Part shown: positions 1 through 64,000 of the stretch, in pieces
Position numbering within the stretch: position 1 is the stretch's first letter
Layout: the number at the start of each line of letters is the position of its first letter
Assembly: GCA_008973525.1 (NCBI GenBank)
Contig: WACJ01000515.1
Span: 2,480,001 to 2,544,000, forward strand
Length of the DNA: 64,000 nt
Direction: 5' to 3'
Origin: Stenopsyche tienmushanensis
Lineage: Eukaryota > Arthropoda > Insecta > Trichoptera > Stenopsychidae
Position numbers and translations under genes: made by a program
The notes under the pieces: generated by a model
Databases searched by the model: none
Told to the model about the DNA's origin: nothing
Seen by the model: only the letters and a program-made list of their open reading frames with translations

Positions 1-98
1 ATTCAGGGATTGCAAATCCTCAAAGAGATGATTACAATTTAAAACCTGAAGATGAGCAAAGAGTTATATATCTTTTCTCAAAATTATTCATTGGTTAA
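1..98 (+). CDS. Partial secreted amidated-peptide gene (subfamily A), exon 2 end
   Basis: The window opens inside the second exon of a small secreted-peptide gene. Reading from base 3, the frame gives the family pro-region (GIANP, then DDYNLKPEDEQR) and a hydrophobic tail VIYLFSKLFIG directly before a TAA at 96-98. The final Gly is the usual amide donor, and the Arg after the acidic PEDEQ stretch is a plausible processing site, so the product would be a short amidated peptide. The signal peptide and exon 1 lie outside the window. A poly(A) signal AATAAA is at 156-161. Function is inferred; no known family is recognised. Confidence 0.8.
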   Translation, partial: SGIANPQRDDYNLKPEDEQRVIYLFSKLFIG

Positions 99-103
99 AC
101 AGA

Positions 104-124
104 CATATATATATATATATATAT
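104..124. repeat. AT dinucleotide microsatellite
   Basis: An uninterrupted AT dinucleotide run lies just downstream of the first partial gene. It is probably a simple repeat with no coding role. Confidence 0.8.
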
Positions 125-159
125 TTAGTAATAAGTCATAATTTTGTATTTTTTTAATA

Positions 160-780
160 AAATGGGAAAAAAATCTATACTTCAATACAGATTTTCATTC
201 ATTTTCTTTCAATTTTTAAGATGCTTAATATTCCAATATCAATCTTCCACATACCAATAATATCCTGTTCCCTTTTTACATATGTCCTGATATTAATTCA
301 TATATTTATCGACTATATAACTTATCAGGTCCTTAAGGAGGGTAAACCCTTTACAGCGTTCGAAAATATCTTTTTTTTTTAATTACCTTTTGTATCTTTA
401 GTTTTATTATAAAAGATTTTCCTAAAAATATTTTAAACTAAATTATCGTTATATTGCACTCATATGTCTCTAACTGTAGGTATGCGAAATTATCGTTGCT
501 CGAAGTCAGCTCGAATTTGCTTGAAGTCACGGTTTAGCTCGATAGTTTGTCGTGTGTGGTTGAGTTTTCGAAGCAAAAACGTCAAAATATTTGAATAAAG
601 AACGAAATGCAGAAAAGTTCGAGGAGTTAAAAAAAGACATTATCTTAGGAACCCAACTGAAGTCAAAAGCCGGTACAAATGACAGTAAGCTATTGCTTTA
701 AAAAATATCCAAAGCTTGAAGATCTGACTCCATTTCTTGGTTAAGAGATAGAACAGCATCTCTTATCAAATTATAAAGAT
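160..780. other. Gene-free AT-rich stretch
   Basis: No gene is seen here. A TTAAGGAGGGTAAACCC sequence near 332 resembles the TTAA-flanked ends of the transposons described at 29.6 and 43.2 kb. It could be the left end of the element carrying the transposase remnant at 797-1143, but no matching right end was found. Confidence 0.3.
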
Positions 781-796
781 TTGTCCAGGAAAGAAT

Positions 797-1143
797 TATT
801 TCAAAGATGCTTGGGTGGCCATTTAACGGTTTGGCGACTGGCTTCAAAGCACTGCATTCTGGTGTAAAAATAATTGAAATATCAATATACATTGCTGCTG
901 GGATATTTAATAACGACTACAGCTTCATTTTTAAGATGAAGAATACATTAAATATAATTATTGGCACCTACTATAAAGTCTTTGCTGAAAACACCGATGA
1001 AGCGAGGGTAGCGAGGCAGAACCGTAAGAGTCTTTCTGCACAAAAGCAGCTCGCATAGCCCGAAAACATCAACTACTCGGAGATGATCAACTTTTTGAGA
1101 AAGCTGAAGATCGATTTTATGCGCTTGGAATCATTGATTGATT
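797..1143 (+). pseudogene. Mutator-like transposase remnant (C-terminal part)
   Basis: The plus strand encodes a decayed piece of the transposase family that arthropod annotations call Mutator-like transposase domain. Readable blocks are a TGFKALHSGVKI segment, AAGIFNNDYS, and a basic block ENTDEARVARQNRKSLSAQ, which is typical of the C-terminal part. The frame breaks shortly after (stop at about 1056) and the expected terminal acidic LLYxxGI-like block continues in other frames. Related remnants are at 18.2, 30.0, 31.9 and 43.4 kb. It is not functional. Confidence 0.65.
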
Positions 1144-2060
1144 GGTAAGCCACTAAAATTGATAATTTTATCGTATTGAAACTTTAAATGAGATTATCTC
1201 GAAACTACATTTTCAAAATGTTCGCCAGTTGTAGCTTAAAAAGTTGTTGATCGATCTGCCTGAAATTTTGAGATGTTTCTCACTATAATATTATCTAGTC
1301 AACAAAGCTAGAGTTTTAATGTTTTCGCTTAACTAAATGATTTTTTTGTGGTAAAAATTATCAAGAAAATGGTAAAAAATATGAAAGCTTAACTAAAAAG
1401 CCTACTATTTTTTTAAATTTTATATATTTTTTTAAATTTCATATCTTAGTTGACTGCCTACACATATTAAAAGTCAAAAAAATATTTCTATTTTCGGTTT
1501 TAGTTCAACAGGAAACCTTCGACAAGTGGCGAGCTGTTTGATATCACGAGAAATGGCACTTATGGAATACCCTATAACTCCACCATTTTGTTTTTTGATT
1601 TAAAAAATTAGGTAAGAGGAAAACTAAGGATGAGTAATGAAATAATAATTTTTAAATAATATTTTAATTATTGTTTCATGGTAGCAAATTCGGTTACTCT
1701 TAAGCATGCTGATATATTTAGTATTCTATACCGAGCTTAGAGTATGAAACTTATTACTTACAATAATAAAATTATAATAGATCTTTTTATTTTTGTGAAA
1801 GCTATCATTAAATTGCGTTGTCAGTATTAGGATATCATAATTTTTTATCAAATATGAAATGATAAATACTATTGTAATAATATTTGAATACAATATAGAA
1901 TTGATCCGTAATGCTATCATTGTAAGTATTATAACCATTTACTTTATGTGTTATTTTATAGAGTTTTTTATGGGATATGATGTGTCTTAATACGATATAT
2001 TATTTAAAAGTATATATTTTTTATAAAAATGTCGGTACAAAAAATTATTTAAAATGTTAT
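1144..2060. other. Gene-free stretch, transposon tail then AT-rich DNA
   Basis: The first 200 bases (ACTTTAAATGAGATTATCTCGAAAC and what follows) resemble the 3' flank of the other Mutator-like remnants (18.79, 31.85 and 43.58 kb). The remainder is AT-rich with no supportable gene. Confidence 0.35.
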
Positions 2061-2062
2061 TC

Positions 2063-2423
2063 TTAGCCTAGAAATATTTTCTTAAAAAATTTGATGAATC
2101 CTTGTGGGTCTTCAGGTTTGCCTTTGTAATTGTCACCGGGTTGAGGATTCATTATATCCGAATCATCTCTGGGGAAGCAATATGCTGCCACTATCAAGCA
2201 AAGTACAACGCAGACAACCTACAAATAATTAATACAATATAAAATATCTGTTATTGGATGTAGGCAATTTCCATCCTTTTTTTAGAGAAAAAGAAAGGAT
2301 TTTTTTTATAAGGAAGCAACCTTTATAATTAAGGTCCGGGAACTAGTCCAATATATCAGCACATGGTCAAAAATTGCTAAAACAATTAAACATAATACAA
2401 AGACATACCAATTGGATCTTCAT
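2063..2423 (-). CDS. Secreted amidated-peptide precursor A (tail GFIKFFKKIFLG)
   Basis: A two-exon gene: exon 1 2409-2423 (MKIQL), intron 190 bp with GT-AG ends, exon 2 2063-2218, 56 residues in all. Residues 1-20 form a signal peptide (VVCVVLCLIVAAYC core). Residues 21-44 are an acidic pro-region containing IMNP and NYKGKPEDPQ. The tail GFIKFFKKIFLG carries three Lys and ends in Gly, so after secretion it should become an amidated, positively charged amphipathic peptide. Unlike many relatives it has no basic residue just before the tail. A TATAAAAG box is at 2491-2499. A membrane-active role is inferred from composition only. Confidence 0.88.
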
Positions 2424-2499
2424 TTTGTAGATCGATATTGACTTCTGATATCCGGAAGATTTGAATGATATCTAAACCTTTGGTCGACATGCTTTTATA

Positions 2500-3580
2500 C
2501 TTGTACTAGTAAAGGTTTGTAGGCAAAGATAAACATTGTATGTTACCAAATAATGCCTTATTGCACATTAAGTTGTTGCATAATTGCATTTTTACAAATT
2601 TCTTGGTTGTTATAGAGGCTTTTCCAATGTTACAAATACTTTCACGCCTAATTTTCATACATTGCTGCTATTTACTTTCTTGCAATCTCTTCGCCGACGT
2701 TATGGTTCGTGTGAAGTTTCGTAAAAGCGATTTTTAAAATGCCAAATGGAATTGAAATAGATAAAGAATATCTTCATCTAATAAGGGTTATTTATTGATC
2801 AAAATGTTTATAATTATTTTAATGTCTATAACTTTAAAAACAAAACTTTTGTGAAGTTAGGACGTAAATATTTTTGAATTTCACTCGACATGAGTCGTCA
2901 TTGAGCTGCCATCGAATTGTCAATATTGAAAGATGTAAGTAGTTATGAGTAAGTTAAACATCATACTTTCTTATGTCATGTCTTATTAGCATATTAACGA
3001 TGGAAAAATATGATTGAAATAGAATAGTTCTTTACACAGTTGTAAGACATTGTTTCTCAATTCAATTTCAATTGTACGCTTTTGACTTGGTGATTATGTA
3101 TATATTTTTTGCTTTTATCTTAAGATCCATTTTAACTCTTTATGGACCGTCAACACATATGTTGTGTTTTTGTGAAAATTTTGTGTTTTTACTATGATTT
3201 TAATTAAACAAAATAATATTCATATGATAATGCGATTGCAATCGATGATATATAATATATTAACTTTATTTTTAATTTTTTTGCTGCTAGTCCTGTTAAA
3301 GTATCCAATCGAATAATAATTATAAGATCAATAACAACATGAAATTTAATCTTCCATTTGTGTAGTTTCATCAAAATATCACCAGATATTATATTAATTG
3401 TTACTAGTTACTTATTTCGGAAAAAGTTTGAGGAAAACGAATCGTCAAAACGCGGTTTTTGCACAATTGGAAATGATTTTGAAATTATTAAATGTGCTAT
3501 GTACTCGTATTTTTTGATCACAAATATTTCAAACACAATGTGTCATATTTACTCTAATAAAGATATTACTTAATATTTCA
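2500..3580. other. Gene-free stretch; right part belongs to a duplicated block
   Basis: No gene is seen from 2500 to 3283. From about 3284 the DNA is the upstream half of a block duplicated in direct orientation at 7634-8453 (see the repeat entry). Confidence 0.4.
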
Positions 3581-3591
3581 GTTGATGTCGG

Positions 3592-3600
3592 TATAAAATA
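3592..3600 (+). promoter_or_regulatory. TATA box of the 3667 gene
   Basis: TATAAAATA lies 67-75 bases upstream of the start codon, in a region preserved in the duplicate (7963-7971). The CTCCCAC element present at many relatives is not evident here. Confidence 0.7.
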
Positions 3601-3666
3601 TCCGACTTCATCTATCAGAAGCACAGTTCAAAGCATTCATTGCCCAGAATACCATAACATATCAAA

Positions 3667-3913
3667 ATGAAATCTATTCTGGTAAATATACTTATTTAAA
3701 TTGAAATATAATACTTATTTTATTATTGATTGCTAATTTATTGCATGCATTTTACAGATCTTGTGCGTTTTCTTGTGCTTGGCCGCGATGGTCCTTTGCG
3801 CCCCCAAGAACGACGCTGGGATTGCAAATCCTGGCAGTGAAGATTACAATCCAACCCCTGAAGAACAACAAAGAATCATTGGCTTCTTCAAAGGTCTATT
3901 ACTTGGAAAATAG
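3667..3913 (+). CDS. Secreted amidated-peptide precursor A (tail IIGFFKGLLLGK)
   Basis: Exon 1 3667-3681 encodes MKSIL; the intron is 76 bp with a pyrimidine tract and CAG acceptor; exon 2 is 3758-3913; 56 residues. The signal peptide core is ILCVFLCLAAMVLC, with cleavage expected just before or after Ala-20. The pro-region has DAGIANP and DYNPTPEEQQR. The tail IIGFFKGLLL is followed by Gly-Lys-stop: removal of Lys and conversion of Gly to an amide would give a 10-residue amphipathic peptide, if cleavage occurs after Arg-44. The poly(A) signal AATAAA is at 4055. Near-identical paralogues are at 7004, 8038, 10784 and 11722. Protein function is inferred. Confidence 0.92.
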
Positions 3914-4083
3914 GACATATTTATAAACACATTTAGTTCAATTTCCATATCACACTTTTTTTACAACTCTTGTTATATTTTTTACAAATTTTGTACTTAA
4001 ATCACATAAAATGGTTGTTATTGCGCTTCATGTTTATCTGCAATATTAATAATCAATAAAAAATATATTTATACATCATATTC

Positions 4084-4690
4084 ACTCATATTAATTATTT
4101 ATTAAAATTAAATTTCGAAGCATATAAAAGATCAATCGTCGCATATCCTATGCACTCTCAATAGCATTTAGATAATCGGAAATTATATAAAAGAACATTA
4201 AGAAAATATACTCCGCTTAAAATCAACATGACCAAATAGAAGATGATCATTTATGTAATTAAACATTGACCAATAGAAGCTCTGTCGTTCGAGAGAAAGC
4301 AAGACGTGAAATCCATTCTTGGTCAAAATTTTAAGCTCATGTAAATAAGTAAAATATATATTAATTGTTTACATTATCATCATGTTAATTTAAAAAATTC
4401 AGTAGAATTAGAATACATTTTTTCCTATTTATAGGTTTACCAGACTTTGGATCATTAATATTGTATATTGATTAATGCAGATAAGTTTTATATATTAACA
4501 CGACATTTTATATAGTGAATCTCATTGGAACTCTATAATATATATATCATGAATAAGTAAAACAAGTTAACCCATTCCGTACCGAGAATTACTATTTTTT
4601 ACCGAGAAAGCGTTAGTGTTACTTAAATATTGTTTTTTTTTATGCTTGAAGAAATTCAAACTCTAATACATAGTTGTTTAACAAATTAAT
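4084..4690. other. Gene-free stretch with a possible decayed exon 1
   Basis: Around 4305-4325 the sequence GTGAAATCCATTCTTGGTCA resembles the ATGAAATCTATTCTGGTAAA exon 1 and donor of subfamily A, with the ATG and donor damaged. No second exon follows. The rest is AT-rich and featureless. Confidence 0.3.
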
Positions 4691-4912
4691 GACCTTAGAT
4701 TCAACCAATGATTATTTGAAAGAGCGGGATCTGATTTTGGAAGCCAGGAAACTTGCTGCTGAAAATGCACGCTCAGCCTCCACACTCGTTGGAGGTATCT
4801 TCATCAGATATTTAAATGCTAGTTCGAGTTGATGACCGCGTGAGCCCCCATTTTCGCATAACATCATCAATGTGACTGATAAAATTCCTTTCAGCTGAAA
4901 CACGGATTAAAA
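4690..4912 (-). pseudogene. hAT transposase remnant (dimerisation domain)
   Basis: The minus strand encodes FKYLMKIPPTSVEAERAFSAA followed by SKIRS, the signature of the C-terminal dimerisation region of hAT-family transposases (a P-x-S-S/T-x-x-x-E-R-x-F-S type motif). Only about 60 codons are left, with no N-terminal zinc finger or catalytic residues, so this is a dead fragment. The flanks are AT-rich and show no clear inverted repeats. Confidence 0.75.
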
Positions 4913-4919
4913 CTCGCAA

Positions 4920-6180
4920 AATTCCCGATTTCCCGACAAATTATTTATTTCCGTCGCTGCAGATGAATACTTATATACTATAATACTTTGATGTGATTCG
5001 TAATTATATTACGGAAAAATACACAAATTTTAAACCCCATATCTATTATATTTCTTATCGATATTTCCATTATTAGAGTCGAGGTGTAGTAAATACATCA
5101 CCGGTAGGAAAAGGTTAATATAACAATTTTAAAAACATATATGTACTCTATATATGTATATACAGATTAGACAGTTACTGCCCCTAGGCGCCGCCTAAGA
5201 TTGCCAATTAGTAGTTACACCACTGTTTCGCCACATTAGCACCTTAAACTGTCCGGGATTGCATTCCCTACTTATGAATGTTTACACTTAATTCTACAAA
5301 GTTTTGGTTTCAATGTTTATACAATGTAAATCAGAAAAGTTATAGTCTACCAAGTTTTCAACGTTGCGGACATAATAAGTAGATATAATAATTATCATAA
5401 GCAACTACAACATAGTTTAAGTGTTTTGAAGTTATTAGTCAATTATGTAATTTTTATTTACAGTACTCAAAAATTGTTATTAATGTCAGCAACGACATCA
5501 TTGCAGTAGACTGTCATTTTATTTAATTACAATATCAAAACGACAAAATGAGAAAAAAATAGCAGCTAACTTGCTGCCTCCTTTACATAAGATTATGATT
5601 TTGGTCGCGTGAACATATGAGAAATTTGGATGCAAGCCTAGGATATTCCATAATGATACAATATTGGCATAAACGTTTTTAAAACTAGTTTCTATTTCCA
5701 TTTTAAGGCTACGTTTGAATATTGAATCTCATACATTTTTAGAGTTCATTTAGAATAACTTGAATACCAATATATTCATTTTAGAATGCAGAGTTCGCGA
5801 TTAGAAGACAAATCTTTAATAAAATGTCAACGTCTTAATCAAAAACAAATATATCTAACAATAAGTTCAATATATTATACATTTTTAAAAATATCATTTG
5901 AAAATTGAAAAAATTATGGCGTTTTAAAATTGGTAACACTTGATCCGGCGAAATATGTTGAAATATTAATATTTCCTGTGCCTACATAATTAGCATCTAA
6001 TTAATACGGTAAAATGATTAAGCAAGATTTTGTTAAAAATATAGTATGATTATCATAATTAAATTGAATGGAGGGAGAAATATTTATTAAATAAATTAAA
6101 TTTATTAATATACTTTATATTTAATACAAATTTATATACAATTTAAATAAATAATTGATTTATCATTTTAAAGTGTCTAA
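4920..6180. other. Gene-free stretch
   Basis: No coding or RNA gene is seen. A GC-richer patch at about 5175-5260 (CCCCTAGGCGCCGCC region) stands out from the AT-rich background and may be a transposon scrap. It was not identified. Confidence 0.4.
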
Positions 6181-6216
6181 TAATATACATCCTTAATTAT
6201 TGACGAATGAATTTCT

Positions 6217-6435
6217 TCATCCGAAGAAAATGTCATTTGCCATTACATCCAAAAATCCTTGATCTTTTAGCGTTTTTAAGCTGTTGGTAAATGCTTCTGG
6301 AGCTGCAACTGGTGCACTAAAGACCATCGATGTCAGACAAAGAAGGAGGCACAAAATCTGTTGAAATAATGCAATATTAAGACAATATAAATTGGTATAA
6401 TTTTTAATATTAATACTTACTAAAAGGATTTTCAT
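6217..6435 (-). CDS. Divergent secreted peptide of the family (tail DIFFG, no NP/YN pro-region)
   Basis: Exon 1 6421-6435 (MKILL), a 63-bp intron (the shortest in the set), exon 2 6217-6357, 51 residues. The leader ILCLLLCLTSMVFSA clearly belongs to subfamily A, but what follows (PVAAPEAFTNSLKTLKDQ...) lacks the IANP and DYNxKP blocks found in the others. The protein ends DIFFG-stop, so the Gly amidation signal is kept. It may be a gene whose secreted part was replaced or evolved quickly while the leader and promoter stayed. A TATATAAAT box is at 6514-6522, and CTTCTTAC followed (on the plus strand) by GTGGGAG at about 6541 gives the shared upstream element. Confidence 0.85.
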   Translation of the reverse strand: MKILLVSINIKNYTNLYCLNIALFQQILCLLLCLTSMVFSAPVAAPEAFTNSLKTLKDQGFLDVMANDIFFG

Positions 6436-6885
6436 CGTGTTTCGGTTGTATTATATTGAAGTACAAATGTTGTGAATTGTTAAATCAATTTGATTGTTGC
6501 AACAAATTTTTAAATTTATATAGCATTTCATCCGTAAGAAGTGGGAGAAATTAATGCTAATTATTTCAATTGCAAATACAATTCAACATTTGTTAAGATG
6601 ATTGATTGAGCTCCTTAAAAATGTTGCATCGGAATTGTATTAGTTTTTGGCATGATTAACACTGATAAAATATTTACTCTTGATTATTATTTTGGCTTGA
6701 TGCAAAATAATTGCATAAATTTAAAAAGACAGGTCTGTGTTAAATTTGAGTCATCTTTCGAGCAATTATATAAACATCATCATGATGTCTGCGAAAAAAG
6801 CACTTATTAATAATATCTTATGGAAAATATGCCTAGATGGCGCTGTGTTGAAAAGATAAACAATGTAAAATCGTTTGAAGTATAT
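6436..6885. other. Promoter of the 6217 gene and gene-free DNA
   Basis: The region holds the TATA box and the GTGGGAG element of the minus-strand gene on its left. Nothing else can be supported up to the 3' flank of the next gene. Confidence 0.5.
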
Positions 6886-7003
6886 TTTTATTGATTATTA
6901 ATTTTGTATACAAAAATTGAATGCATTTTTATGAGATTAAATTATAAAAATTGTATAAAAAGTGTAACATGGAGATGAAATTAAATTTATTTATAAATAT
7001 GTC

Positions 7004-7250
7004 CTATTTTCCAAGTAATAAGCCTTTGATGAAACCAATGATCCTTTGTTGTTCTTCAGGGGTTGGATTGTAATCTTCACTGCCAGGATTTGCAATGCCA
7101 GCATCATTCTTGGGGGCGCAAAGGACCATCGCGGCCAAGCACAAGAAAACGCACAAGATCTGTAAAATGCATGCAATAAATTAGTAATCAATAATAAAAT
7201 ATGTATTATATTTCAATTTAAATAAGCATATTTACCAGGAAAGATTTCAT
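7004..7250 (-). CDS. Secreted amidated-peptide precursor A (tail IIGFIKGLLLGK)
   Basis: Exon 1 7236-7250 (MKSFL), intron 76 bp, exon 2 7004-7159, 56 residues. It differs from the 3667 product at only a few positions: Phe for Ile in the five-codon exon 1, and Ile for Phe in the tail. The leader, the APKNDAGIANP start of the pro-region and the PTPEEQQR stretch before the tail are the same. It points opposite to the 3667 and 8038 copies, so this stretch contains an inverted duplicate. The amidation signal GK is intact. Confidence 0.92.
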
Positions 7251-7317
7251 TTTGATATGTTATGGTATTCTGGGCAATGAATGTTTTGAATTGTGCTTCT
7301 GATGAATGAAACCAGAT

Positions 7318-7358
7318 ATTATATACTATTTTTTAGCAAACCGTAAGAAAAATGGGAG
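7318..7358 (-). promoter_or_regulatory. TATA box plus CACCTCCCA element
   Basis: On the coding (minus) strand CACCTCCCAT (plus-strand ATGGGAGGTG at 7352-7361) precedes a TATATAAT box (7318-7325) by about 27 bases. The same pair occurs at the 10784 gene (11098-11138) and, with TATATAAAA, at the 14096 gene (14421-14463). Confidence 0.6.
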
Positions 7359-7633
7359 GTGACACATTGACAATTTCATTTCAAATGTAATATTAAAAAC
7401 AAATATACAATTTTATCGCGAAATATCGTTTTGCAAGCGAAAAATATACTTTCGAATATGAAAATATTTTTTTCGGTATACTTAATTTATATATGAACAA
7501 GCTTAAATTTATTATCTTATATATAATATTAATTATGACTTAAACTTATATCAGGTCTCATAAAACACATCAAGAATGATAGTATGAAGGCAATTGTATG
7601 TAATATATTCCACTTCTGCGTTATTTCCATTTT

Positions 7634-8453
7634 TTTTGCTACTAGTCCTGTTGAAGCATCCAATCGAATAACAATCATAAGATCAATAACAACATGATAT
7701 TTAATATTCCATTTGTGTAATTTCATCAAAATATCAATAGATATTATATTAATTGTTATTAGTTACTTGTTTCGGAAAAACTTTAAGGAAAACGAATCGT
7801 CAAAACGCCGTATTTGCACAATTGGAAAATATTTTGTAATTCAATAAGTCTGAAATTATTAAATGTGCTATGTACTCGTATTTTTTGATCACAAATATTT
7901 CAAACACAATGTGTCATATTTACTCTAATAAAGATATTACTTAATATTTCAGTTAATGTCGGTATAAAATATCCGACTTCATCTATCAGAAGCACAGTTC
8001 AAAGCATTCATTGCCCAGAATACCATAACATAACAAAATGAAATCTTTTCTGGTAAATATGCTTATTTAAATTGAAATATAATACTTATTTTATTATTGA
8101 TTGCTAATTTATTGCATGCATTTTCCAGATCTTGTGCGTTTTCTTGTGCTTGGCCGCGATGGTCCTTTGCGCCCCCAAGAATGACGCTGGGATTGCAAAT
8201 CCTGGCAGTGAAGATTACAATCCAACCCCTGAAGAACAACAAAGAATCATTGGCTTCTTCAAAGGTCTATTACTTGGAAAATAGGACATATTTATAAACA
8301 CATTTAGTTTAATTTCCATATCACACTTTTTTTACAACTCTTGTTATATTTTTTACAAATTTTGTACTTAAATCACATAAAATGGTTGTTAATGCGCTTC
8401 ATGTTTATCTGCAATATTAATAATCAATAAAAAACATCTTTATACATCATATA
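7634..8453 (+). repeat. Direct segmental duplication, copy 2 (partner 3284-4082)
   Basis: A second copy of the block described at 3284-4082, including promoter, both exons, intron and the polyadenylation region. Confidence 0.85.
8038..8284 (+). CDS. Secreted amidated-peptide precursor A (tail IIGFFKGLLLGK)
   Basis: Exon 1 8038-8052 (MKSFL), intron 76 bp, exon 2 8129-8284, 56 residues. The exon 2 protein is identical to that of the 3667 gene; only residue 4 (Phe for Ile) differs. TATAAAATA is at 7963-7971 and AATAAA lies near 8425. Two genes with the same predicted mature peptide suggest either very recent duplication or homogenisation by conversion. Confidence 0.92.
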
Positions 8454-8454
8454 C

Positions 8455-10430
8455 AATATTTGTCTATTTAACGTATAATCTAATGAATCCTGATCGATCT
8501 AATGAAATTTCGAATAACATTTGTAATGAAGTGGATCCAATTGATGATATTTACTTAAAATTCACAAAAATATTTTTTTCTTGAATTTGGTCTAAAGAGA
8601 AAATATAACCTGTAGAAATGAAAAAACCTACCACTGCCCGGGTGTTGGCTTTGTCTAATAAGCTAACAAAATATGTAGTTGTAATATGTTGCATAACATG
8701 CGAAATATTAGGTCATGAAAACGCAAGTAGACGGTTGAGACTTGCCTGCCAAATATTATGCTTGATTTTCAGAAATAATATCTATTATAGGAATAGAACG
8801 TTATAACTCTAACTTGTAAAAATGCAGTAAATATACGTGTAATAAAAAAGAGCAATTTGTAAACAACGGTGTGATTGCTAAAATGGATTGGAGTTGATAA
8901 CATTTGGTCTGATGGAACCTGTATATCATTGAGCTATTTTTTCTTTGATCAAGGTAGATAAATATGTTAATATATATAGTACATATCATCCTATTCTATA
9001 TATTTTATATCAATATAACAAAGTTTTGGAATATATATGTAGGAAATTTTATTTCCATGATGATCATGACGTTCAAAACCGTTTAAAGACGTCAACTTTC
9101 TGTAAATAAAGTGATAGAAACAACAAATTTTCTATAAACTTTAATTGTATTACCAATGTAAGATATTATCAATAAGTTTTTAAAGATTTCATGGAACACA
9201 TTATCCAGATTGATTATTATATTCAATTTTTTAGAACTTATCTAAATCCTGTTAATGAAGATTTAGAGATGAATACTTCAATCATTTTTCTAGTTTCAGT
9301 TATAAATAGAAATGCATTGTCTACTATGAATACAAAATTGTTAAGAAAGAGAAGATTAATAATTAAGTAGGCGATATCCATGAAAAAAAAATCTAGGTTT
9401 TCTTTCGTTAAGTTAAGATTGTTTATTTTTATGTGGAAAGGAATCTATCAATGAATCATTGTTAATAAATCACTTTACAAACACCCTTAGCATTAGCGTT
9501 TACATATTCAAGAAATCAGGATAAATCTGGATTGAGATGATCGAACGATCATATTGATTTTATAGTTCCGATCTCTTTAAATTTGTTGTTCGGTAATTTT
9601 ATTTTAAATCAAGATTTGAACCCAAACCTTTATACTAAGAGTTCAAGATCTAAATCACTATATCAAAAATTGGTCTTAGTCCAGCAAGGATAATTAAATT
9701 TATAACATAAATACAGGCGGGTCTCGACTTTCGCCTATTCTACTTTTGCACAACTCGCTATTTCGCACATTTCTAAAAAACATTTTTTTTTATCAATAAT
9801 GCAAAGAAATTTTTGTTTCCATGCAGAAAATCAATATTGTATTTCGTTTTCCAAATAGCAATTGGTTCATACATCTCATGCACCAAGCAGTGATAGCTAC
9901 ATTTAAACAATAATGAATTAGGTTATCAAAGCAGTTGGCAGTAGTGTTTCGATTATCGAGAATTTCTCGATAAATATGCAAATTCGAATGTTTAAAATAC
10001 TGCATCACTTTTGAGTGCGTTTCTGCCAAAATTAATTCTGTTTGAAAGGTTTTTTTAGGGCTCTGGTTATGACAAAAAAATGTTTAGATACATCCTAAAC
10101 TTATTTTTCCCGCCATTAAAATATTCATGTTTCTCGAGCATTTTCAGAAATTAAATCGAGAATTCTCATTTCTCGGGTAATGAAAATCATCAAGAAATCA
10201 GAATCCCTAGTTGACAGGGAAAGCGGAGCTACAATACGAGATTTTTGGAAGAACTATAATATAGGGAACTTAATAAACAATATTGGAGACTCATGGGGTG
10301 AAATAAGAGTCAACAATGAAAAGTTCCTAAAATTAATTACGCCCAAAATTTATGAATGATTTTATGCATTCTGATGAAGGTCCCATAGATTAAAAATTAA
10401 CATAATGAATTAACTAAACTTTCATTAATT
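8455..10430. other. Long gene-free stretch with a possible DNA-transposon end
   Basis: No gene is supported. At 9715-9775 the sequence CAGGCGGGTCTCGACTTTCG and the following CGCTATTTCGCAC resemble the ends of pogo/Tigger-type elements; no second end was found. Short ORFs here have no recognisable features. Confidence 0.35.
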
Positions 10431-10432
10431 AG

Positions 10433-10520
10433 ACCAAGGATCCTCAATCGGTCGATCGCGATCGACCGGTCGATTTAAAGCAAAATTTGGTCGATCTCGA
10501 TAACTTTCGTAAATTTTGAC
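10433..10520. repeat. Possible hAT-type terminal repeat with GGTCGATCGCGATCGACC palindrome
   Basis: CAAGGATCCTCAATCGGTC is followed by a CGATCG-rich palindrome (10448-10466) and a second GGTCGAT repeat. Ends with CAxGGxTCCTCAA followed by GATCGACC motifs are seen in some hAT-related elements. This is a lone end in AT-rich DNA, so the assignment is tentative. Confidence 0.35.
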
Positions 10521-10783
10521 AAATATTTTTTGTATAAATATGCATAAGACCAATTAAGAAAGGATTTCCACAAATAAAATTTGTATGAATTATAAATATA
10601 TAATGAATTTCACATTAATGCTTAGTAATAAATGACACACATTGAATTTTCGATATATTGATATTTTTATTGATTATTAATATGCCAGACAAACATGAAA
10701 TGCATCAACAATCATTTTATGTGATTTAAGTATAAGATTTGTAGAAAAATTAAATACGATGGAAGTAAATGTGTCTATATGTC

Positions 10784-11030
10784 CTATTTTCCAAGTAATA
10801 AGCCTTTGATGAAGCCAATGATTCTCTGCTGTTCTTCAGGGGTTGGATTGTAATCTTCACTACCAGGATTTGCAATTCCAGCGTCGTTCTTGGGGGCGCA
10901 AAGGACCATCGCGGCCAAGCACAAGAAAACGCATAAGATCTGTAAAATATATGCAATACATTAGCAATCAATAATAAAATAAGTATTATATTTCAATTTA
11001 AATGAGCATATTTACCAGGAAAGATTTCAT
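10784..11030 (-). CDS. Secreted amidated-peptide precursor A (tail IIGFIKGLLLGK)
   Basis: Exon 1 11016-11030 (MKSFL), intron 76 bp, exon 2 10784-10939, 56 residues. The predicted protein equals that of the 7004 gene, and the flanks 10661-11105 align with 6885-7320, so the two are direct duplicates on the same strand. The TATATAAT box is at 11098-11105 and the CTCCC element (plus-strand CGGGAGGTG) at 11133-11141. The GK amidation signal is intact. Confidence 0.92.
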
Positions 11031-11159
11031 TTTGATATGTTATGGTATTCTGGGCAATGAATGCTTTGAATTGTGCTTCTGATAGATGAAGCCAGATATT
11101 ATATACTAGTTCTGGCAAGACATTATTTCATACGGGAGGTGATACATTGGGTAATTGTT

Positions 11160-11620
11160 ATATTAAAAAAATTGACGTGTTTCACCTTTGATACTGTTGT
11201 AACATATCTTATATGAACGAGGATAAATATCACATACGCTTCATTGTTAACATTGTTAATTTAGTGATTTTTCGAATTATCATCTTTTAATGCAAGATCA
11301 TTCCTAATTTTTATCAGGATTAATGCTTATTTTTCATTATGCGAACAGCTTAAACAATATTGGTATTTGTTAATAATTGAACTTTTAAATGAATAGAACT
11401 ATTTTCTTTTTAAATAACAATAAATACATAGCATAAAACATTTACTTTCTATCCAAATAATGCAATATTAGTTTTTTAAATCATGTTAAATGTTGCTAAC
11501 AAAAATGTTTCCCTATATGAAAAGATAAAATGAAATGGCGAGGTTCAGTTGTAAAATTAAATGACGAAATTAGATAAATATTTATTTGAATAATATAACT
11601 ATTTGTGTTCAATTTCTAAA
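11160..11620. other. Spacer between divergent peptide genes
   Basis: AT-rich DNA between the minus-strand gene ending at 11030 and the plus-strand gene starting at 11722. No gene is seen. The right end contains the CCCCCACTTA element (11628-11637) of the next gene. Confidence 0.4.
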
Positions 11621-11627
11621 TATTTAA

Positions 11628-11667
11628 CCCCCACTTATCGAATGAAAAATGAGGCTTGTATATAAAA
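11628..11667 (+). promoter_or_regulatory. CCCCCAC element plus TATATAAAA box
   Basis: CCCCCACTTATCG (from 11628) is followed 20-odd bases later by TATATAAAA (11659-11667), about 55 bases upstream of the ATG. It is a variant of the CTCCCAC/TATATAAG pair found at subfamily B genes. Confidence 0.6.
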
Positions 11668-11721
11668 TCAGTCTTAAATTTTCACATATCACTGTTCCAG
11701 AGACCACCACAATACTTCACA

Positions 11722-11966
11722 ATGAAATCTTTATTGGTATTGTTTAATAAATATAAATAATACATTTGTATTTATAGTATAAATATTAATTATTTTTTTT
11801 AAATTTCCAGATGTTATGCTGTTTCTTATGCTTAGCCGCGATGGTCTTTTGCATTCCCAAGAACGATGCTGGCATTGCAAATCCTGGCAGTGAAGATTAC
11901 AATCCAACCCCTGAAGAACAACAAAGAATCATTGGCTTCATTAAAGGCTTATTACTTGGAAAATAG
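11722..11966 (+). CDS. Secreted amidated-peptide precursor A (tail IIGFIKGLLLGK)
   Basis: Exon 1 11722-11736 (MKSLL), intron 74 bp, exon 2 11811-11966, 56 residues. The leader has changed (MLCCFLCLAAMVFC, then Ile in place of Ala-20), but the pro-region and tail match the 7004 and 10784 products residue for residue. The leader therefore differs while the secreted part stays constant, the opposite of the 6217 gene. It is head to head with the 10784 gene. Confidence 0.9.
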
Positions 11967-12129
11967 GACATATTTATAGAGAAATTTGACTCCATCACAA
12001 TCAATTTTTTTTGTATTTTTTTAATATATAAATGATCTTAAAATGGTTGTTAATTTACTTCATGTTTGTCTTCCATAATAAAAATGAATAAAAATATCGA
12101 TACAAAGTATATCCATTGTATGTCAATCT

Positions 12130-14090
12130 GTTTCTCTATTTATATTGAAAACATGGTATTTATTTACACGAATCATGGTACTTGGTACGAATCATGATAC
12201 TTTTTACAAATTTCATCATAGAGATTTTTTAAAATAAATTAGTATAATGTTTTTGCATTCCAATGTATACTTTAGCATTTTAAATATGATTTTTTGTAAT
12301 AAGTATATTTTATAAAAATATTCAATAGCCTGATTATATTTCGAATTATCATATCAATTGAACTTATAATGAAAATATCAGGCAAAGGTTGGAATTCGAT
12401 GATTACATTGTATACCTATAATCATGTTAATGAGTGGGAGTTATAGCATTAGGTAATTTTTCAGTGGACGATAATATTTTAAACAAATATAGCACCATTG
12501 TTCAAGGATTCTATAATATTATGTAAATGAAGAATATTACATGATATTGTGAAAGCCTCGATATTTTTGATATACTGTGTTTATTTTCTATATATCGCTC
12601 CAGACAATAATCGCTTTCAATGCAAATAGAACAGGTTGATCGATTTTCACTCGCGGTTATGACACAATAAATATTGAATGGCTTAAAAACTCAGTCTCAT
12701 TAACATGAATGTGTTGTAATGAGATGTTATATGAAGAACATGGGTAATTCGAAAAGATCTCTTTGGCCTTCGTTGGTTTCTTATTTTTAAATCAATAATT
12801 GATCCAGTTTTTATGCATGCACATATGCGCTGCATCCAAATTGCATATTTAACAACAATTCTTCAGGATTCCAGAGATCAAAAACAAGGCTAACAAGTTT
12901 TTTATTAAGCGCCATTTCGAATATAAATTTGGGATGAAATATGAAAAAATCGACTATTGTCACAAAATGATCTTAACGTTACTTAAGAGGGATATATATT
13001 TAAATATTTTAATGCTATTTAAATTTAATATTTTAGAAGAATTTTTAGAAATATTGCAAGAATTTTATAACATTAAATCTTATATATTGATCATTACGAT
13101 TTAATACCACGATGGCCATGAGTAAAATATTTCAACTTTGCGTATATGGTTTAATTTGCGAAATAAAGCTTAACCACTTTCACTTATATTTTTTTATAAA
13201 TACATATACAGAAAAATGAAATTGTAATTAAAAATACTATTGATTGAAACTGGAGTGGACTGGACTTCATGAATTATTACAATATCCATCATTTTTGGAT
13301 AAATTGTTCACCACTCAACGCATCTTTCAATAAATTCATAGAATTTTTTTTGGAAAATAATGCAAAATAACAACTCTAAATGAAGAAGAAGAATTTTTTA
13401 TTTAATAATTTAATCACAGTCATGACTAAATATTACTGAATGAATATTATAACCCTTTAATTTACTGAACTTGTTGGGTTTCTTTAGGTCATATTTTTAG
13501 TCCTTCTGATCATATGTGGAAAACAATAAGAAATCACCGCATGATTTTTTTATAGAAAAGTTTCCTATCGAGATCGAAAATAAGACTTAACACTTTACGA
13601 ATGAAAATGGATCAGAACAGAAAGTATGTTATTCAAATTTATGAGTCTAAGAGTGGATGTCATTCAGCTGATATTGATGAAGAAATTAAATATGCATTGG
13701 TCAGCTGACAATGCCATTTTTATTAACTAAAAAGATGACATCAAATATGAAACGTGTGAAAAATATGTTTGTGCAATATATAAATGCTAGAATATATTTT
13801 GTACACTCGAGCAATATTATTTAAGTTTACTTTCGTTGAAAATATCGCAATGATAACACAAATATTGATTCGACTTTGATGCTTTGGAGTTTGCATTCAT
13901 TAAGTGATAAAATTCATACAAAATTATTAAAGTGATACTTTTTTATTATTTCGATTTAACAGTCAACATAGAAAAAATATAGAATATAACAATTCATGGA
14001 ATCATTTAATAATAACATTTGGTTTTGATACTAATTAAATATTTTTTTTGTAAAATGTATTCAATATATATAGCCAAAACTTTGATGTAA
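12130..14090. other. Long gene-free stretch
   Basis: Almost 2 kb of AT-rich DNA with no supportable coding region, RNA gene, or recognisable transposon. No family leader or tail sequences were found on either strand. Confidence 0.5.
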
Positions 14091-14095
14091 AAACA

Positions 14096-14350
14096 TTATT
14101 TTCCCAAAAAGAGCCCCTTGAGGAAACCGAGAATTTTTTGTTGATCTTCAGGCGTGGGGTTGTAATCCTCACCACCGGGATTGGCAATACCTGCGTCGTT
14201 CTTAGGGGCGCAATAGACCATCGCGAACAAGCACAAAAATACGCAAAAGATCTGCAAAACAACAACAAAAATTAGATAAACAATGTCATAAAATATTCAA
14301 AAAAATAACGACATAAAAATCAAGAAATAACTTACTAGTACAGATTTCAT
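14096..14350 (-). CDS. Secreted amidated-peptide precursor A (tail ILGFLKGLFLGK)
   Basis: Exon 1 14336-14350 (MKSVL), intron 84 bp, exon 2 14096-14251, 56 residues. It diverges moderately from the near-identical group: leader IFCVFLCLFAMVYC, pro-region with NPGGEDYNPTPEDQQK, and a tail ILGFLKGLFLGK with conservative hydrophobic swaps. Lys replaces Arg before the tail, so a basic processing site is kept. The TATATAAAA box is at 14421-14429, with GATGGGAGGTGAG on the plus strand at 14455-14467. Confidence 0.9.
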
Positions 14351-14469
14351 TTTGAAGCAGAGTGTGTTGTATTCACTTCAACAAATGTTTCGAATTATTT
14401 TCATGAAATATAGTGCTTGCTTTTATATACATGACTTTAAAAGTATGTTTAACAGATGGGAGGTGAGAA

Positions 14470-16140
14470 ATTTGGTAATATGTTTTATAAACTAACATTA
14501 AAAGCAAATATAACACCATTTAAGTTTTTTGCTATTGCGCCTACATTGACATATATTATGGATATGAGGAAAATGCTGTAATTAATTTAATCAAAATAAT
14601 TTTTTGAGCAATAAATATATGCAAGTTTATTATTTGTTCCCATTGACAAACAATCATTTAAGGCAGAGTATCACAACTTTTTGCCTTCTTTGCACAGCGA
14701 CGTTTTCTCCAAAATTTTGAGGCATACCATAAGTAAAAATAGATATAAAATTTTCGCATTATATATTAATATAGGGAATGTTAATCTTTTTTTTTATCTC
14801 GACCCAAAAGCTACTAAAGGATCAACTTCAATGACACGCGAAAATTTTTTGAACTTAAAAAATTCAGTTTAAATATAATAATTCCAATTGTAGAACGATT
14901 TGAATCGTAAACTAATGTGACTTTGATGGCTGAAATTACTTATCTCTTAATATCATTTGACTGCGGTATTTGTTCATAATCACCAGCAGTCATACGAAGC
15001 ATGTTCATTGCTTCCAGTTTTACTAAATCCTCTCCAATTGTATGTAGTTTCTTCTGTTTATTTATACATTAAGGAATAAAGGAGAAAATTTCATCTTTTC
15101 AACAGCAAACATTATCGTCTTTTATAGCCACGAGCATGATCTTGCGGTACAGTGGTTAAGGAGCATTTTTTTGCACACACACACTATTTTTATTTACATG
15201 AATAATACATTTTGAGCTTATTATTTAAACGACTGCATTTCAAAGATTTACCACTTTTTTACCAAAACAACTAAACTGTCCTAGGAAAAAAATGACTATG
15301 AAAAGATTCTCAATATAAAATAGTTACTTAGTAAAAACTTTTTACTTAATAAAATTGAAAGAAATGCCTAGAGATATCAAAAATGTGCTTTTGGGACATA
15401 GGAAGTTTTGTTTCATCCAGCCTACTTCATTATATTTAGCCTCAGCAGACTATGAATTTTTCAAAGATCCGTTCTGTGCAATATTTTCGCTCAATACTTC
15501 AAGAACGAATCATTGCATTAAATATTCCATTAAGTCAATGTCAAAATTCTTGCTGAAAATAATCGAATATTGCTTGAAAAATCGTATTCTTTCATTTCCA
15601 TTAAAAATGATCAATTATTTTTTAATATAAATCAAACATAAAATCTGAAAGTAACATGAAATAAATCAGAATTTGCTACTCAATCATACGAAAATCTTTA
15701 TATATGTGTATCAACATTATCACAACTTAATAGCCATAAATACTATATTACAGAATTATAGTGGTTTATATTTTTGAAAAATTACTGCTATATTAGTTAA
15801 AGGATTTTAATCTTTTCGGAAGCTTTTAAAAAAAACAACTAGTCCGAATCAAATATTTTCCGAAAAGTTTATATCAAAAGTATATTATTATATTCTCAAC
15901 GTAAATTAATTTTGCGACATCTTATGTGTTAACTCGATCTTTTAAATTGACAAATTTAAATAACCATCTCTTGAAAAATACTAACTTCAAGTAAGATATT
16001 GATTTCATCATTTAAAACAGGATAGGATATTGAGGAATTACAAAGATATGTGAATTATATTCTTTGTTAATGTATCATTTTAATATTAATAAAAATCCAT
16101 CAAATACAAATAGGAATTAGTATGTTAAAAACCATAAAAT
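14470..16140. other. Gene-free stretch
   Basis: No gene with support. A 91-codon open frame at 15355-15630 (plus) has no signal peptide, no recognisable motif, and a Lys/Asn/Ile/Phe-rich composition expected by chance in such AT-rich DNA. Confidence 0.4.
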
Positions 16141-16159
16141 TTATTTATTGTATAACCAT

Positions 16160-16459
16160 CTATTTTCCAATGAAAGGAATGAAGGGAATGAAGAAGCCTT
16201 TGTCGTCCCCATTCTTCGGGTTATAGTTTTGAAGCTGAGGATTTGCAACGCCGGAGTCATCCAATGGTGCGCCGAAGACTACCATCGCCATGACAAATAA
16301 TACGCACACAATCTGCAATCAAATTTTGACACTAAGTTCATCTTAAAAATAATATAAAACGCGATAAAAGGCGTTGTGCATCATATATTACACCAACGGA
16401 TATCAATACTTTAATGCTAGAAAATGAAATAATGTATAGATTACCAATAGGCACTTCAT
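16160..16459 (-). CDS. Secreted peptide precursor A with proline-containing tail (GFFIPFIPFIGK)
   Basis: Exon 1 16445-16459 (MKCLL), intron 132 bp, exon 2 16160-16312, 55 residues. The leader core is IVCVLFVMAMVVFG. The pro-region begins APLDDSGVANP and has NYNPKNGDDK before the tail. The tail GFFIPFIPFIGK has an FIP-FIP repeat and no internal basic residue, quite unlike the Lys-containing helical tails. Amidation via GK is still predicted. The TATATAAGG box is at 16529-16537. A degraded copy of this promoter and exon 1 lies at about 22500-22870. Confidence 0.88.
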
Positions 16460-16559
16460 TTTGAAGAACTCAATATGCTTTTCTTCGAAGAATGACTTTG
16501 ACTAATGTTCAGTTACCTGGATAATTTTCCTTATATACTAGATTTATCAAAGAATTTAC

Positions 16560-17090
16560 TATGTTTACTGTTAATTTTTTTGATTGTTTAAGAAAATCAA
16601 TACATTATTTTTTTAATAGCTATTTTATGATGTTCAAATTCCATTCAAACTCTTTACTACGCATGTAATAATGATATATTTACAAATATTATGATAAAAT
16701 AAGCATGTCATATGAGATTGGTATTATTTGACGAGATGTATTGTATATATTGCTCAGATTTGTTGTATTTATGGATTGATGATGAATTTAAAAAAAATAT
16801 ATTTATGTCTCCACAAAGGTTTGCATACATATTTGGAGGCGATATGCTAATTTAAAAAGTAATTTCCTTCTCAATATATGTATAAATACAAACAACGAGC
16901 AGGATTTAGTTCTACTGATCGATATGGAGAGATTCGTTTTCATTTACCATATCTTCAAAGAAGAAACATTCAGATGATGATTTATAATTTTGTATGCTTC
17001 ATGTTGTTATTGTAACACGAGTATTAGGAAAAAGCGAATTAAAATATGTTTTGGTTTAAATTAAAAAGTTGTGTTTATATCTACAATTTC
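16560..17090. other. Gene-free stretch
   Basis: AT-rich DNA. The part up to about 16930 resembles the region 22560-22870, which marks an old duplication. No gene is seen. Confidence 0.4.
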
Positions 17091-17094
17091 ATAT

Positions 17095-17530
17095 ACTTTT
17101 AGGTAATGAACCTTCTAAGCAAAGCGCCATAGCGGCGTGGCAGTCCCGATGGGACAACTTAGCTAAATGTCGGTGGAAGCTCGAGCTAATATCGAACCTG
17201 AAAACCTGGGTAGTCAGAAAGCATGGTCGACTGTGCTACTACTTGACCCAGATCCTCACCGGGCACGGCTGTTTTGGTAGCTACCTACACAAAATAGGCA
17301 AAGAGACCGACTCGGAGTGACACCACTGTGGAGCGGAGTACGACGATACTGTACACACGACATTTGTCTGCCCAGCATAGAGCACCGAAAGGAACATCCT
17401 ACGGGAGGAGCTGGGAATCAGTTTGCTTTCCTTACCTCTAATGTTAACAGATGCTCGGGCATGGAATGTGTGGTGCAAATACACGACGTGCGCTATGCAG
17501 CAAAAGGAGGACGACGAACAATAGTAACAT
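17095..17530 (+). pseudogene. LINE ORF2 C-terminal end (R1-like), broken
   Basis: The plus strand encodes the end of a non-LTR retrotransposon ORF2: a WQSRWDNLAKCRW block, a YYLTQILTGHGCFGSYLHKIG block, then an HHCG...HTTFVCP zinc-binding region as in R1/I-type elements. Two in-frame stops (TGA at about 17317 where a Cys is expected, TAG at about 17377 where a Trp is expected) show decay. The region is clearly GC-richer than its surroundings, as expected for an inserted element. Confidence 0.75.
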
Positions 17531-17534
17531 ACTC

Positions 17535-17788
17535 TTAACAGATTTAGCTCACATGGCTAAGAATTGCTCTAACCCTGATCGCTCCACGGCAATGCCGCAG
17601 ATGTGGCAAAGCAAGACACAAGGCAGCTGCCTGCATGAAGGACCCCTGCTGCCACATATGCAAAGAGAAGGGAACCAAAGCAGACCACTTCATGGGTTCA
17701 AAAGAGTGCCCTACACAAAGAGAAGCATTGAAACGGTTAAGAAATGGCAACCGTTTTACAAATTAATTTGTAGATCGATCTGTTTTAC
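17535..17788 (+). pseudogene. LINE ORF1 zinc-knuckle fragment
   Basis: One plus-strand frame contains CRRCGKARHKAAAC, a perfect C-x2-C-x4-H-x4-C knuckle, followed by a second Cys/His cluster (CHICKEKGTKADH...C) and a basic end, then a stop. This is the C-terminal end of a LINE gag-like ORF1. It lies downstream of ORF2 sequence, the reverse of normal element order, so two partial copies are joined or one is rearranged. Confidence 0.75.
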
Positions 17789-17829
17789 TAGAATGACATC
17801 CAGAAAGAGACAAACGGAAGACCCGTGAG

Positions 17830-18180
17830 GAACACATTGCTCTTGTGCAATATTTCATCTCACGAATCTCTAAGAATGTCGTCTATAATTTTGGTTAAGA
17901 AATTTGGATTATTTCAATGCTTTATAGCTAATTCGCGAAATGCGCTCGAAGTAATCAGTTGATTCAGATTGCGCCCCAGTGGTTCTGAGACCGCTGCGGT
18001 CGCAATCTGAATTGGTTTGCCCCTATACCTGCTTTTGTTTGCAGGCCAGAGGTTCTTGTTGGGGACCTTTCTTATTTTTGTTCTAGTAAGGGAGCAAATT
18101 AAGCCAAAAAATAATAACGCAGATTAAAAAAAGGCGAATAAGCAAGTGGATAGTAAGGGCAAAAAAAAGAGCTCTAATTA
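17830..18180. other. Gene-free GC-richer stretch
   Basis: No gene. The local base composition (for example around 17960-18070) is richer in G and C than the background, in line with transposon-derived sequence continuing from the LINE fragments. Confidence 0.35.
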
Positions 18181-18740
18181 TTGTACCTTTGTTATCCGCT
18201 AACATCCTGACTCAATAGAAAATATAAGAAATATTACTTGGGCCACATACTATCATACAATTTCGATTGATGAAGCCACTCAGCATTCACACTATCCAGA
18301 AGGCATAGATTCTTGGTGCGAATTGCAGAAATATGCAACTACAAGATCATTATATTTATACAAGCATCCTCTTGTTCTCAACGAGGAAGTTCAGGAATTC
18401 TTAAGACCCATTTATGAAGAATTATCGTCGATAAATTACTGAAAAGAAGTCTTAGTTCGAATACCCAAAATAACAATGAGAGTTTCTATGCATGCGTATA
18501 GTCTCTGCTACCGAAAAATGGCGACACATACTGCAGCTTAAATTTGTAACGAAAGATTTGAACCTATTTTAAGAATAATGGTCGTCATGTGGATCACAAT
18601 TGGTTCAGATTCGTTATACGCCTTGCCAATCGCCGAGGCTTCGAATCTTCTAAAGAAGCTAAAACAGCTCGCAAAGACGCCAGATCAGCCAAAGAAGACA
18701 AGGCTGAGATAGCTGAAGAATTTTTTTATGAAGCTTGAAT
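18180..18740 (+). pseudogene. Mutator-like transposase remnant
   Basis: Readable plus-strand blocks in order: HYPEGIDSWCELQKYA, YKHPLVLNEEVQEFLRP followed by IYEEL, then (after stops and frame shifts) NRRGFESSKEAKTARKDARS and an acidic end. The order C-x-W-C, KHPxxLxxEV, LxPIYEEL, then a basic Arg/Lys/Ala-rich block matches the other four remnants in this window. At least three inactivating breaks are present. Confidence 0.7.
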
Positions 18741-18744
18741 CGAG

Positions 18745-19190
18745 TATTTTTTGCTTTTCAACAATTTTTAAGTACTTAAAACTTTAAACGTGTTTTTCTC
18801 GAAACGATATTTTGAAAGAATTTCGAAAAACCAAATCGCCGATTGGTCTGATCATGGCCGAATTTTACGAACTTGTTTTACAAATGTATGGTCATAGCAG
18901 TTCGCAAAATTAGGTCAAAATATTTATTGCATTAAAAAATTCCCCCAAAAATAGATGTTTTTATCCAAATATACAATTTTTCCGATTTACATAAAATATT
19001 TAAGGATGGTTGATAAATTAATAAAATAAAGGATATAAACATTGAATAAAAATATATTTTAAAATATTAGTCTATTTCGATCTAATTTTAAATTATATAC
19101 ATTGAAATTATAATAAAGAAACATAATTTTGTAAGAAAATATTATCAAAAAATAGATTATAATTAATAATTGTTACATAGAATACATTCG
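18745..19190. other. Transposon 3' flank and AT-rich DNA
   Basis: From 18780 the sequence (AAACTTTAAACGTGTTTTTCTCGAAAC) is shared with the flank of the 43.4-kb remnant. The rest is AT-rich and gene-free. Confidence 0.35.
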
Positions 19191-19193
19191 ATA

Positions 19194-19438
19194 CTATTTT
19201 CCTATGATGGGAAGTCCAAAAACCAAAAATATTTTTTTATCATCTTCAGGTTTCGCATTGTAATCTTGACCATGGGGGTTGGCAATTCCAGAGTCGTCCA
19301 AAGGGGCGCTGAAGACCAACACGGCCAAGCACAAGAATACGCATAAGATCTGCAAATCGTGGATTTATTTTTAGCAATCAGCGTCATAAGGTTCATAAAT
19401 TTATAAATTAACTAAATACTCACTAGTATAGATTTCAT
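19194..19438 (-). CDS. Secreted amidated-peptide precursor A (tail IFLVFGLPIIGK)
   Basis: Exon 1 19424-19438 (MKSIL), intron 74 bp, exon 2 19194-19349, 56 residues. Leader ILCVFLCLAVLVFS, pro-region APLDDSGIANP and DYNAKPEDDKK, tail IFLVFGLPIIGK. The pair of Lys before the tail makes a dibasic processing site. The tail has an LP break and no internal charge, so the amidated product would be very hydrophobic. The TATAAAAGC box is at 19501-19509. Confidence 0.9.
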
Positions 19439-19857
19439 ATTGATGGATTGTTATGTAGTCACTGTAATGGTCGCTATGGATCCTTTGAAAAATGAAGACT
19501 GCTTTTATACGCATGATAAACACATTTGATAGATGAGATGTGAGAAATGTTGTAATACGTTTATAAACTAACATTAAAAACAAATATTACATCATTTACT
19601 AAACTACGCTATTACTTAAGTGGTATAAATTGACGCACGATATTTATACTAGGGCTATATTTACAATAAATACTTGAGCAATGTGTTTATAGCGAAAATG
19701 CATAGGTTTATCCTTAGATGAATATGAAGCTAATGATATAGACAACTATTAATACTAAGCTTAAATCTTATACATACATAGTTTTATACCACATTTTAAG
19801 ATAAAAGTAATTGATGGTCAAAATGATTCTTTCAACGAAACTCACATTTTGATATTT

Positions 19858-20217
19858 CTATTTTCCAATAAGTAGCACGAAAAGATTTTTATTATCCTCG
19901 GGTTTCGTATTATAGTCCTGTGTAGCTTTAGGGTTCGCTATGCCGGAGTCATCCAAGGGTGCACAAAAGGCCATCATCGTCAAGAACAAGAATACATATA
20001 AAATCTGAAAATAATATAAAACAAATTGAAATTTGCAAGCACATTCCATAAACGTTGAAACCCAGATCCCCTTTGATACACGGATAACAGTTGCACACTG
20101 ACATTTAATGTGGTAGATTACTCTTCGTTTGACAATTAATTCACCCAAATCGATGAATTAATTTGCCTAATAAATATGTTATAAATCATTTAAATAACTC
20201 ACCATTAAGGTCTTCAT
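19858..20217 (-). CDS. Secreted peptide precursor A, shortest tail (NLFVLLIGK)
   Basis: Exon 1 20203-20217 (MKTLM), intron 198 bp, exon 2 19858-20004, 53 residues. Leader ILYVFLFLTMMAFC, pro-region APLDDSGIANP, then DYNTKPEDNK before the tail NLFVLLIGK. The shorter tail leaves only about seven residues if cleavage follows the Lys and the Gly becomes an amide. The TATATAAAT box is at 20290-20298. A longer open frame reading into the intron is a shadow, because the donor GTGAGT and acceptor TTTCAG are both good. Confidence 0.88.
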
Positions 20218-20379
20218 TTTGATTTTCTTAAATAAGTCTACACTGTTGGCGATGATATGAATAATGGGACGATGAGTGATTAGATACGAATTTATATACT
20301 TGCCTCAGCAATGCATTTAGACAGGTTTGGTGCTAGATATTCTGTTGATCAAATATATTGATGTATGAATAGAAAAATA

Positions 20380-20790
20380 TATTTACCTTTAAAAAAATGA
20401 TCAAAATGTGTAAAACATATTAAGTGCGAATGTACTTTTGTTGAAAATATCCAATATGACTAATACCTTTTCTCAAGGTGCTATATTTGCTATCGCATGT
20501 TATCTTTCACATGTAGTAAGTTTATTTGAGTAAGAATTTTATTCAGGAAAAGATCTGTGGATGAGTGGCAAAAATATCATAATTTAAAAAATAGTAATTG
20601 TTGCAAATCTGTAAATTATATTGCTATTCTGCAGATGCAACATGATTTAAACAATCCAAAATTGTAATTTTTTTCCAAATTTCGGTTAGTGTCGATGATT
20701 TATTTTCTATTTTATCCAAAATATTACTCTTTACGAAAATTTAAAAAAACCGCATAACTTTTTAATCGCATAAAAAGTGGTTTGAGTGTA
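20380..20790. other. Gene-free stretch next to the mariner element
   Basis: AT-rich DNA with no gene or family relic, ending at the left repeat of the mariner element. Confidence 0.4.
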
Positions 20791-22026
20791 TATATTAGTT
20801 AAAGCGGAAAGAAATGTCATTTTTTTGTTATTTGGAGAAAAAAAATATTTTAATAAAAGCTGTACAATATTACTCAATTAAATAATTTCCATTGTTATTT
20901 ATAATCGCCTTCCGCAGATTATGTATCTTTTTAATGCCTTTTTTCTCACTAAAGTAAGAATTCAAATGATTTTTCACTTTTTCCACAGAAGTGATTTTTT
21001 TATCGCGAAGCGAATGTTCTAATGACTTGAAAATATGACAGTCTGAAGGTGCAATATTAGGAGAATATGATAGATGTTGCAACACTTCCAAATCCAGCTC
21101 CCTTATTTTGTTCTGCGTAATCCTTGCTGCGTGTGGTCTTGCATTATCATGCTGTAATATTCTTCTTTGGTTGTTAACTAGCACTGATCGCTTTTTGAGC
21201 ATTTACACTTTTAACCTATCTAATTGTGCACAGTATGCTGTGAAAATTTGGCCAGATTTTAATAATTCCTAGTGAATTACGCCAAAAAAATCCCACCAAA
21301 CACAATAGAGGACCTTTTTCAAGGATAATGACAGTCGAGGGGTAGAAAAAGGTACTTGATTTTTAGAAAGCCACTGTTTTTCCTTCTCGGGCTATTGTAG
21401 AGGACCCACTTCTCATCCCCAGTAACGATCCTGCTTAAAAATGGATCGGTTTTATACCTGGACAATAGCGATGAATAAATGGTTATCCGTTGTTCCAAGG
21501 CCAAGTTGCGGTACCCAAGATCCCTGTCTATGTTTTTTCCGAGTCTTTTCAAATGATCTTTTACTGTCAACCAGGGATAGCCGATGTCTAGCGATAATTC
21601 CTTTATTGTTTTTCGAAGATCAGATTCTACCAGACAATTTAATGCGTCATCATCGATTTTTAGAGGTTGTCCTGATTTTGGTTTATTTTTCAAATCTCTA
21701 TCACCACTTTTGAATTTTTTGAACCATCTGTGGCATTTTAGAATATTCAATATGTTGCCATATGTATCACAGATGCTCTGGGTAGCTTCTTTTGCTTTTA
21801 ATCCTTTGTCGAATAAAAACAGTAAACAAGATAACAAATGGGTCTCATCAATTTCTGGCTTGGAAATTTTCAGTATGGCTAAAAAATATTTGAAAAAGTA
21901 AGACAAACAACAGAGCTTCAAAATGACATCAACTTTGACGTATTCACTCGGCAGCAATCCGAGGCAAACTGACGGCAAACGGACGCAACCAAAAAATGAC
22001 ATTTCTTTCCGCTTTATCTGATATAT
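20790..22026 (-). mobile_element. Mariner element, near full length, inactive
   Basis: Inverted repeats of at least 25 bases match perfectly at 20801-20825 and 21991-22015, with imperfect extension outward toward TA-containing flanks. The minus strand between them encodes a mariner transposase: N-terminal helix-turn-helix part (ICDTYGN...CHRWFKKFKSGD), first catalytic Asp in VTGDEKW, a WWDFFGVIH block, then HDNARPH and APSDCHIF. The second and third Asp are 34 residues apart, the mariner D34D spacing. A frameshift near 21320 and a stop within the WWD block break the frame. Confidence 0.88.
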
Positions 22027-22254
22027 CTCATATTACAGCTATTTTATTTAACTGAGTTTTCTCATGGATATTTTTTTTTAAAAAAGGGAACAGATTTTTC
22101 ATGCGGATATTTAGTATTTTTTTCTACATGTGGTAAAGTCAGAATGGGGCTATTTGAATAGGAATTAAATATTAGGAAAAAGGATCTAAGAGCGAGAAGT
22201 GAAATTATCGTTTATTTTAAATTATATTTCAATTTTTGTTGTGAATTTAATTAT

Positions 22255-22540
22255 TCATAGGTATCCCTGAAAGATTTTCTTAATAGCCTCAATATTTACT
22301 TTTTCAGGTTTGAAAATTCAGATTAAACTTGGTTCGAGATGATTCTTAAATTTGTTAGTCGGGTGATTTTTTTCCCATTTTTTTATCTGGATATGAACCA
22401 GAACATTTAAAATAAAAGTCCAGGATTCAAATCACTTTATCGACATATGGTTTCGCTTTTATACGTGTAAATCTGTCATCATAATTGGGGAAAAGTTACT
22501 ATCAATTTTTCATTATGGCACCTCATTTTGAAGAACTCCA
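22255..22540 (-). pseudogene. Decayed copy of a subfamily A peptide gene
   Basis: Plus-strand 22505-22530 carries GGCACCTCATTTTGAAGAACT, close to the exon 1 region of the 16160 gene but with a damaged donor. At 22255-22320 the minus strand reads FKPEKVNIEAIKKIFQG, resembling the KPEDE...KKIFLG end of family exon 2 but with no leader and altered spacing. Together with promoter similarity further right (22560-22870 to 16490-16930) this looks like an old dead copy. The exon 2 assignment is weak. Confidence 0.4.
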
Positions 22541-23080
22541 CAATAACAAAAATGATTTTTTTTTAAACATATCATCATAGATTCATCAAAGGATTTTATA
22601 AGTTTGCTGTATTATTTTTGGATTGCTTAAAAAATCAATACATTTGAATATATTATATTAATTAGGCATAATTTATGTTCTTAGATAAGTATATAAATTA
22701 GATGTTTTACACAAATTCGTCATATGAATGTAAAAAAAAATGTTTTCGCCTTTACAATAACCACCAAGGTTAGTATACATGTTTGAAGATAACATGCTAA
22801 TTTTACAAGTAGTTTCTTCTAAAATAAGCCTAAATACACACAATGAGGAAGAAACAGTATACAAGAAACTTTAAAAGCATTTTGTTACGTTTTTACGATA
22901 TTAATTTAAGAAACTGCTTTTCTTTCGATAATTTAAGAAAATTTTATAACAATGATGGAAATAATCAAGTTTTGCTTTATAAAAATAATTAAAAACTGTT
23001 ATTTTAATACATGTTTATTTATTGTAAAATGGTATAAAAATATATGCAATCATTAATAATTTAGACAAATTCGTACAATA

Positions 23081-23331
23081 TCATTTTCCAATAAAAGGCA
23101 ACCCAAATATTAGCAGGAAATTTTTATCATCCTCGGGTTTTTTGTTATAGTCTTGGGGTTGAGGGTTGGCAATGCCGGAGTCATCCAAAGGGGCGCATAT
23201 TGCCATCATAATCAGACACAGAAATAAGCAACAGATCTACAAAAACGTATTAAATATGTTAAAAAATGATGCAATTAGATTGCGCGTTTGCGTTGTTTTT
23301 AAATAATTGGACTCACCAGCAGGTTTTTCAT
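23081..23331 (-). CDS. Secreted amidated-peptide precursor A (tail NFLLIFGLPFIGK)
   Basis: Exon 1 23317-23331 (MKNLL), intron 80 bp, exon 2 23081-23236, 56 residues. Leader ICCLFLCLIMMAIC, pro-region APLDDSGIANP and DYNKKPEDDK, tail NFLLIFGLPFIGK. The tail is a clear relative of the 19194 product (xFLxxFGLPxIGK), defining a GLP-type group of uncharged hydrophobic tails. The TATAAATA box is at 23399-23406 on the minus strand. TGA is the stop here rather than TAG. Confidence 0.9.
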
Positions 23332-23409
23332 TTTGAATTGAATACGTTATCACTACAAGAGTTACTTTGCGTAATGTATCATTAGATCATTGACGCTGTA
23401 TTTATACGT

Positions 23410-24050
23410 TTAAGTATACTTTTTTTCCCCGGAAAATTCACTGTCAGAGCAAACAGAATTTAAATATAGGTGTGCAAATATTTTCCAATTGTAAAGGTAT
23501 TTTTATCCTGTTGCATAAATGCATAAAATTAAATCCAAATGACTGTACAAGTTCATAAAAAATCCATTGATTTAATTTATGTCAACCATGAGATTTTTAT
23601 TGAAGAAAATTACACAATTTAATGAGTTTTTAATTATGGAAATCGAAGCTGCCTTTAAGCAGCATTACTGATGGAACGTTTGAATCCGTGGAAATTTTTG
23701 TCAATATTATTATATATATGATTGACACTCTTGTTTTATGAATTTGTCTAAATAAATCGAAAATAATATATATATTTTTTGATTTGAAGAAAACTATAGC
23801 GATTACTTCATTCATTTAACATTTTAAAATTTGCATGGAAAATCTAGTTGTATTATGCAAAATTCTTGGAATCACATTATGCTTTGAGTTTGAATAAATA
23901 TACAGAGATAGGTAACTGTTTTCTTTGAGATGCTAATAATAAGAATATTTTTTGCTTATTAATTTAATAAAAATATGATGTTAATTTACATTGCAAAAAA
24001 TTATCAGTTATTTTACAATTATTGCTATGAAGTATTTTACAAATCAGTTA
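23410..24050. other. Gene-free stretch
   Basis: AT-rich DNA between two same-strand peptide genes. No gene or relic is seen. Confidence 0.4.
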
Positions 24051-24064
24051 AATATAAAGGCATT

Positions 24065-24441
24065 TCATCCGAATAACAATTTTTTCAAAAGGAATAAAAT
24101 CCTTTGGTCGTCCTGAGGCTTTGGATTGTAATCTTGTCCATGAGGATTTGCAATATCGGAGTCATCTTTTGGCGCACAAAGGGCCAATACGGCGAAGCAC
24201 AGGAAGACACACAAAATCTACAATCAAAGCCCAAGTATTTACATCAAGATCAAAATTCATATAAATATATTACTCTGAAATCGAATTTATCTCTAAATTG
24301 CAAAAAATGCACAATGTGCTAATTTTTTCGCTCTCGGAAGAATGCAGATTTGATTTGCCGATATTAATTTTCATATTCGAGCTAAAATATGTTCGTGTTA
24401 TGAAACAATAAAAGGAGAAGTCTTACCAAATAAGTCCTCAT
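24065..24441 (-). CDS. Secreted amidated-peptide precursor A (tail ILFLLKKLLFG)
   Basis: Exon 1 24427-24441 (MRTYL), intron 209 bp with GTAAGA donor, exon 2 24065-24217, 55 residues. Leader ILCVFLCFAVLALC, pro-region APKDDSDIANP and DYNPKPQDDQR, tail ILFLLKKLLFG. With the Arg as processing point and the last Gly as amide donor, the product would be a 10-residue, Lys-pair, Leu-rich amphipathic peptide. It ends in G without Lys, a subfamily B habit. TATAAAAAG is at 24543-24551 (minus), and CTCCCCCC is upstream (plus-strand GGGGGGAG at about 24583). Confidence 0.9.
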
Positions 24442-24659
24442 TGCGAACGTTCAATGTCTTTGCCTTTTTGTACGAATATATAAAGATGTCTCTTTGTCTC
24501 TTTGCTGTTGGACTGGAATTATCAAAAAATATCGGTGTCTTTCTTTTTATACATGCAAGATATTTCGTCGTAGGTAACAGAGGGGGGAGAATCGGTAGTA
24601 CATAATTTAGAAATCCAGTAAAATCTATCATTCAAGGAAGTACCTTCACAGTATATAAA

Positions 24660-27060
24660 TGTCCTAATTAATTAAAGTTGAATACAAATCTTTATTTATA
24701 CTGACGGAGAATATTTTATGATATATTACCGAAGCTTATTGGTTTCGTTTTGAAAAAAGTGCACCATTGCATACAATCATTTGTAAGAATGGATCCATTT
24801 CAAATATATATATTAAAGATCATTTTTAATTTCTATTAATTAATTTCATAAATTTTGCCAAATTAAAATTAAGGCAAATTTAATGATTTCTATAAGCTAA
24901 AAATATTTTTCATCTTAAAGACTAATTGATATTTTAGATTAAAAGCACTGCGTTTAAACAGTCTTACATAACACCATTATTTCAGGATTTGTACATACAA
25001 TTTTGCAAGAATATTTTAAGAATACTAATTTTTTTGTTTGCTTATTTGAATCAGACATTTAACAAACATGAATTTAATGAAAATGTCGAAAACTTTCTAT
25101 TCGAAACATTAAAAACACAAATATTTCACGTTTATAGCGAGCTTCCTAATATTCGATATCCTGATGGCAGTGATTATTATTAACATAACATATCAATATT
25201 TTTAAAAGTGTTTATTTTTTAACACACTAATAACACTAGATTTAAAACCCAAGAATCTTGCGTTACGAGTCTAATAGCTAAATCACGGAATTATCTACAA
25301 ATGACATTTTGATTCTATAGACATACAAGAAGATATAATACTTATTTGCAAAAAAATCCAATACTGCTTTAGATGATGTTTATTAGTACAATCAAAGATA
25401 TTTAACCAAAAATTAAACAAGGTTGGTAACATTTTTTGATTCCACAAACAGTCTACTGCAGAGCTATGGACCTCTTCAATATCCATTCACAGGAAGGGGT
25501 TACATCCATTTCGTCTGTGTCATACACTCTCCTCCTCATTCACTCGATATTGAAGGTAGCATAAGGCTTTCTTGAATGAAGGTATCTTTCAAGACCCTCT
25601 CGATAGGGAGTGTGGGAGGTTTGTAAAGACTGAGCAGTTTTCTTCGGCAATAAAAAAGGCAATAAAAGACAATGCTGTTATCGTTGCATAAGTGAAATTC
25701 TTCATTTGCCTCTCCTCTAGGCCGTCTGCTTGACGTTCTTCTTGTCTTTGTTCTGTTCCTTAAGCTTTTTGGTTACGAACCGGCAAGGTTCATCACGCTC
25801 CATATTATTGGGTAGTATCAACTATGTAAGAGATAGCGAGTGACAAGCAAGCCATGATTTGTAAAACGTAAACATTTGTAGCAACGAATAGAAGATAAGT
25901 AATAGTCAAGTAACCAATAGTTAAAATAGATAAAATTGTAAAAGTGTATTAATTAGGAGTAGTTAAATAGCTTTTAAGAAGTTAGACCACAAAAAAGTGT
26001 TTAAAATAATAGTATTATATATAACATATGTGAAAAATATCTATGAATTTCTTTTTTAACAAGCATGTGGTGTTGATTCGCATTATGCTCGTTATAACCG
26101 AGTTGGAAGATCATTTAAATTTCTGATGTGATTTTCTTAATGAAGTTACTCAAGCTAACATAAGTACCAAACTCATTGTATTTATATTCCTCAAAATGCG
26201 CATTTAGTAAAATGCCTAACCAACCGCATTCCTAACTAGATTTAGCATCAATCCCAAAGTTTTATCAATGAGATAACTACGCCATTGGATCATAAAAAGG
26301 TATAAATTAGTATTATTTGGACAATAAAAATGTATGAACTATGCTATTTAAATATTCATAGATTCTTACGAAATCGTTAGCCCTTAAGGTCCATAAGAAG
26401 AATTGATTAGAAATGTGAATATTTGTATAATATACTAATAACCATTTTCCAATGTGATTAGTTCTTATAAATGAGTATTAAATTAAATATCAGACTTATG
26501 TGGATTATATAGGTTATCCACTTCTGCCGCTTTGAACGTTAAGATGCAAATGCGGATTTAAGATTTGACAATCGCATTGTCGATATTTTTATATGCAAAA
26601 TATTTGCCAAAGGTAAATAGGTCATTGTTGAATCAGCAAGGACGAAGAAGAAATTCATGTCAAGTGTATATGAGCATAAAAAGAGATCGAAAAGCTGTAA
26701 GCTGTGAAAGCCGGTTTGTCACCATCCGTTGCAAATTGATCGTCAATCTTGGAATTCGCTTAAAATTAAAACCTGTCCGGAAATCCTTGGTTCGACAAGC
26801 TCCATCTTTCTCTCGAACGCTTTGTAATATTCACGTTGAAAAATCATTGTTCGTTTGTGATTGTGTATTTTAATAATTAATATCATCAAATATCCGTAGT
26901 AAATAAGGAAAATCATTCATATATTTGGCAGATTCATGCAAATTTTCCTTGATATCCCAGTTTGGGTTTTTTTCAAAAGTATGTTTGAAATAAAGAAATG
27001 ACACATATAAATGGGTTATAAATTTATTGTATTACATTAATGATTGATATGTGCTTATTT
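24660..27060. other. Long stretch with two open frames of unknown meaning and a repeat
   Basis: Nothing certain. At 24985-25183 (plus) an acceptor-like TTATTTCAG is followed by an open frame of about 66 codons ending PDGSDYY-stop, which could be an orphan terminal exon but has no recognisable family. A 102-codon frame at 26565-26873 (plus) is Arg/Lys/Ser-rich without motifs. The repeat at 25430-25640 is listed separately. Confidence 0.3.
25430..25640 (-). repeat. Dispersed repeat, inverted relative to 39100-39345
   Basis: The reverse complement of 25445-25560 matches 39190-39310 closely (blocks TTCAATATCGAGYGAATGAG, GACGAAATGGATGTAACCCC and TGGATATTGAAGAGG). It is probably the 3' part of a LINE-like element, judging by the ATG-repeat tail at the other copy. 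Confidence 0.65.
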
Positions 27061-27071
27061 CGCATGAGGAT

Positions 27072-27916
27072 TTATCCTATAAATATTTTGAACGGCCAAA
27101 GCTTGATTGGGAAAAAATCTCTATCATTTTGGGGTTTTGCATTGTAATTCTGTTCAGATTGTTGATGTTCCACGTAAGAGTCGTCAGCAGGGGCGCAATA
27201 TACCATCACAGCCAAACAGAGGAAGATGCACACAATCTAAAACAACAGCATAGAACAATTTTAATTGTCGATTTATTGTAGAGGATAGTAGTTAATTGTC
27301 TTATATTAGCGAAGATAACATATAATAATAGAAGATGCAGAGACAATGAGATTTGTATTTTTCCTACAGTATACATAAAGACTACGGAACGTCTTTCTTT
27401 TAAGAACAGAGAGCCTGGGATTTGTAGCTCAAATTCTTCAAGATTTGTGAAAGAGGCTCATTGACTTTGGGTATCCCTGTCTCAATATTATTTGCTGAAT
27501 GTTCCTTTTTTATATTAAAATACTGGCAAATTATTCTGAACATATTTATAGCAAAAAGTTCAGAGTATGGATTAAAAAGATATAGAATAAATATTCATTC
27601 CAGCATGTTCCCTCTGTCATATATTCTTAGGAAAGTGTATGATGAAATAACATTAAACAAACATACAATATTCAAGAAACTTCAAGATGTTAATATATAT
27701 CTCTCATAAGAAAAGTTTGAAAATGTAAGAATACTTAATCGGTTTTATTGCAAGACCATTGCTGACCAATTTGACATGGTTTTCATAGCGAGTATGTGCG
27801 TTATTAAAAATGTGATTGATTGAGCACGAATTCAGCTGCTAAATTATGGGTAAGTCCTATAACGAGATGAAAATATAAAATAATATGATAAAAACACTTA
27901 CCAATTGGAACTTCAT
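27072..27916 (-). CDS. Secreted peptide precursor A, long tail (DFFPIKLWPFKIFIG)
   Basis: Exon 2 27072-27236 starts after a TTTTAG acceptor. The best exon 1 is 27902-27916 (MKFQL) with GTAAGTG donor, giving a 665-bp intron and 59 residues. Leader IVCIFLCLAVMVYC, altered pro-region with DDSYVEHQQ replacing the usual IANP block, then NYNAKPQNDR. The tail DFFPIKLWPFKIFIG is the longest proline- and tryptophan-containing tail seen here. A TATAAAAAT box is at 27989-27997. The long intron makes the exon pairing less certain, but no other exon 1 lies between. Confidence 0.8.
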
Positions 27917-27999
27917 TTTCAGCTTATGCTTGTGGCTTCTACGATTGGAAGGTTCAGAGTTGATTGATAAAATCTTACAAAAGCAACCATTTTTATAAT

Positions 28000-29060
28000 C
28001 CTTTAGAAAATTGCTTCAGAAGGAATTAAAGCTTTCATCATCGTTCAGTTCGGCTAAGCAGCCGAACAAATGTATGTAACAACCTTCAAATAAATTTAAA
28101 TTATTAATCCAACTCGACTTCAACATATGCCATAAGAGATGCGAAATCTATTATGGCATATGATGAAACAATGCTTAATAACATACTCACAACTCTGAAG
28201 AAAAATAAAATATTGTATGAAAAATCGAAAATCAGACATACTTTTTACAAATATTGTTTTTTGTAAAAATTGCTGACATAAAATCATTTGGACGGAAATA
28301 TTATTCGATATTTATCTAAGAAAAGTTTCCTCATCAGAGGAAAAATTATGGTTTCATGTCTACTTGATGAAAGCCTTCATGTGAAGATCGATGACCTTTG
28401 AATACGTATTCAGTAATATTTTCAACAATATTCAGTCATCAGTAATATTGTTGAAAATATTACTTATTGTATGGGAAGTGCTAATTTTTTTAATATAAAT
28501 TAAAGATACCCTTGACATAATAGGCTAGTTTTATAAAATTACAAAAAAATAGCCAAAAGTGACATCGCGATTATGGCATAATTTTGAATGGCACATGACA
28601 GTTTCTTTGTGCATTTCAAAGCATATTTGGCTATTTCACTATTTGCGATGTTATATTAAGAAAAACGTGAACATCCAATATTACATACATTAACAATTCT
28701 TTGACTTTTAAATTGAATCAACGCGGATGCCCAGGAAAAATAGTTAAACTAAACATGTTCTATGCATGAATTAGCACAATAGTGACGATTTTTCTGAAAC
28801 AATAATTTTTATGCAATATATGTCCCAATGTATCGAATCTATGTAGATATCATACGAAATTAGCATGATTTCTTTTTTCATGAAACGACATATTCAAGGA
28901 GGATCCGTATGAATATGCATATTTTCTTACACTTTCATTGTTTTAAATGCTGGATTACTAAATATGAATTGATTAATTTTATCATAACAAGTAAAACTAT
29001 GATCAAATCCTTGGATTTTGTTGTTTTCAGGTTCATTTAAAATTGTAAATTTCTTCATCG
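28000..29060. other. Gene-free stretch with a perfect hairpin
   Basis: AT-rich DNA marking the change from subfamily A to B genes. Apart from the inverted repeat at 28412-28464 nothing is seen. Confidence 0.4.
28412..28464. repeat. Perfect 21-bp inverted repeat with 11-base loop
   Basis: Arms 28412-28432 and 28444-28464 are exact reverse complements, separated by 11 bases. It could be a small palindromic transposon scrap or a transcribed hairpin. No neighbouring gene explains it. Confidence 0.85.
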
Positions 29061-29067
29061 AAATTAT

Positions 29068-29105
29068 CTCCCACTATTTGATGTTTAAATGTTTTGGTAT
29101 ATAAG
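29068..29105 (+). promoter_or_regulatory. CTCCCAC element plus TATATAAG box (subfamily B)
   Basis: CTCCCACTATT (29068) precedes TATATAAGTTG (29098-29105), 70 bases upstream of the ATG. The same pair with similar spacing occurs at other subfamily B promoters: 33248/33279, 37658/37688 and 50433/50463 on the plus strand, and 36054-36092, 40205-40241, 41993-42031, 44975-45010, 47616-47653, 49858-49890 and 53934-53972 on the minus strand. Confidence 0.75.
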
Positions 29106-29174
29106 TTGGGTCAACATAAATTGAGCAATCACTAATTCAAGAGAAAAGAAAAGTAAATACTTCTGACAATCAAG

Positions 29175-29456
29175 ATGAACTTCAAAATCGTAAGTTATGT
29201 TTATATAATCTATCAAAATATGTAAGAATTGAGATATTTATATAATCTAGGATGTGATCTTCTTTTAAGTATTTAATATTATTAATACATTTTTATTTTT
29301 CAGCTTTCATTCTTCTTCCTATATTTCATCGTAGTGGTTTGCTGCTTGCCAAAAGGCGATAATGAGGTGTCGAATCCAGAAGTTCATCAAAACTACAACC
29401 CAAAGCTTGATGACAAGAAAAACTTTTTGATCCTCTGGAAATTACTCTTCGGTTAA
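29175..29456 (+). CDS. Secreted amidated-peptide precursor B (tail NFLILWKLLFG)
   Basis: Exon 1 29175-29189 (MNFKI), intron 114 bp, exon 2 29304-29456, 55 residues. Leader LSFFFLYFIVVVCC, pro-region LPKGDNEVSNP then NYNPKLDDKK, tail NFLILWKLLFG-stop. The dibasic KK before the tail and the final Gly predict an amidated NFLILWKLLF peptide. This is the first member of subfamily B from the left and the only plus-strand member of the KLDDKK type; its minus-strand relatives occupy 35.7-47.5 kb. AATAAA is at 29525. Confidence 0.92.
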
Positions 29457-29563
29457 ATGATTTATCTGAAATCATTCAAAATGCACATTTTAGTAAATTC
29501 GTGTAAAAATAATATTTATTGATTAATAAATTCCGTTAAAAAATATTTTTTTGTATCAAACCC

Positions 29564-30709
29564 TTAAGGGAGTCATCCATTGTGAAGGCCCTTGATAAAC
29601 TTATTGGAAATAAACAATTTAAATGGCATTTTAATCAATAAAATATGAACCAGTTTTGTGCTAGGGTTATAAAAAAACATTTTAAGATAAATTTTTGGCA
29701 TCTTGTTGAACATTTTTTTGTGAATTTTGGTATTTTTTCATGACTTTTTTTACATGAAAAAAAAATAAACGATCAGAAATATCCTAGTTTTCCAAATGTC
29801 TATATATGCACTGAATAAGTCAATCAAATTTAAAAGAAATTGGTTTAATTAATTTTGAGGTGGCAACTGATTTGCAAAATGCAGTTCTTTCAGCATTGAG
29901 ATAAACGCGTTTAATGATTCCAATTTGTTTAACATCAACGTAATTTTTACTCACCTTTAATTTGCTATGTCTGTTCTATAAATTAAGCCTTCAGTTTCTT
30001 CATAAAAAATATTACAAAGCCGTTTGTGGCTCTGGCATCAGTTTTAGCTCTTTTAGCGATATCATTCGGAGCACAACGGGTGTAAACTTGAGTTTCGTGG
30101 CCAATTTGCCATCCTATTGTAACTAAAACTTCCAAAATGTCATTAAATCCTTCATTGAAGATTATCATGTCAAGAAAAAAATGCTGTTTCAACGATCTTT
30201 GTGCCAGAATGTAGGTGTATAGGAACGAATGTCCACATCAATGAATTATTAATGACTCATTGTTATTTTGTGCTTGCGCTCCTAAACATCTGATCAACAG
30301 TTCATCTCGTAATAAATCTTCATAGACTGGTTTAATGACTTTTTGAATTTCTGCCATCAGATGTGGTTTATAGTGGGGGAAATTATTGAGTTCTCCTTTA
30401 GCTTCAACCTTACACCATTTTGCGTCAACTGTCAGTTCGAACCTTTTGGGTACTCAGTCAAGACTAAACTAATCGTTATATTCGAAGCATGAAATAAGTT
30501 TAGAGAATATAAGAGCTTCTTTATTATGCACAATAGAGAAGTGTTTGTATTAAAATAATCCGATTCTCTGCTTCATAGTGATGGAAGGCTCACTCCAAAC
30601 TCTCGCCTTTTCAACGCTATAACATCCTAACGACCCCGAATATCAGAAAATTACTTTATCCATATATTCTACACTAAATTGAAACCGACACACGGGATGA
30701 CCCCCTTAA
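29564..30709 (-). mobile_element. TTAA-flanked inverted-repeat element carrying a dead transposase
   Basis: The left end reads TTAA then GGGAGTCATCC (29564-29578), the right end GGATGACCCCC then TTAA (30695-30709); the 11-base ends match at 10 positions. Inside, the minus strand carries the Mutator-like transposase remnant (29990-30345). A TTAA target duplication is known for piggyBac and Kolobok elements. The assignment of superfamily is inference. Confidence 0.65.
29990..30345 (-). pseudogene. Mutator-like transposase remnant inside the TTAA element
   Basis: In minus-strand order: EIQKVIKPVYEDLLRDELL, RCLGAQAQNNNES, then a shifted frame giving FFLDMIIFNEGFNDILEVL and a basic KRAKTDARAT block. 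This matches the block order of the remnants at 18.2, 31.9 and 43.4 kb. Frameshifts and missing N-terminal parts show it is dead. Confidence 0.7.
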
Positions 30710-30810
30710 GCGAAATATATTAAATAATCTAAATTTTCTCTATATTAATACATTTGGGAGGTCGGAAGAAAAAGTAGGAAACAAAGAAAAAGTTTAAAAA
30801 TATTTTGGAG

Positions 30811-30870
30811 CAACAAGTGATCATGAGAAAGCCAAGACCTGTTCAGGTCATGATTTGAGCCAACAGTTGC
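30811..30870. repeat. Dispersed repeat with TCAGGTCATGATTT core, copy 1
   Basis: ATCATGAGAAAGCCAAGACC followed by TGTTCAGGTCATGATTTGAGCC. Related copies are at 57119-57160 and 63500-63560. It lies just outside the TTAA element, next to a second gene-free region. Confidence 0.5.
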
Positions 30871-31273
30871 ATTTGGCTCACATTACCAGGGTTATGAATT
30901 TTTACATAAATATTGCATTAGATGAGCTCATACTGTATGCACATTATCAATTTAGTTGCAAGCCTTGAATACCTCAACAAGACTTTGCAATGTTGCATAT
31001 AGATGAAGGCGAAAATTAAGCCTAAACATAACATCCTGCTTACCTGATATTTGAATTTAAAACATGATCAATAATATTCTAAAATCTTATGGCGAAGAAT
31101 TTGATGTAAAAGATATAAAAGATTTTTAAAAAATGGACTCTAAAGTTTAATGACACAGTTTGCTTGCAAACATAGATCGTTTTATCAGCTTATCATATGA
31201 TTTCGCCATATTAATTTTACGTTATTATCCATTAACATTTACGATGATTTAACATTCATACCAGCGGTTCTAA

Positions 31274-31489
31274 AACGAGTGTCTGCAAAGCCATTACTGG
31301 GGGTTCGATATATACTTGAACGAAATATTTTCGTGGAATTATTCACAGAAAGCATTATCAGAAGATCCATTTTGGCCAATCCGAAAAACCGCTGATTTAT
31401 ACAATCCGAAAAAACGCTACGTGCATCATCGAATCAATTTTGACAATGATAATTGGGATGTTAATCAAATTTATGATTACGATGATTAA
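31274..31489 (+). other. Open frame without start codon, possible orphan terminal exon
   Basis: A 71-codon frame bounded by stops ends in a Asp/Tyr/Asn-rich tail (NFDNDNWDVNQIYDYDD-stop) and contains SEDPFWPIRKTADLYNPKKR. Its mix of Trp, Pro, His and Asp is richer than chance frames in this AT-rich DNA. There is no ATG or leader nearby and no family is recognised. It could be the last exon of a lost or distant gene, or chance. Confidence 0.3.
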
Positions 31490-31929
31490 ATTCTACCTAA
31501 TAAACTCCCTTTAAATGGTAGATTAAATATATAAATTGGTACTTAATGGCTAATACGTCCCATAGGATTGAAACTGAAACGTTTTAAAATCCTTTCTAAA
31601 AACGAAGCCAGTTTTGATTTAAAAAAAATAAAAATTACATGTTTTAGGAGTGTCCTAACAAAATGTTACGATTTTACCATTTTTTTGCACCTTCCTTACA
31701 ATAAAAATCACACTTCAAACAATAATATTATCTCAGAGTTAGCTCCATGTCGATTAGAATTAAGTATATAATCTTTATACAAATATTTTGCATAATTGGT
31801 TTACAACTTTTTGAGTTAGAGTTCCCGCCAGTTGAAAAAAAGTTGTTTCGAGAAAAACGCGTTTGAAAATAAAATTACTGAAAACGAGATATTTAAGGCA
31901 GTAAATAAATGATATAAATTACCTAACGG

Positions 31930-32330
31930 CTAATCAGCTATTCCAGCACCATATAGCAACCCTTCGTTTTCTTCATACGCATAATTTTGAGCTTGCATCT
32001 CCTCTTTTCGAGCTTTACGAGCTTTCTTGGTCTCCGCTGAGCTTCGTCTATTCTGTTGGTTGACGCGCTGCTCATCCATTTGCCGTACATAATTAAAGCT
32101 CTCCGAGCCAAAAACTACTTTCAGCTCGTTCATAATCATTATAAGTGCTGAATTCCCTTCATTGAATAAAGCAAAAAGCAAAAATGCTGCAGCTTTGATT
32201 ACTTTTAGGCCAGAATGTAGTTGATTTGGAGTCAATCTTCAAACTTTGAGTTGAAACATTCGTTTGCATTCTGCGTGTGACCACCTAAACATCTCTTCAG
32301 TAATTCATCTTTTGACAAATCTTATATATT
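31930..32330 (-). pseudogene. Mutator-like transposase remnant
   Basis: The minus strand has HSGLKVIKAAAFLLFALFNE, then NYVRQMDEQRVNQQNRRSS and KKARKARKEEMQAQNYAYEE, ending LLYGAGIAD-stop. This is the best-preserved C-terminal end of the family in the window. The 5' continuation (RCLGGH-like block) is shifted at about 32270. The downstream flank (TTTTCAGTAATTTTATTTTCAAACGCG on the minus side) resembles the flanks of the other remnants. Confidence 0.7.
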
Positions 32331-32339
32331 TGGGAATTC

Positions 32340-33240
32340 CACTTTTTTCGATTATATGGTTTTTATGTATAACAGATTTATATGTTTGTTTGGAGTGATT
32401 TGTTACAAAAAATATTTATTGTTCTGAATTTGGTTTACCAGAATATCACCAGAGATCCGAAAAGTGCAGTCACAAGGCGTTAAACGAAAACTCTGGACTG
32501 TTTAAGAAATAAAATGAATTGACGTGTGATTGAAGTGAAATCTGGAATATATCTGTAGGACTTTTATGCAAGGAATGTATAGGAAGGGAATCGGATAGAG
32601 TATCGGAATACTGTCTATAAACAACACGAGACTTAACAAAAATGATACCATGCAGATACAATTTTCAATGATGATCAATGCGCCAATTCAAACAATATGA
32701 ATGGATTGAAAAGAAATACTATCTAGACGAAATTAGAGTAGGTCACGTAAAAATGACATTAGTGTTTTTGTCATATTGTACATTGGAGTGAAAGAAGATA
32801 ATTTTCTTTCATTTGCTTATGTCGAATATTAAGGAAAATAATTGGGAGTGCAAAATGATTTGGCTATGTGTCATTATAAAAAGATCATTTAGCATCAATT
32901 AGTTAGTTCATTAATTTGTCTATGATGAATGAATTGGAGTAGAGCTTTATATGGATGCTGATAGGAAGAGATTTTAGTTCAGAAAAATAAGATATATCCC
33001 GTGGGATAGACATATATGTAGACGGAATAACAAAATTATAATCGAACGTCAATTAACGACCTTGGTTTTTGGTGATTCAAACAAATATTGTATATTTAAG
33101 TATCCATTCTCAAATACACATTGTTATAAATGGTGGATTACTGAATATTAATAAGCCAATTTCACCATATATATTTAGAAGAATATGTCCTTGAATCGTG
33201 ATATTTTCAAAATAATTTTATACTTTGATTTTCCTCCATT
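32340..33240. other. Gene-free stretch
   Basis: No gene, RNA or transposon signature can be supported. The right end leads into the promoter of the 33357 gene. Confidence 0.45.
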
Positions 33241-33356
33241 AAGGATATCCCCCACTCTTAATAATCTAAATACATCGGTATATAAGTTGCAGCTCTTTTT
33301 ATTAAGTATTCACTAATCCAGGTGAAAAATAAAACTGAGCACTTCTTTCATTCAAC

Positions 33357-33893
33357 ATGAATTTCAAAATTGTGAGTAGTTTTCATATTATTCTATCATA
33401 TATAATACATAATGTTAAATTTGAAGTATAACACATCACTCAATAAGATCATAGGATTTTCTTTACTTTAAATATTTTTCTTCTTTATTTGAATCGTTTT
33501 CTTGCAATTATTTAAAAAAAATATCCGACGAATTTATTGAGTGATTATATAAAATATGTGCTGTGATATTTCAAATTTAATCACATTTTTCAATGCTATA
33601 TTCTTCTTAAACCATTAGGCTCTTATCATCAACTAATTGGAATTCAGATCTTTAGATAAACTAAGATTTATTATTTTCATCCATTTATGTACAGTTTTTG
33701 TAATAAAATCCGTTATTAAAAATGTATTTTTATTTTTCAGCTTTCATTTTTCTTCCTCTACCTCATTGTGGCCATCTACTGTTTGCCAGAAGGTGACAAT
33801 GTTGTTGCAAATCCAGAAGCTCAACAAAACTACAACCAAAAGCCTGAAGACGAAAGAAATATTTTCTTCCTCTGGAAATTACTCTTCGGTTAA
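33357..33893 (+). CDS. Secreted amidated-peptide precursor B (tail NIFFLWKLLFG)
   Basis: Exon 1 33357-33371 (MNFKI), intron 369 bp, exon 2 33741-33893, 55 residues. Leader LSFFFLYLIVAIYC, pro-region LPEGDNVVANP then NYNQKPEDER, tail NIFFLWKLLFG. The EDER stretch ending in Arg just before the tail resembles acidic processing motifs known in venom peptide precursors. The 3' flank 33890-34075 is matched in inverted orientation at 53320-53510, downstream of the closely related 53504 gene. The TATATAAG box is at 33279-33286 with CCCCCACTCTTA at 33248. Confidence 0.9.
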
Positions 33894-34079
33894 ATGATTC
33901 ATCTGAATAAAAATTGGCTTAAAAATTAAAATTTTGGAAAACTCTTACAAAAAAATATTTATTCGTTAATAAAAACAGTTAAAAATATGTTCATCCAAAT
34001 TTTATTTTTAATCTTATAAACCCCCTCTTATAAGTAATGATTAAAGGATACATTAATCAATGATTCATTAATGGTCTCC

Positions 34080-35680
34080 TAAACGTTTTGGTATATTAAA
34101 AGATGAATTTAAAAACACCATAATGTGAATTGTGAAATGGAAGATAATGTAAAACCACCCCATGAAAATCTTATTGAATCAACATTTGCAATATTTCAAA
34201 ATAATTTGCTTAAAATTGTCAGAAAGATTACGCTAAAATTTGCTGAACTTGTTATAATTTGGCAGATTATTATATTAGTAAAATGAGAACTTAAAATGAT
34301 AATATCAACGTGTTTGATATATTTTTAAATTTGTATGCAAAATGAAGCAATGTATCTCATTTGTATGCGTCTAAAATTATATAACAATGTTGAGTAAACA
34401 ATTTATGCGTTATTTATTCAGTATCTAGCTTTATGCTTAAAACTATTGACATTGACCTGCTGCATCTTCTAGACTATTCATCTGATTTACATAGAGATTG
34501 AGATAGGTGAAGATAATTGAATTAATTATTTGTGCATAAATTATTGAAAGCAAATGGGAAAATGCAAGAAAAATCGTTTTTCTAAAATAGTCATATTTGT
34601 TGATAGCCGATACGATAATAGATATGACATCTATATCCATAATCGAATGTACATTAAAATGGCAAAATTATGTCTTATGCTTAAAAATCAAATTTCATTT
34701 AAATATTGTCGCTTCTTCTAAACGCTTTATACATTTAAAATAAATTTAAAATCTTTAAATATGTACGATCTATTGTCCTGATCGATGTTCATTCCTATTT
34801 TCGGGATCTAAGATGAATGTTGAGTGAGCGATTTCCAACAATTTTTGTAATATCACATAAAAATAATGATAGTTTTAGCACACATGTAACACAAATTTAT
34901 GTATTAAATTAATCTTATCCAAATTTAATCATATGTGGCAATGGAAAATCTCCGAATGATAATCTGTTGTCTCTAAAAAACCTACAAAGACTACGACATT
35001 TCAAGAGGAAGAAAAATTTGACGATCCAAATAATGACCAATATATATGATCCAAAAAAAATGTAATGATAAACTTGAGAGTCCAGGCGATTTTTGCAAAA
35101 AATGTCATTAAATTTCATTCGTAAAATTGAAATAATTCATAAACCAACCAATAGATTGAAACAAAATTTCAGTGGTGCCTACAAAAAAGTTTATTGCATC
35201 GATATATTTAGACTTAACAGTAGTTTTTAATTTGTGGTGCGAGTATCAACGTGTTGAAATGCAAAAATTGATCATTTTTGACTTGAATTGTATTAACAGG
35301 CGTATCACAGCACCTGTATTGATGGTATGCCATCAATGCTTGGATCATATAAGAGCTTCTGTTTAAAAGTAAAATATGTTATTCCGAAGTCAAATCTGTA
35401 TATTGACTTTTTCGCAGAGAAAATATTATATCTAAAATTCAGCAAATAAATTTATTTTGTAGGCAGAACATCTCCATGCAAGGCCGTGATCACACTGTGA
35501 TTTGAGATGAAGGCCAGAAATTATCTCACTATAGAGATTAAAATTTGGTTTAAGAATCTCCGGGTGTAATTATTAATAATAACAAAACATACTTTTAGCA
35601 GAATTTATTAATAAATAAATATTTTTTTACAAGCATTTTGGAAAATTTGTATTTTTTATGTACATTTTATGTTAGTTCAG
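34080..35680. other. Gene-free stretch with a repeated GACATTGACCTG segment
   Basis: No gene. The segment near 34445-34480 (GACATTGACCTGCTGCATCTTCTAG) recurs at about 38625 and 46645 and, inverted, at about 48505, each time in the spacer downstream of a subfamily B unit. It therefore marks old unit boundaries of the array. Confidence 0.45.
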
Positions 35681-35689
35681 ATGGATTAT

Positions 35690-35982
35690 TTAACCGAAAA
35701 GTAATTTCCAGAGGATCAAAAAGTTTTTCTTGTCATCAAGCTTTGGATTGTAGTTTTGGTGAACTTCAGGATTTGACACCTCATTGTCACCTTTCGGTAA
35801 GCAGCAAACCACTACGATGAGATACAGGAAGAAGAATGAAAGCTGAAAATTAAAAATAATGTAAAATTTGATATGATTAAAATGAATATAAATTTGATGA
35901 TTTAATTCTAAATTGTTTAAATAGTTCAATATTAATGAGTTTAATAAAATTATGAAACATCACTTACAATTTTGAAGTTCAT
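35690..35982 (-). CDS. Secreted amidated-peptide precursor B (tail NFLILWKLLFG), array unit 1
   Basis: Exon 1 35968-35982 (MNFKI), intron 125 bp, exon 2 35690-35842, 55 residues. Leader LSFFFLYLIVVVCC, pro-region LPKGDNEVSNP, NYNPKLDDKK, tail NFLILWKLLFG. The predicted protein is identical to those of the 41634 and 44621 genes. The TATATAAG box is at 36054-36061, with plus-strand AAGAGTGGGAGAG at 36081-36093. Confidence 0.92.
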
Positions 35983-36099
35983 GTTGATTGAATAGAAGTG
36001 TTTCCTTTCCTTCTAGTTTGGATTAGTGGATACTTCATAAAAGCAAGCTTCAACTTATATACTCAAACGTTATGATTTGTAAGAGTGGGAGAGTAATAT

Positions 36100-37150
36100 T
36101 GATTAAGGATAATCGATAAACGCATTATAAAGTATTGCAATTCAAGGATTCACTGTATAAAATTCAATTCCATCTGCATTTGATATCGGTATATTATACT
36201 GCCAAATTGTGCTAATGTATTTAAAAATGAAGGAAAAATACATTGTTTTTTAATCAGCCGATTCATTAAATTCTAAAATTATTTATTCCATGGAATAACC
36301 TACAAGCAATAATGTTGCCTCATCTGATTGATTTGTATTTGGAATACACAAACGTAATTAAAAAATAAAAAATCAGATTGTTTAAATAATGCGAAACTAC
36401 TATTTTCTAATTCTTTCTAAACCACTGATATTTTGATACAATTTTTAATTATTATGTGAAATAATTAATAGAATTTATATTTCTGGATCAATACCTGTAT
36501 CGGATATCATAGAATAATCGTCAAATTATGACTGGTTTATTAAGTTTTCTTCACACTGTTTTATATGCAAATGATTCGACTCAATCACTAGGGAAATTAC
36601 TTTAAAAGGTGTAAAATACATCAGGTCAAAACATAAAATTAGAGATTAAATTTCTAATACACTATTTTTTTACTCAATACTATTATATAATTTAATTCGT
36701 TTATAAATGAGATATGTTGCATCATTTGTCATACTAATTAGGATGTTAAATACGTTAAAAGATTAGGCCTTACCATTATAATATATGTTCTCATATGACT
36801 TGTATTAATAATTAAGACGAAAAATATTGATAGGGTGTACAGAGATTTATCAAATTATGACGGTTCGACTTACGACAGTTCAATTTGGACTCGACTAGGT
36901 TTTTATTTACTGTCATACACTTGCATACATGTATTTTTTCATTCGTAGTTTTATTACATATAACTATAGATCATAATTTTGAATAAAGGTTGAACTATGA
37001 ATTTCAATTGTATATCTACTAATCTTTTTGTCTTTGTTACTAAAAAAAACTCAACTTACGATCCGTATGTATATTTTCGTAGCATATTTTAGCTGTTAAA
37101 AATACATACATCTGATAGAATTTCAGCTTATAAGTAAACTTTGATTTTGG
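36100..37150. other. Gene-free stretch
   Basis: No gene. Around 36835-36925 the plus strand has GACGGTTCGACTTACGACAG and related words that recall DNA-transposon ends. The evidence is too thin to name one. Confidence 0.35.
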
Positions 37151-37154
37151 TCAG

Positions 37155-37212
37155 TATTCCTAAGAATAATTTCCAGAAAATCATTTTTTTTCGTCTTGAG
37201 GCTTGAGGTTTA
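37155..37212 (-). pseudogene. Decayed exon 2 end of a subfamily B gene
   Basis: The minus strand retains the KPQDE...IFWKLFLG end of the family, but an A-run shifts the frame between the acidic stretch and the tail, there is no stop after the Gly, and the leader and most of the pro-region are gone. No exon 1 or promoter was found beside it. Confidence 0.7.
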
Positions 37213-37764
37213 AAAATAAATATTATAAATAAAATAATGCTTGCAAATTTGAAATTTATATTCCAGAAAAGTTGGCTGTAAAGCGAAAAGTCGTATAACG
37301 GTGAAGATGAAAGTAAACTTTGCATTTTTTTAATATTAAAATCACTTCATTATAAACTAGTTATATTAACTATTTTTTTAATAATTAGCTATACATTGGT
37401 ACTGACTAATATTTCACCGTTTGAAGAAATGCAAAAAAGTATTAGACTTGAGTCTGGTCATAAATAAACACGCTTGGTGTAATGATTATATATCTAGTAT
37501 TTTCACAGAAGCAAGATGAGAATAATCATTTGAATGCATAGTAGCAATAAATAATGTTTTTTTTTTATCATAACTGTCATAAATGTTCGATCACAGAATT
37601 TCATCATATGAATTTTAAAGCATATTTTAAAAATCAATTTTCCACCATCGAAACAAACTCCCACTCAAAAGCCACAGAATGTTTCAATATATAAGTTGAA
37701 GCTGTTTTTGTTAAGCATCCATTAATCCAAGTGAAAAGAAAAGTAAGCTCTTCTTTCGTTCAAC

Positions 37765-38058
37765 ATGAGTATCAAGATTGTGAGTGGTTTTTATACAAAT
37801 TTATTGCATAAAAATGTGGCATTATATATTTAATATTTGGATGAGTTTATCTATGTGAATGTTTTAAGAGATTTGACTAATATCTTGTATGATTGTTTTA
37901 TCTTTCAGCATTTATTCTTCTTCCTCTGCCTCATCGTAACGATATATTGCTCATCGATTGCTGAAAATGAAGTGTCGAATCCAGAAGTTCAACCAAACTA
38001 CAATACAAAACCTCAGGACGAGAGAGATTTCATTTTCTGGAAAATATTCTTGGGATAA
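37765..38058 (+). CDS. Secreted amidated-peptide precursor B (tail DFIFWKIFLG)
   Basis: Exon 1 37765-37779 (MSIKI), intron 129 bp, exon 2 37909-38058, 54 residues. Leader HLFFFLCLIVTIYC, pro-region SSIAENEVSNP (unusual in having no Pro after the leader), NYNTKPQDER, tail DFIFWKIFLG. With cleavage after Arg the product would be an amidated nonapeptide. The CTCCCACTC element (37658) and TATATAAG (37688-37695) are intact. It lies on the opposite strand from the array that follows. Confidence 0.9.
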
Positions 38059-38159
38059 ATCATCCGCTTAAACCAAATATTGCTCAAAAAATAATATTCT
38101 TCTAATTGTATATATGTAAAAAATGTTTAATAAAAAATAATATTAAAGTAATCAATTTT

Positions 38160-39100
38160 ATCTTTAATGTAATGATAAGTCATCTCGCAAGTTAATCCAT
38201 CATGATTCCCTTGATTTTTTTATGAAATGTATTACAAGCTATTATCTATTCGGTAATTTGTCCTGCTTAAATAATCTTCCTAATATAATCATAAGCGAAA
38301 GAAGTGAGAATCCACTGAAAAACGAGCACCACTACATATTTATAATGAAATCAAATTAGCAATAACCTATATTTTAAAATAAGTTATATAAAATCGCTAA
38401 AAGTGTTGGATTCTAATTCACTCAATCTATTATAATTTGGCTGTATATGATTTTAGCAAAAAAGATGAGAACATATAATGTTAAGGTCAACTTGATCGAT
38501 ATATTTTATATCCAAATTCGTATGCAAAATGAAGCAACGTATATCATGTTTGCGGCTGAATTTATGATATATAACATTGTTGACCCAACAATGAATATGT
38601 TATTTATTTTATGTCCAAAATGATTGACATTGACCTGATGTATCTTCTAGATTATTGAATTAATCTGTCTAGAGACTGAGTTAAGGAAATTTACATATCA
38701 AAGACTTGACACGATCAAATGAGTTGTATAATCATTTATGAGGTATTGATTTGTAACAGTAGTTGAATATCGTAATAAAAGTGATATTATTGTCACTAAA
38801 TCGTTCATCTTCTTCTACCCAAATAATCCTAATTAAAAAAACTCATTGTTTCTGATAATTATTAAAAATCTACATGTAATTATCCTTATTTCCTATTAGA
38901 AGCTTCTATAAAAATATTTCATATCTGAAAATTAATGCTCAATATTTAAAAAATATGTTGATTAAAATTAAACCCTTGAAAGAAAAAGACATTTGTCTAC
39001 TTTTTTTCAAATGGTGGTTATTTTTTTCATATTCTGAATTTATATCGAAACCTTGCAAAATTGCATTTTTTAAAAGTTTCTATGTGTAAATGAACCCCCC
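38160..39100. other. Gene-free stretch
   Basis: No gene. It includes the array-boundary segment GACATTGACCTGATGTATCT at about 38625. Confidence 0.45.
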
Positions 39101-39345
39101 AAACTCCTTATCGAGACGTTCACGAAAGTGTTCGTCAATACGTTCACTCAGGATACCCGTTGGGTGAGCGTTCAAAATAAAACTCGGTGGTAATGCTACC
39201 TTCAATATCGAGCGAATGAGGAGGTGAATGTATGATACAGACGAAATGGATGTAACCCCTTTCCTATGAATGGATATTGAAGAGGCCCATAGTTCTGTAG
39301 TGGACTGTTAGTGGCTGCACTATGATGATGATGATGTGTAAATGA
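39100..39345 (+). repeat. LINE-like 3' end with ATG-repeat tail
   Basis: A GC-richer block whose right end runs ATGATGATGATG, as in the simple-repeat tails of some non-LTR elements. The inverted partial copy is at 25430-25640. No reverse transcriptase sequence is attached. Confidence 0.5.
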
Positions 39346-39834
39346 AAGCTTCATTTAAAAGCTCTAACACTTTATTTAAAATCTCTCTTAAAAAATTACA
39401 GATTAAAGTGTTTGAAGTATTATTTATTGAACTATGATTATCGTTATCGTAGTTGTGTTATGATGTCAATTATATTTAAATCATTGTTAATTAAAAAGGA
39501 AAAAATCTAACTCAGAAAATTTTCGTACATTTTCAGATGTAATACATTTATAAGTAAAACATTTACTTTTGAGCACGGAGATCTATGCTTCCATATTAAA
39601 AGAGTATATGTATAATATAATAAATAGGAAGAATAATATCACTAAAAATTGGTATAATAATCCTCAAGTGTCATTTTTAATAATAACAAAAAATGTTTTT
39701 AGCGAAATTTATTCATAAATAAATATTTTTTTACAAGCATTTTCTAAAATTTGATTGGGGTTTTTTGGTTAGGAAAATTTGTTTGAATTAAAATTATGTG
39801 AATTTTATGTTTTATGTTGGTCCAGGAGAATCGT

Positions 39835-40133
39835 TTAACCGAAAAGTAATTTCCAGAGGATCAAAAAGTTTTTCTTGTCATCAAGTTTTGGGTTGTAGTT
39901 TTGATGAACTTCTGGATTTGACACCTCATTATCGCCTTTTGGGAAACAGGAAACCACTACGATGAAATACAGAAAGAAGAATGAAAGCTGAAAAATAAAA
40001 ATAATGTAAAAATATTATATAATTTGAAAGAATATATGATAAATTGGGAGATTATATTCTAGATTATTTAAATAGCTCAATATTATTGAGCTTAATAAAA
40101 TTATGAAATATCACTTACAATTTTGAAGTTCAT
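39835..40133 (-). CDS. Secreted amidated-peptide precursor B (tail NFLILWKLLFG), array unit 2
   Basis: Exon 1 40119-40133 (MNFKI), intron 131 bp, exon 2 39835-39987, 55 residues. It differs from unit 1 only in the leader region (LSFFFLYFIVVVSC and Phe for Leu at the next residue); pro-region and tail are identical. The swap of one leader Cys for Ser is harmless for a signal peptide. TATATAAG is at 40205-40212, and plus-strand GAGTGGG at 40234. Confidence 0.92.
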
Positions 40134-40269
40134 GTTGATTGAATAGAAGTGTTTCCTTTTCTTCTAGCTTGGATTAGTGGATACTTCATAAAAGCATGTT
40201 TCATCTTATATACTGAAACGTTTTGATCTGTAAGAGTGGGAAAGTAATATTAATTAAGGATAATCGAGC

Positions 40270-41560
40270 TATAAACGTATTTTAAAAAATTACAATTCAA
40301 GGATTCACTTTGTCAAACTCAATTCCATCTGCATTTGATATTGACATATTATTCTGCCAAACTATTGTGTTAATGTATTTAAAAATGAAGGAAAACCACA
40401 TTGGTTTTTTATCAACTGATTCATTAAATTCTTAATTAATATATTATGAGGAATAATCTACAAGCTGAAATGTTATTATACTTTAGTCGATTATTATAGA
40501 AGCATTTGGCATACACAAAGCAGTATTCATTAAAAAATAAAAAGTAACAAAACTAAATCAAATTAGTATAACATATTTCAATAATGTGAGATTGCCTAAA
40601 CTTATTTCGGTTAATGATATATTCACACAATTTTACATTCTTGTGTAAAAAAATAGCCGGGGATGAAAAAATATCGATCTGATTTCATAGAGTTATCATC
40701 AAATTTAAGAATTTTTCAAATCAATTCTATTTGCTATAGACCGTTTTTCAGTCTTCTGAATGCGGTTTTATTTTAACTAAGTAAATGTGACTCAATTACC
40801 GAGGAAATTATTTTAAAACATGTAATATTTATCAGATCAAGGCAACTTAATATCAAACATTAAATTAGAAATTAAATTTGTAATACGATTTTTTTTTTCA
40901 TTCTTATTATCTAATTTGATTCGTTTATAAATTAATATGTTGCATATGTTGGAAATGACATCATTACTGGATCGATTTTAAAAGCTCTTCGTAATATTTT
41001 CATTTTTAATACAACATCGAACCTTAATGTAAACATTAACTTAATACATCAACTCATGGCATTCTTTTCTCGATAAACCTATCATAATTTTTTTTTAAAA
41101 ATATGTCAATGAAACTTAAAGCATACCAGAATAGAAAGAATATTTGTCTCGTTTGTAGTAATAATACACCTGATGCGAGTTGATATAATAATTAGCAAGT
41201 GTTAATTTAAAGAATTTGCAAAATGAAAGCTGGAAGATAAATGCATTATACAATATTATATATAATAAATTCTACTACACATAGACATACAATTTATTTG
41301 TGAAAATAGAAATTAAAAATGATAATTTTGTCACATTATCATAGACTATCTCCTACTAAAATAAACATAATTTTTATTATTCACATTCTTATGATATTTC
41401 TTCCGAATTGTCATATTATATAATTATACTAGAAAAATCTTCTATAGAGATTTTTCGCGTGCTGGAATAAACTCATTATAGAAACAACATTTGGTATAAG
41501 AATCTCCAAGTGTCATTATTAATAATAACGAAAAAATATTTTTAGCGGAATTTATTCATA
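40270..41560. other. Array spacer between units 2 and 3
   Basis: AT-rich spacer, partly similar to the spacers after units 1 and 4 (for example AATTCCATCTGCATTTGATATTG). No gene is seen. Confidence 0.45.
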
Positions 41561-41633
41561 AATAAATATTTTTTTACAAGCATTTTTAAAATTTGATTTT
41601 TTGATGTGAATTTTTTTAGTTCAGTCGAGTCAT

Positions 41634-41916
41634 TTAACCGAAAAGTAATTTCCAGAGGATCAAAAAGTTTTTCTTGTCATCGAGCTTTGGGTTGTAGTTT
41701 TGATGGACTTCTGGATTCGACACTTCATTGTCGCCTTTTGGCAAGCAGCAAACCACTACGATAAGATACAGGAAGAAGAACGAAAGCTGAAAAATAAAAA
41801 TAATTTAGTCATCATATATATTTTGAATGAATATAATTTGGAAGATTACATTCTAGATTGTTTATTGAATGACATTAATAAAATTATGAAACATCACTTA
41901 CAATTTTGAAGTTCAT
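41634..41916 (-). CDS. Secreted amidated-peptide precursor B (tail NFLILWKLLFG), array unit 3
   Basis: Exon 1 41902-41916 (MNFKI), intron 115 bp, exon 2 41634-41786, 55 residues. The protein is identical to unit 1, with several silent changes. The open frame running across this region on the plus strand is a shadow. The TATATAAG box is at 41993-42000, with plus-strand GAGTGGGGGAG at 42022. Confidence 0.92.
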
Positions 41917-42049
41917 GTTGATGGAATCGAAGTGCTTCCTTTCCTTCTACAATAGCTTGGACTAGTGGATACTTCAATAAAACATGTTTCAACTTATATA
42001 CCGAAACGTTATGATTTGTTAGAGTGGGGGAGTAATATTGATTAAGGAT

Positions 42050-43222
42050 AATCGATAAACGCATTTAAAAGTATTACAATTCAAGGATTTGCTGAATCAA
42101 ATACAATTCAATCTGCATTTGATATTGACAAATTATACTGCCAAACTACTGTGTTAATGTGATGTTAATGAAGGAAAACGACATTGCTTTTTAATCAACT
42201 GATTAATTCTATTCTTATTCTAAAATTCATATTCATATATCATATTTATTCAAATTTTTTGCTTTAGTTAATGATTTTCGAGGCTTTTGGAATACATCAA
42301 GTAAGTGTTATTCTTAAAAAAAAATCGAATGAGAACTTCTTAGCTTCTAAGAAAAATTGATTTTATGGATTTCATTCTTTCCATTCATTTTATTATTTTA
42401 CAAATGAGGAATATTAGGCATTTACTATGCGAATTAGGATAAATTTTGACTTTGACAAAGGTTTGCACTTAAGAATATGTGTTTGCCTCTTACATACATT
42501 TGTAATATTTTTTGATTAGTATTTTTATTTCACATAATTATGTATCATATTTTTGAATTAAGGTCAAATATGAATTTTAATTTTATATCTACTAATCTTT
42601 TTGCTATTATTCTTAGTTATTTTTTAATATGAGACTCGATTTACGTCTGATATCCAGAAACAAATTACAGTTGTAGGATGAGACATCAATACTGGATCAA
42701 ATTTGAAAGTTCTTCGTAATATTTTCGTTTTAATGAGCAAATCAGAAATATTTTGAGAAAAATGTTTATAAATCTAAAAATAAAATAAAGTACATCAAAA
42801 AAAATAGAACATTTTTTCTTTCGTAGAAACAATACAGCGGGTGCGAGGTGATATAATAATTGGCAGGCGTTAAAAATTGAAGGAATATATCAAAAAGAGA
42901 TTTATTTAGGGATGTAGGATTTTCAGGTAGTGGTTTTCTTTTGTCTTCCACATACAATTAATAAGTATGTATTAATAAGGTATGCTTATATTTGCAAGTC
43001 CATCATATCCCATGTCTCATTTATTGATTGCCTAAGTATTTACTATTTGAAAAGCAAAAAAAAAAATCAAGCAAAATCTGAATCGAGAAAATAAATTGGC
43101 AATATTAATGATTCCAGTCTCCTAAATTTGTTGAGTAACTATACTTTTCGTTGGTAAATCGATTACATTATTACAAATTGCAATTACAAAATTTATTATT
43201 TTTATATGTACGGCGATACATA
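42050..43222. other. Array spacer, gene-free
   Basis: Nothing beyond partial similarity to other array spacers (GATATTGACAAATTATACTGCC near 42120). Confidence 0.45.
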
Positions 43223-44113
43223 TTAAGGCGTCTTCTCACTTTGCAAATTTAAAAAAATCGATTTTTATTTTTTTTAAATTTTGAAAGTACATATCTTTAT
43301 AAATGTTATATCGAAATTTCATAAAGATCGGACGAGTCTAACTAAATTTTTGAGCGACCGTTAGGTGACTACCTGGGGGCACCCGGCTGCATAGACTCAC
43401 GGTGCAAGTACAAGAAAGTGGTGAAAAACAACAATCAGATAGAAGCTTTTAAACATCCTCCTGCTCTAGCTAAGGATGTTCACGAGGTTTTGAAACCGAT
43501 TTATGAAGATCTTCGGAGGAAATATCCAAAATAACAACGAGTGTTTCAACAGCTGTGTCTGGGCAATTTTTCTGCAACCAAAACTTTAAACGCGTTTATC
43601 TCAAAACAAGGTTTTTCGGTGGCTTGTTGATGAAATTTCGGAAACTATCCGGCCGATTGTCATGAAATTTGAATGACATATTCTTCATAGTTATGACTAT
43701 AGCGCATATCATCAGATTTTTGAAATTTTGATTTTAAGTAATTTATTTTACAAAAAACTGCAAAAAAACGCGTTTTTTTTTACTTTTTCGAAAAACGTGC
43801 GCCATTTTGTTATTTTCGCGAATATCGAAAATCTGATGATATGCGCTATAGCCACTAATATACTGAATCTAAAACTGTTTTATTTTTTTGTTTCAAATGA
43901 CCCATCTCGGAGATACTATCAACAAGCCACGAACTTAACATTTCTACGCGGGTTTTTCGATGCTACTGTTTTATTATAATAATTGTTCATATACTTGAAA
44001 GATGTGTTTATTACATAAGATTCATTTTATCTCATAGTTTTTAGCGAAAATCCTCGAAAAAAATCGTGAAAATAGCCTATTTTTGAGGCGCCTAAAGTGA
44101 GAAGACGCCTTAA
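43223..44113 (+). mobile_element. TTAA-flanked inverted-repeat element with transposase scrap
   Basis: TTAAGGCGTCTTCTCACTTT (43223-43242) is repeated perfectly in reverse complement at 44094-44113, so TTAA sits at both outer edges with a 16-bp terminal repeat. The 891-bp element carries a Mutator-like transposase scrap at 43379-43533. An internal pair of inverted words around GCGCATATCATCAGATTTT (about 43700 and 43830) suggests a foldback core. Confidence 0.8.
43379..43533 (+). pseudogene. Mutator-like transposase remnant inside the TTAA element
   Basis: The plus strand reads GCIDSRCKYKK, FKHPPALAKDVHEVLKPIYE followed by DLRR and a stop. This is the same C-x3-xC / KHPPxL / VLKPIYEDL block as in the 18.2- and 30.0-kb remnants. 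Only about 50 codons remain. Confidence 0.7.
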
Positions 44114-44183
44114 CATACTACATATTTTTGTAGCATATTTTCTTCTTTCTTTTCTTATCTTCTCATATCTTCATATCACTTGT

Positions 44184-44285
44184 CTTAAGGTTTTGGGTGA
44201 TAATTTTGTTGGGGTTCTGAATTTCATACCGATGAATGTCATGTTCTGGCAAGCAGTAGATTGTAATAATGGAGCAGGGAAACTC
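44184..44285 (-). pseudogene. Decayed exon 2 of a subfamily B gene
   Basis: The minus strand resembles the middle of the 49546 gene (leader end, LPEx pro-region, YHxKxxD stretch), but with frame shifts, loss of the tail and no exon 1. It abuts the right end of the TTAA element, which may have disrupted or followed the gene. Confidence 0.55.
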
Positions 44286-44620
44286 ATATGAAAATCTTGT
44301 TTCCTTCGTAATAATACTTGTTATTAATTCAAAGAGGAATCAGAAATATCAATTTTAAGATTGTCCAAATTATATTTTACAATCTGGGTTTGAATCGAAA
44401 CCTTTGCCATAAAAGATTAATTACTTGACTATATAAACATAATTTGGTATAAGAATTTCCAAGTGTTAAATTTCCAATAAGGTATTTTTATTAACAACAA
44501 CAAAATATTTTTAGTGTTTTTTATACATAAATATTTTTTTTACAAGCATTTTCTAAAATTTGATTTTTTTATGTGAATTTTATGTTTATGTTGAATTGTA
44601 TCTAAGTTCGGGAGAATCAT

Positions 44621-44903
44621 TTAGCCGAAGAGTAATTTCCAGAGGATCAAAAAGTTTTTCTTGTCATCAAGCTTTGGGTTGTAGTTTTGGTGGACTTCTG
44701 GATTTGACACTTCATTGTCGCCTTTTGGTAAGCAGCAAACCACTACGATAAGATACAGGAAGAAGAACGAAAGCTGAAAAATATAAATAATTTAGCCATT
44801 ATATATATTTTGAATGAATATAATTTGGAAAATTACATTCTAGATTGTTTATTGAGTGACATTAATAAAATTATAAAACATCACTTACAATTTTGAAGTT
44901 CAT
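44621..44903 (-). CDS. Secreted amidated-peptide precursor B (tail NFLILWKLLFG), array unit 4
   Basis: Exon 1 44889-44903 (MNFKI), intron 115 bp, exon 2 44621-44773, 55 residues. The protein is identical to units 1 and 3. The final Gly codon is GGC here rather than GGT, and the flanks match unit 3 closely, down to the intron length. TATATAAG is at 44975-44982, plus-strand GAGTGGG at 45004. Confidence 0.92.
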
Positions 44904-45049
44904 GTTGATTGAATAGAAGTGTTTCCTTTCCTTCTAGCTTGGATTAGTGGATACTTTATAAAAGCACGATTCAACTTATATACTGAAACGTTTTGATCTG
45001 TAAGAGTGGGAAATTAATATTAATTTAAGATGATCAAGCTTTAAACGTA

Positions 45050-46130
45050 TTTAAAAAAATTATAATTCAAGGATTCATTGTGTCAAATTCAATTCCATCT
45101 GCATTTGATATTGACATATTATTCTGCCAAACTACCGTGTTAATGTATTCAAAAAAGTAGGAAAACGACATTGTTTTTTAATCAGCTGATTCTTTAAATT
45201 CTTAATTTATTTATTCTGTGGACAATGTTGTTTAGCTAATGATTTTAGAAGCATTTCTCATACATAAAGTACTATTCATTATAAAATTAAAAAATCAGAA
45301 TAATTGTGCATACCGGCATTAAATTAAAATATAAAAATCTGCTCTTTTGTCTACAAGTAGTTTATGTTTATTAGTGTTTAGAAAACGTCGTTCACTTTCG
45401 ATTCAAGAAGGCTAAAGCTTCGATGGACGTTACTAAAGTTGTAGCACGGAAACTTGATTGAAATATTGCAACTTTCAAAGCATTGCAATATTAAATACAA
45501 ATTATATTTATTATATTATATTTAGTTAGATATCAGACAATTATATAATATTTACTTACAGGTCTCAAATATTGTTATAAATATCGGCAACAATATTCGG
45601 CAACAACTACCGTTTTGTTTACTTAACATATCAAAAGAACAAAATGAGAAAAAAATAGCTTTGTAGGAATAATTATACGAATAATATCGCTGCCGCCCAT
45701 ATTATATTTTTCTGTCGTTTAAAAGATCGATAAACGAAAATTAAGATTAAGCGTCGGGTCTTGATATAAATTAAATTCTTGTTCTTCAAAAATAGTTGAA
45801 ATAGATTTGTTGATAAAATTTAATACTTTAGGAGGGATATTTTTTTCTTTCATGGTAAAAACGCAATTGATGTTTTTTGATATAATAATTAGCATGTAGA
45901 ACAGAAGAATATTTCAATAAGACTCTAATCTTGGGATATGATTTTTTTATTTTTAGATCGGAGAGAAACTTTGAATAAGTGGCAAAATATATTTATGTTT
46001 CAATTACTTTACAAGTTCATCACAAGACCAATCCTCTTTATTAATTGTCTCAGAATTTACTATTTCAGAAGCAAAATATGGATCGAGATAATACATTTGC
46101 AATATTAAAGAGCACAAAACAAATATTTTA
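45050..46130. other. Array spacer, gene-free
   Basis: No gene. The first 150 bases follow the shared spacer pattern; the rest is AT-rich. Confidence 0.45.
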
Positions 46131-46136
46131 TTCGAC

Positions 46137-46345
46137 ATGAATTTTAAAATTATTAGTAGTTTTATGGACTTCATCGAATACAGAAGCGTTCTATTCAAAT
46201 TTTATCTCTTCGAATGATGGTATATGATATTAACTATATATTTTAAACTGTCGAATCCAGAAGCCAAACTAAACTACAATACAAAACCTCAAGAATGAAA
46301 TTTCTTTTTCGGGAAATTATTCTTCCGAATTTTGAAATTATTTTA
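46137..46345 (+). pseudogene. Decayed subfamily B gene with partial exon 1 and exon 2
   Basis: Exon 1 (46137-46151, MNFKI) is intact, but the donor GT is changed to AT. About 95 bases on, sequence for SNPEA and NYNTKPQE follows, with no signal-peptide half of exon 2. A premature TGA, loss of the tail Trp and an altered final Gly with no stop complete the decay. The pattern suggests a deletion of the intron end and leader, followed by drift. Confidence 0.75.
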
Positions 46346-46439
46346 CCGAATTTTGCTTATGTAAACATTATTTTTCTGATTGTATGTATTTCAAAAATAT
46401 TGAATAAAGTAATATGTCTAATATTGTGAAACTTTTTAA

Positions 46440-47200
46440 AAAATTATAAGAACTAATTTTAGTAACATCAATCTCTGATTACTCTGAAAATTATTATGTA
46501 TTAGAACATATTAACAATTTAGTAATTTTATTCAGATGCGAAATGAAGTAACGTAACTCATTGTATGCGACTAAAATTATATAATATTGTTGAACTTACA
46601 ATGAACACATTATTTATTCAGTGACTAATTTTGTGTCCAAAATGGTTGACATTGACCTGATGTATCTACTGGATTATTGAATTAATTTGTAATGACTGAG
46701 TCAAGAAAATTTGCATAGAAAAGAATTGGTATGGTCAAATGAATTGCATAATTATTAACAAGCACTAATTTGCAATAATAGTTGGAAAAGTATTTAAAGC
46801 GATAATTTCATCACTTAATTTTAAACTTTCTCTCACTAAAAAAATTTCATTCTAATATGATACTGCTTTTTTCTTATAAACCTCTTCTATAGAGATCGTT
46901 TAAATCTGATAAAGAATGATTCATTGAGAAATTAATAGGCCTATTGATTAAAAATAAAACCTTGAAAGAAAAAAAAATTGCTTCCTTAGTAATTTGTATA
47001 AATTCAAAGAGGAAATGGAAATTCCAATATTTCAGATCTGCGGATTTGAATCGAAAACATTATGATAAAATATTGGAATTAACTCACTATAGGAACAAAA
47101 TTGGCATAAGAGTCTCCAAGTATCAATATTAATAATAATTTAAAAAATATTTTTAGCGTTTTTTATTCATAAATAATTTTTTTACAAGCATTTTCTAAAA
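46440..47200. other. Array spacer, gene-free
   Basis: It holds the boundary segment GACATTGACCTGATGTATCT (about 46648). No gene is seen; the 62-codon plus-strand frame at 46944 has no features. Confidence 0.45.
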
Positions 47201-47251
47201 TTTGATTTTTTTATGTGAATTTTATGTTTTATCTTAGTCCAGGAGAATCAT

Positions 47252-47544
47252 TTAGCCGAAGAGTAATTTCCAGAGGATCAAAAAGTTTTTCTTGTCATCA
47301 ATCTTTGGGTTGTAGTTTTGGTGGACTTCTGGATTTGACACCTCATTATCACCTTTCGGAAAACAGCAAACCACTACGATGAAATACAGGAAGAAGAATG
47401 AAAGCTGAAAAATAAAAATAATATAAATTTTTATATGATTTGAATGAATATAAATAAGATGATTTCATTCTAAATTATTTAAATAGTTCAATATTAATGA
47501 GGTTAATACAATTATGATACATCACTTACAATTTTGAAGTTCAT
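47252..47544 (-). CDS. Secreted amidated-peptide precursor B (tail NFLILWKLLFG), array unit 5
   Basis: Exon 1 47530-47544 (MNFKI), intron 125 bp, exon 2 47252-47404, 55 residues. It differs from unit 1 by Phe for Leu at two leader positions and Ile for Leu in the PKIDDKK stretch; the tail is unchanged. TATATAAG is at 47616-47623, with plus-strand GAGTGGGAGAG at 47645. It is the last unit of the near-identical series. Confidence 0.92.
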
Positions 47545-47699
47545 GTTGATTGAATAGAAGTGTTTCCTTTCCTCCTAGCTTGGATTAGTGGATACTTTAT
47601 AAAATCAAGCTTCATCTTATATACTGAAACATTTTGATTGGTAAGAGTGGGAGAGTAATATTAATAAAGAATAGTCGAATTATAAACGCATTTAGAAGT

Positions 47700-49540
47700 A
47701 TTATAATTCAAGGATATGCTATAATTATTTCAATTTTATCTGTATTTAATATCAGCAAATTATACTACTAAACTGCATTACATTAGCATTAGTATTAAAA
47801 ATTAAGAATATGACATGGTATTTTAAATCAGTTGATTCATTTCATTCTCAATTAACCTATTCGGGAGAAAAATCTGCAGAATCAAAATGATTTTCATTAC
47901 ATGTTTGATTTAAATATTGCTTCAGTTGATTTTATTAATAAATAGCTTATTAGATTCGAAATATTTTGAGTTTCTGGAATGACCGGAGGTTCTGGTTTTT
48001 AACTAATTCCTATTGGCTTTTATTAAATGATTGACAAAGTGAGGGTGTTTCTTATTATACATTGAAATGTTTAAACTATATCAATACCAACTTGAATGGG
48101 CTTGAATAGGCGCTCTTCACCTTTTTCGGCCATGATCGAAAGCTACTATAATATGGCTTGTGCAATCATATCAATTTCATTTTAAATAAAAAATTGCTGA
48201 AATATAGTAATAGTATTGGAAATAAACACACAAAATACATAGTACTATTGTTATTAATATTATAACTACACCAAGTTGTAATAATGTACTTCTAAATGGG
48301 GAAAAACATGAATCTCAATTATTATCATTAGTTCAGTGTGATGCTTGGTTTTGCTGAAAATCAAGTCAAGTCTCCTAATCTTAGTTTTCATATCAGACAT
48401 ATATTATATATATATGTATAGTTATTTTTTTTGGAAAACTATGGTAACCTGTTCTAGAAACTCCCGCGACCCAAATTTGGAGACCAAAAAATCCGACTCA
48501 AGAAGATGCATCAGGTCAATGTCAATTATTTAAAACGTTTTAGAGGTTGAATTTTTAATACCCCATATTTGATAATAAATGAGACATGTTGCATAATTTT
48601 GCATAAACAGAGATATAAAATACAGAATATACCTTACTATTATGTATTCTCATATGATTTGCATTACTAATTAAAAAGAAAAAAATAATAAAATCAAGTA
48701 TTTTGACCAAAAATCCGTTTAATATCAAACGATTAGATGCATTTCTTAATTATATGTTAAACAATTTGTTCATCGTTAGTACTGAATTAATCTGTTGCAA
48801 TCTCAATATAGTTTCAAAATACTAGAAATAAGAGGATCAAAAATATAATCAGTTAGCATTGGACCATTTTCGGTAATTATTATTTTCGGTTACATTCACG
48901 ACTGTCTCAAATGCATTCTCAATTTTTTCCAATATTAGTCCTTGCAAGTCATATATTACCACAAAATTTAGTTTTGATGAATTAATGAACGTTGTTTGAA
49001 TATTGGACCGATTTGTGGCATTCATTAAGATAGGACATGGTTGTTTGAATATGAATTTGAAAATTGATGAGAATTTATAAGTAGAAAAATATAATTATTT
49101 ATAAATTATATCATATATATTACTGCAAATCCGTCATAGACTCTGCCTTGTTTATTAAATGTCTCAGATTTATTATTTCAGAATCAGAAAAATTAGACAA
49201 AATCTGAATCGAGACAATAAATTGGCAATACTAATGCTTCCAATTTCCTACATGTGTTGGTAAAATATTGTTTCCATGATCTGGATTTTAAGAAGAGAAT
49301 TTATAATATGACCAGGAATAACTAAGGACTAACGAACCCACAGCATAAACATGTATTTAGTAACTTCGTTAGTAAGTCAGTTGGTTTGCAACATTGCAAT
49401 AACAAAAGTGTTTTATAGCATTTAACTGTTACAAAAAGTTTTAGAGAGCACAAAAAAAAAGAAATATCAGGTTGATTTTAAGATATTTTATTCATAGTTT
49501 AAAGGAATTTAAATTTATAAGAACATTTTCGTTTTGGTTA
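47700..49540. other. Gene-free stretch
   Basis: No gene. An inverted copy of the array-boundary segment (GATGCATCAGGTCAATGTC) lies at about 48505-48525, so DNA here was once part of an oppositely oriented unit. Confidence 0.45.
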
Positions 49541-49545
49541 GACAT

Positions 49546-49788
49546 TTATCCGAGGAATATTTTCCAGAAAAATATATTTCTATCGTCTTGAGGTTTTGTG
49601 TGATAATTTTGTTGGTGGAGTTCCGAATTCGATACTACGTTGTCACCTTCTGGTAGGCAGTAAATTGTAACAATGAGGCAGAGGAAGAAAAACGCAAGCT
49701 GAAAGACAAATACATTAACAATTTCATATACATTTTATTAAACATAAGCATACAAAATATTGCAATTGCTCACAAATTTGAAGTTCAT
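49546..49788 (-). CDS. Secreted amidated-peptide precursor B (tail NIFFWKIFLG)
   Basis: Exon 1 49774-49788 (MNFKF), intron 75 bp, exon 2 49546-49698, 55 residues. Leader LAFFFLCLIVTIYC, pro-region LPEGDNVVSNSELHQQ (Ser replaces the usual Pro of the NP motif), NYHTKPQDDR, tail NIFFWKIFLG. TATATAAG is at 49858-49865, with plus-strand AGAGTGGGAG at 49881. It is head to head with the 50540 gene, about 750 bases between start codons. Confidence 0.9.
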
Positions 49789-50430
49789 ATTGAATGAAAG
49801 AACTGTTCAGTTTTCTTTTTGTTTGGATCTGTGAATACTTAATATAAGCAGCCCCAACTTATATACCTAAACGGATTTAAAGAGTGGGAGATCGATGATA
49901 GAATAATGAGTAAAAAATAAATTTAATCACAATAATATGATGCAAGTCACTATTAACATTCAATGATGGCCCAATCAAAAATATAATAATTCATGAAAAA
50001 CATATTAATTTTTTTCTAATTCAGTTTTTTCGGGTTTCTATGTACGAACCCATGAGAAAAAATGTTTTTTTTTTAAATATTCAACGGGTTTGATTAAAAA
50101 GATCATTATTCCCAATCGATCGTCTTGATCCAGGTGTAGCATGCCGAAAAGTCAATACTAAGGACGATTAATATAGTAGGATAAATGAGGGACTCATTTG
50201 CAAAAATAACTTCAGTAAAGGTGTTAGCATTGTGAGATAATTCCTGGACACTTATTATAAAGGATCGTGTTCAGATCCAAATTGGCGGACAAAATCGCAA
50301 AAAGAATTCATTTGAATGTTTCAAAATAATCATTATTGAAATTGGCTCTCCACTGAATATCAATTAATAAATTTCATAATACTTAATGAATTATATCCAT
50401 TTTATAAATTAATTATCACATATTGACATA

Positions 50431-50470
50431 ATCTCCCACTATTGAGTATATAAATTCTTTACTATATAAG
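50431..50470 (+). promoter_or_regulatory. CTCCCAC element plus TATATAAG box
   Basis: ATCTCCCACTATTG (50431) is followed by TATATAAG (50463-50470), 70 bases upstream of the ATG. It mirrors the element pair of the divergent neighbour at 49858-49890. Confidence 0.75.
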
Positions 50471-50539
50471 TTGAGGCTGCTTTTATTGAATATGCACTAA
50501 TCGCCGTGAAAGGAAATCGAAACGAATCTTTTATTCAAC

Positions 50540-50784
50540 ATGAATTTCAAAATTGTAAGTAATTTTTATGGAGTTTTATCGAATAATTCTTAATTAACTG
50601 TATGTAATATTATTTATATATTTCAATATTTTAGCTTTCATTGTTCTTCCTCTACCTCATCGTGGTGATTTATTGCTTGCCAATTCCTAACAATGAAGTA
50701 TCAAATCCAGAAGCCCAACAAAACTACAACTCTAAACCTCAAGATGAGAGAAATATATTTTTCTGGAAAATATTCTTGGGATAA
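50540..50784 (+). CDS. Secreted amidated-peptide precursor B (tail NIFFWKIFLG)
   Basis: Exon 1 50540-50554 (MNFKI), intron 80 bp, exon 2 50635-50784, 54 residues. Leader LSLFFLYLIVVIYC, pro-region LPIPNNEVSNP then NYNSKPQDER, tail NIFFWKIFLG, the same as its divergent neighbour despite different pro-regions. Cleavage after Arg would give a nine-residue amidated peptide with one Lys. Confidence 0.92.
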
Positions 50785-50879
50785 ATGATTCATCTTAATC
50801 AGAATTAATTTAAATATGTACATAAAATATAATATTTATTGAAGAATAAAGATCTTTAAAATATTTAGACACTATATTT

Positions 50880-51430
50880 TATAATAGAAAATTCATAATT
50901 GCATATATTTTGCACATCCTCAATTAAAATATCGCAATCAAATATTCAAAAAATGTAAGATATAGTTTATATTTATTTATGTAATTTAATTTTTTGACAA
51001 AATTAATAAAAATATTATTGTTACATTCAATATGTTAAAGGATGAGTGCCAATTTAGGATCTTTGATAAGGCTCCGAGAGTCTGTATATAGTATGTCCGA
51101 ATTGAGATTTTTTGAAGGCTTTAAGGTTTCGTTTTTGGTCTAGCACATTTTAGACTATTTTATTTCATTTTCAATAATCTTAACCATTTTTCTTCTTAAT
51201 GTGCTATATCCATTAGAGGAAGTTGGAAATCTTCAAATGAGATCTTTTTTTAAATGGAGATTTTATATTTCTTTCCAAAAATGGTTATTTTAGGATATGA
51301 TTATCTGAATGAAGGGCAAAATTATGATTATTTTTTAAATCATAATTATTATAAATATTATTGACTTAGATTTATTCAGAAACAAGAAAACAGTGAAAGC
51401 CTGGATTGAGGCAATCGATCAAAAATATGT
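50880..51430. other. Gene-free stretch
   Basis: AT-rich DNA, nothing supportable. Confidence 0.45.
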
Positions 51431-51442
51431 ACAGTGAAACTT

Positions 51443-51565
51443 TTATATAAAGAATAATTTTCAGAGGAACAATATATTGCTCGTCTTCATGTCTTGGGTT
51501 ATAGTTTTGATGAATTTCTGGATTTATCACAACATTGTCACATTTTGGCAAGCAGCAGATGCTTA
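51443..51565 (-). pseudogene. Decayed exon 2 of a subfamily B gene
   Basis: The minus strand keeps an LPKCDNVVINPEIHQNYNP-like pro-region, but a lost base shifts the frame in the tail, the Trp-Lys core is gone and no stop follows the expected Gly. No exon 1 was found upstream. It lies directly downstream of the 51680 gene. Confidence 0.7.
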
Positions 51566-51679
51566 TGATAAGCTAGATGAATCTTCCAATAAAACAACGT
51601 TATTTTTATTCAAACGAGTTTATATTTTCAAAACTGCACACGCTTCGTTTCAATCGAATACATTCGATTCAATTCAAAT

Positions 51680-51932
51680 TTAACCCCAAAACAATATTTT
51701 TTTCAGTCTATATATAATGAAATTTTGTTCATCCTGTGGCTTGATATTGTATTCCTGGACTCCTAACGGATTAGATATAACAGAATCATCTGCAGCACTA
51801 CACATCATTACTGCTACATACAATACAAGGACAAAGATCTGCAAAAGATTAAAAATATATTTATACAGAAGCATATTGAATAAAATAAATTCTAAATACC
51901 AATCTTTGCTAATTTACCATTTGAGCCCTCAT
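51680..51932 (-). CDS. Secreted amidated-peptide precursor, A-like (tail IIYRLKKILFWG)
   Basis: Exon 1 51918-51932 (MRAQM), intron 79 bp, exon 2 51680-51838, 57 residues. The leader IFVLVLYVAVMMCSA and the AADDSVISNP start are of subfamily A type though the gene sits among B genes. The pro-region goes on EYNIKPQDEQ and the tail NFIIYRLKKILFWG has one Arg and two Lys and ends in Trp-Gly. There is no basic site before the tail. TATAAAAC is at 52012-52019 (minus), with plus-strand GGAGGGAGTC at 52036, as at the 59550 gene. Confidence 0.88.
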
Positions 51933-52039
51933 TTTGTATCGAAAGACTCAACCTCCAGAATAACTATCGATGAAATTAATGATATGTTTACGACAACGAG
52001 AGTTTTATACTTGTTGAAGTAATACGATGCACTATGGAG

Positions 52040-53300
52040 GGAGTCTAAGTATTTTTTAAATATTGTACGTCATCAATATTTATTTTGCTTTAATATCATA
52101 GTTTAGGTGTTGATAATAATCTCACGTACTCCAAATTAAAACCATATTAATCAAAACGCATTTACTAACATCTTGTTTGTGACATGAGCAATAAATGTGA
52201 TATTAAATGATGCAATGATGACGCAAAGTATCCGAAAATGTCGTATTTTATTTATTTGTTATAAGAACAACATATAAAAATAATAAATAAATATGTGTGA
52301 CATTCATATTCCGGATCTACCAGATCAAGTATTAACAGATTTATTCAACTATGTTATCTTCTGTTAATTTTGATTCAAATATTCGCAATGAAATTCAACA
52401 CAATAGACCCCTAGAAGATTATTAATTATCTTTATAAATCGGTCAACTATAGGTAGCCCTGCCTTACTTTATTAAATGTGTTATTATTTACATTTTTGGA
52501 TTCATAAAATAAAGATAAATCTGCATCGAGATGATCTATTAGAATCTCTTATTATCATGAAGGCATGATGATATTTTACTTTATAATCTGCATTTGAACT
52601 TGAATCTTTACAATAAAAGCTCAGAAACGAAACAATTATATCATGTTTCATTAATAATTTAAACGATATTGGCAGAATCAATATTTTTGATTATGTGAAC
52701 TTGAACTAATTAGTTCAGTAACTCTCGAATAATCGCAAAAAAATACGATTTGAATGAGCAACAACATTGAGACACCTCAATTCAAATGATACAATTGTGC
52801 TTGTTTGAAAGGGGAATTCATTAATAATTTGGATCAGTGAGTGGTTTTGAAAAATGTAGGATTAATTCTGATCATAATTTAATTACCGTACTAATAATAT
52901 TTGATGAATGAAAAATAGTTATTCTTATTAAGGAGGATTGGGTTCTAATTCAAACTTAGCAGACAAACTTCAAGAAGAATAGAAGTATTGATATTTCCAG
53001 TTGATCGTCTCAATCCATGATTGGTTTGTTTTCTTGAATATGAAAAACTAAATACACCAATACCTCGCAGTATGGCAGCTCTTTATACGGCATTTTGCTA
53101 TAACGATTTTATTTAAATTTGCCACATACGGCCCACAATACGACCAAAAAATACTGTACTTTTAGCGACATTCTGTTAAGTTGAAAAAGTGAGATTTGGG
53201 TGTATTTGTAATAAAAATATAGCTTTACAAAAACTGCTTAAAAAGTTAGTTTCAAATCATGACAAATTGCACTTTTCACTGCTAATTTTATTATGAGACA
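52040..53300. other. Gene-free stretch
   Basis: No gene. A CAGTATGGCAGC...CTATAACGA-like patch at 53070-53110 hints at a pogo-type element end but cannot be confirmed. Confidence 0.35.
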
Positions 53301-53319
53301 ATTCACACAAAAACGTTTA

Positions 53320-53510
53320 GGATACCATTAATGAATCATTGATTAATGTATCCTTTAAATATTACTTGTAAGAGGGTTTATAAGATTATAAATAAAATTT
53401 GGACGAACATATTTTTAACTGTCTTTATTAACGAATAAATATTTTTTTGTAAGAGTTTTCCAAAATTTTAATTTTTAAGCCAATTTTAGATGAGATGAAT
53501 CATTTAACCC
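53320..53510 (-). repeat. Inverted copy of 33890-34075 (3' flank of a B gene)
   Basis: The reverse complement matches the 3' flank of the 33357 gene, including the run to AATCAATGATTCATTAATGG. Together with the near-identical coding parts this shows that the 53504 and 33357 genes are inverted duplicates about 20 kb apart. Confidence 0.8.
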
Positions 53511-53862
53511 AAGAGTAATTTCCAGAGGAAGAAAATATTTCTTTCGTCTTCAGGTTTTGGGTTGTAGTTTTCTTGAACTTCTGGATTTGTCACAACATTG
53601 TCACCTTCTGGTAAGCAGTAGATGACTACGATGAAGTAGAGGAAGAAGAATGAAAGCTGAAATATTCAATAATATATTCAATATTAGATGATAAATGGTT
53701 TTTTTTAGATAATTCATAAACAATTAGTTCACAATTAAGTATTGTAGATTTTTAGTTATAATCTATTCAAAATAAGAGCCCAATAACTTAAGAAGAATGT
53801 GCCATTGCTAAATCAAATGCATTTCAAATATGATAGGAAATACTCACAATTTTGAAATTCAT
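53504..53862 (-). CDS. Secreted amidated-peptide precursor B (tail NIFFLWKLLLG)
   Basis: Exon 1 53848-53862 (MNFKI), intron 191 bp, exon 2 53504-53656, 55 residues. Leader LSFFFLYFIVVIYC, pro-region LPEGDNVVTNP then NYNPKPEDER, tail NIFFLWKLLLG. It is closest to the 33357 gene; Leu replaces Phe before the final Gly. TATATAAG is at 53934-53941, with plus-strand AAGAGTGGGAGA at 53961. Confidence 0.92.
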
Positions 53863-53999
53863 GTTGATAGAAAGAAGCTCCTAGTGTTTCTTTGGACTTG
53901 AATTTGTGGATAGGAATTATGAATCAGCCCCAACTTATATACAAAAGCATTTAGGTGTTTAAGAGTGGGAGATTAACTTCAGCAGAAAAAAATCTAAAT

Positions 54000-54590
54000 A
54001 TCACAATTCAAGGATTCAATGATCTAAATTTATCTGATATGATGAAATTTAATAATCAACACAACATATTAATTTATTCAAATTAATACCGACTCAAAAA
54101 GACAATAAAACATCTTTTTTGCACATTGATTATAGTTTGCAATAATTCAAACAAACATAATGATGCATATTTAATAGCATAAATATTAGTCACTAATTTG
54201 GAATTTGGAATTCGCCACACATTTTGATGATGCTTGTCTCCCGATGTACATGGATATGATTGTCCTTGTGATTCCGAAGTGCCCTGTAAATAAACAGGAC
54301 ACCGTTTCAATCAAAAACAGTTCGAATGTTCAAGATTTGTATAATTACTGCTTTTAAATCTTTTGATTGTATATTTGTGTAATTTTTTGTAAGAAGCTTG
54401 CTTCAAAACTCGACTATCTCAATGCATTGACCAGAATTATGGAACTTGCATAGTATTATGGAAAAAATAATTTAACTAATATCTCATATACTGTTTATAT
54501 TATTCACGTTTGAAATAAGGTAGTTTCTCTGCCGCACCTTGTATTTCATTTTGTATGCACGTTGAGCTTGGGGTTGGTCAATGGGACGTG
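54000..54590. other. Gene-free stretch
   Basis: No gene. The right part may already be decayed mariner sequence. Confidence 0.35.
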
Positions 54591-54599
54591 TTCAGGATT

Positions 54600-54860
54600 G
54601 GTCTAATGTTTCTTCAGTACAACATTATTGTAATACCTATTTTTCATCACCTGTCACTAATCTATGCAAACAAAGTTCTTGTTTTTGTCTTATATATTGA
54701 AATTCGATCCATTAAGTTTACTGGCGACTGTTAATAATGAACCCAAACGTCGTACTTGGAAAGCATGATTGATTTCCATTTATAAAGCAATCTCTCTAGT
54801 GTTTTGACGTGGATCATCATCAATTATGGCCTTTGATTTACATAAAAGGGTAATTGGGGA
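54600..54860 (-). pseudogene. Mariner transposase remnant
   Basis: In minus-strand order: AIIDDDPRQNTREIA (helix-turn-helix region), then HAFQVRRLGS, then LHRLVTGDEK followed by a stop where Trp is expected. RLVTGDEK is the first-Asp motif of mariner transposases. Several stops and shifts are present. It is a different, older copy from the 20.8-kb element. Confidence 0.65.
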
Positions 54861-55206
54861 ACAGATGCCATTCATAGATTCAGATATATTTTCCCCATCT
54901 TTTAAATAAAAATACGTAAGAACTTTAGCATCTATTCAATATTCACTGACGAAGAATAAAATCTTTGAAGGCTGTATTGATTCTAAAACATTTGGATGCT
55001 CCTTCATCAGATTTAAATACAAAATACATTAAAGTGTGCCAGTCATCATTTTGCCATTAATTATGAACAATATTCACATCTTAAAATTATATGTTAATAT
55101 TAGTTGTGTCATTTGGATTTGTTCGTTAGTTGCTAATAAGGATGTATTTTTAAAGAAAGCATTGTCATCTTTAACCCTCAACAACAGCATAATTTAAAAA
55201 AGATTA

Positions 55207-55671
55207 TTAAATTGTGCATCTGCTAGCTATGAATTTCTGAATAATTGAACTTGATGCTTTTTTATTAGGTCTTTGGCCATAGAATCTGAATATTTTTTCC
55301 ATTTTTTTGCAAAGGTCAAAAATATCAATAAATATGGCTGCACGTTTAAATTTGAAAAAATCGAAACTAATGTGTCGAATTTCACCTTCGTTATAGATTT
55401 GTCTCCGATAAATTTCCTTGAAATTATTTAAATGCAAATTGACCGAGTATTGTAAAAATATAAGCGATTGTAAAAGATGTCCAATTTTATCACCAATATG
55501 AACCAGCGTCATTAAAATAATTTTAACACACATGAATAGAGAATACTGCGTGCTATCTTGACCGTCTAACAAAGATGGAGCATTAACGATCGAGAAAAAC
55601 CTGATTTTGTGAAAACACGCTATGAAACAAATTGTTTTTAGAGGCATTCCAAGAACTTTTTCTTTTGTCAA
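55207..55671 (-). other. 154-codon open frame, unknown
   Basis: This is one of the longest uninterrupted frames in the window, unusual for such AT-rich DNA. It shows hydrophobic segments (for example LFMCVKIILMTLV and LLQSLIFLQYSVNL) alternating with charged ones, and an NHL/NNFKEIYRRQI stretch. A fragment of a multi-membrane-span chemoreceptor is conceivable but not supported by a clear motif. No splice partners were found. It could be an exon, a decayed gene or chance. Confidence 0.35.
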
Positions 55672-55739
55672 ATAAGGAAAAATATTTTTAACTAATGATT
55701 TATCATATTTAGCAATCGATATTGTAGAAACCTGCCTAA

Positions 55740-56170
55740 GAATTATGTTTTTACTATATTAATAATGAACAAATTATATCTGTTTAAAAAACTTCTTTGA
55801 ACGCTGATCTAACAACGATTTATGGAGATAAGAAGTATTAATATTTCCGATCGATAGTCTCTATCCAGGTTTACCCTAGTTTCTTGTATCTAAAGAGCAA
55901 ATGCCGGAGGCGATTAATAAAATAATTAATTTGAAAAATTGTTAAGCAATATTGCTGATTGATTGATGATATTGAAATAAGATGAACCTAAAACTTTTGG
56001 TGTTGAAAATACAATTGATATCATTTAAACCTTATATCCTCAAGCTTTGAAGAATTTTGAAAATATTATATTTTCATTTCTGAAGTAATAATTTGTGAAG
56101 TAATAAACAATTTTTAGCAGCTGCCTTTCATTATATTGCTTAAAATATTATTTTAACACTGTTGATTGAA
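55740..56170. other. Gene-free stretch
   Basis: AT-rich, nothing supportable. Confidence 0.4.
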
Positions 56171-56176
56171 TGATAT

Positions 56177-56258
56177 ACAGTACACTCTCGATTATCCGGG
56201 CTAATGCTGAGGAGGAAGAGCAGGGATAATTGAAAAATAAGGATAATCCGAATCATCA
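56177..56258. repeat. Pogo/Tigger-like element end
   Basis: ACAGTACACTCTCGATTATC followed by CGGG and, 40 bases on, GGATAATTGAAAAATAAGGATAATCCGA. A CAGT...CTCTCGATTATCCG start flanked by TA is the typical terminus of pogo/Tigger-type elements. Only one end was found. Confidence 0.55.
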
Positions 56259-56589
56259 AATTTCTACTCAGTTTTGAATATAATACAATATTTACATTAG
56301 AAATTTTGCTTTATAATTTTAATTACTTGTTAAGAAAAACGCTCATATGAGAGTGATTCAAATATAATCCGGAGAAGAAAAAGAAGGCGGCTGTTCCGAA
56401 AAGCAGTTGCGCACGTATTGTTCGACCGCAGCGTTGTCTTGAAATCGTTGCCCTCTTTAGCTCTCTTTCAATGAACCAAACATTTGGTAGTCACATTAAG
56501 CCTAGTCTAAACTGTAAGGTGTCAACCATTCAGACGAAGCATTAAAGTTGTCTTCTATTTATAATTTCTTACGGAAAAACTTAGCTGTT

Positions 56590-57118
56590 TTATAACACAT
56601 TTCGCTTTCTACGCTCGGTATCATCTGCGTAGAGAGTGATCGAGTCAAGAGGGTGAATTGATTTAAGGATATCACTAGTGTATAGTGAAAATAGAAGGGG
56701 AGCAAGAATGGAGCTTTGGGGGACACCAGCAGATATGGGTCGAGGATCGGAAACGATATTGGAGACTTTGGCTCGGAAGGAACGATCAGAAAGGTTGGCG
56801 ACGTCGAGGAAAACGATATCCGTACAGCTCTTCATCTCAAAGCCCCCGTGAATAATCTCCGTTACACGAAGGAGTTGATGGACTGAGAAGTGAGCTCTTC
56901 GAAATCCGAATTGCTCCGGAGGAAGGACGTTGAGAAAATTGTTATCCACCTCAAGTCGAGAAAGAATTATGGCTTCGAGAAGTGTGCCTAAAATGGGGAT
57001 AAGGCTAATTGGACGATAGGATGTGGGATCGGAGCCGCTAGTATGAGGTTTACGAATAAAAATTGAATTAGCGGTCTTCCATTTTAAAGGGGATTGAGCA
57101 AAATTCAAAACTGCGCAC
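56590..57118 (-). pseudogene. LINE reverse transcriptase fragment (Jockey-like), internal deletion
   Basis: The minus strand encodes the N-terminal half of a non-LTR reverse transcriptase: IFIRKP, PTSYRPISLIPILGTLLEAI, PPEQFGFRRAHFSVHQLLR, IVFLDVA, then SAGVPQSSILAPLLFSLYTS and a YADD catalytic box. The FLDVA block is joined to a downstream segment with the intervening palm region missing, which shows an internal deletion. GC content is higher than in the flanks. Confidence 0.85.
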
Positions 57119-57160
57119 AGCCATGAGAAAGCAAGGATCTACTCAGGTCATGATTTGGGT
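57119..57160. repeat. Dispersed repeat with TCAGGTCATGATTT core, copy 2
   Basis: CATGAGAAAGCAAGGATCTA followed by CTCAGGTCATGATTTGG adjoins the 5' side of the LINE fragment. Related to 30811-30870 and 63500-63560. Confidence 0.5.
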
Positions 57161-57179
57161 TTGGGTTCAGTCACGTCAT

Positions 57180-59540
57180 ATTTAAACGTATGTTTTTATC
57201 AGTTTTTCAACTATTCCGTAATATTTGTAGAAGACATTATTTATCAATGATCCTAGAATCTTACTCTAATTTATTACCATTGAACGAGGAATGTTGGATT
57301 TTTTTTGGTTTGCAGTCATCTGAAGTCGTCTAGCCGGTAACGTTGGACAATATTGCAGCCTCAAATATTTTTTATTGAGACATTCAAAGTCATCCCATTG
57401 TCGACATCTTTGAAAATCGTCATCTTCGGGTCAAGGTGAAATCTGTTTTTTTATAGTGCTTTGTCATCTAAAAAAACATGTTTTTTTTAAATAATTTTTC
57501 AACGCATTTGATGTGCATTTTTCTTGAACAATTCCACAATGTTATAGTTTGTATTCAAACAGGTTGAAATGAAATTGCTAATGTATTAATAATGTATTTA
57601 TGAACAGACTCAGAGCGTCTTCCAAGGATTTAATAATTATGTAGATAAGAACCTTCCTTGCTTAAATATCAACACCATTGTTACTATGCTAAAAAGTAGA
57701 TTCCAAAAGGATTCATGGTATTCATGAAATCAAAGTGTATTTTAAATACCAACTAATAATATCGTGTCATTTACATTTCATACAAGTTTCGGATAATCGA
57801 ATGTCTACTATGCGTAATTTGTTTGCAGCCTCTTGACAGTTGCTCAATAGCTTCTAAATTGGTTTTGTTAATACTTCATTATCATTATTTCCGAAAGCGA
57901 TTTACACTATTATTGTGTAATATGACCTTAATATAACGACATGCCATATGCTCACTAAAATGCGTCAAACGGTAAGATGTTACTTCTTAGAAAACACATT
58001 TTACGACTTAAAAATCGATACTTTGAGAAGATCGATGCTATGAAAAGACATCGTGACCTTAATTGTTACGTGACTTTTTTTAAAGTTCATATTATTAACA
58101 AAAATATTGATAGGAAATGCTAAAAAGTACAAAAAAACCCAAAAGTAATCCAAAACTTTTATTTTGAAGGCACTATTGTCTGATAATCGATTTTAAAATA
58201 TTTTTTTAAATTAATACTTATTTTTTATAATGCAAAAAACTTTGATTAACATTAAATTTAGTCAAATATATTTATGAAATAGTTAACACCATTTTGCAAA
58301 AAATTTCACAAAAACACCATCTGTGATTTAACTGTATAATTTTTTTTGTAAAAAAAACAATATTCGAATTGTGATTTTATCTCCTTTTTTTAATTCTGCA
58401 GACATCTATACCCCAAAATAATAACATCTATGCATTTCAGTACAGCAATGTTTAAAACCTGTAACAAAACTGTGCTTTTTTTGTAAAATTTTATAAAATA
58501 CATATATAATATTTTCCTTTTTTTAAATAAAAATAATAAGACAATACAATAAAAATTTTAAGAATCATTTCCAGGGTTAAATTTTTTTAATATAATTTTT
58601 TTTATAAAATATTACTTAAAAACGCCACAATTTAGAAAGTCTTAAAATATTTTTTAACTATTTCAATGGAATAACTGGATTGAATATCCAATGTTTATAA
58701 GTCGATATTCGACCAATAAAAGATTGCTAAGCGATACTATAACGTGCATTTTACAAACATACGGAAAGACTTCATTATACTGCGTATTTCATGAAGATAC
58801 TATTTGTATTTCATAAATTGAAATATTTACAGACTAATAATTTGGCATATAAATAACGTATCTGAAATAAATCTTTAAAATTTGCCTAAACAGAAAAAAG
58901 TAGACAAGCTAAATAAAGGCTACCGTTGTAATAGCCACATAAGTTAACTATAATATATTATAAGTTTATTGGTATAAATAATAACGATAGGTTTTTTATG
59001 ATAATAAATTAACATTTCATTCATTTTGTTAAAAGAACCATCATTTTGTACGAAAAAATGTCTTTGTATAAATGCAAATAATGTGCTTAAAAATTACAAA
59101 CATTTTATAAATTCATACATATTTTAAATAGCATTCAAGTTTTAAGGGGCTCGATAATAAGTTTGCAGAATTAACGGACACCGTCAATAATATATTTGAC
59201 GATCATATTGTGAATATTTATTATTCAAGTTTTTCTATATTTAAATATTCATGAGTTGTTTTTTTTTTAGTTTCCTTATAATCAAAAAGTCCACTATAAC
59301 GTCATAACGAGGATTTGTTGAATAATAGACGTGCATTTTTATGTTATCATTATTTATTCATGTTGTACTCTCCACATATAATAATTAAAAACGATCATAT
59401 TCAGTCATAAATATATGTTATCATCAAAAGAACTCTTTGAATGAGGCTTAAAATTTACTTAAAAAAATAAACACTTTCCTTTGAAAGCTTAACACACTAA
59501 TTGGAAATCATGTTTCAATGCAAATTGCATTTTTAGCGTT
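57180..59540. other. Long gene-free stretch
   Basis: About 2.3 kb of very AT-rich DNA with many T and A runs. No gene, RNA or transposon signature can be supported. Confidence 0.45.
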
Positions 59541-59549
59541 GTTTTATAT

Positions 59550-61062
59550 TTATCCAAATAGTAATAATTTCTTTAAAAGTAATTTCTTAATCAAGAAATC
59601 TTGTTCGTCCTGAGGTTTGTAGTTGTATTCGTCGGCCAATTGGGGATTTGAGATTTCAGCGTCGTTGTGAGGTGCGCAGAGAACCACCGCAGCCAAGCAC
59701 AGGGCGACCAAGAAGATCTATTATGTAATTAAGGAAAAATTTGATATAAATAAACACAATAGTTATTTAGATCTTTTTTTTTATAATGAATGATATTAAA
59801 GGTGAGCAAAATCAAAAACAAGCATAAAAAGTTGTACCTCAACATTAATATCTCATTTTAATGCCCAAGAATAAATCTAACGAGGAACAGAATCATCACA
59901 GTATCAGATAAATTAATTGATCAAATTTATTCAAATACAAATATTTAAGATCCGAGAATTATCATAGTGATATTGAAAATTTCACTTGCATTTATGCATA
60001 TCAATTTGATAACTGTGTTAATTTAACAAGCAATTTAGAAATTGTTTTATTGAATTTATACAAATATGTATCTCTATGATTGATGTTTAAAATTTCATTC
60101 ATAAATTCTTAATGTTTTTGGTGAATAAATTATTTTAAAAATCAGATTTGCACTCGTTTAAAATATCATACAATTTTCAATGAAAATATCATTAGGCTCT
60201 TAAATTATCAGCCTTTATTAAATAGCAACATCATTAATGCAAATTTAAAGCACAATAAAATAATGTATGTAAAAACATTGATGATATATTTATTTGAATA
60301 CGTTGAATTCAAATGTTGTAAAATGTACGCTGGATCAAGCACTCAATTCATACAAAATTTTGTTTATTCTGTTAAATATTTAATCTATTCTAATAATTCA
60401 TATACCGATTGATTGCTTTATATATGTGTGATCAAATAAAAATGGCAAATTGTTAACGGACATGTTGAAATTTTATTTTAGCATTTTAAACGTTATATGA
60501 AAGACGGTCGTTGTATAAGTATTTGTGCACTATTTTCAATGTAATATCTAATTATATTCTAAAATATTTAAATTGAATTTGTTAGATGATTTAAGCTAAT
60601 AATTATCCAAATTTTAATTTTAATCATTTGGTCGCTCAAATCAAATTTGTATTATTAGTTGAAGAATTATCAAGTATTTTTTACAAAGAATTTTTTACAA
60701 AGCAATTTTTTAGCTTATATGTTTCTAAATTTTAAATATAAAAAAACCTCTTTTAAATCCAAATTTCACATTTAGGCAAATACATATATTATGCTTTAAA
60801 ATGATTATAATATTGATGGTCTATTAAATTTAAAAGGTCTTTAACTATTTTCCTGGAGGAGCACTATATATAAAAAATACTATAAAAATTCCTTAATAAA
60901 TTCACGTTTTATAAATGTTTAATATTTTCAATAATGGATTTAATGTCACCGAATTAAAAATTATATAATCAAGTATATGAATTATTTGCTTAGTGCTAAA
61001 CATAAAAAATGGATTTTATTATAAATATATAAGTAAAAATCACTCACCAATTGGAATTTCAT
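59550..61062 (-). CDS. Secreted amidated-peptide precursor A, most Lys-rich tail
   Basis: Exon 2 59550-59717 encodes a leader IFLVALCLAAVVLC, pro-region APHNDAEISNP and EYNYKPQDEQ, and a tail FLIKKLLLKKLLLFG before TAA. The tail has Lys pairs with helical spacing and ends in Gly, so it is the strongest candidate for an amidated cationic helix. The best exon 1 is 61048-61062 (MKFQL, donor GTGAGT), giving a 1330-bp intron and 60 residues, with TATATAAG at 61130-61137. A damaged exon-1-like sequence at about 59830-59855 has a stop after three codons. The exon pairing is the weakest in the set. Confidence 0.78.
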
Positions 61063-61129
61063 TTTGAAGAGATTGTTATGAACTTTGCCACAAAGAATTG
61101 AATAATGATTGGTCTCTTAAAAGCTCCAT

Positions 61130-61172
61130 CTTATATATGCGATACTCGACCATAAAATTCGTGGAGGGAGTC
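61130..61172 (-). promoter_or_regulatory. TATATAAG box plus CGACTCCCTCCAC element
   Basis: On the minus strand CGACTCCCTCCAC (plus-strand GTGGAGGGAGTCG from 61161) precedes TATATAAG (61130-61137). The same GGAGGGAGTC word stands upstream of the 51680 gene (52034-52045), linking these two outlying A-type genes. Confidence 0.6.
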
Positions 61173-61179
61173 GATAGGT

Positions 61180-62260
61180 CATAGATTTCAAGTTCACAAG
61201 CTTCACAACGGTTTCATTAAGTTCATAATTATTGTAAATTTGTCATGCTAATAAGTTGACAAGGGATGACGAAAGATCCAGTTCTGTTTCCGGTTTTGTA
61301 AAATGCTATAATTTAAATGTTGTTGAATGACTTAATTATGCAGTTAAACAATACGCACGCATACGCTAATTGCATATTAAAAGAAAATTAACAATCCTCA
61401 TTATTAAACATCAGGTAATTAGAAAATTTAAGTCGTCGTGGCTTAAAAACAACCCCAATCCATAAGACATTGATCAATAATATAAAATATATTTGATTTA
61501 AAAAATAGACCATTAAAAAAGGATCCAATTCAAAATGCAATCGACTAGTACTATCATATTAAATCCATGAATATATTCGCCATTTTGCCCATAGATTCTC
61601 TATAAGTATATATTTTTCAAGATCTTTATTGCAAATCAGACAAAAATAATTCGATTGTCATATCAAATATATTTATTAAATTTGCAGTCGTACAAGAAAC
61701 TCACCGATCTTGTTTGACTAGAATTCAAACCAGCCCCGGGCACCCTTTAAAAATTTATGTGTTTTCATATTCGAAAATCATTAACGTTCTGTTCGTGGGA
61801 AAACAAGTATATATATAAACAAAGTAAAACTTCAACAAATTTATTTTTAAACATTCATTCATTAAACAAATACTATGTAAACATCGACGAATCCAAATGA
61901 TCTACTTCAAATGATTGAATCAATTGAAAAATTCTTGGTATTGAAATGATTTTGATAACAAATTTTATGCCGCAATTTAATATTAGGGGGATCCGAGAAT
62001 ATTTGCGTATTTTAAGACCAATTTATGTATTTGATATTGTAATATATTTAAGCTCAATTTGTATCCGGACACATTCATTAAATTATTCAAATTTGAAACT
62101 AACAATGTCCACATCCAGAAATATATACGTTTTTTAAAATTTGATTTGGATTACTATAAAAATCAGTAAAACGCTCTTTTATGGTGAAATGGTAACAGAC
62201 CGCAGATGCCAATTTTGTTTCAAAATAATTAAATTGGACAATAGAAGCTCTACAAAAATG
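61180..62260. other. Gene-free stretch
   Basis: AT-rich DNA with no supportable gene. Confidence 0.45.
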
Positions 62261-62263
62261 GTA

Positions 62264-62512
62264 AAAGATCTACAAAATATTATTGGATGACCGTCGATCA
62301 TAAGTGCACGAGCTAGCAAACAATGTAGGCCTTTCAAATAATGCTGTATATCGCATATTGATTAAAAAATTGGACATACGAAAGCTGTGCCCAAGATAGG
62401 TGGCGCGTTTACTCACAATGGAACAAAAACAGCGTCGTGTTGATGTTTCAATCAAGTGTTTGACGATTTTTCACAACAATAAGGCCGAGTTTTTGCATCA
62501 ATTTAGGATGAA
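62264..62512 (+). pseudogene. Mariner transposase N-terminal fragment
   Basis: The plus strand gives HELANNVGLSNNAVYRIL (helix-turn-helix), LCPR, then ARLLTMEQKQRRVDVSIKCL and HNNKAEFLHQF. This order is typical of the N-terminal DNA-binding part of mariner transposases. Two in-frame stops (at about 62294 and 62398) disable it, and the catalytic domain is missing. Confidence 0.8.
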
Positions 62513-62860
62513 AAATGGACCCATCGCTTCATATCTGAGACAAAGAAACATGGAGACCCTCCACTTACCCGAGCTATTTATTAGTCTCGTTATTCGGGAG
62601 CATGCCAACCCGCTCAACGAATGTGCACAGCATGGTGCAAAACCTGAATCTAATATCCATGTCCACAAAGGCACGCTCGAAATGGCCACAAGCTCTGTGT
62701 ATCCAACCAGTCCGCTTTTCGGACCGCTGACATGATGAATGGACGCCTCGCGATCGGACGCCATATCTGAACACGTCTATAGAACGATTACGAACTCTCA
62801 TTATAAAACGAAGTAGTCCGAAGAAGACTGATCGGGTGGGTTGTTTAAATTTTACAATCG
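62513..62860. other. GC-richer sequence joined to the mariner fragment, unidentified
   Basis: Open frames on both strands (about 75-110 codons) overlap, and none shows a recognisable motif. The abrupt change from mariner coding sequence suggests an insertion or a chimeric junction at about 62512. Confidence 0.35.
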
Positions 62861-62869
62861 GTCAAAAAT

Positions 62870-64000
62870 ATTGTTGTCTTCATTTTATGACAATTTGTAC
62901 AAAAAAAAAGGATCGAAGGACGGCTAAAGCTATGGGAATGTATGTTGAATAATGAAGAGATATATGGGAAGGTAATAATGTATATTAAATTTTGTTATTA
63001 ATAAAATTGATTATTTTTACTAAATACGCGAATATTCTTGGGTTCCTCTGATACAAATGATGAAAATAGTTAAAAACATCTATATAAATAAATATTCTTT
63101 AAGGAAGTTTTTTTATTTAAAAAAAAACCTAGGCAAGCTTGAACTTGATATATTTGTTTGTCAAATTAATTCAATATTATCGAGTCATTTTCCTTCTTCT
63201 AGCGAAGATCTTTAACGATTTGCATATAATAAAATAACAGGTTGAAGTTTTTCTATTAATTCTTTCGCAATTTATACAAATTTAAGATGGAATCCAATCA
63301 ATGTCAATGCCTTAGATTGGATCTTAAGAATAAAAGTAATATAATCATCGCCAAATCTATTAATGGACGTGGGCGATGTCCATAGATTTTTATAGGGATG
63401 AAGATTTTTTATGATGTGGTTTTTTTCATTTTAATCTACCTAAGGTTCAATTGGGATAACATATGCATTTGACTGAAAAAGATGTCCAGAAAAAATTTAG
63501 AACAGCAAGTGGTCCTGAGAAAACTCAGAACTACTTGTTCAGATCGTGATTTACGCCACAGGATCTAAAATATTGATTTAAAAATATTTTAATGCCACAT
63601 AATGACGATATCACATACTCATAATTTATATTATAATTCTAGAATGTCTAGAAATGGCTATCTATACAAGTTGTCGATTGTCTTTATAGAACAAAGCAGA
63701 AGATTTGCTTTAATCGTTGCTAAATATATCTGTGAGAAATAATGATACAAATCTAAAATTGAGGTGCTCAAAAATATTCCAGGAATTAATAAATTATACT
63801 TTGCATATCGAAAATTGGATATTCACTATGTAAAACCTTTTGAAAATGATTTTTTGAAATCGCTCATGATATATCATAGAATTCAATTTTATCGCGATTG
63901 ATTAATCCTATTTAGAGCGATCACATAGATTATCAATCTTCTATTGTAGATTAAAAGTATTTCGTTGCATTGTTTGTTATTAGAATCTAATATCTAATCT
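62870..64000. other. Gene-free right edge with a dispersed repeat
   Basis: AT-rich DNA. A third, more diverged copy of the TCAGxTCxTGATTT repeat lies at 63500-63560. No gene is seen up to the window end. Confidence 0.4.

Follow-up and report, generated by a model that had tools for sequence, protein, structure and literature searches.

Several families of small secreted peptides are described whose precursors recall the genes considered here. The precursors of the vespid mastoparans consist of a leader, an anionic pro-sequence made of dipeptide runs that mostly end in Pro or Ala and are the targets of a dipeptidyl peptidase, and one short, hydrophobic and cationic C-terminal peptide whose terminal Gly is amidated (PMC9263278). 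The precursor of the frog temporin-FL is described as having a signal peptide, an acidic spacer and a hydrophobic, weakly cationic peptide of 13 residues, followed by a Gly-Lys amidation signal (PMC8560897), and both precursors, alike in layout, give rise to amidated, membrane-active peptides (PMC9263278; PMC8560897). In Drosophila, the Bomanins are reported as a family of twelve tiny, mostly clustered genes whose lineage-restricted peptides are secreted and partly amidated (PMC4411088). The abaecin-like and navitripenicin genes of Nasonia are small secreted peptide genes with a conserved phase-0 intron, navitripenicin also having an acidic propeptide (PMC2853521), and hymenoptaecin is likewise described as combining an acidic propeptide, a single phase-0 intron and a Gly-rich mature peptide (PMC2853521; PMC3415428).

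The locus analysed here shares some features with each of these systems. Its genes are laid out like those of the mastoparans, down to the terminal Gly after a short hydrophobic cationic peptide (Gly or Gly-Lys in 26 of 26 copies), but the pro-region is built around an NP..YN..acidic motif without dipeptide runs, and no sequence match was found. With the temporins, as described, they have in common the signal peptide, the acidic spacer, the hydrophobic tail and the Gly-Lys end; the temporins, however, are vertebrate peptides with a Lys-Arg cleavage site, whereas there is no Lys-Arg at the boundary here and 16 of 26 copies end in Gly alone. The clustering of tiny secreted-peptide genes, and the predicted terminal amidation, recall the Bomanins, several of which are amidated; their reported 16-residue motif with CXXC nevertheless contrasts with the lack of Cys beyond the leader in all 26 copies. 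The likeness to abaecin and navitripenicin lies in the phase of the intron, rather than in an established position, and, for navitripenicin, in the acidic propeptide, while the mature peptides of the two, Pro-rich and Gly-rich and cationic, respectively, follow a dibasic cut, as opposed to the short hydrophobic tails found here. Hymenoptaecin also resembles these genes in its acidic propeptide and one phase-0 intron, but differs in its Gly-rich mature peptide and, in Camponotus, in an intron that follows codon 39 rather than codon 5.

A cluster of predicted two-exon genes

The window (the whole stretch of DNA analysed, 64,000 nt) contains 26 intact copies of the exon 2 pattern. A further copy is truncated at the edge, another is degenerate, and two more survive as relics. 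The two-exon gene that brings the number to 27, g04 (6217-6435, minus strand), agrees with the rest in the form of exon 1, the TATA box and the leader, but lacks the NP..YN pro-region and has a different body (profile E = 0.044). The features, with coordinates within the window, are as follows.

g01, 3..98, plus strand: exon 2, 5' part lost at the window start
g02, 2063..2423, minus strand: exon 1 2423-2409, exon 2 2218-2063
g03, 3667..3913, plus strand: exon 1 3667-3681, exon 2 3758-3913
g04, 6217..6435, minus strand: divergent, exon 1 6435-6421, exon 2 6357-6217; pro-region and tail differ, ends in Gly
g05, 7004..7250, minus strand: exon 1 7250-7236, exon 2 7159-7004
g06, 8038..8284, plus strand: exon 1 8038-8052, exon 2 8129-8284
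g07, 10784..11030, minus strand: exon 1 11030-11016, exon 2 10939-10784
g08, 11722..11966, plus strand: exon 1 11722-11736, exon 2 11811-11966
g09, 14096..14350, minus strand: exon 1 14350-14336, exon 2 14251-14096
g10, 16160..16459, minus strand: exon 1 16459-16445, exon 2 16312-16160
g11, 19194..19438, minus strand: exon 1 19438-19424, exon 2 19349-19194
g12, 19858..20217, minus strand: exon 1 20217-20203, exon 2 20004-19858
g13, 23081..23331, minus strand: exon 1 23331-23317, exon 2 23236-23081
g14, 24065..24441, minus strand: exon 1 24441-24427, exon 2 24217-24065; no TATA box at the usual place
g15, 27072..27916, minus strand: exon 1 27916-27902, exon 2 27236-27072, intron 665
g16, 29175..29456, plus strand: exon 1 29175-29189, exon 2 29304-29456
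g17, 33357..33893, plus strand: exon 1 33357-33371, exon 2 33741-33893
g18, 35690..35982, minus strand: exon 1 35982-35968, exon 2 35842-35690
g19, 37765..38058, plus strand: exon 1 37765-37779, exon 2 37909-38058
g20, 39835..40133, minus strand: exon 1 40133-40119, exon 2 39987-39835
g21, 41634..41916, minus strand: exon 1 41916-41902, exon 2 41786-41634
Relic, 44166..44339, minus strand: remains of an exon 2 (E = 7.5e-3)
g22, 44621..44903, minus strand: exon 1 44903-44889, exon 2 44773-44621
Relic, 46108..46295, plus strand: possible decayed promoter stretch 46108-46159, then broken exon 2 46218-46295 (profile E = 2.8e-4); a second comparison of the relic gave E = 0.065
g23, 47252..47544, minus strand: exon 1 47544-47530, exon 2 47404-47252
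g24, 49546..49788, minus strand: exon 1 49788-49774, exon 2 49698-49546
g25, 50540..50784, plus strand: exon 1 50540-50554, exon 2 50635-50784
g26, 51372..51572, minus strand: degenerate exon 2, own exon 1 and promoter not found, unrelated reading in place of the tail (E = 9.5e-14)
g27, 51680..51932, minus strand: exon 1 51932-51918, exon 2 51838-51680
g28, 53504..53862, minus strand: exon 1 53862-53848, exon 2 53656-53504
g29, 59550..61062, minus strand: exon 1 61062-61048, exon 2 59717-59550, intron 1,330

The copies were recognized by a profile search in six frames, covering 2,941 ORFs of at least 15 amino acids, with 28 ORFs scoring at E <= 1.2e-12. These are the exon 2s of the 26 intact copies, that of the copy at the edge (3-98) and the degenerate one (51372-51572). 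As the profile was made from an alignment of 17 of the 26 intact exon 2s, those 17 match by construction, and the nine outside the alignment (77.6-89.2 bits) are close copies; the relics scored E = 2.8e-4 (46218-46295, plus strand) and E = 7.5e-3 (44166-44339, minus strand). The original prediction of 27 intact genes plus one partial is thus correct once g04 is included, and the expansion that it proposed is well supported by duplicated blocks of at least 200 bases with 65-94% identity, which point to local duplication.

An exon 1 of five codons with a GT donor, followed by a phase-0 AG acceptor and an exon 2 of 46-55 codons, could be assigned in all 27 genes, so that the two-exon structure originally proposed is also what the splice signals predict throughout. 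A single candidate for exon 1 was present in 15 of the 27, the rest being picked for distance, resemblance and the presence of a TATA box. In 26 of 27 genes, versus 5 of 36 comparable sites elsewhere, such a box is located 58-90 bases upstream of exon 1, a count not fully independent of the choice of exon 1, as the TATA box helped to choose among candidates. A CCC-rich element (CTCCC) is enriched and shared by 17 of 27, in part through common descent. A kappa-B immune promoter was considered and is not demonstrated; the element was compared with kappa-B forms by eye.

The cluster is genuine and well outside what chance would give: an origin by chance or as a repeat artefact is ruled out by the codon-position bias described below and by the TATA controls. 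Transposon-encoded genes are ruled out as well, with no member matching a transposon model and recognizable transposon remnants sitting between the genes. No RNA genes were found in Rfam at gathering scores.

Precursor anatomy and selection

The pro-region carries a net charge of -3 to -6 in 26 of 26 canonical copies. Its core, [IV]xNP and YN, is present in 24 of 26 copies each, and Tyr in all 26, but the pattern is looser than the one originally given, (I/V)xNPxxxxYNxKPxDE, whose YNxKP portion is found in only 11 of 26. The tails are hydrophobic, with a side-chain charge of +1 to +4 in 26 of 26, never negative by construction, since each was taken to begin beyond the final Asp or Glu; those of g10-g13 have no charge except a Lys beside the presumed cut. 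Seventeen distinct tails are found among the 26 canonical copies, including the groups WKLLF-G, WKIFL-G and GLPxI-GK. The signature of cleavage is not uniform: 7 of 26 copies have Lys-Lys at the presumed cut, and g02, g27 and g29 have Gln where others have Lys or Arg.

A C-terminal Gly or Gly-Lys is the usual signal for amidation. The canonical tails all end in one or the other (16/26 and 10/26, respectively), an observation absent from the original prediction, and the terminal Gly codon varies silently (GGT, GGA, GGC) with Gly itself retained. The leader, the acidic pro-region and this conserved Gly together give good support to the proposal that the products are probably secreted and processed. 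As to the conformation of the tails, their helical hydrophobic moments are not clearly higher than those of shuffles (z from -1.2 to +1.8 across the 26), which lends no clear support to a classic amphipathic helix; a low-confidence structure model of exon 2 of g14 (mean pLDDT 75, pTM 0.34) has one helix over the leader (residues 2-13) and one over the tail (residues 34-49).

In six recent copies, mismatches amount to 1.9% at first, 0.7% at second and 19.1% at third codon positions, compared to 20.8% in introns. Third positions thus diverge like introns while first and second positions barely do, which marks these as selected coding genes. Pooled Nei-Gojobori dN/dS, from 53 non-independent pairs, is 0.21 for the leader, 0.21 for the pro-region and 0.31 for the tail. 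The tails are therefore under purifying selection, only slightly weaker than that on the leader and the pro-region, and six copies retain one identical tail against a divergence of 19% at third codon positions. The earlier reading of variable tails as rapid effector evolution in an arms race is at odds with both observations.

Proposed function and alternatives

We consider it about an even bet (probability roughly 0.5) that the 27 related genes encode predicted secreted precursors from which hydrophobic peptides of approximately 8-14 residues, likely amidated and membrane-active, are released into a mixed defence or venom-like secretion. The leader, formed by the five residues of exon 1 and some 15 of exon 2, would direct the chain into the secretory pathway, and the acidic stretch would keep the tail neutral and harmless in transit. 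A protease would then cut near the last acidic residue, often right after Lys or Arg, the terminal Lys, where present, would be trimmed off, and Gly would be converted to the amide by peptidylglycine-amidating enzymes. Microbes, prey or attackers would be the targets, through their membranes. Bulk expression in a gland or immune tissue would be consistent with the TATA promoters and the short mRNA, and many copies with one conserved tail may raise the dose, with other tails widening the mixture. Judging from sequence features, roles in defence, in venom or in signalling would look alike.

The same amidation signal, and the strong conservation of tails such as WKLLF-G, WKIFL-G and GLPxI-GK under purifying selection, would also suit signalling peptides (neuropeptide-, pheromone- or seminal-fluid-like) acting on a receptor and not on membranes. 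This is a considerably weaker candidate, given a family of 27 genes whose 26 canonical copies have 17 different tails, an acidic pro-region, a single peptide per precursor and a dibasic cleavage site (Lys-Lys, 7/26) that is not common to all; signalling peptides are rarely expanded as far as 27 genes. The leader and the pro-region being more conserved than the tail (dN/dS of 0.21 versus 0.31), Tyr being invariant (26/26) and the cleavage site being variable could, on the other hand, indicate that the tail is unreleased and that pro-region and tail stay together as one mature product, with the conserved NP..Y core as its active part. We regard this as improbable, as all 26 copies set an acidic pro-region against a tail that is hydrophobic and cationic (the tail being defined as what follows the last acidic residue), and a terminal Gly or Gly-Lys is best understood as the end of a short peptide that is amidated, even if an uncut protein may be amidated.

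The family was originally described as unrecognised, and this description holds in the resources searched: no significant match was found for the exon 2s in Pfam (best E 0.077) or NCBIfam (best E 0.068), nor for the family in PDB or among 5.8 billion proteins, and twelve tail and pro-region strings are absent from open-licence paper texts. A match to an ordinary known family would have spoken against the earlier reading, and none in these resources was significant. No literature on such a family fitted by title and start of abstract, among the matches listed. A viral or bacterial origin was also considered, and no relatives were found of the one member scanned against prokaryote contigs or of the two scanned against viral contigs. 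The lack of a match in Pfam, NCBIfam, PDB, the 5.8 billion proteins and the paper texts argues against the idea that the family is one already described from the venom or immunity of arthropods and was missed here because short arthropod genes are poorly represented in the resources searched. Such an oversight is doubtful, marginally more so than a signalling role; in its favour, only a handful of the 117 proteins found in a reverse-transcriptase control had arthropod names, and the layout is common with the mastoparans (PMC9263278), as is, according to its description, terminal amidation with several Bomanins (PMC4411088).

We give about even odds as well to a reading in which the locus represents an undescribed, lineage-specific peptide system of arthropods, a 60-kb block of 27 genes with one promoter design, encoding a ready mixture of at least 17 amidated Cys-free peptides that range from strongly cationic to nearly uncharged and hydrophobic, with tails under purifying selection as opposed to arms-race change and with g04 joining the shared leader and promoter to a different body. 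Genes so small, with a first exon of five codons, are easily missed by gene finders, and for this reason such clusters may be widespread and yet unseen. If the peptides are made, the block would constitute a natural library of short amidated peptides, with a wide choice of tails whose relatedness is known. It could then be used to test whether a mixture of effectors persists through purifying selection on its individual components as opposed to rapid change.

Family membership and gene structure

The family was recovered in the window by a six-frame regular-expression scan followed by a profile search, giving a total of 26 intact canonical exon 2s, one cut at the window start, the degenerate copy g26 and two relics, both of the latter at E < 0.01 with the exon-2 profile. 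Of the exon 2s, 17 went into building this profile and so match by construction; nine further intact exon 2s from outside the profile set score in the range of the 17, because they are close copies. One divergent case shares the leader and lacks the family's pro-region (E = 0.044 with the exon-2 profile):

6217-6435, minus strand: g04, in which the leader, the TATA box and the form of exon 1 follow the family design; pro-region and tail differ, terminal Gly kept

This gene could be a divergent paralogue, or one whose body was swapped behind a common leader. A candidate extra relic at 37131-37346 (-) resembles the FWKxFLG tail, its profile match (E = 1.3) being non-significant.

A five-codon exon 1 beginning with ATG, a GT donor and a phase-0 AG acceptor were assigned in all 27 genes (the 26 canonical genes and g04), for which splicing is predicted from these signals, with intron lengths of 63-1,330 bases (132 or less in 20 of the 27). 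Exon 1 had a single candidate in 15 genes; in the other 12 it was picked for its distance, its TATA box and its similarity to the remaining genes. Sites of the form ATG-five codons-GT(A/G) number 63 in the window, of which 27 belong to the family, and a TATA box starts 90 to 58 bases upstream of the ATG at 26 of these 27, versus 5 of the 36 others. The same 27 promoters, each with its exon 1, were used to make three profiles, so that their recovery is by construction, and no additional promoter fell below the inclusion threshold in the window. The only weak non-family matches were at 46108-46159 (E = 0.065), directly before the relic at 46218-46295, and at 34072-34105 (E = 0.7). The promoter of g29 is picked up weakly by the cross-subfamily profiles (E = 4.4e-5 and 1.3e-4), and since one subfamily's profile weakly detects another's promoters, these share descent. 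In 17 of 27 promoters, versus 6.7% of random 60-base windows, a CCC-rich element of the CTCCC(A/C) type lies 93 to 115 bases ahead of the ATG and about 30 upstream of the TATA box (for example, in the genes at 41916 (-) and 50540 (+)); this frequency is partly due to common descent.

Duplication, selection and genomic setting

The window contains gene-bearing blocks duplicated in both orientations, examples being 3266-4084 versus 7621-8455 (94% identity), 33721-34092 versus 53307-53678 (91%) and the blocks near 35.5, 39.7, 41.5, 44.4 and 47.1 kb (74-84% mutual identity). Among six recent copies (g16, g18, g20-g23), pairwise mismatches at codon positions 1, 2 and 3 are 14/750, 5/750 and 143/750, with 357/1717 in introns: third positions change at an intron-like rate, first and second hardly at all. 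In another recent group of four (g03, g05-g07) the respective counts, all small, are 8/306, 0/306 and 34/306, with 95/585 (16.2%) in the downstream flank and only 24/456 (5.3%) in the intron, so that third positions exceed the intron. Pooled dN/dS over 53 pairs of moderate silent divergence is 0.21 for the leader, 0.21 for the pro-region and 0.31 for the tail. As the pairs are not independent, these figures are descriptions and not tests; they speak for real proteins and against rapid diversifying change of the tail, while positive selection at single sites could remain.

A base composition of about 29% G+C, predicted introns that are mostly short, a mariner transposase remnant and a reverse transcriptase piece closest, among named relatives, to one of an aphid point to an arthropod source, probably an insect. 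The window carries these remnants of mobile elements:

20870-22032, minus strand: broken mariner-type transposase, HTH_48 (Mos1) Pfam match with E = 6.8e-14 in the piece 21319-22032
56590-57138, minus strand: reverse transcriptase fragment, RVT_1, E = 2.7e-14, presumably of a non-LTR retrotransposon by its likeness
17448-17828, plus strand: no match in Pfam; resembles a piece of zinc-knuckle gag from an R1-like retrotransposon

Relatives and precursor anatomy

No significant match for the family was found in Pfam (best E 0.077 for an exon 2), NCBIfam (best E 0.068) or PDB, nor in prokaryote contigs (one member as query) or viral contigs (two members). In a collection of 5.8 billion proteins, where short arthropod genes are probably under-represented, an alignment search returned 107 candidates, not one of them at an E of 1 or less, and a one-member query returned zero. 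A control search with the reverse transcriptase remnant found 117 relatives, among them a few with names from insects or a spider (the best named one from an aphid), so the collection includes some arthropod entries. Twelve short tail or pro-region strings were absent from open-licence paper texts, a scope outside which most subscription journals lie.

Among the 26 canonical copies, NP is present in 24, YN in 24, Tyr in all and YNxKP in 11, with no Cys downstream of the leader. Net charge is -3 to -6 in the pro-region and +1 to +4 in the tail, the latter defined as all residues past the last Asp or Glu; this boundary is arbitrary and in itself excludes negative charge. The 26 genes encode 17 distinct tails and end in Gly (16 genes) or Gly-Lys (10 genes), and GGT, GGA and GGC are all used for this Gly; constant Gly with variable presence of Lys is the pattern that amidation would require. 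Helical hydrophobic moments of the 26 tails do not stand out (z between -1.2 and +1.8), and the predicted model of the g14 exon 2 (helices 2-13, 20-23 and 34-49; mean pLDDT 75, pTM 0.34) lends weak support to a helical tail.

Likeness to known peptide systems

The layout resembles that of amidated membrane-active peptide precursors of wasps (PMC9263278) and frogs (PMC8560897), and the clustering resembles that of Bomanins (PMC4411088); the family is assigned to none of the three, because each group has a defining feature that fails here. Hymenopteran abaecin-like and hymenoptaecin genes have in common with the family an acidic propeptide or a phase-0 intron, but the mature peptide differs (PMC2853521, PMC3415428). 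The main rival interpretation is that the peptides are receptor ligands. The reading we favour, with a probability of roughly one half, is that the products would be amidated, membrane-active peptides that form a glandular or immune mixture.
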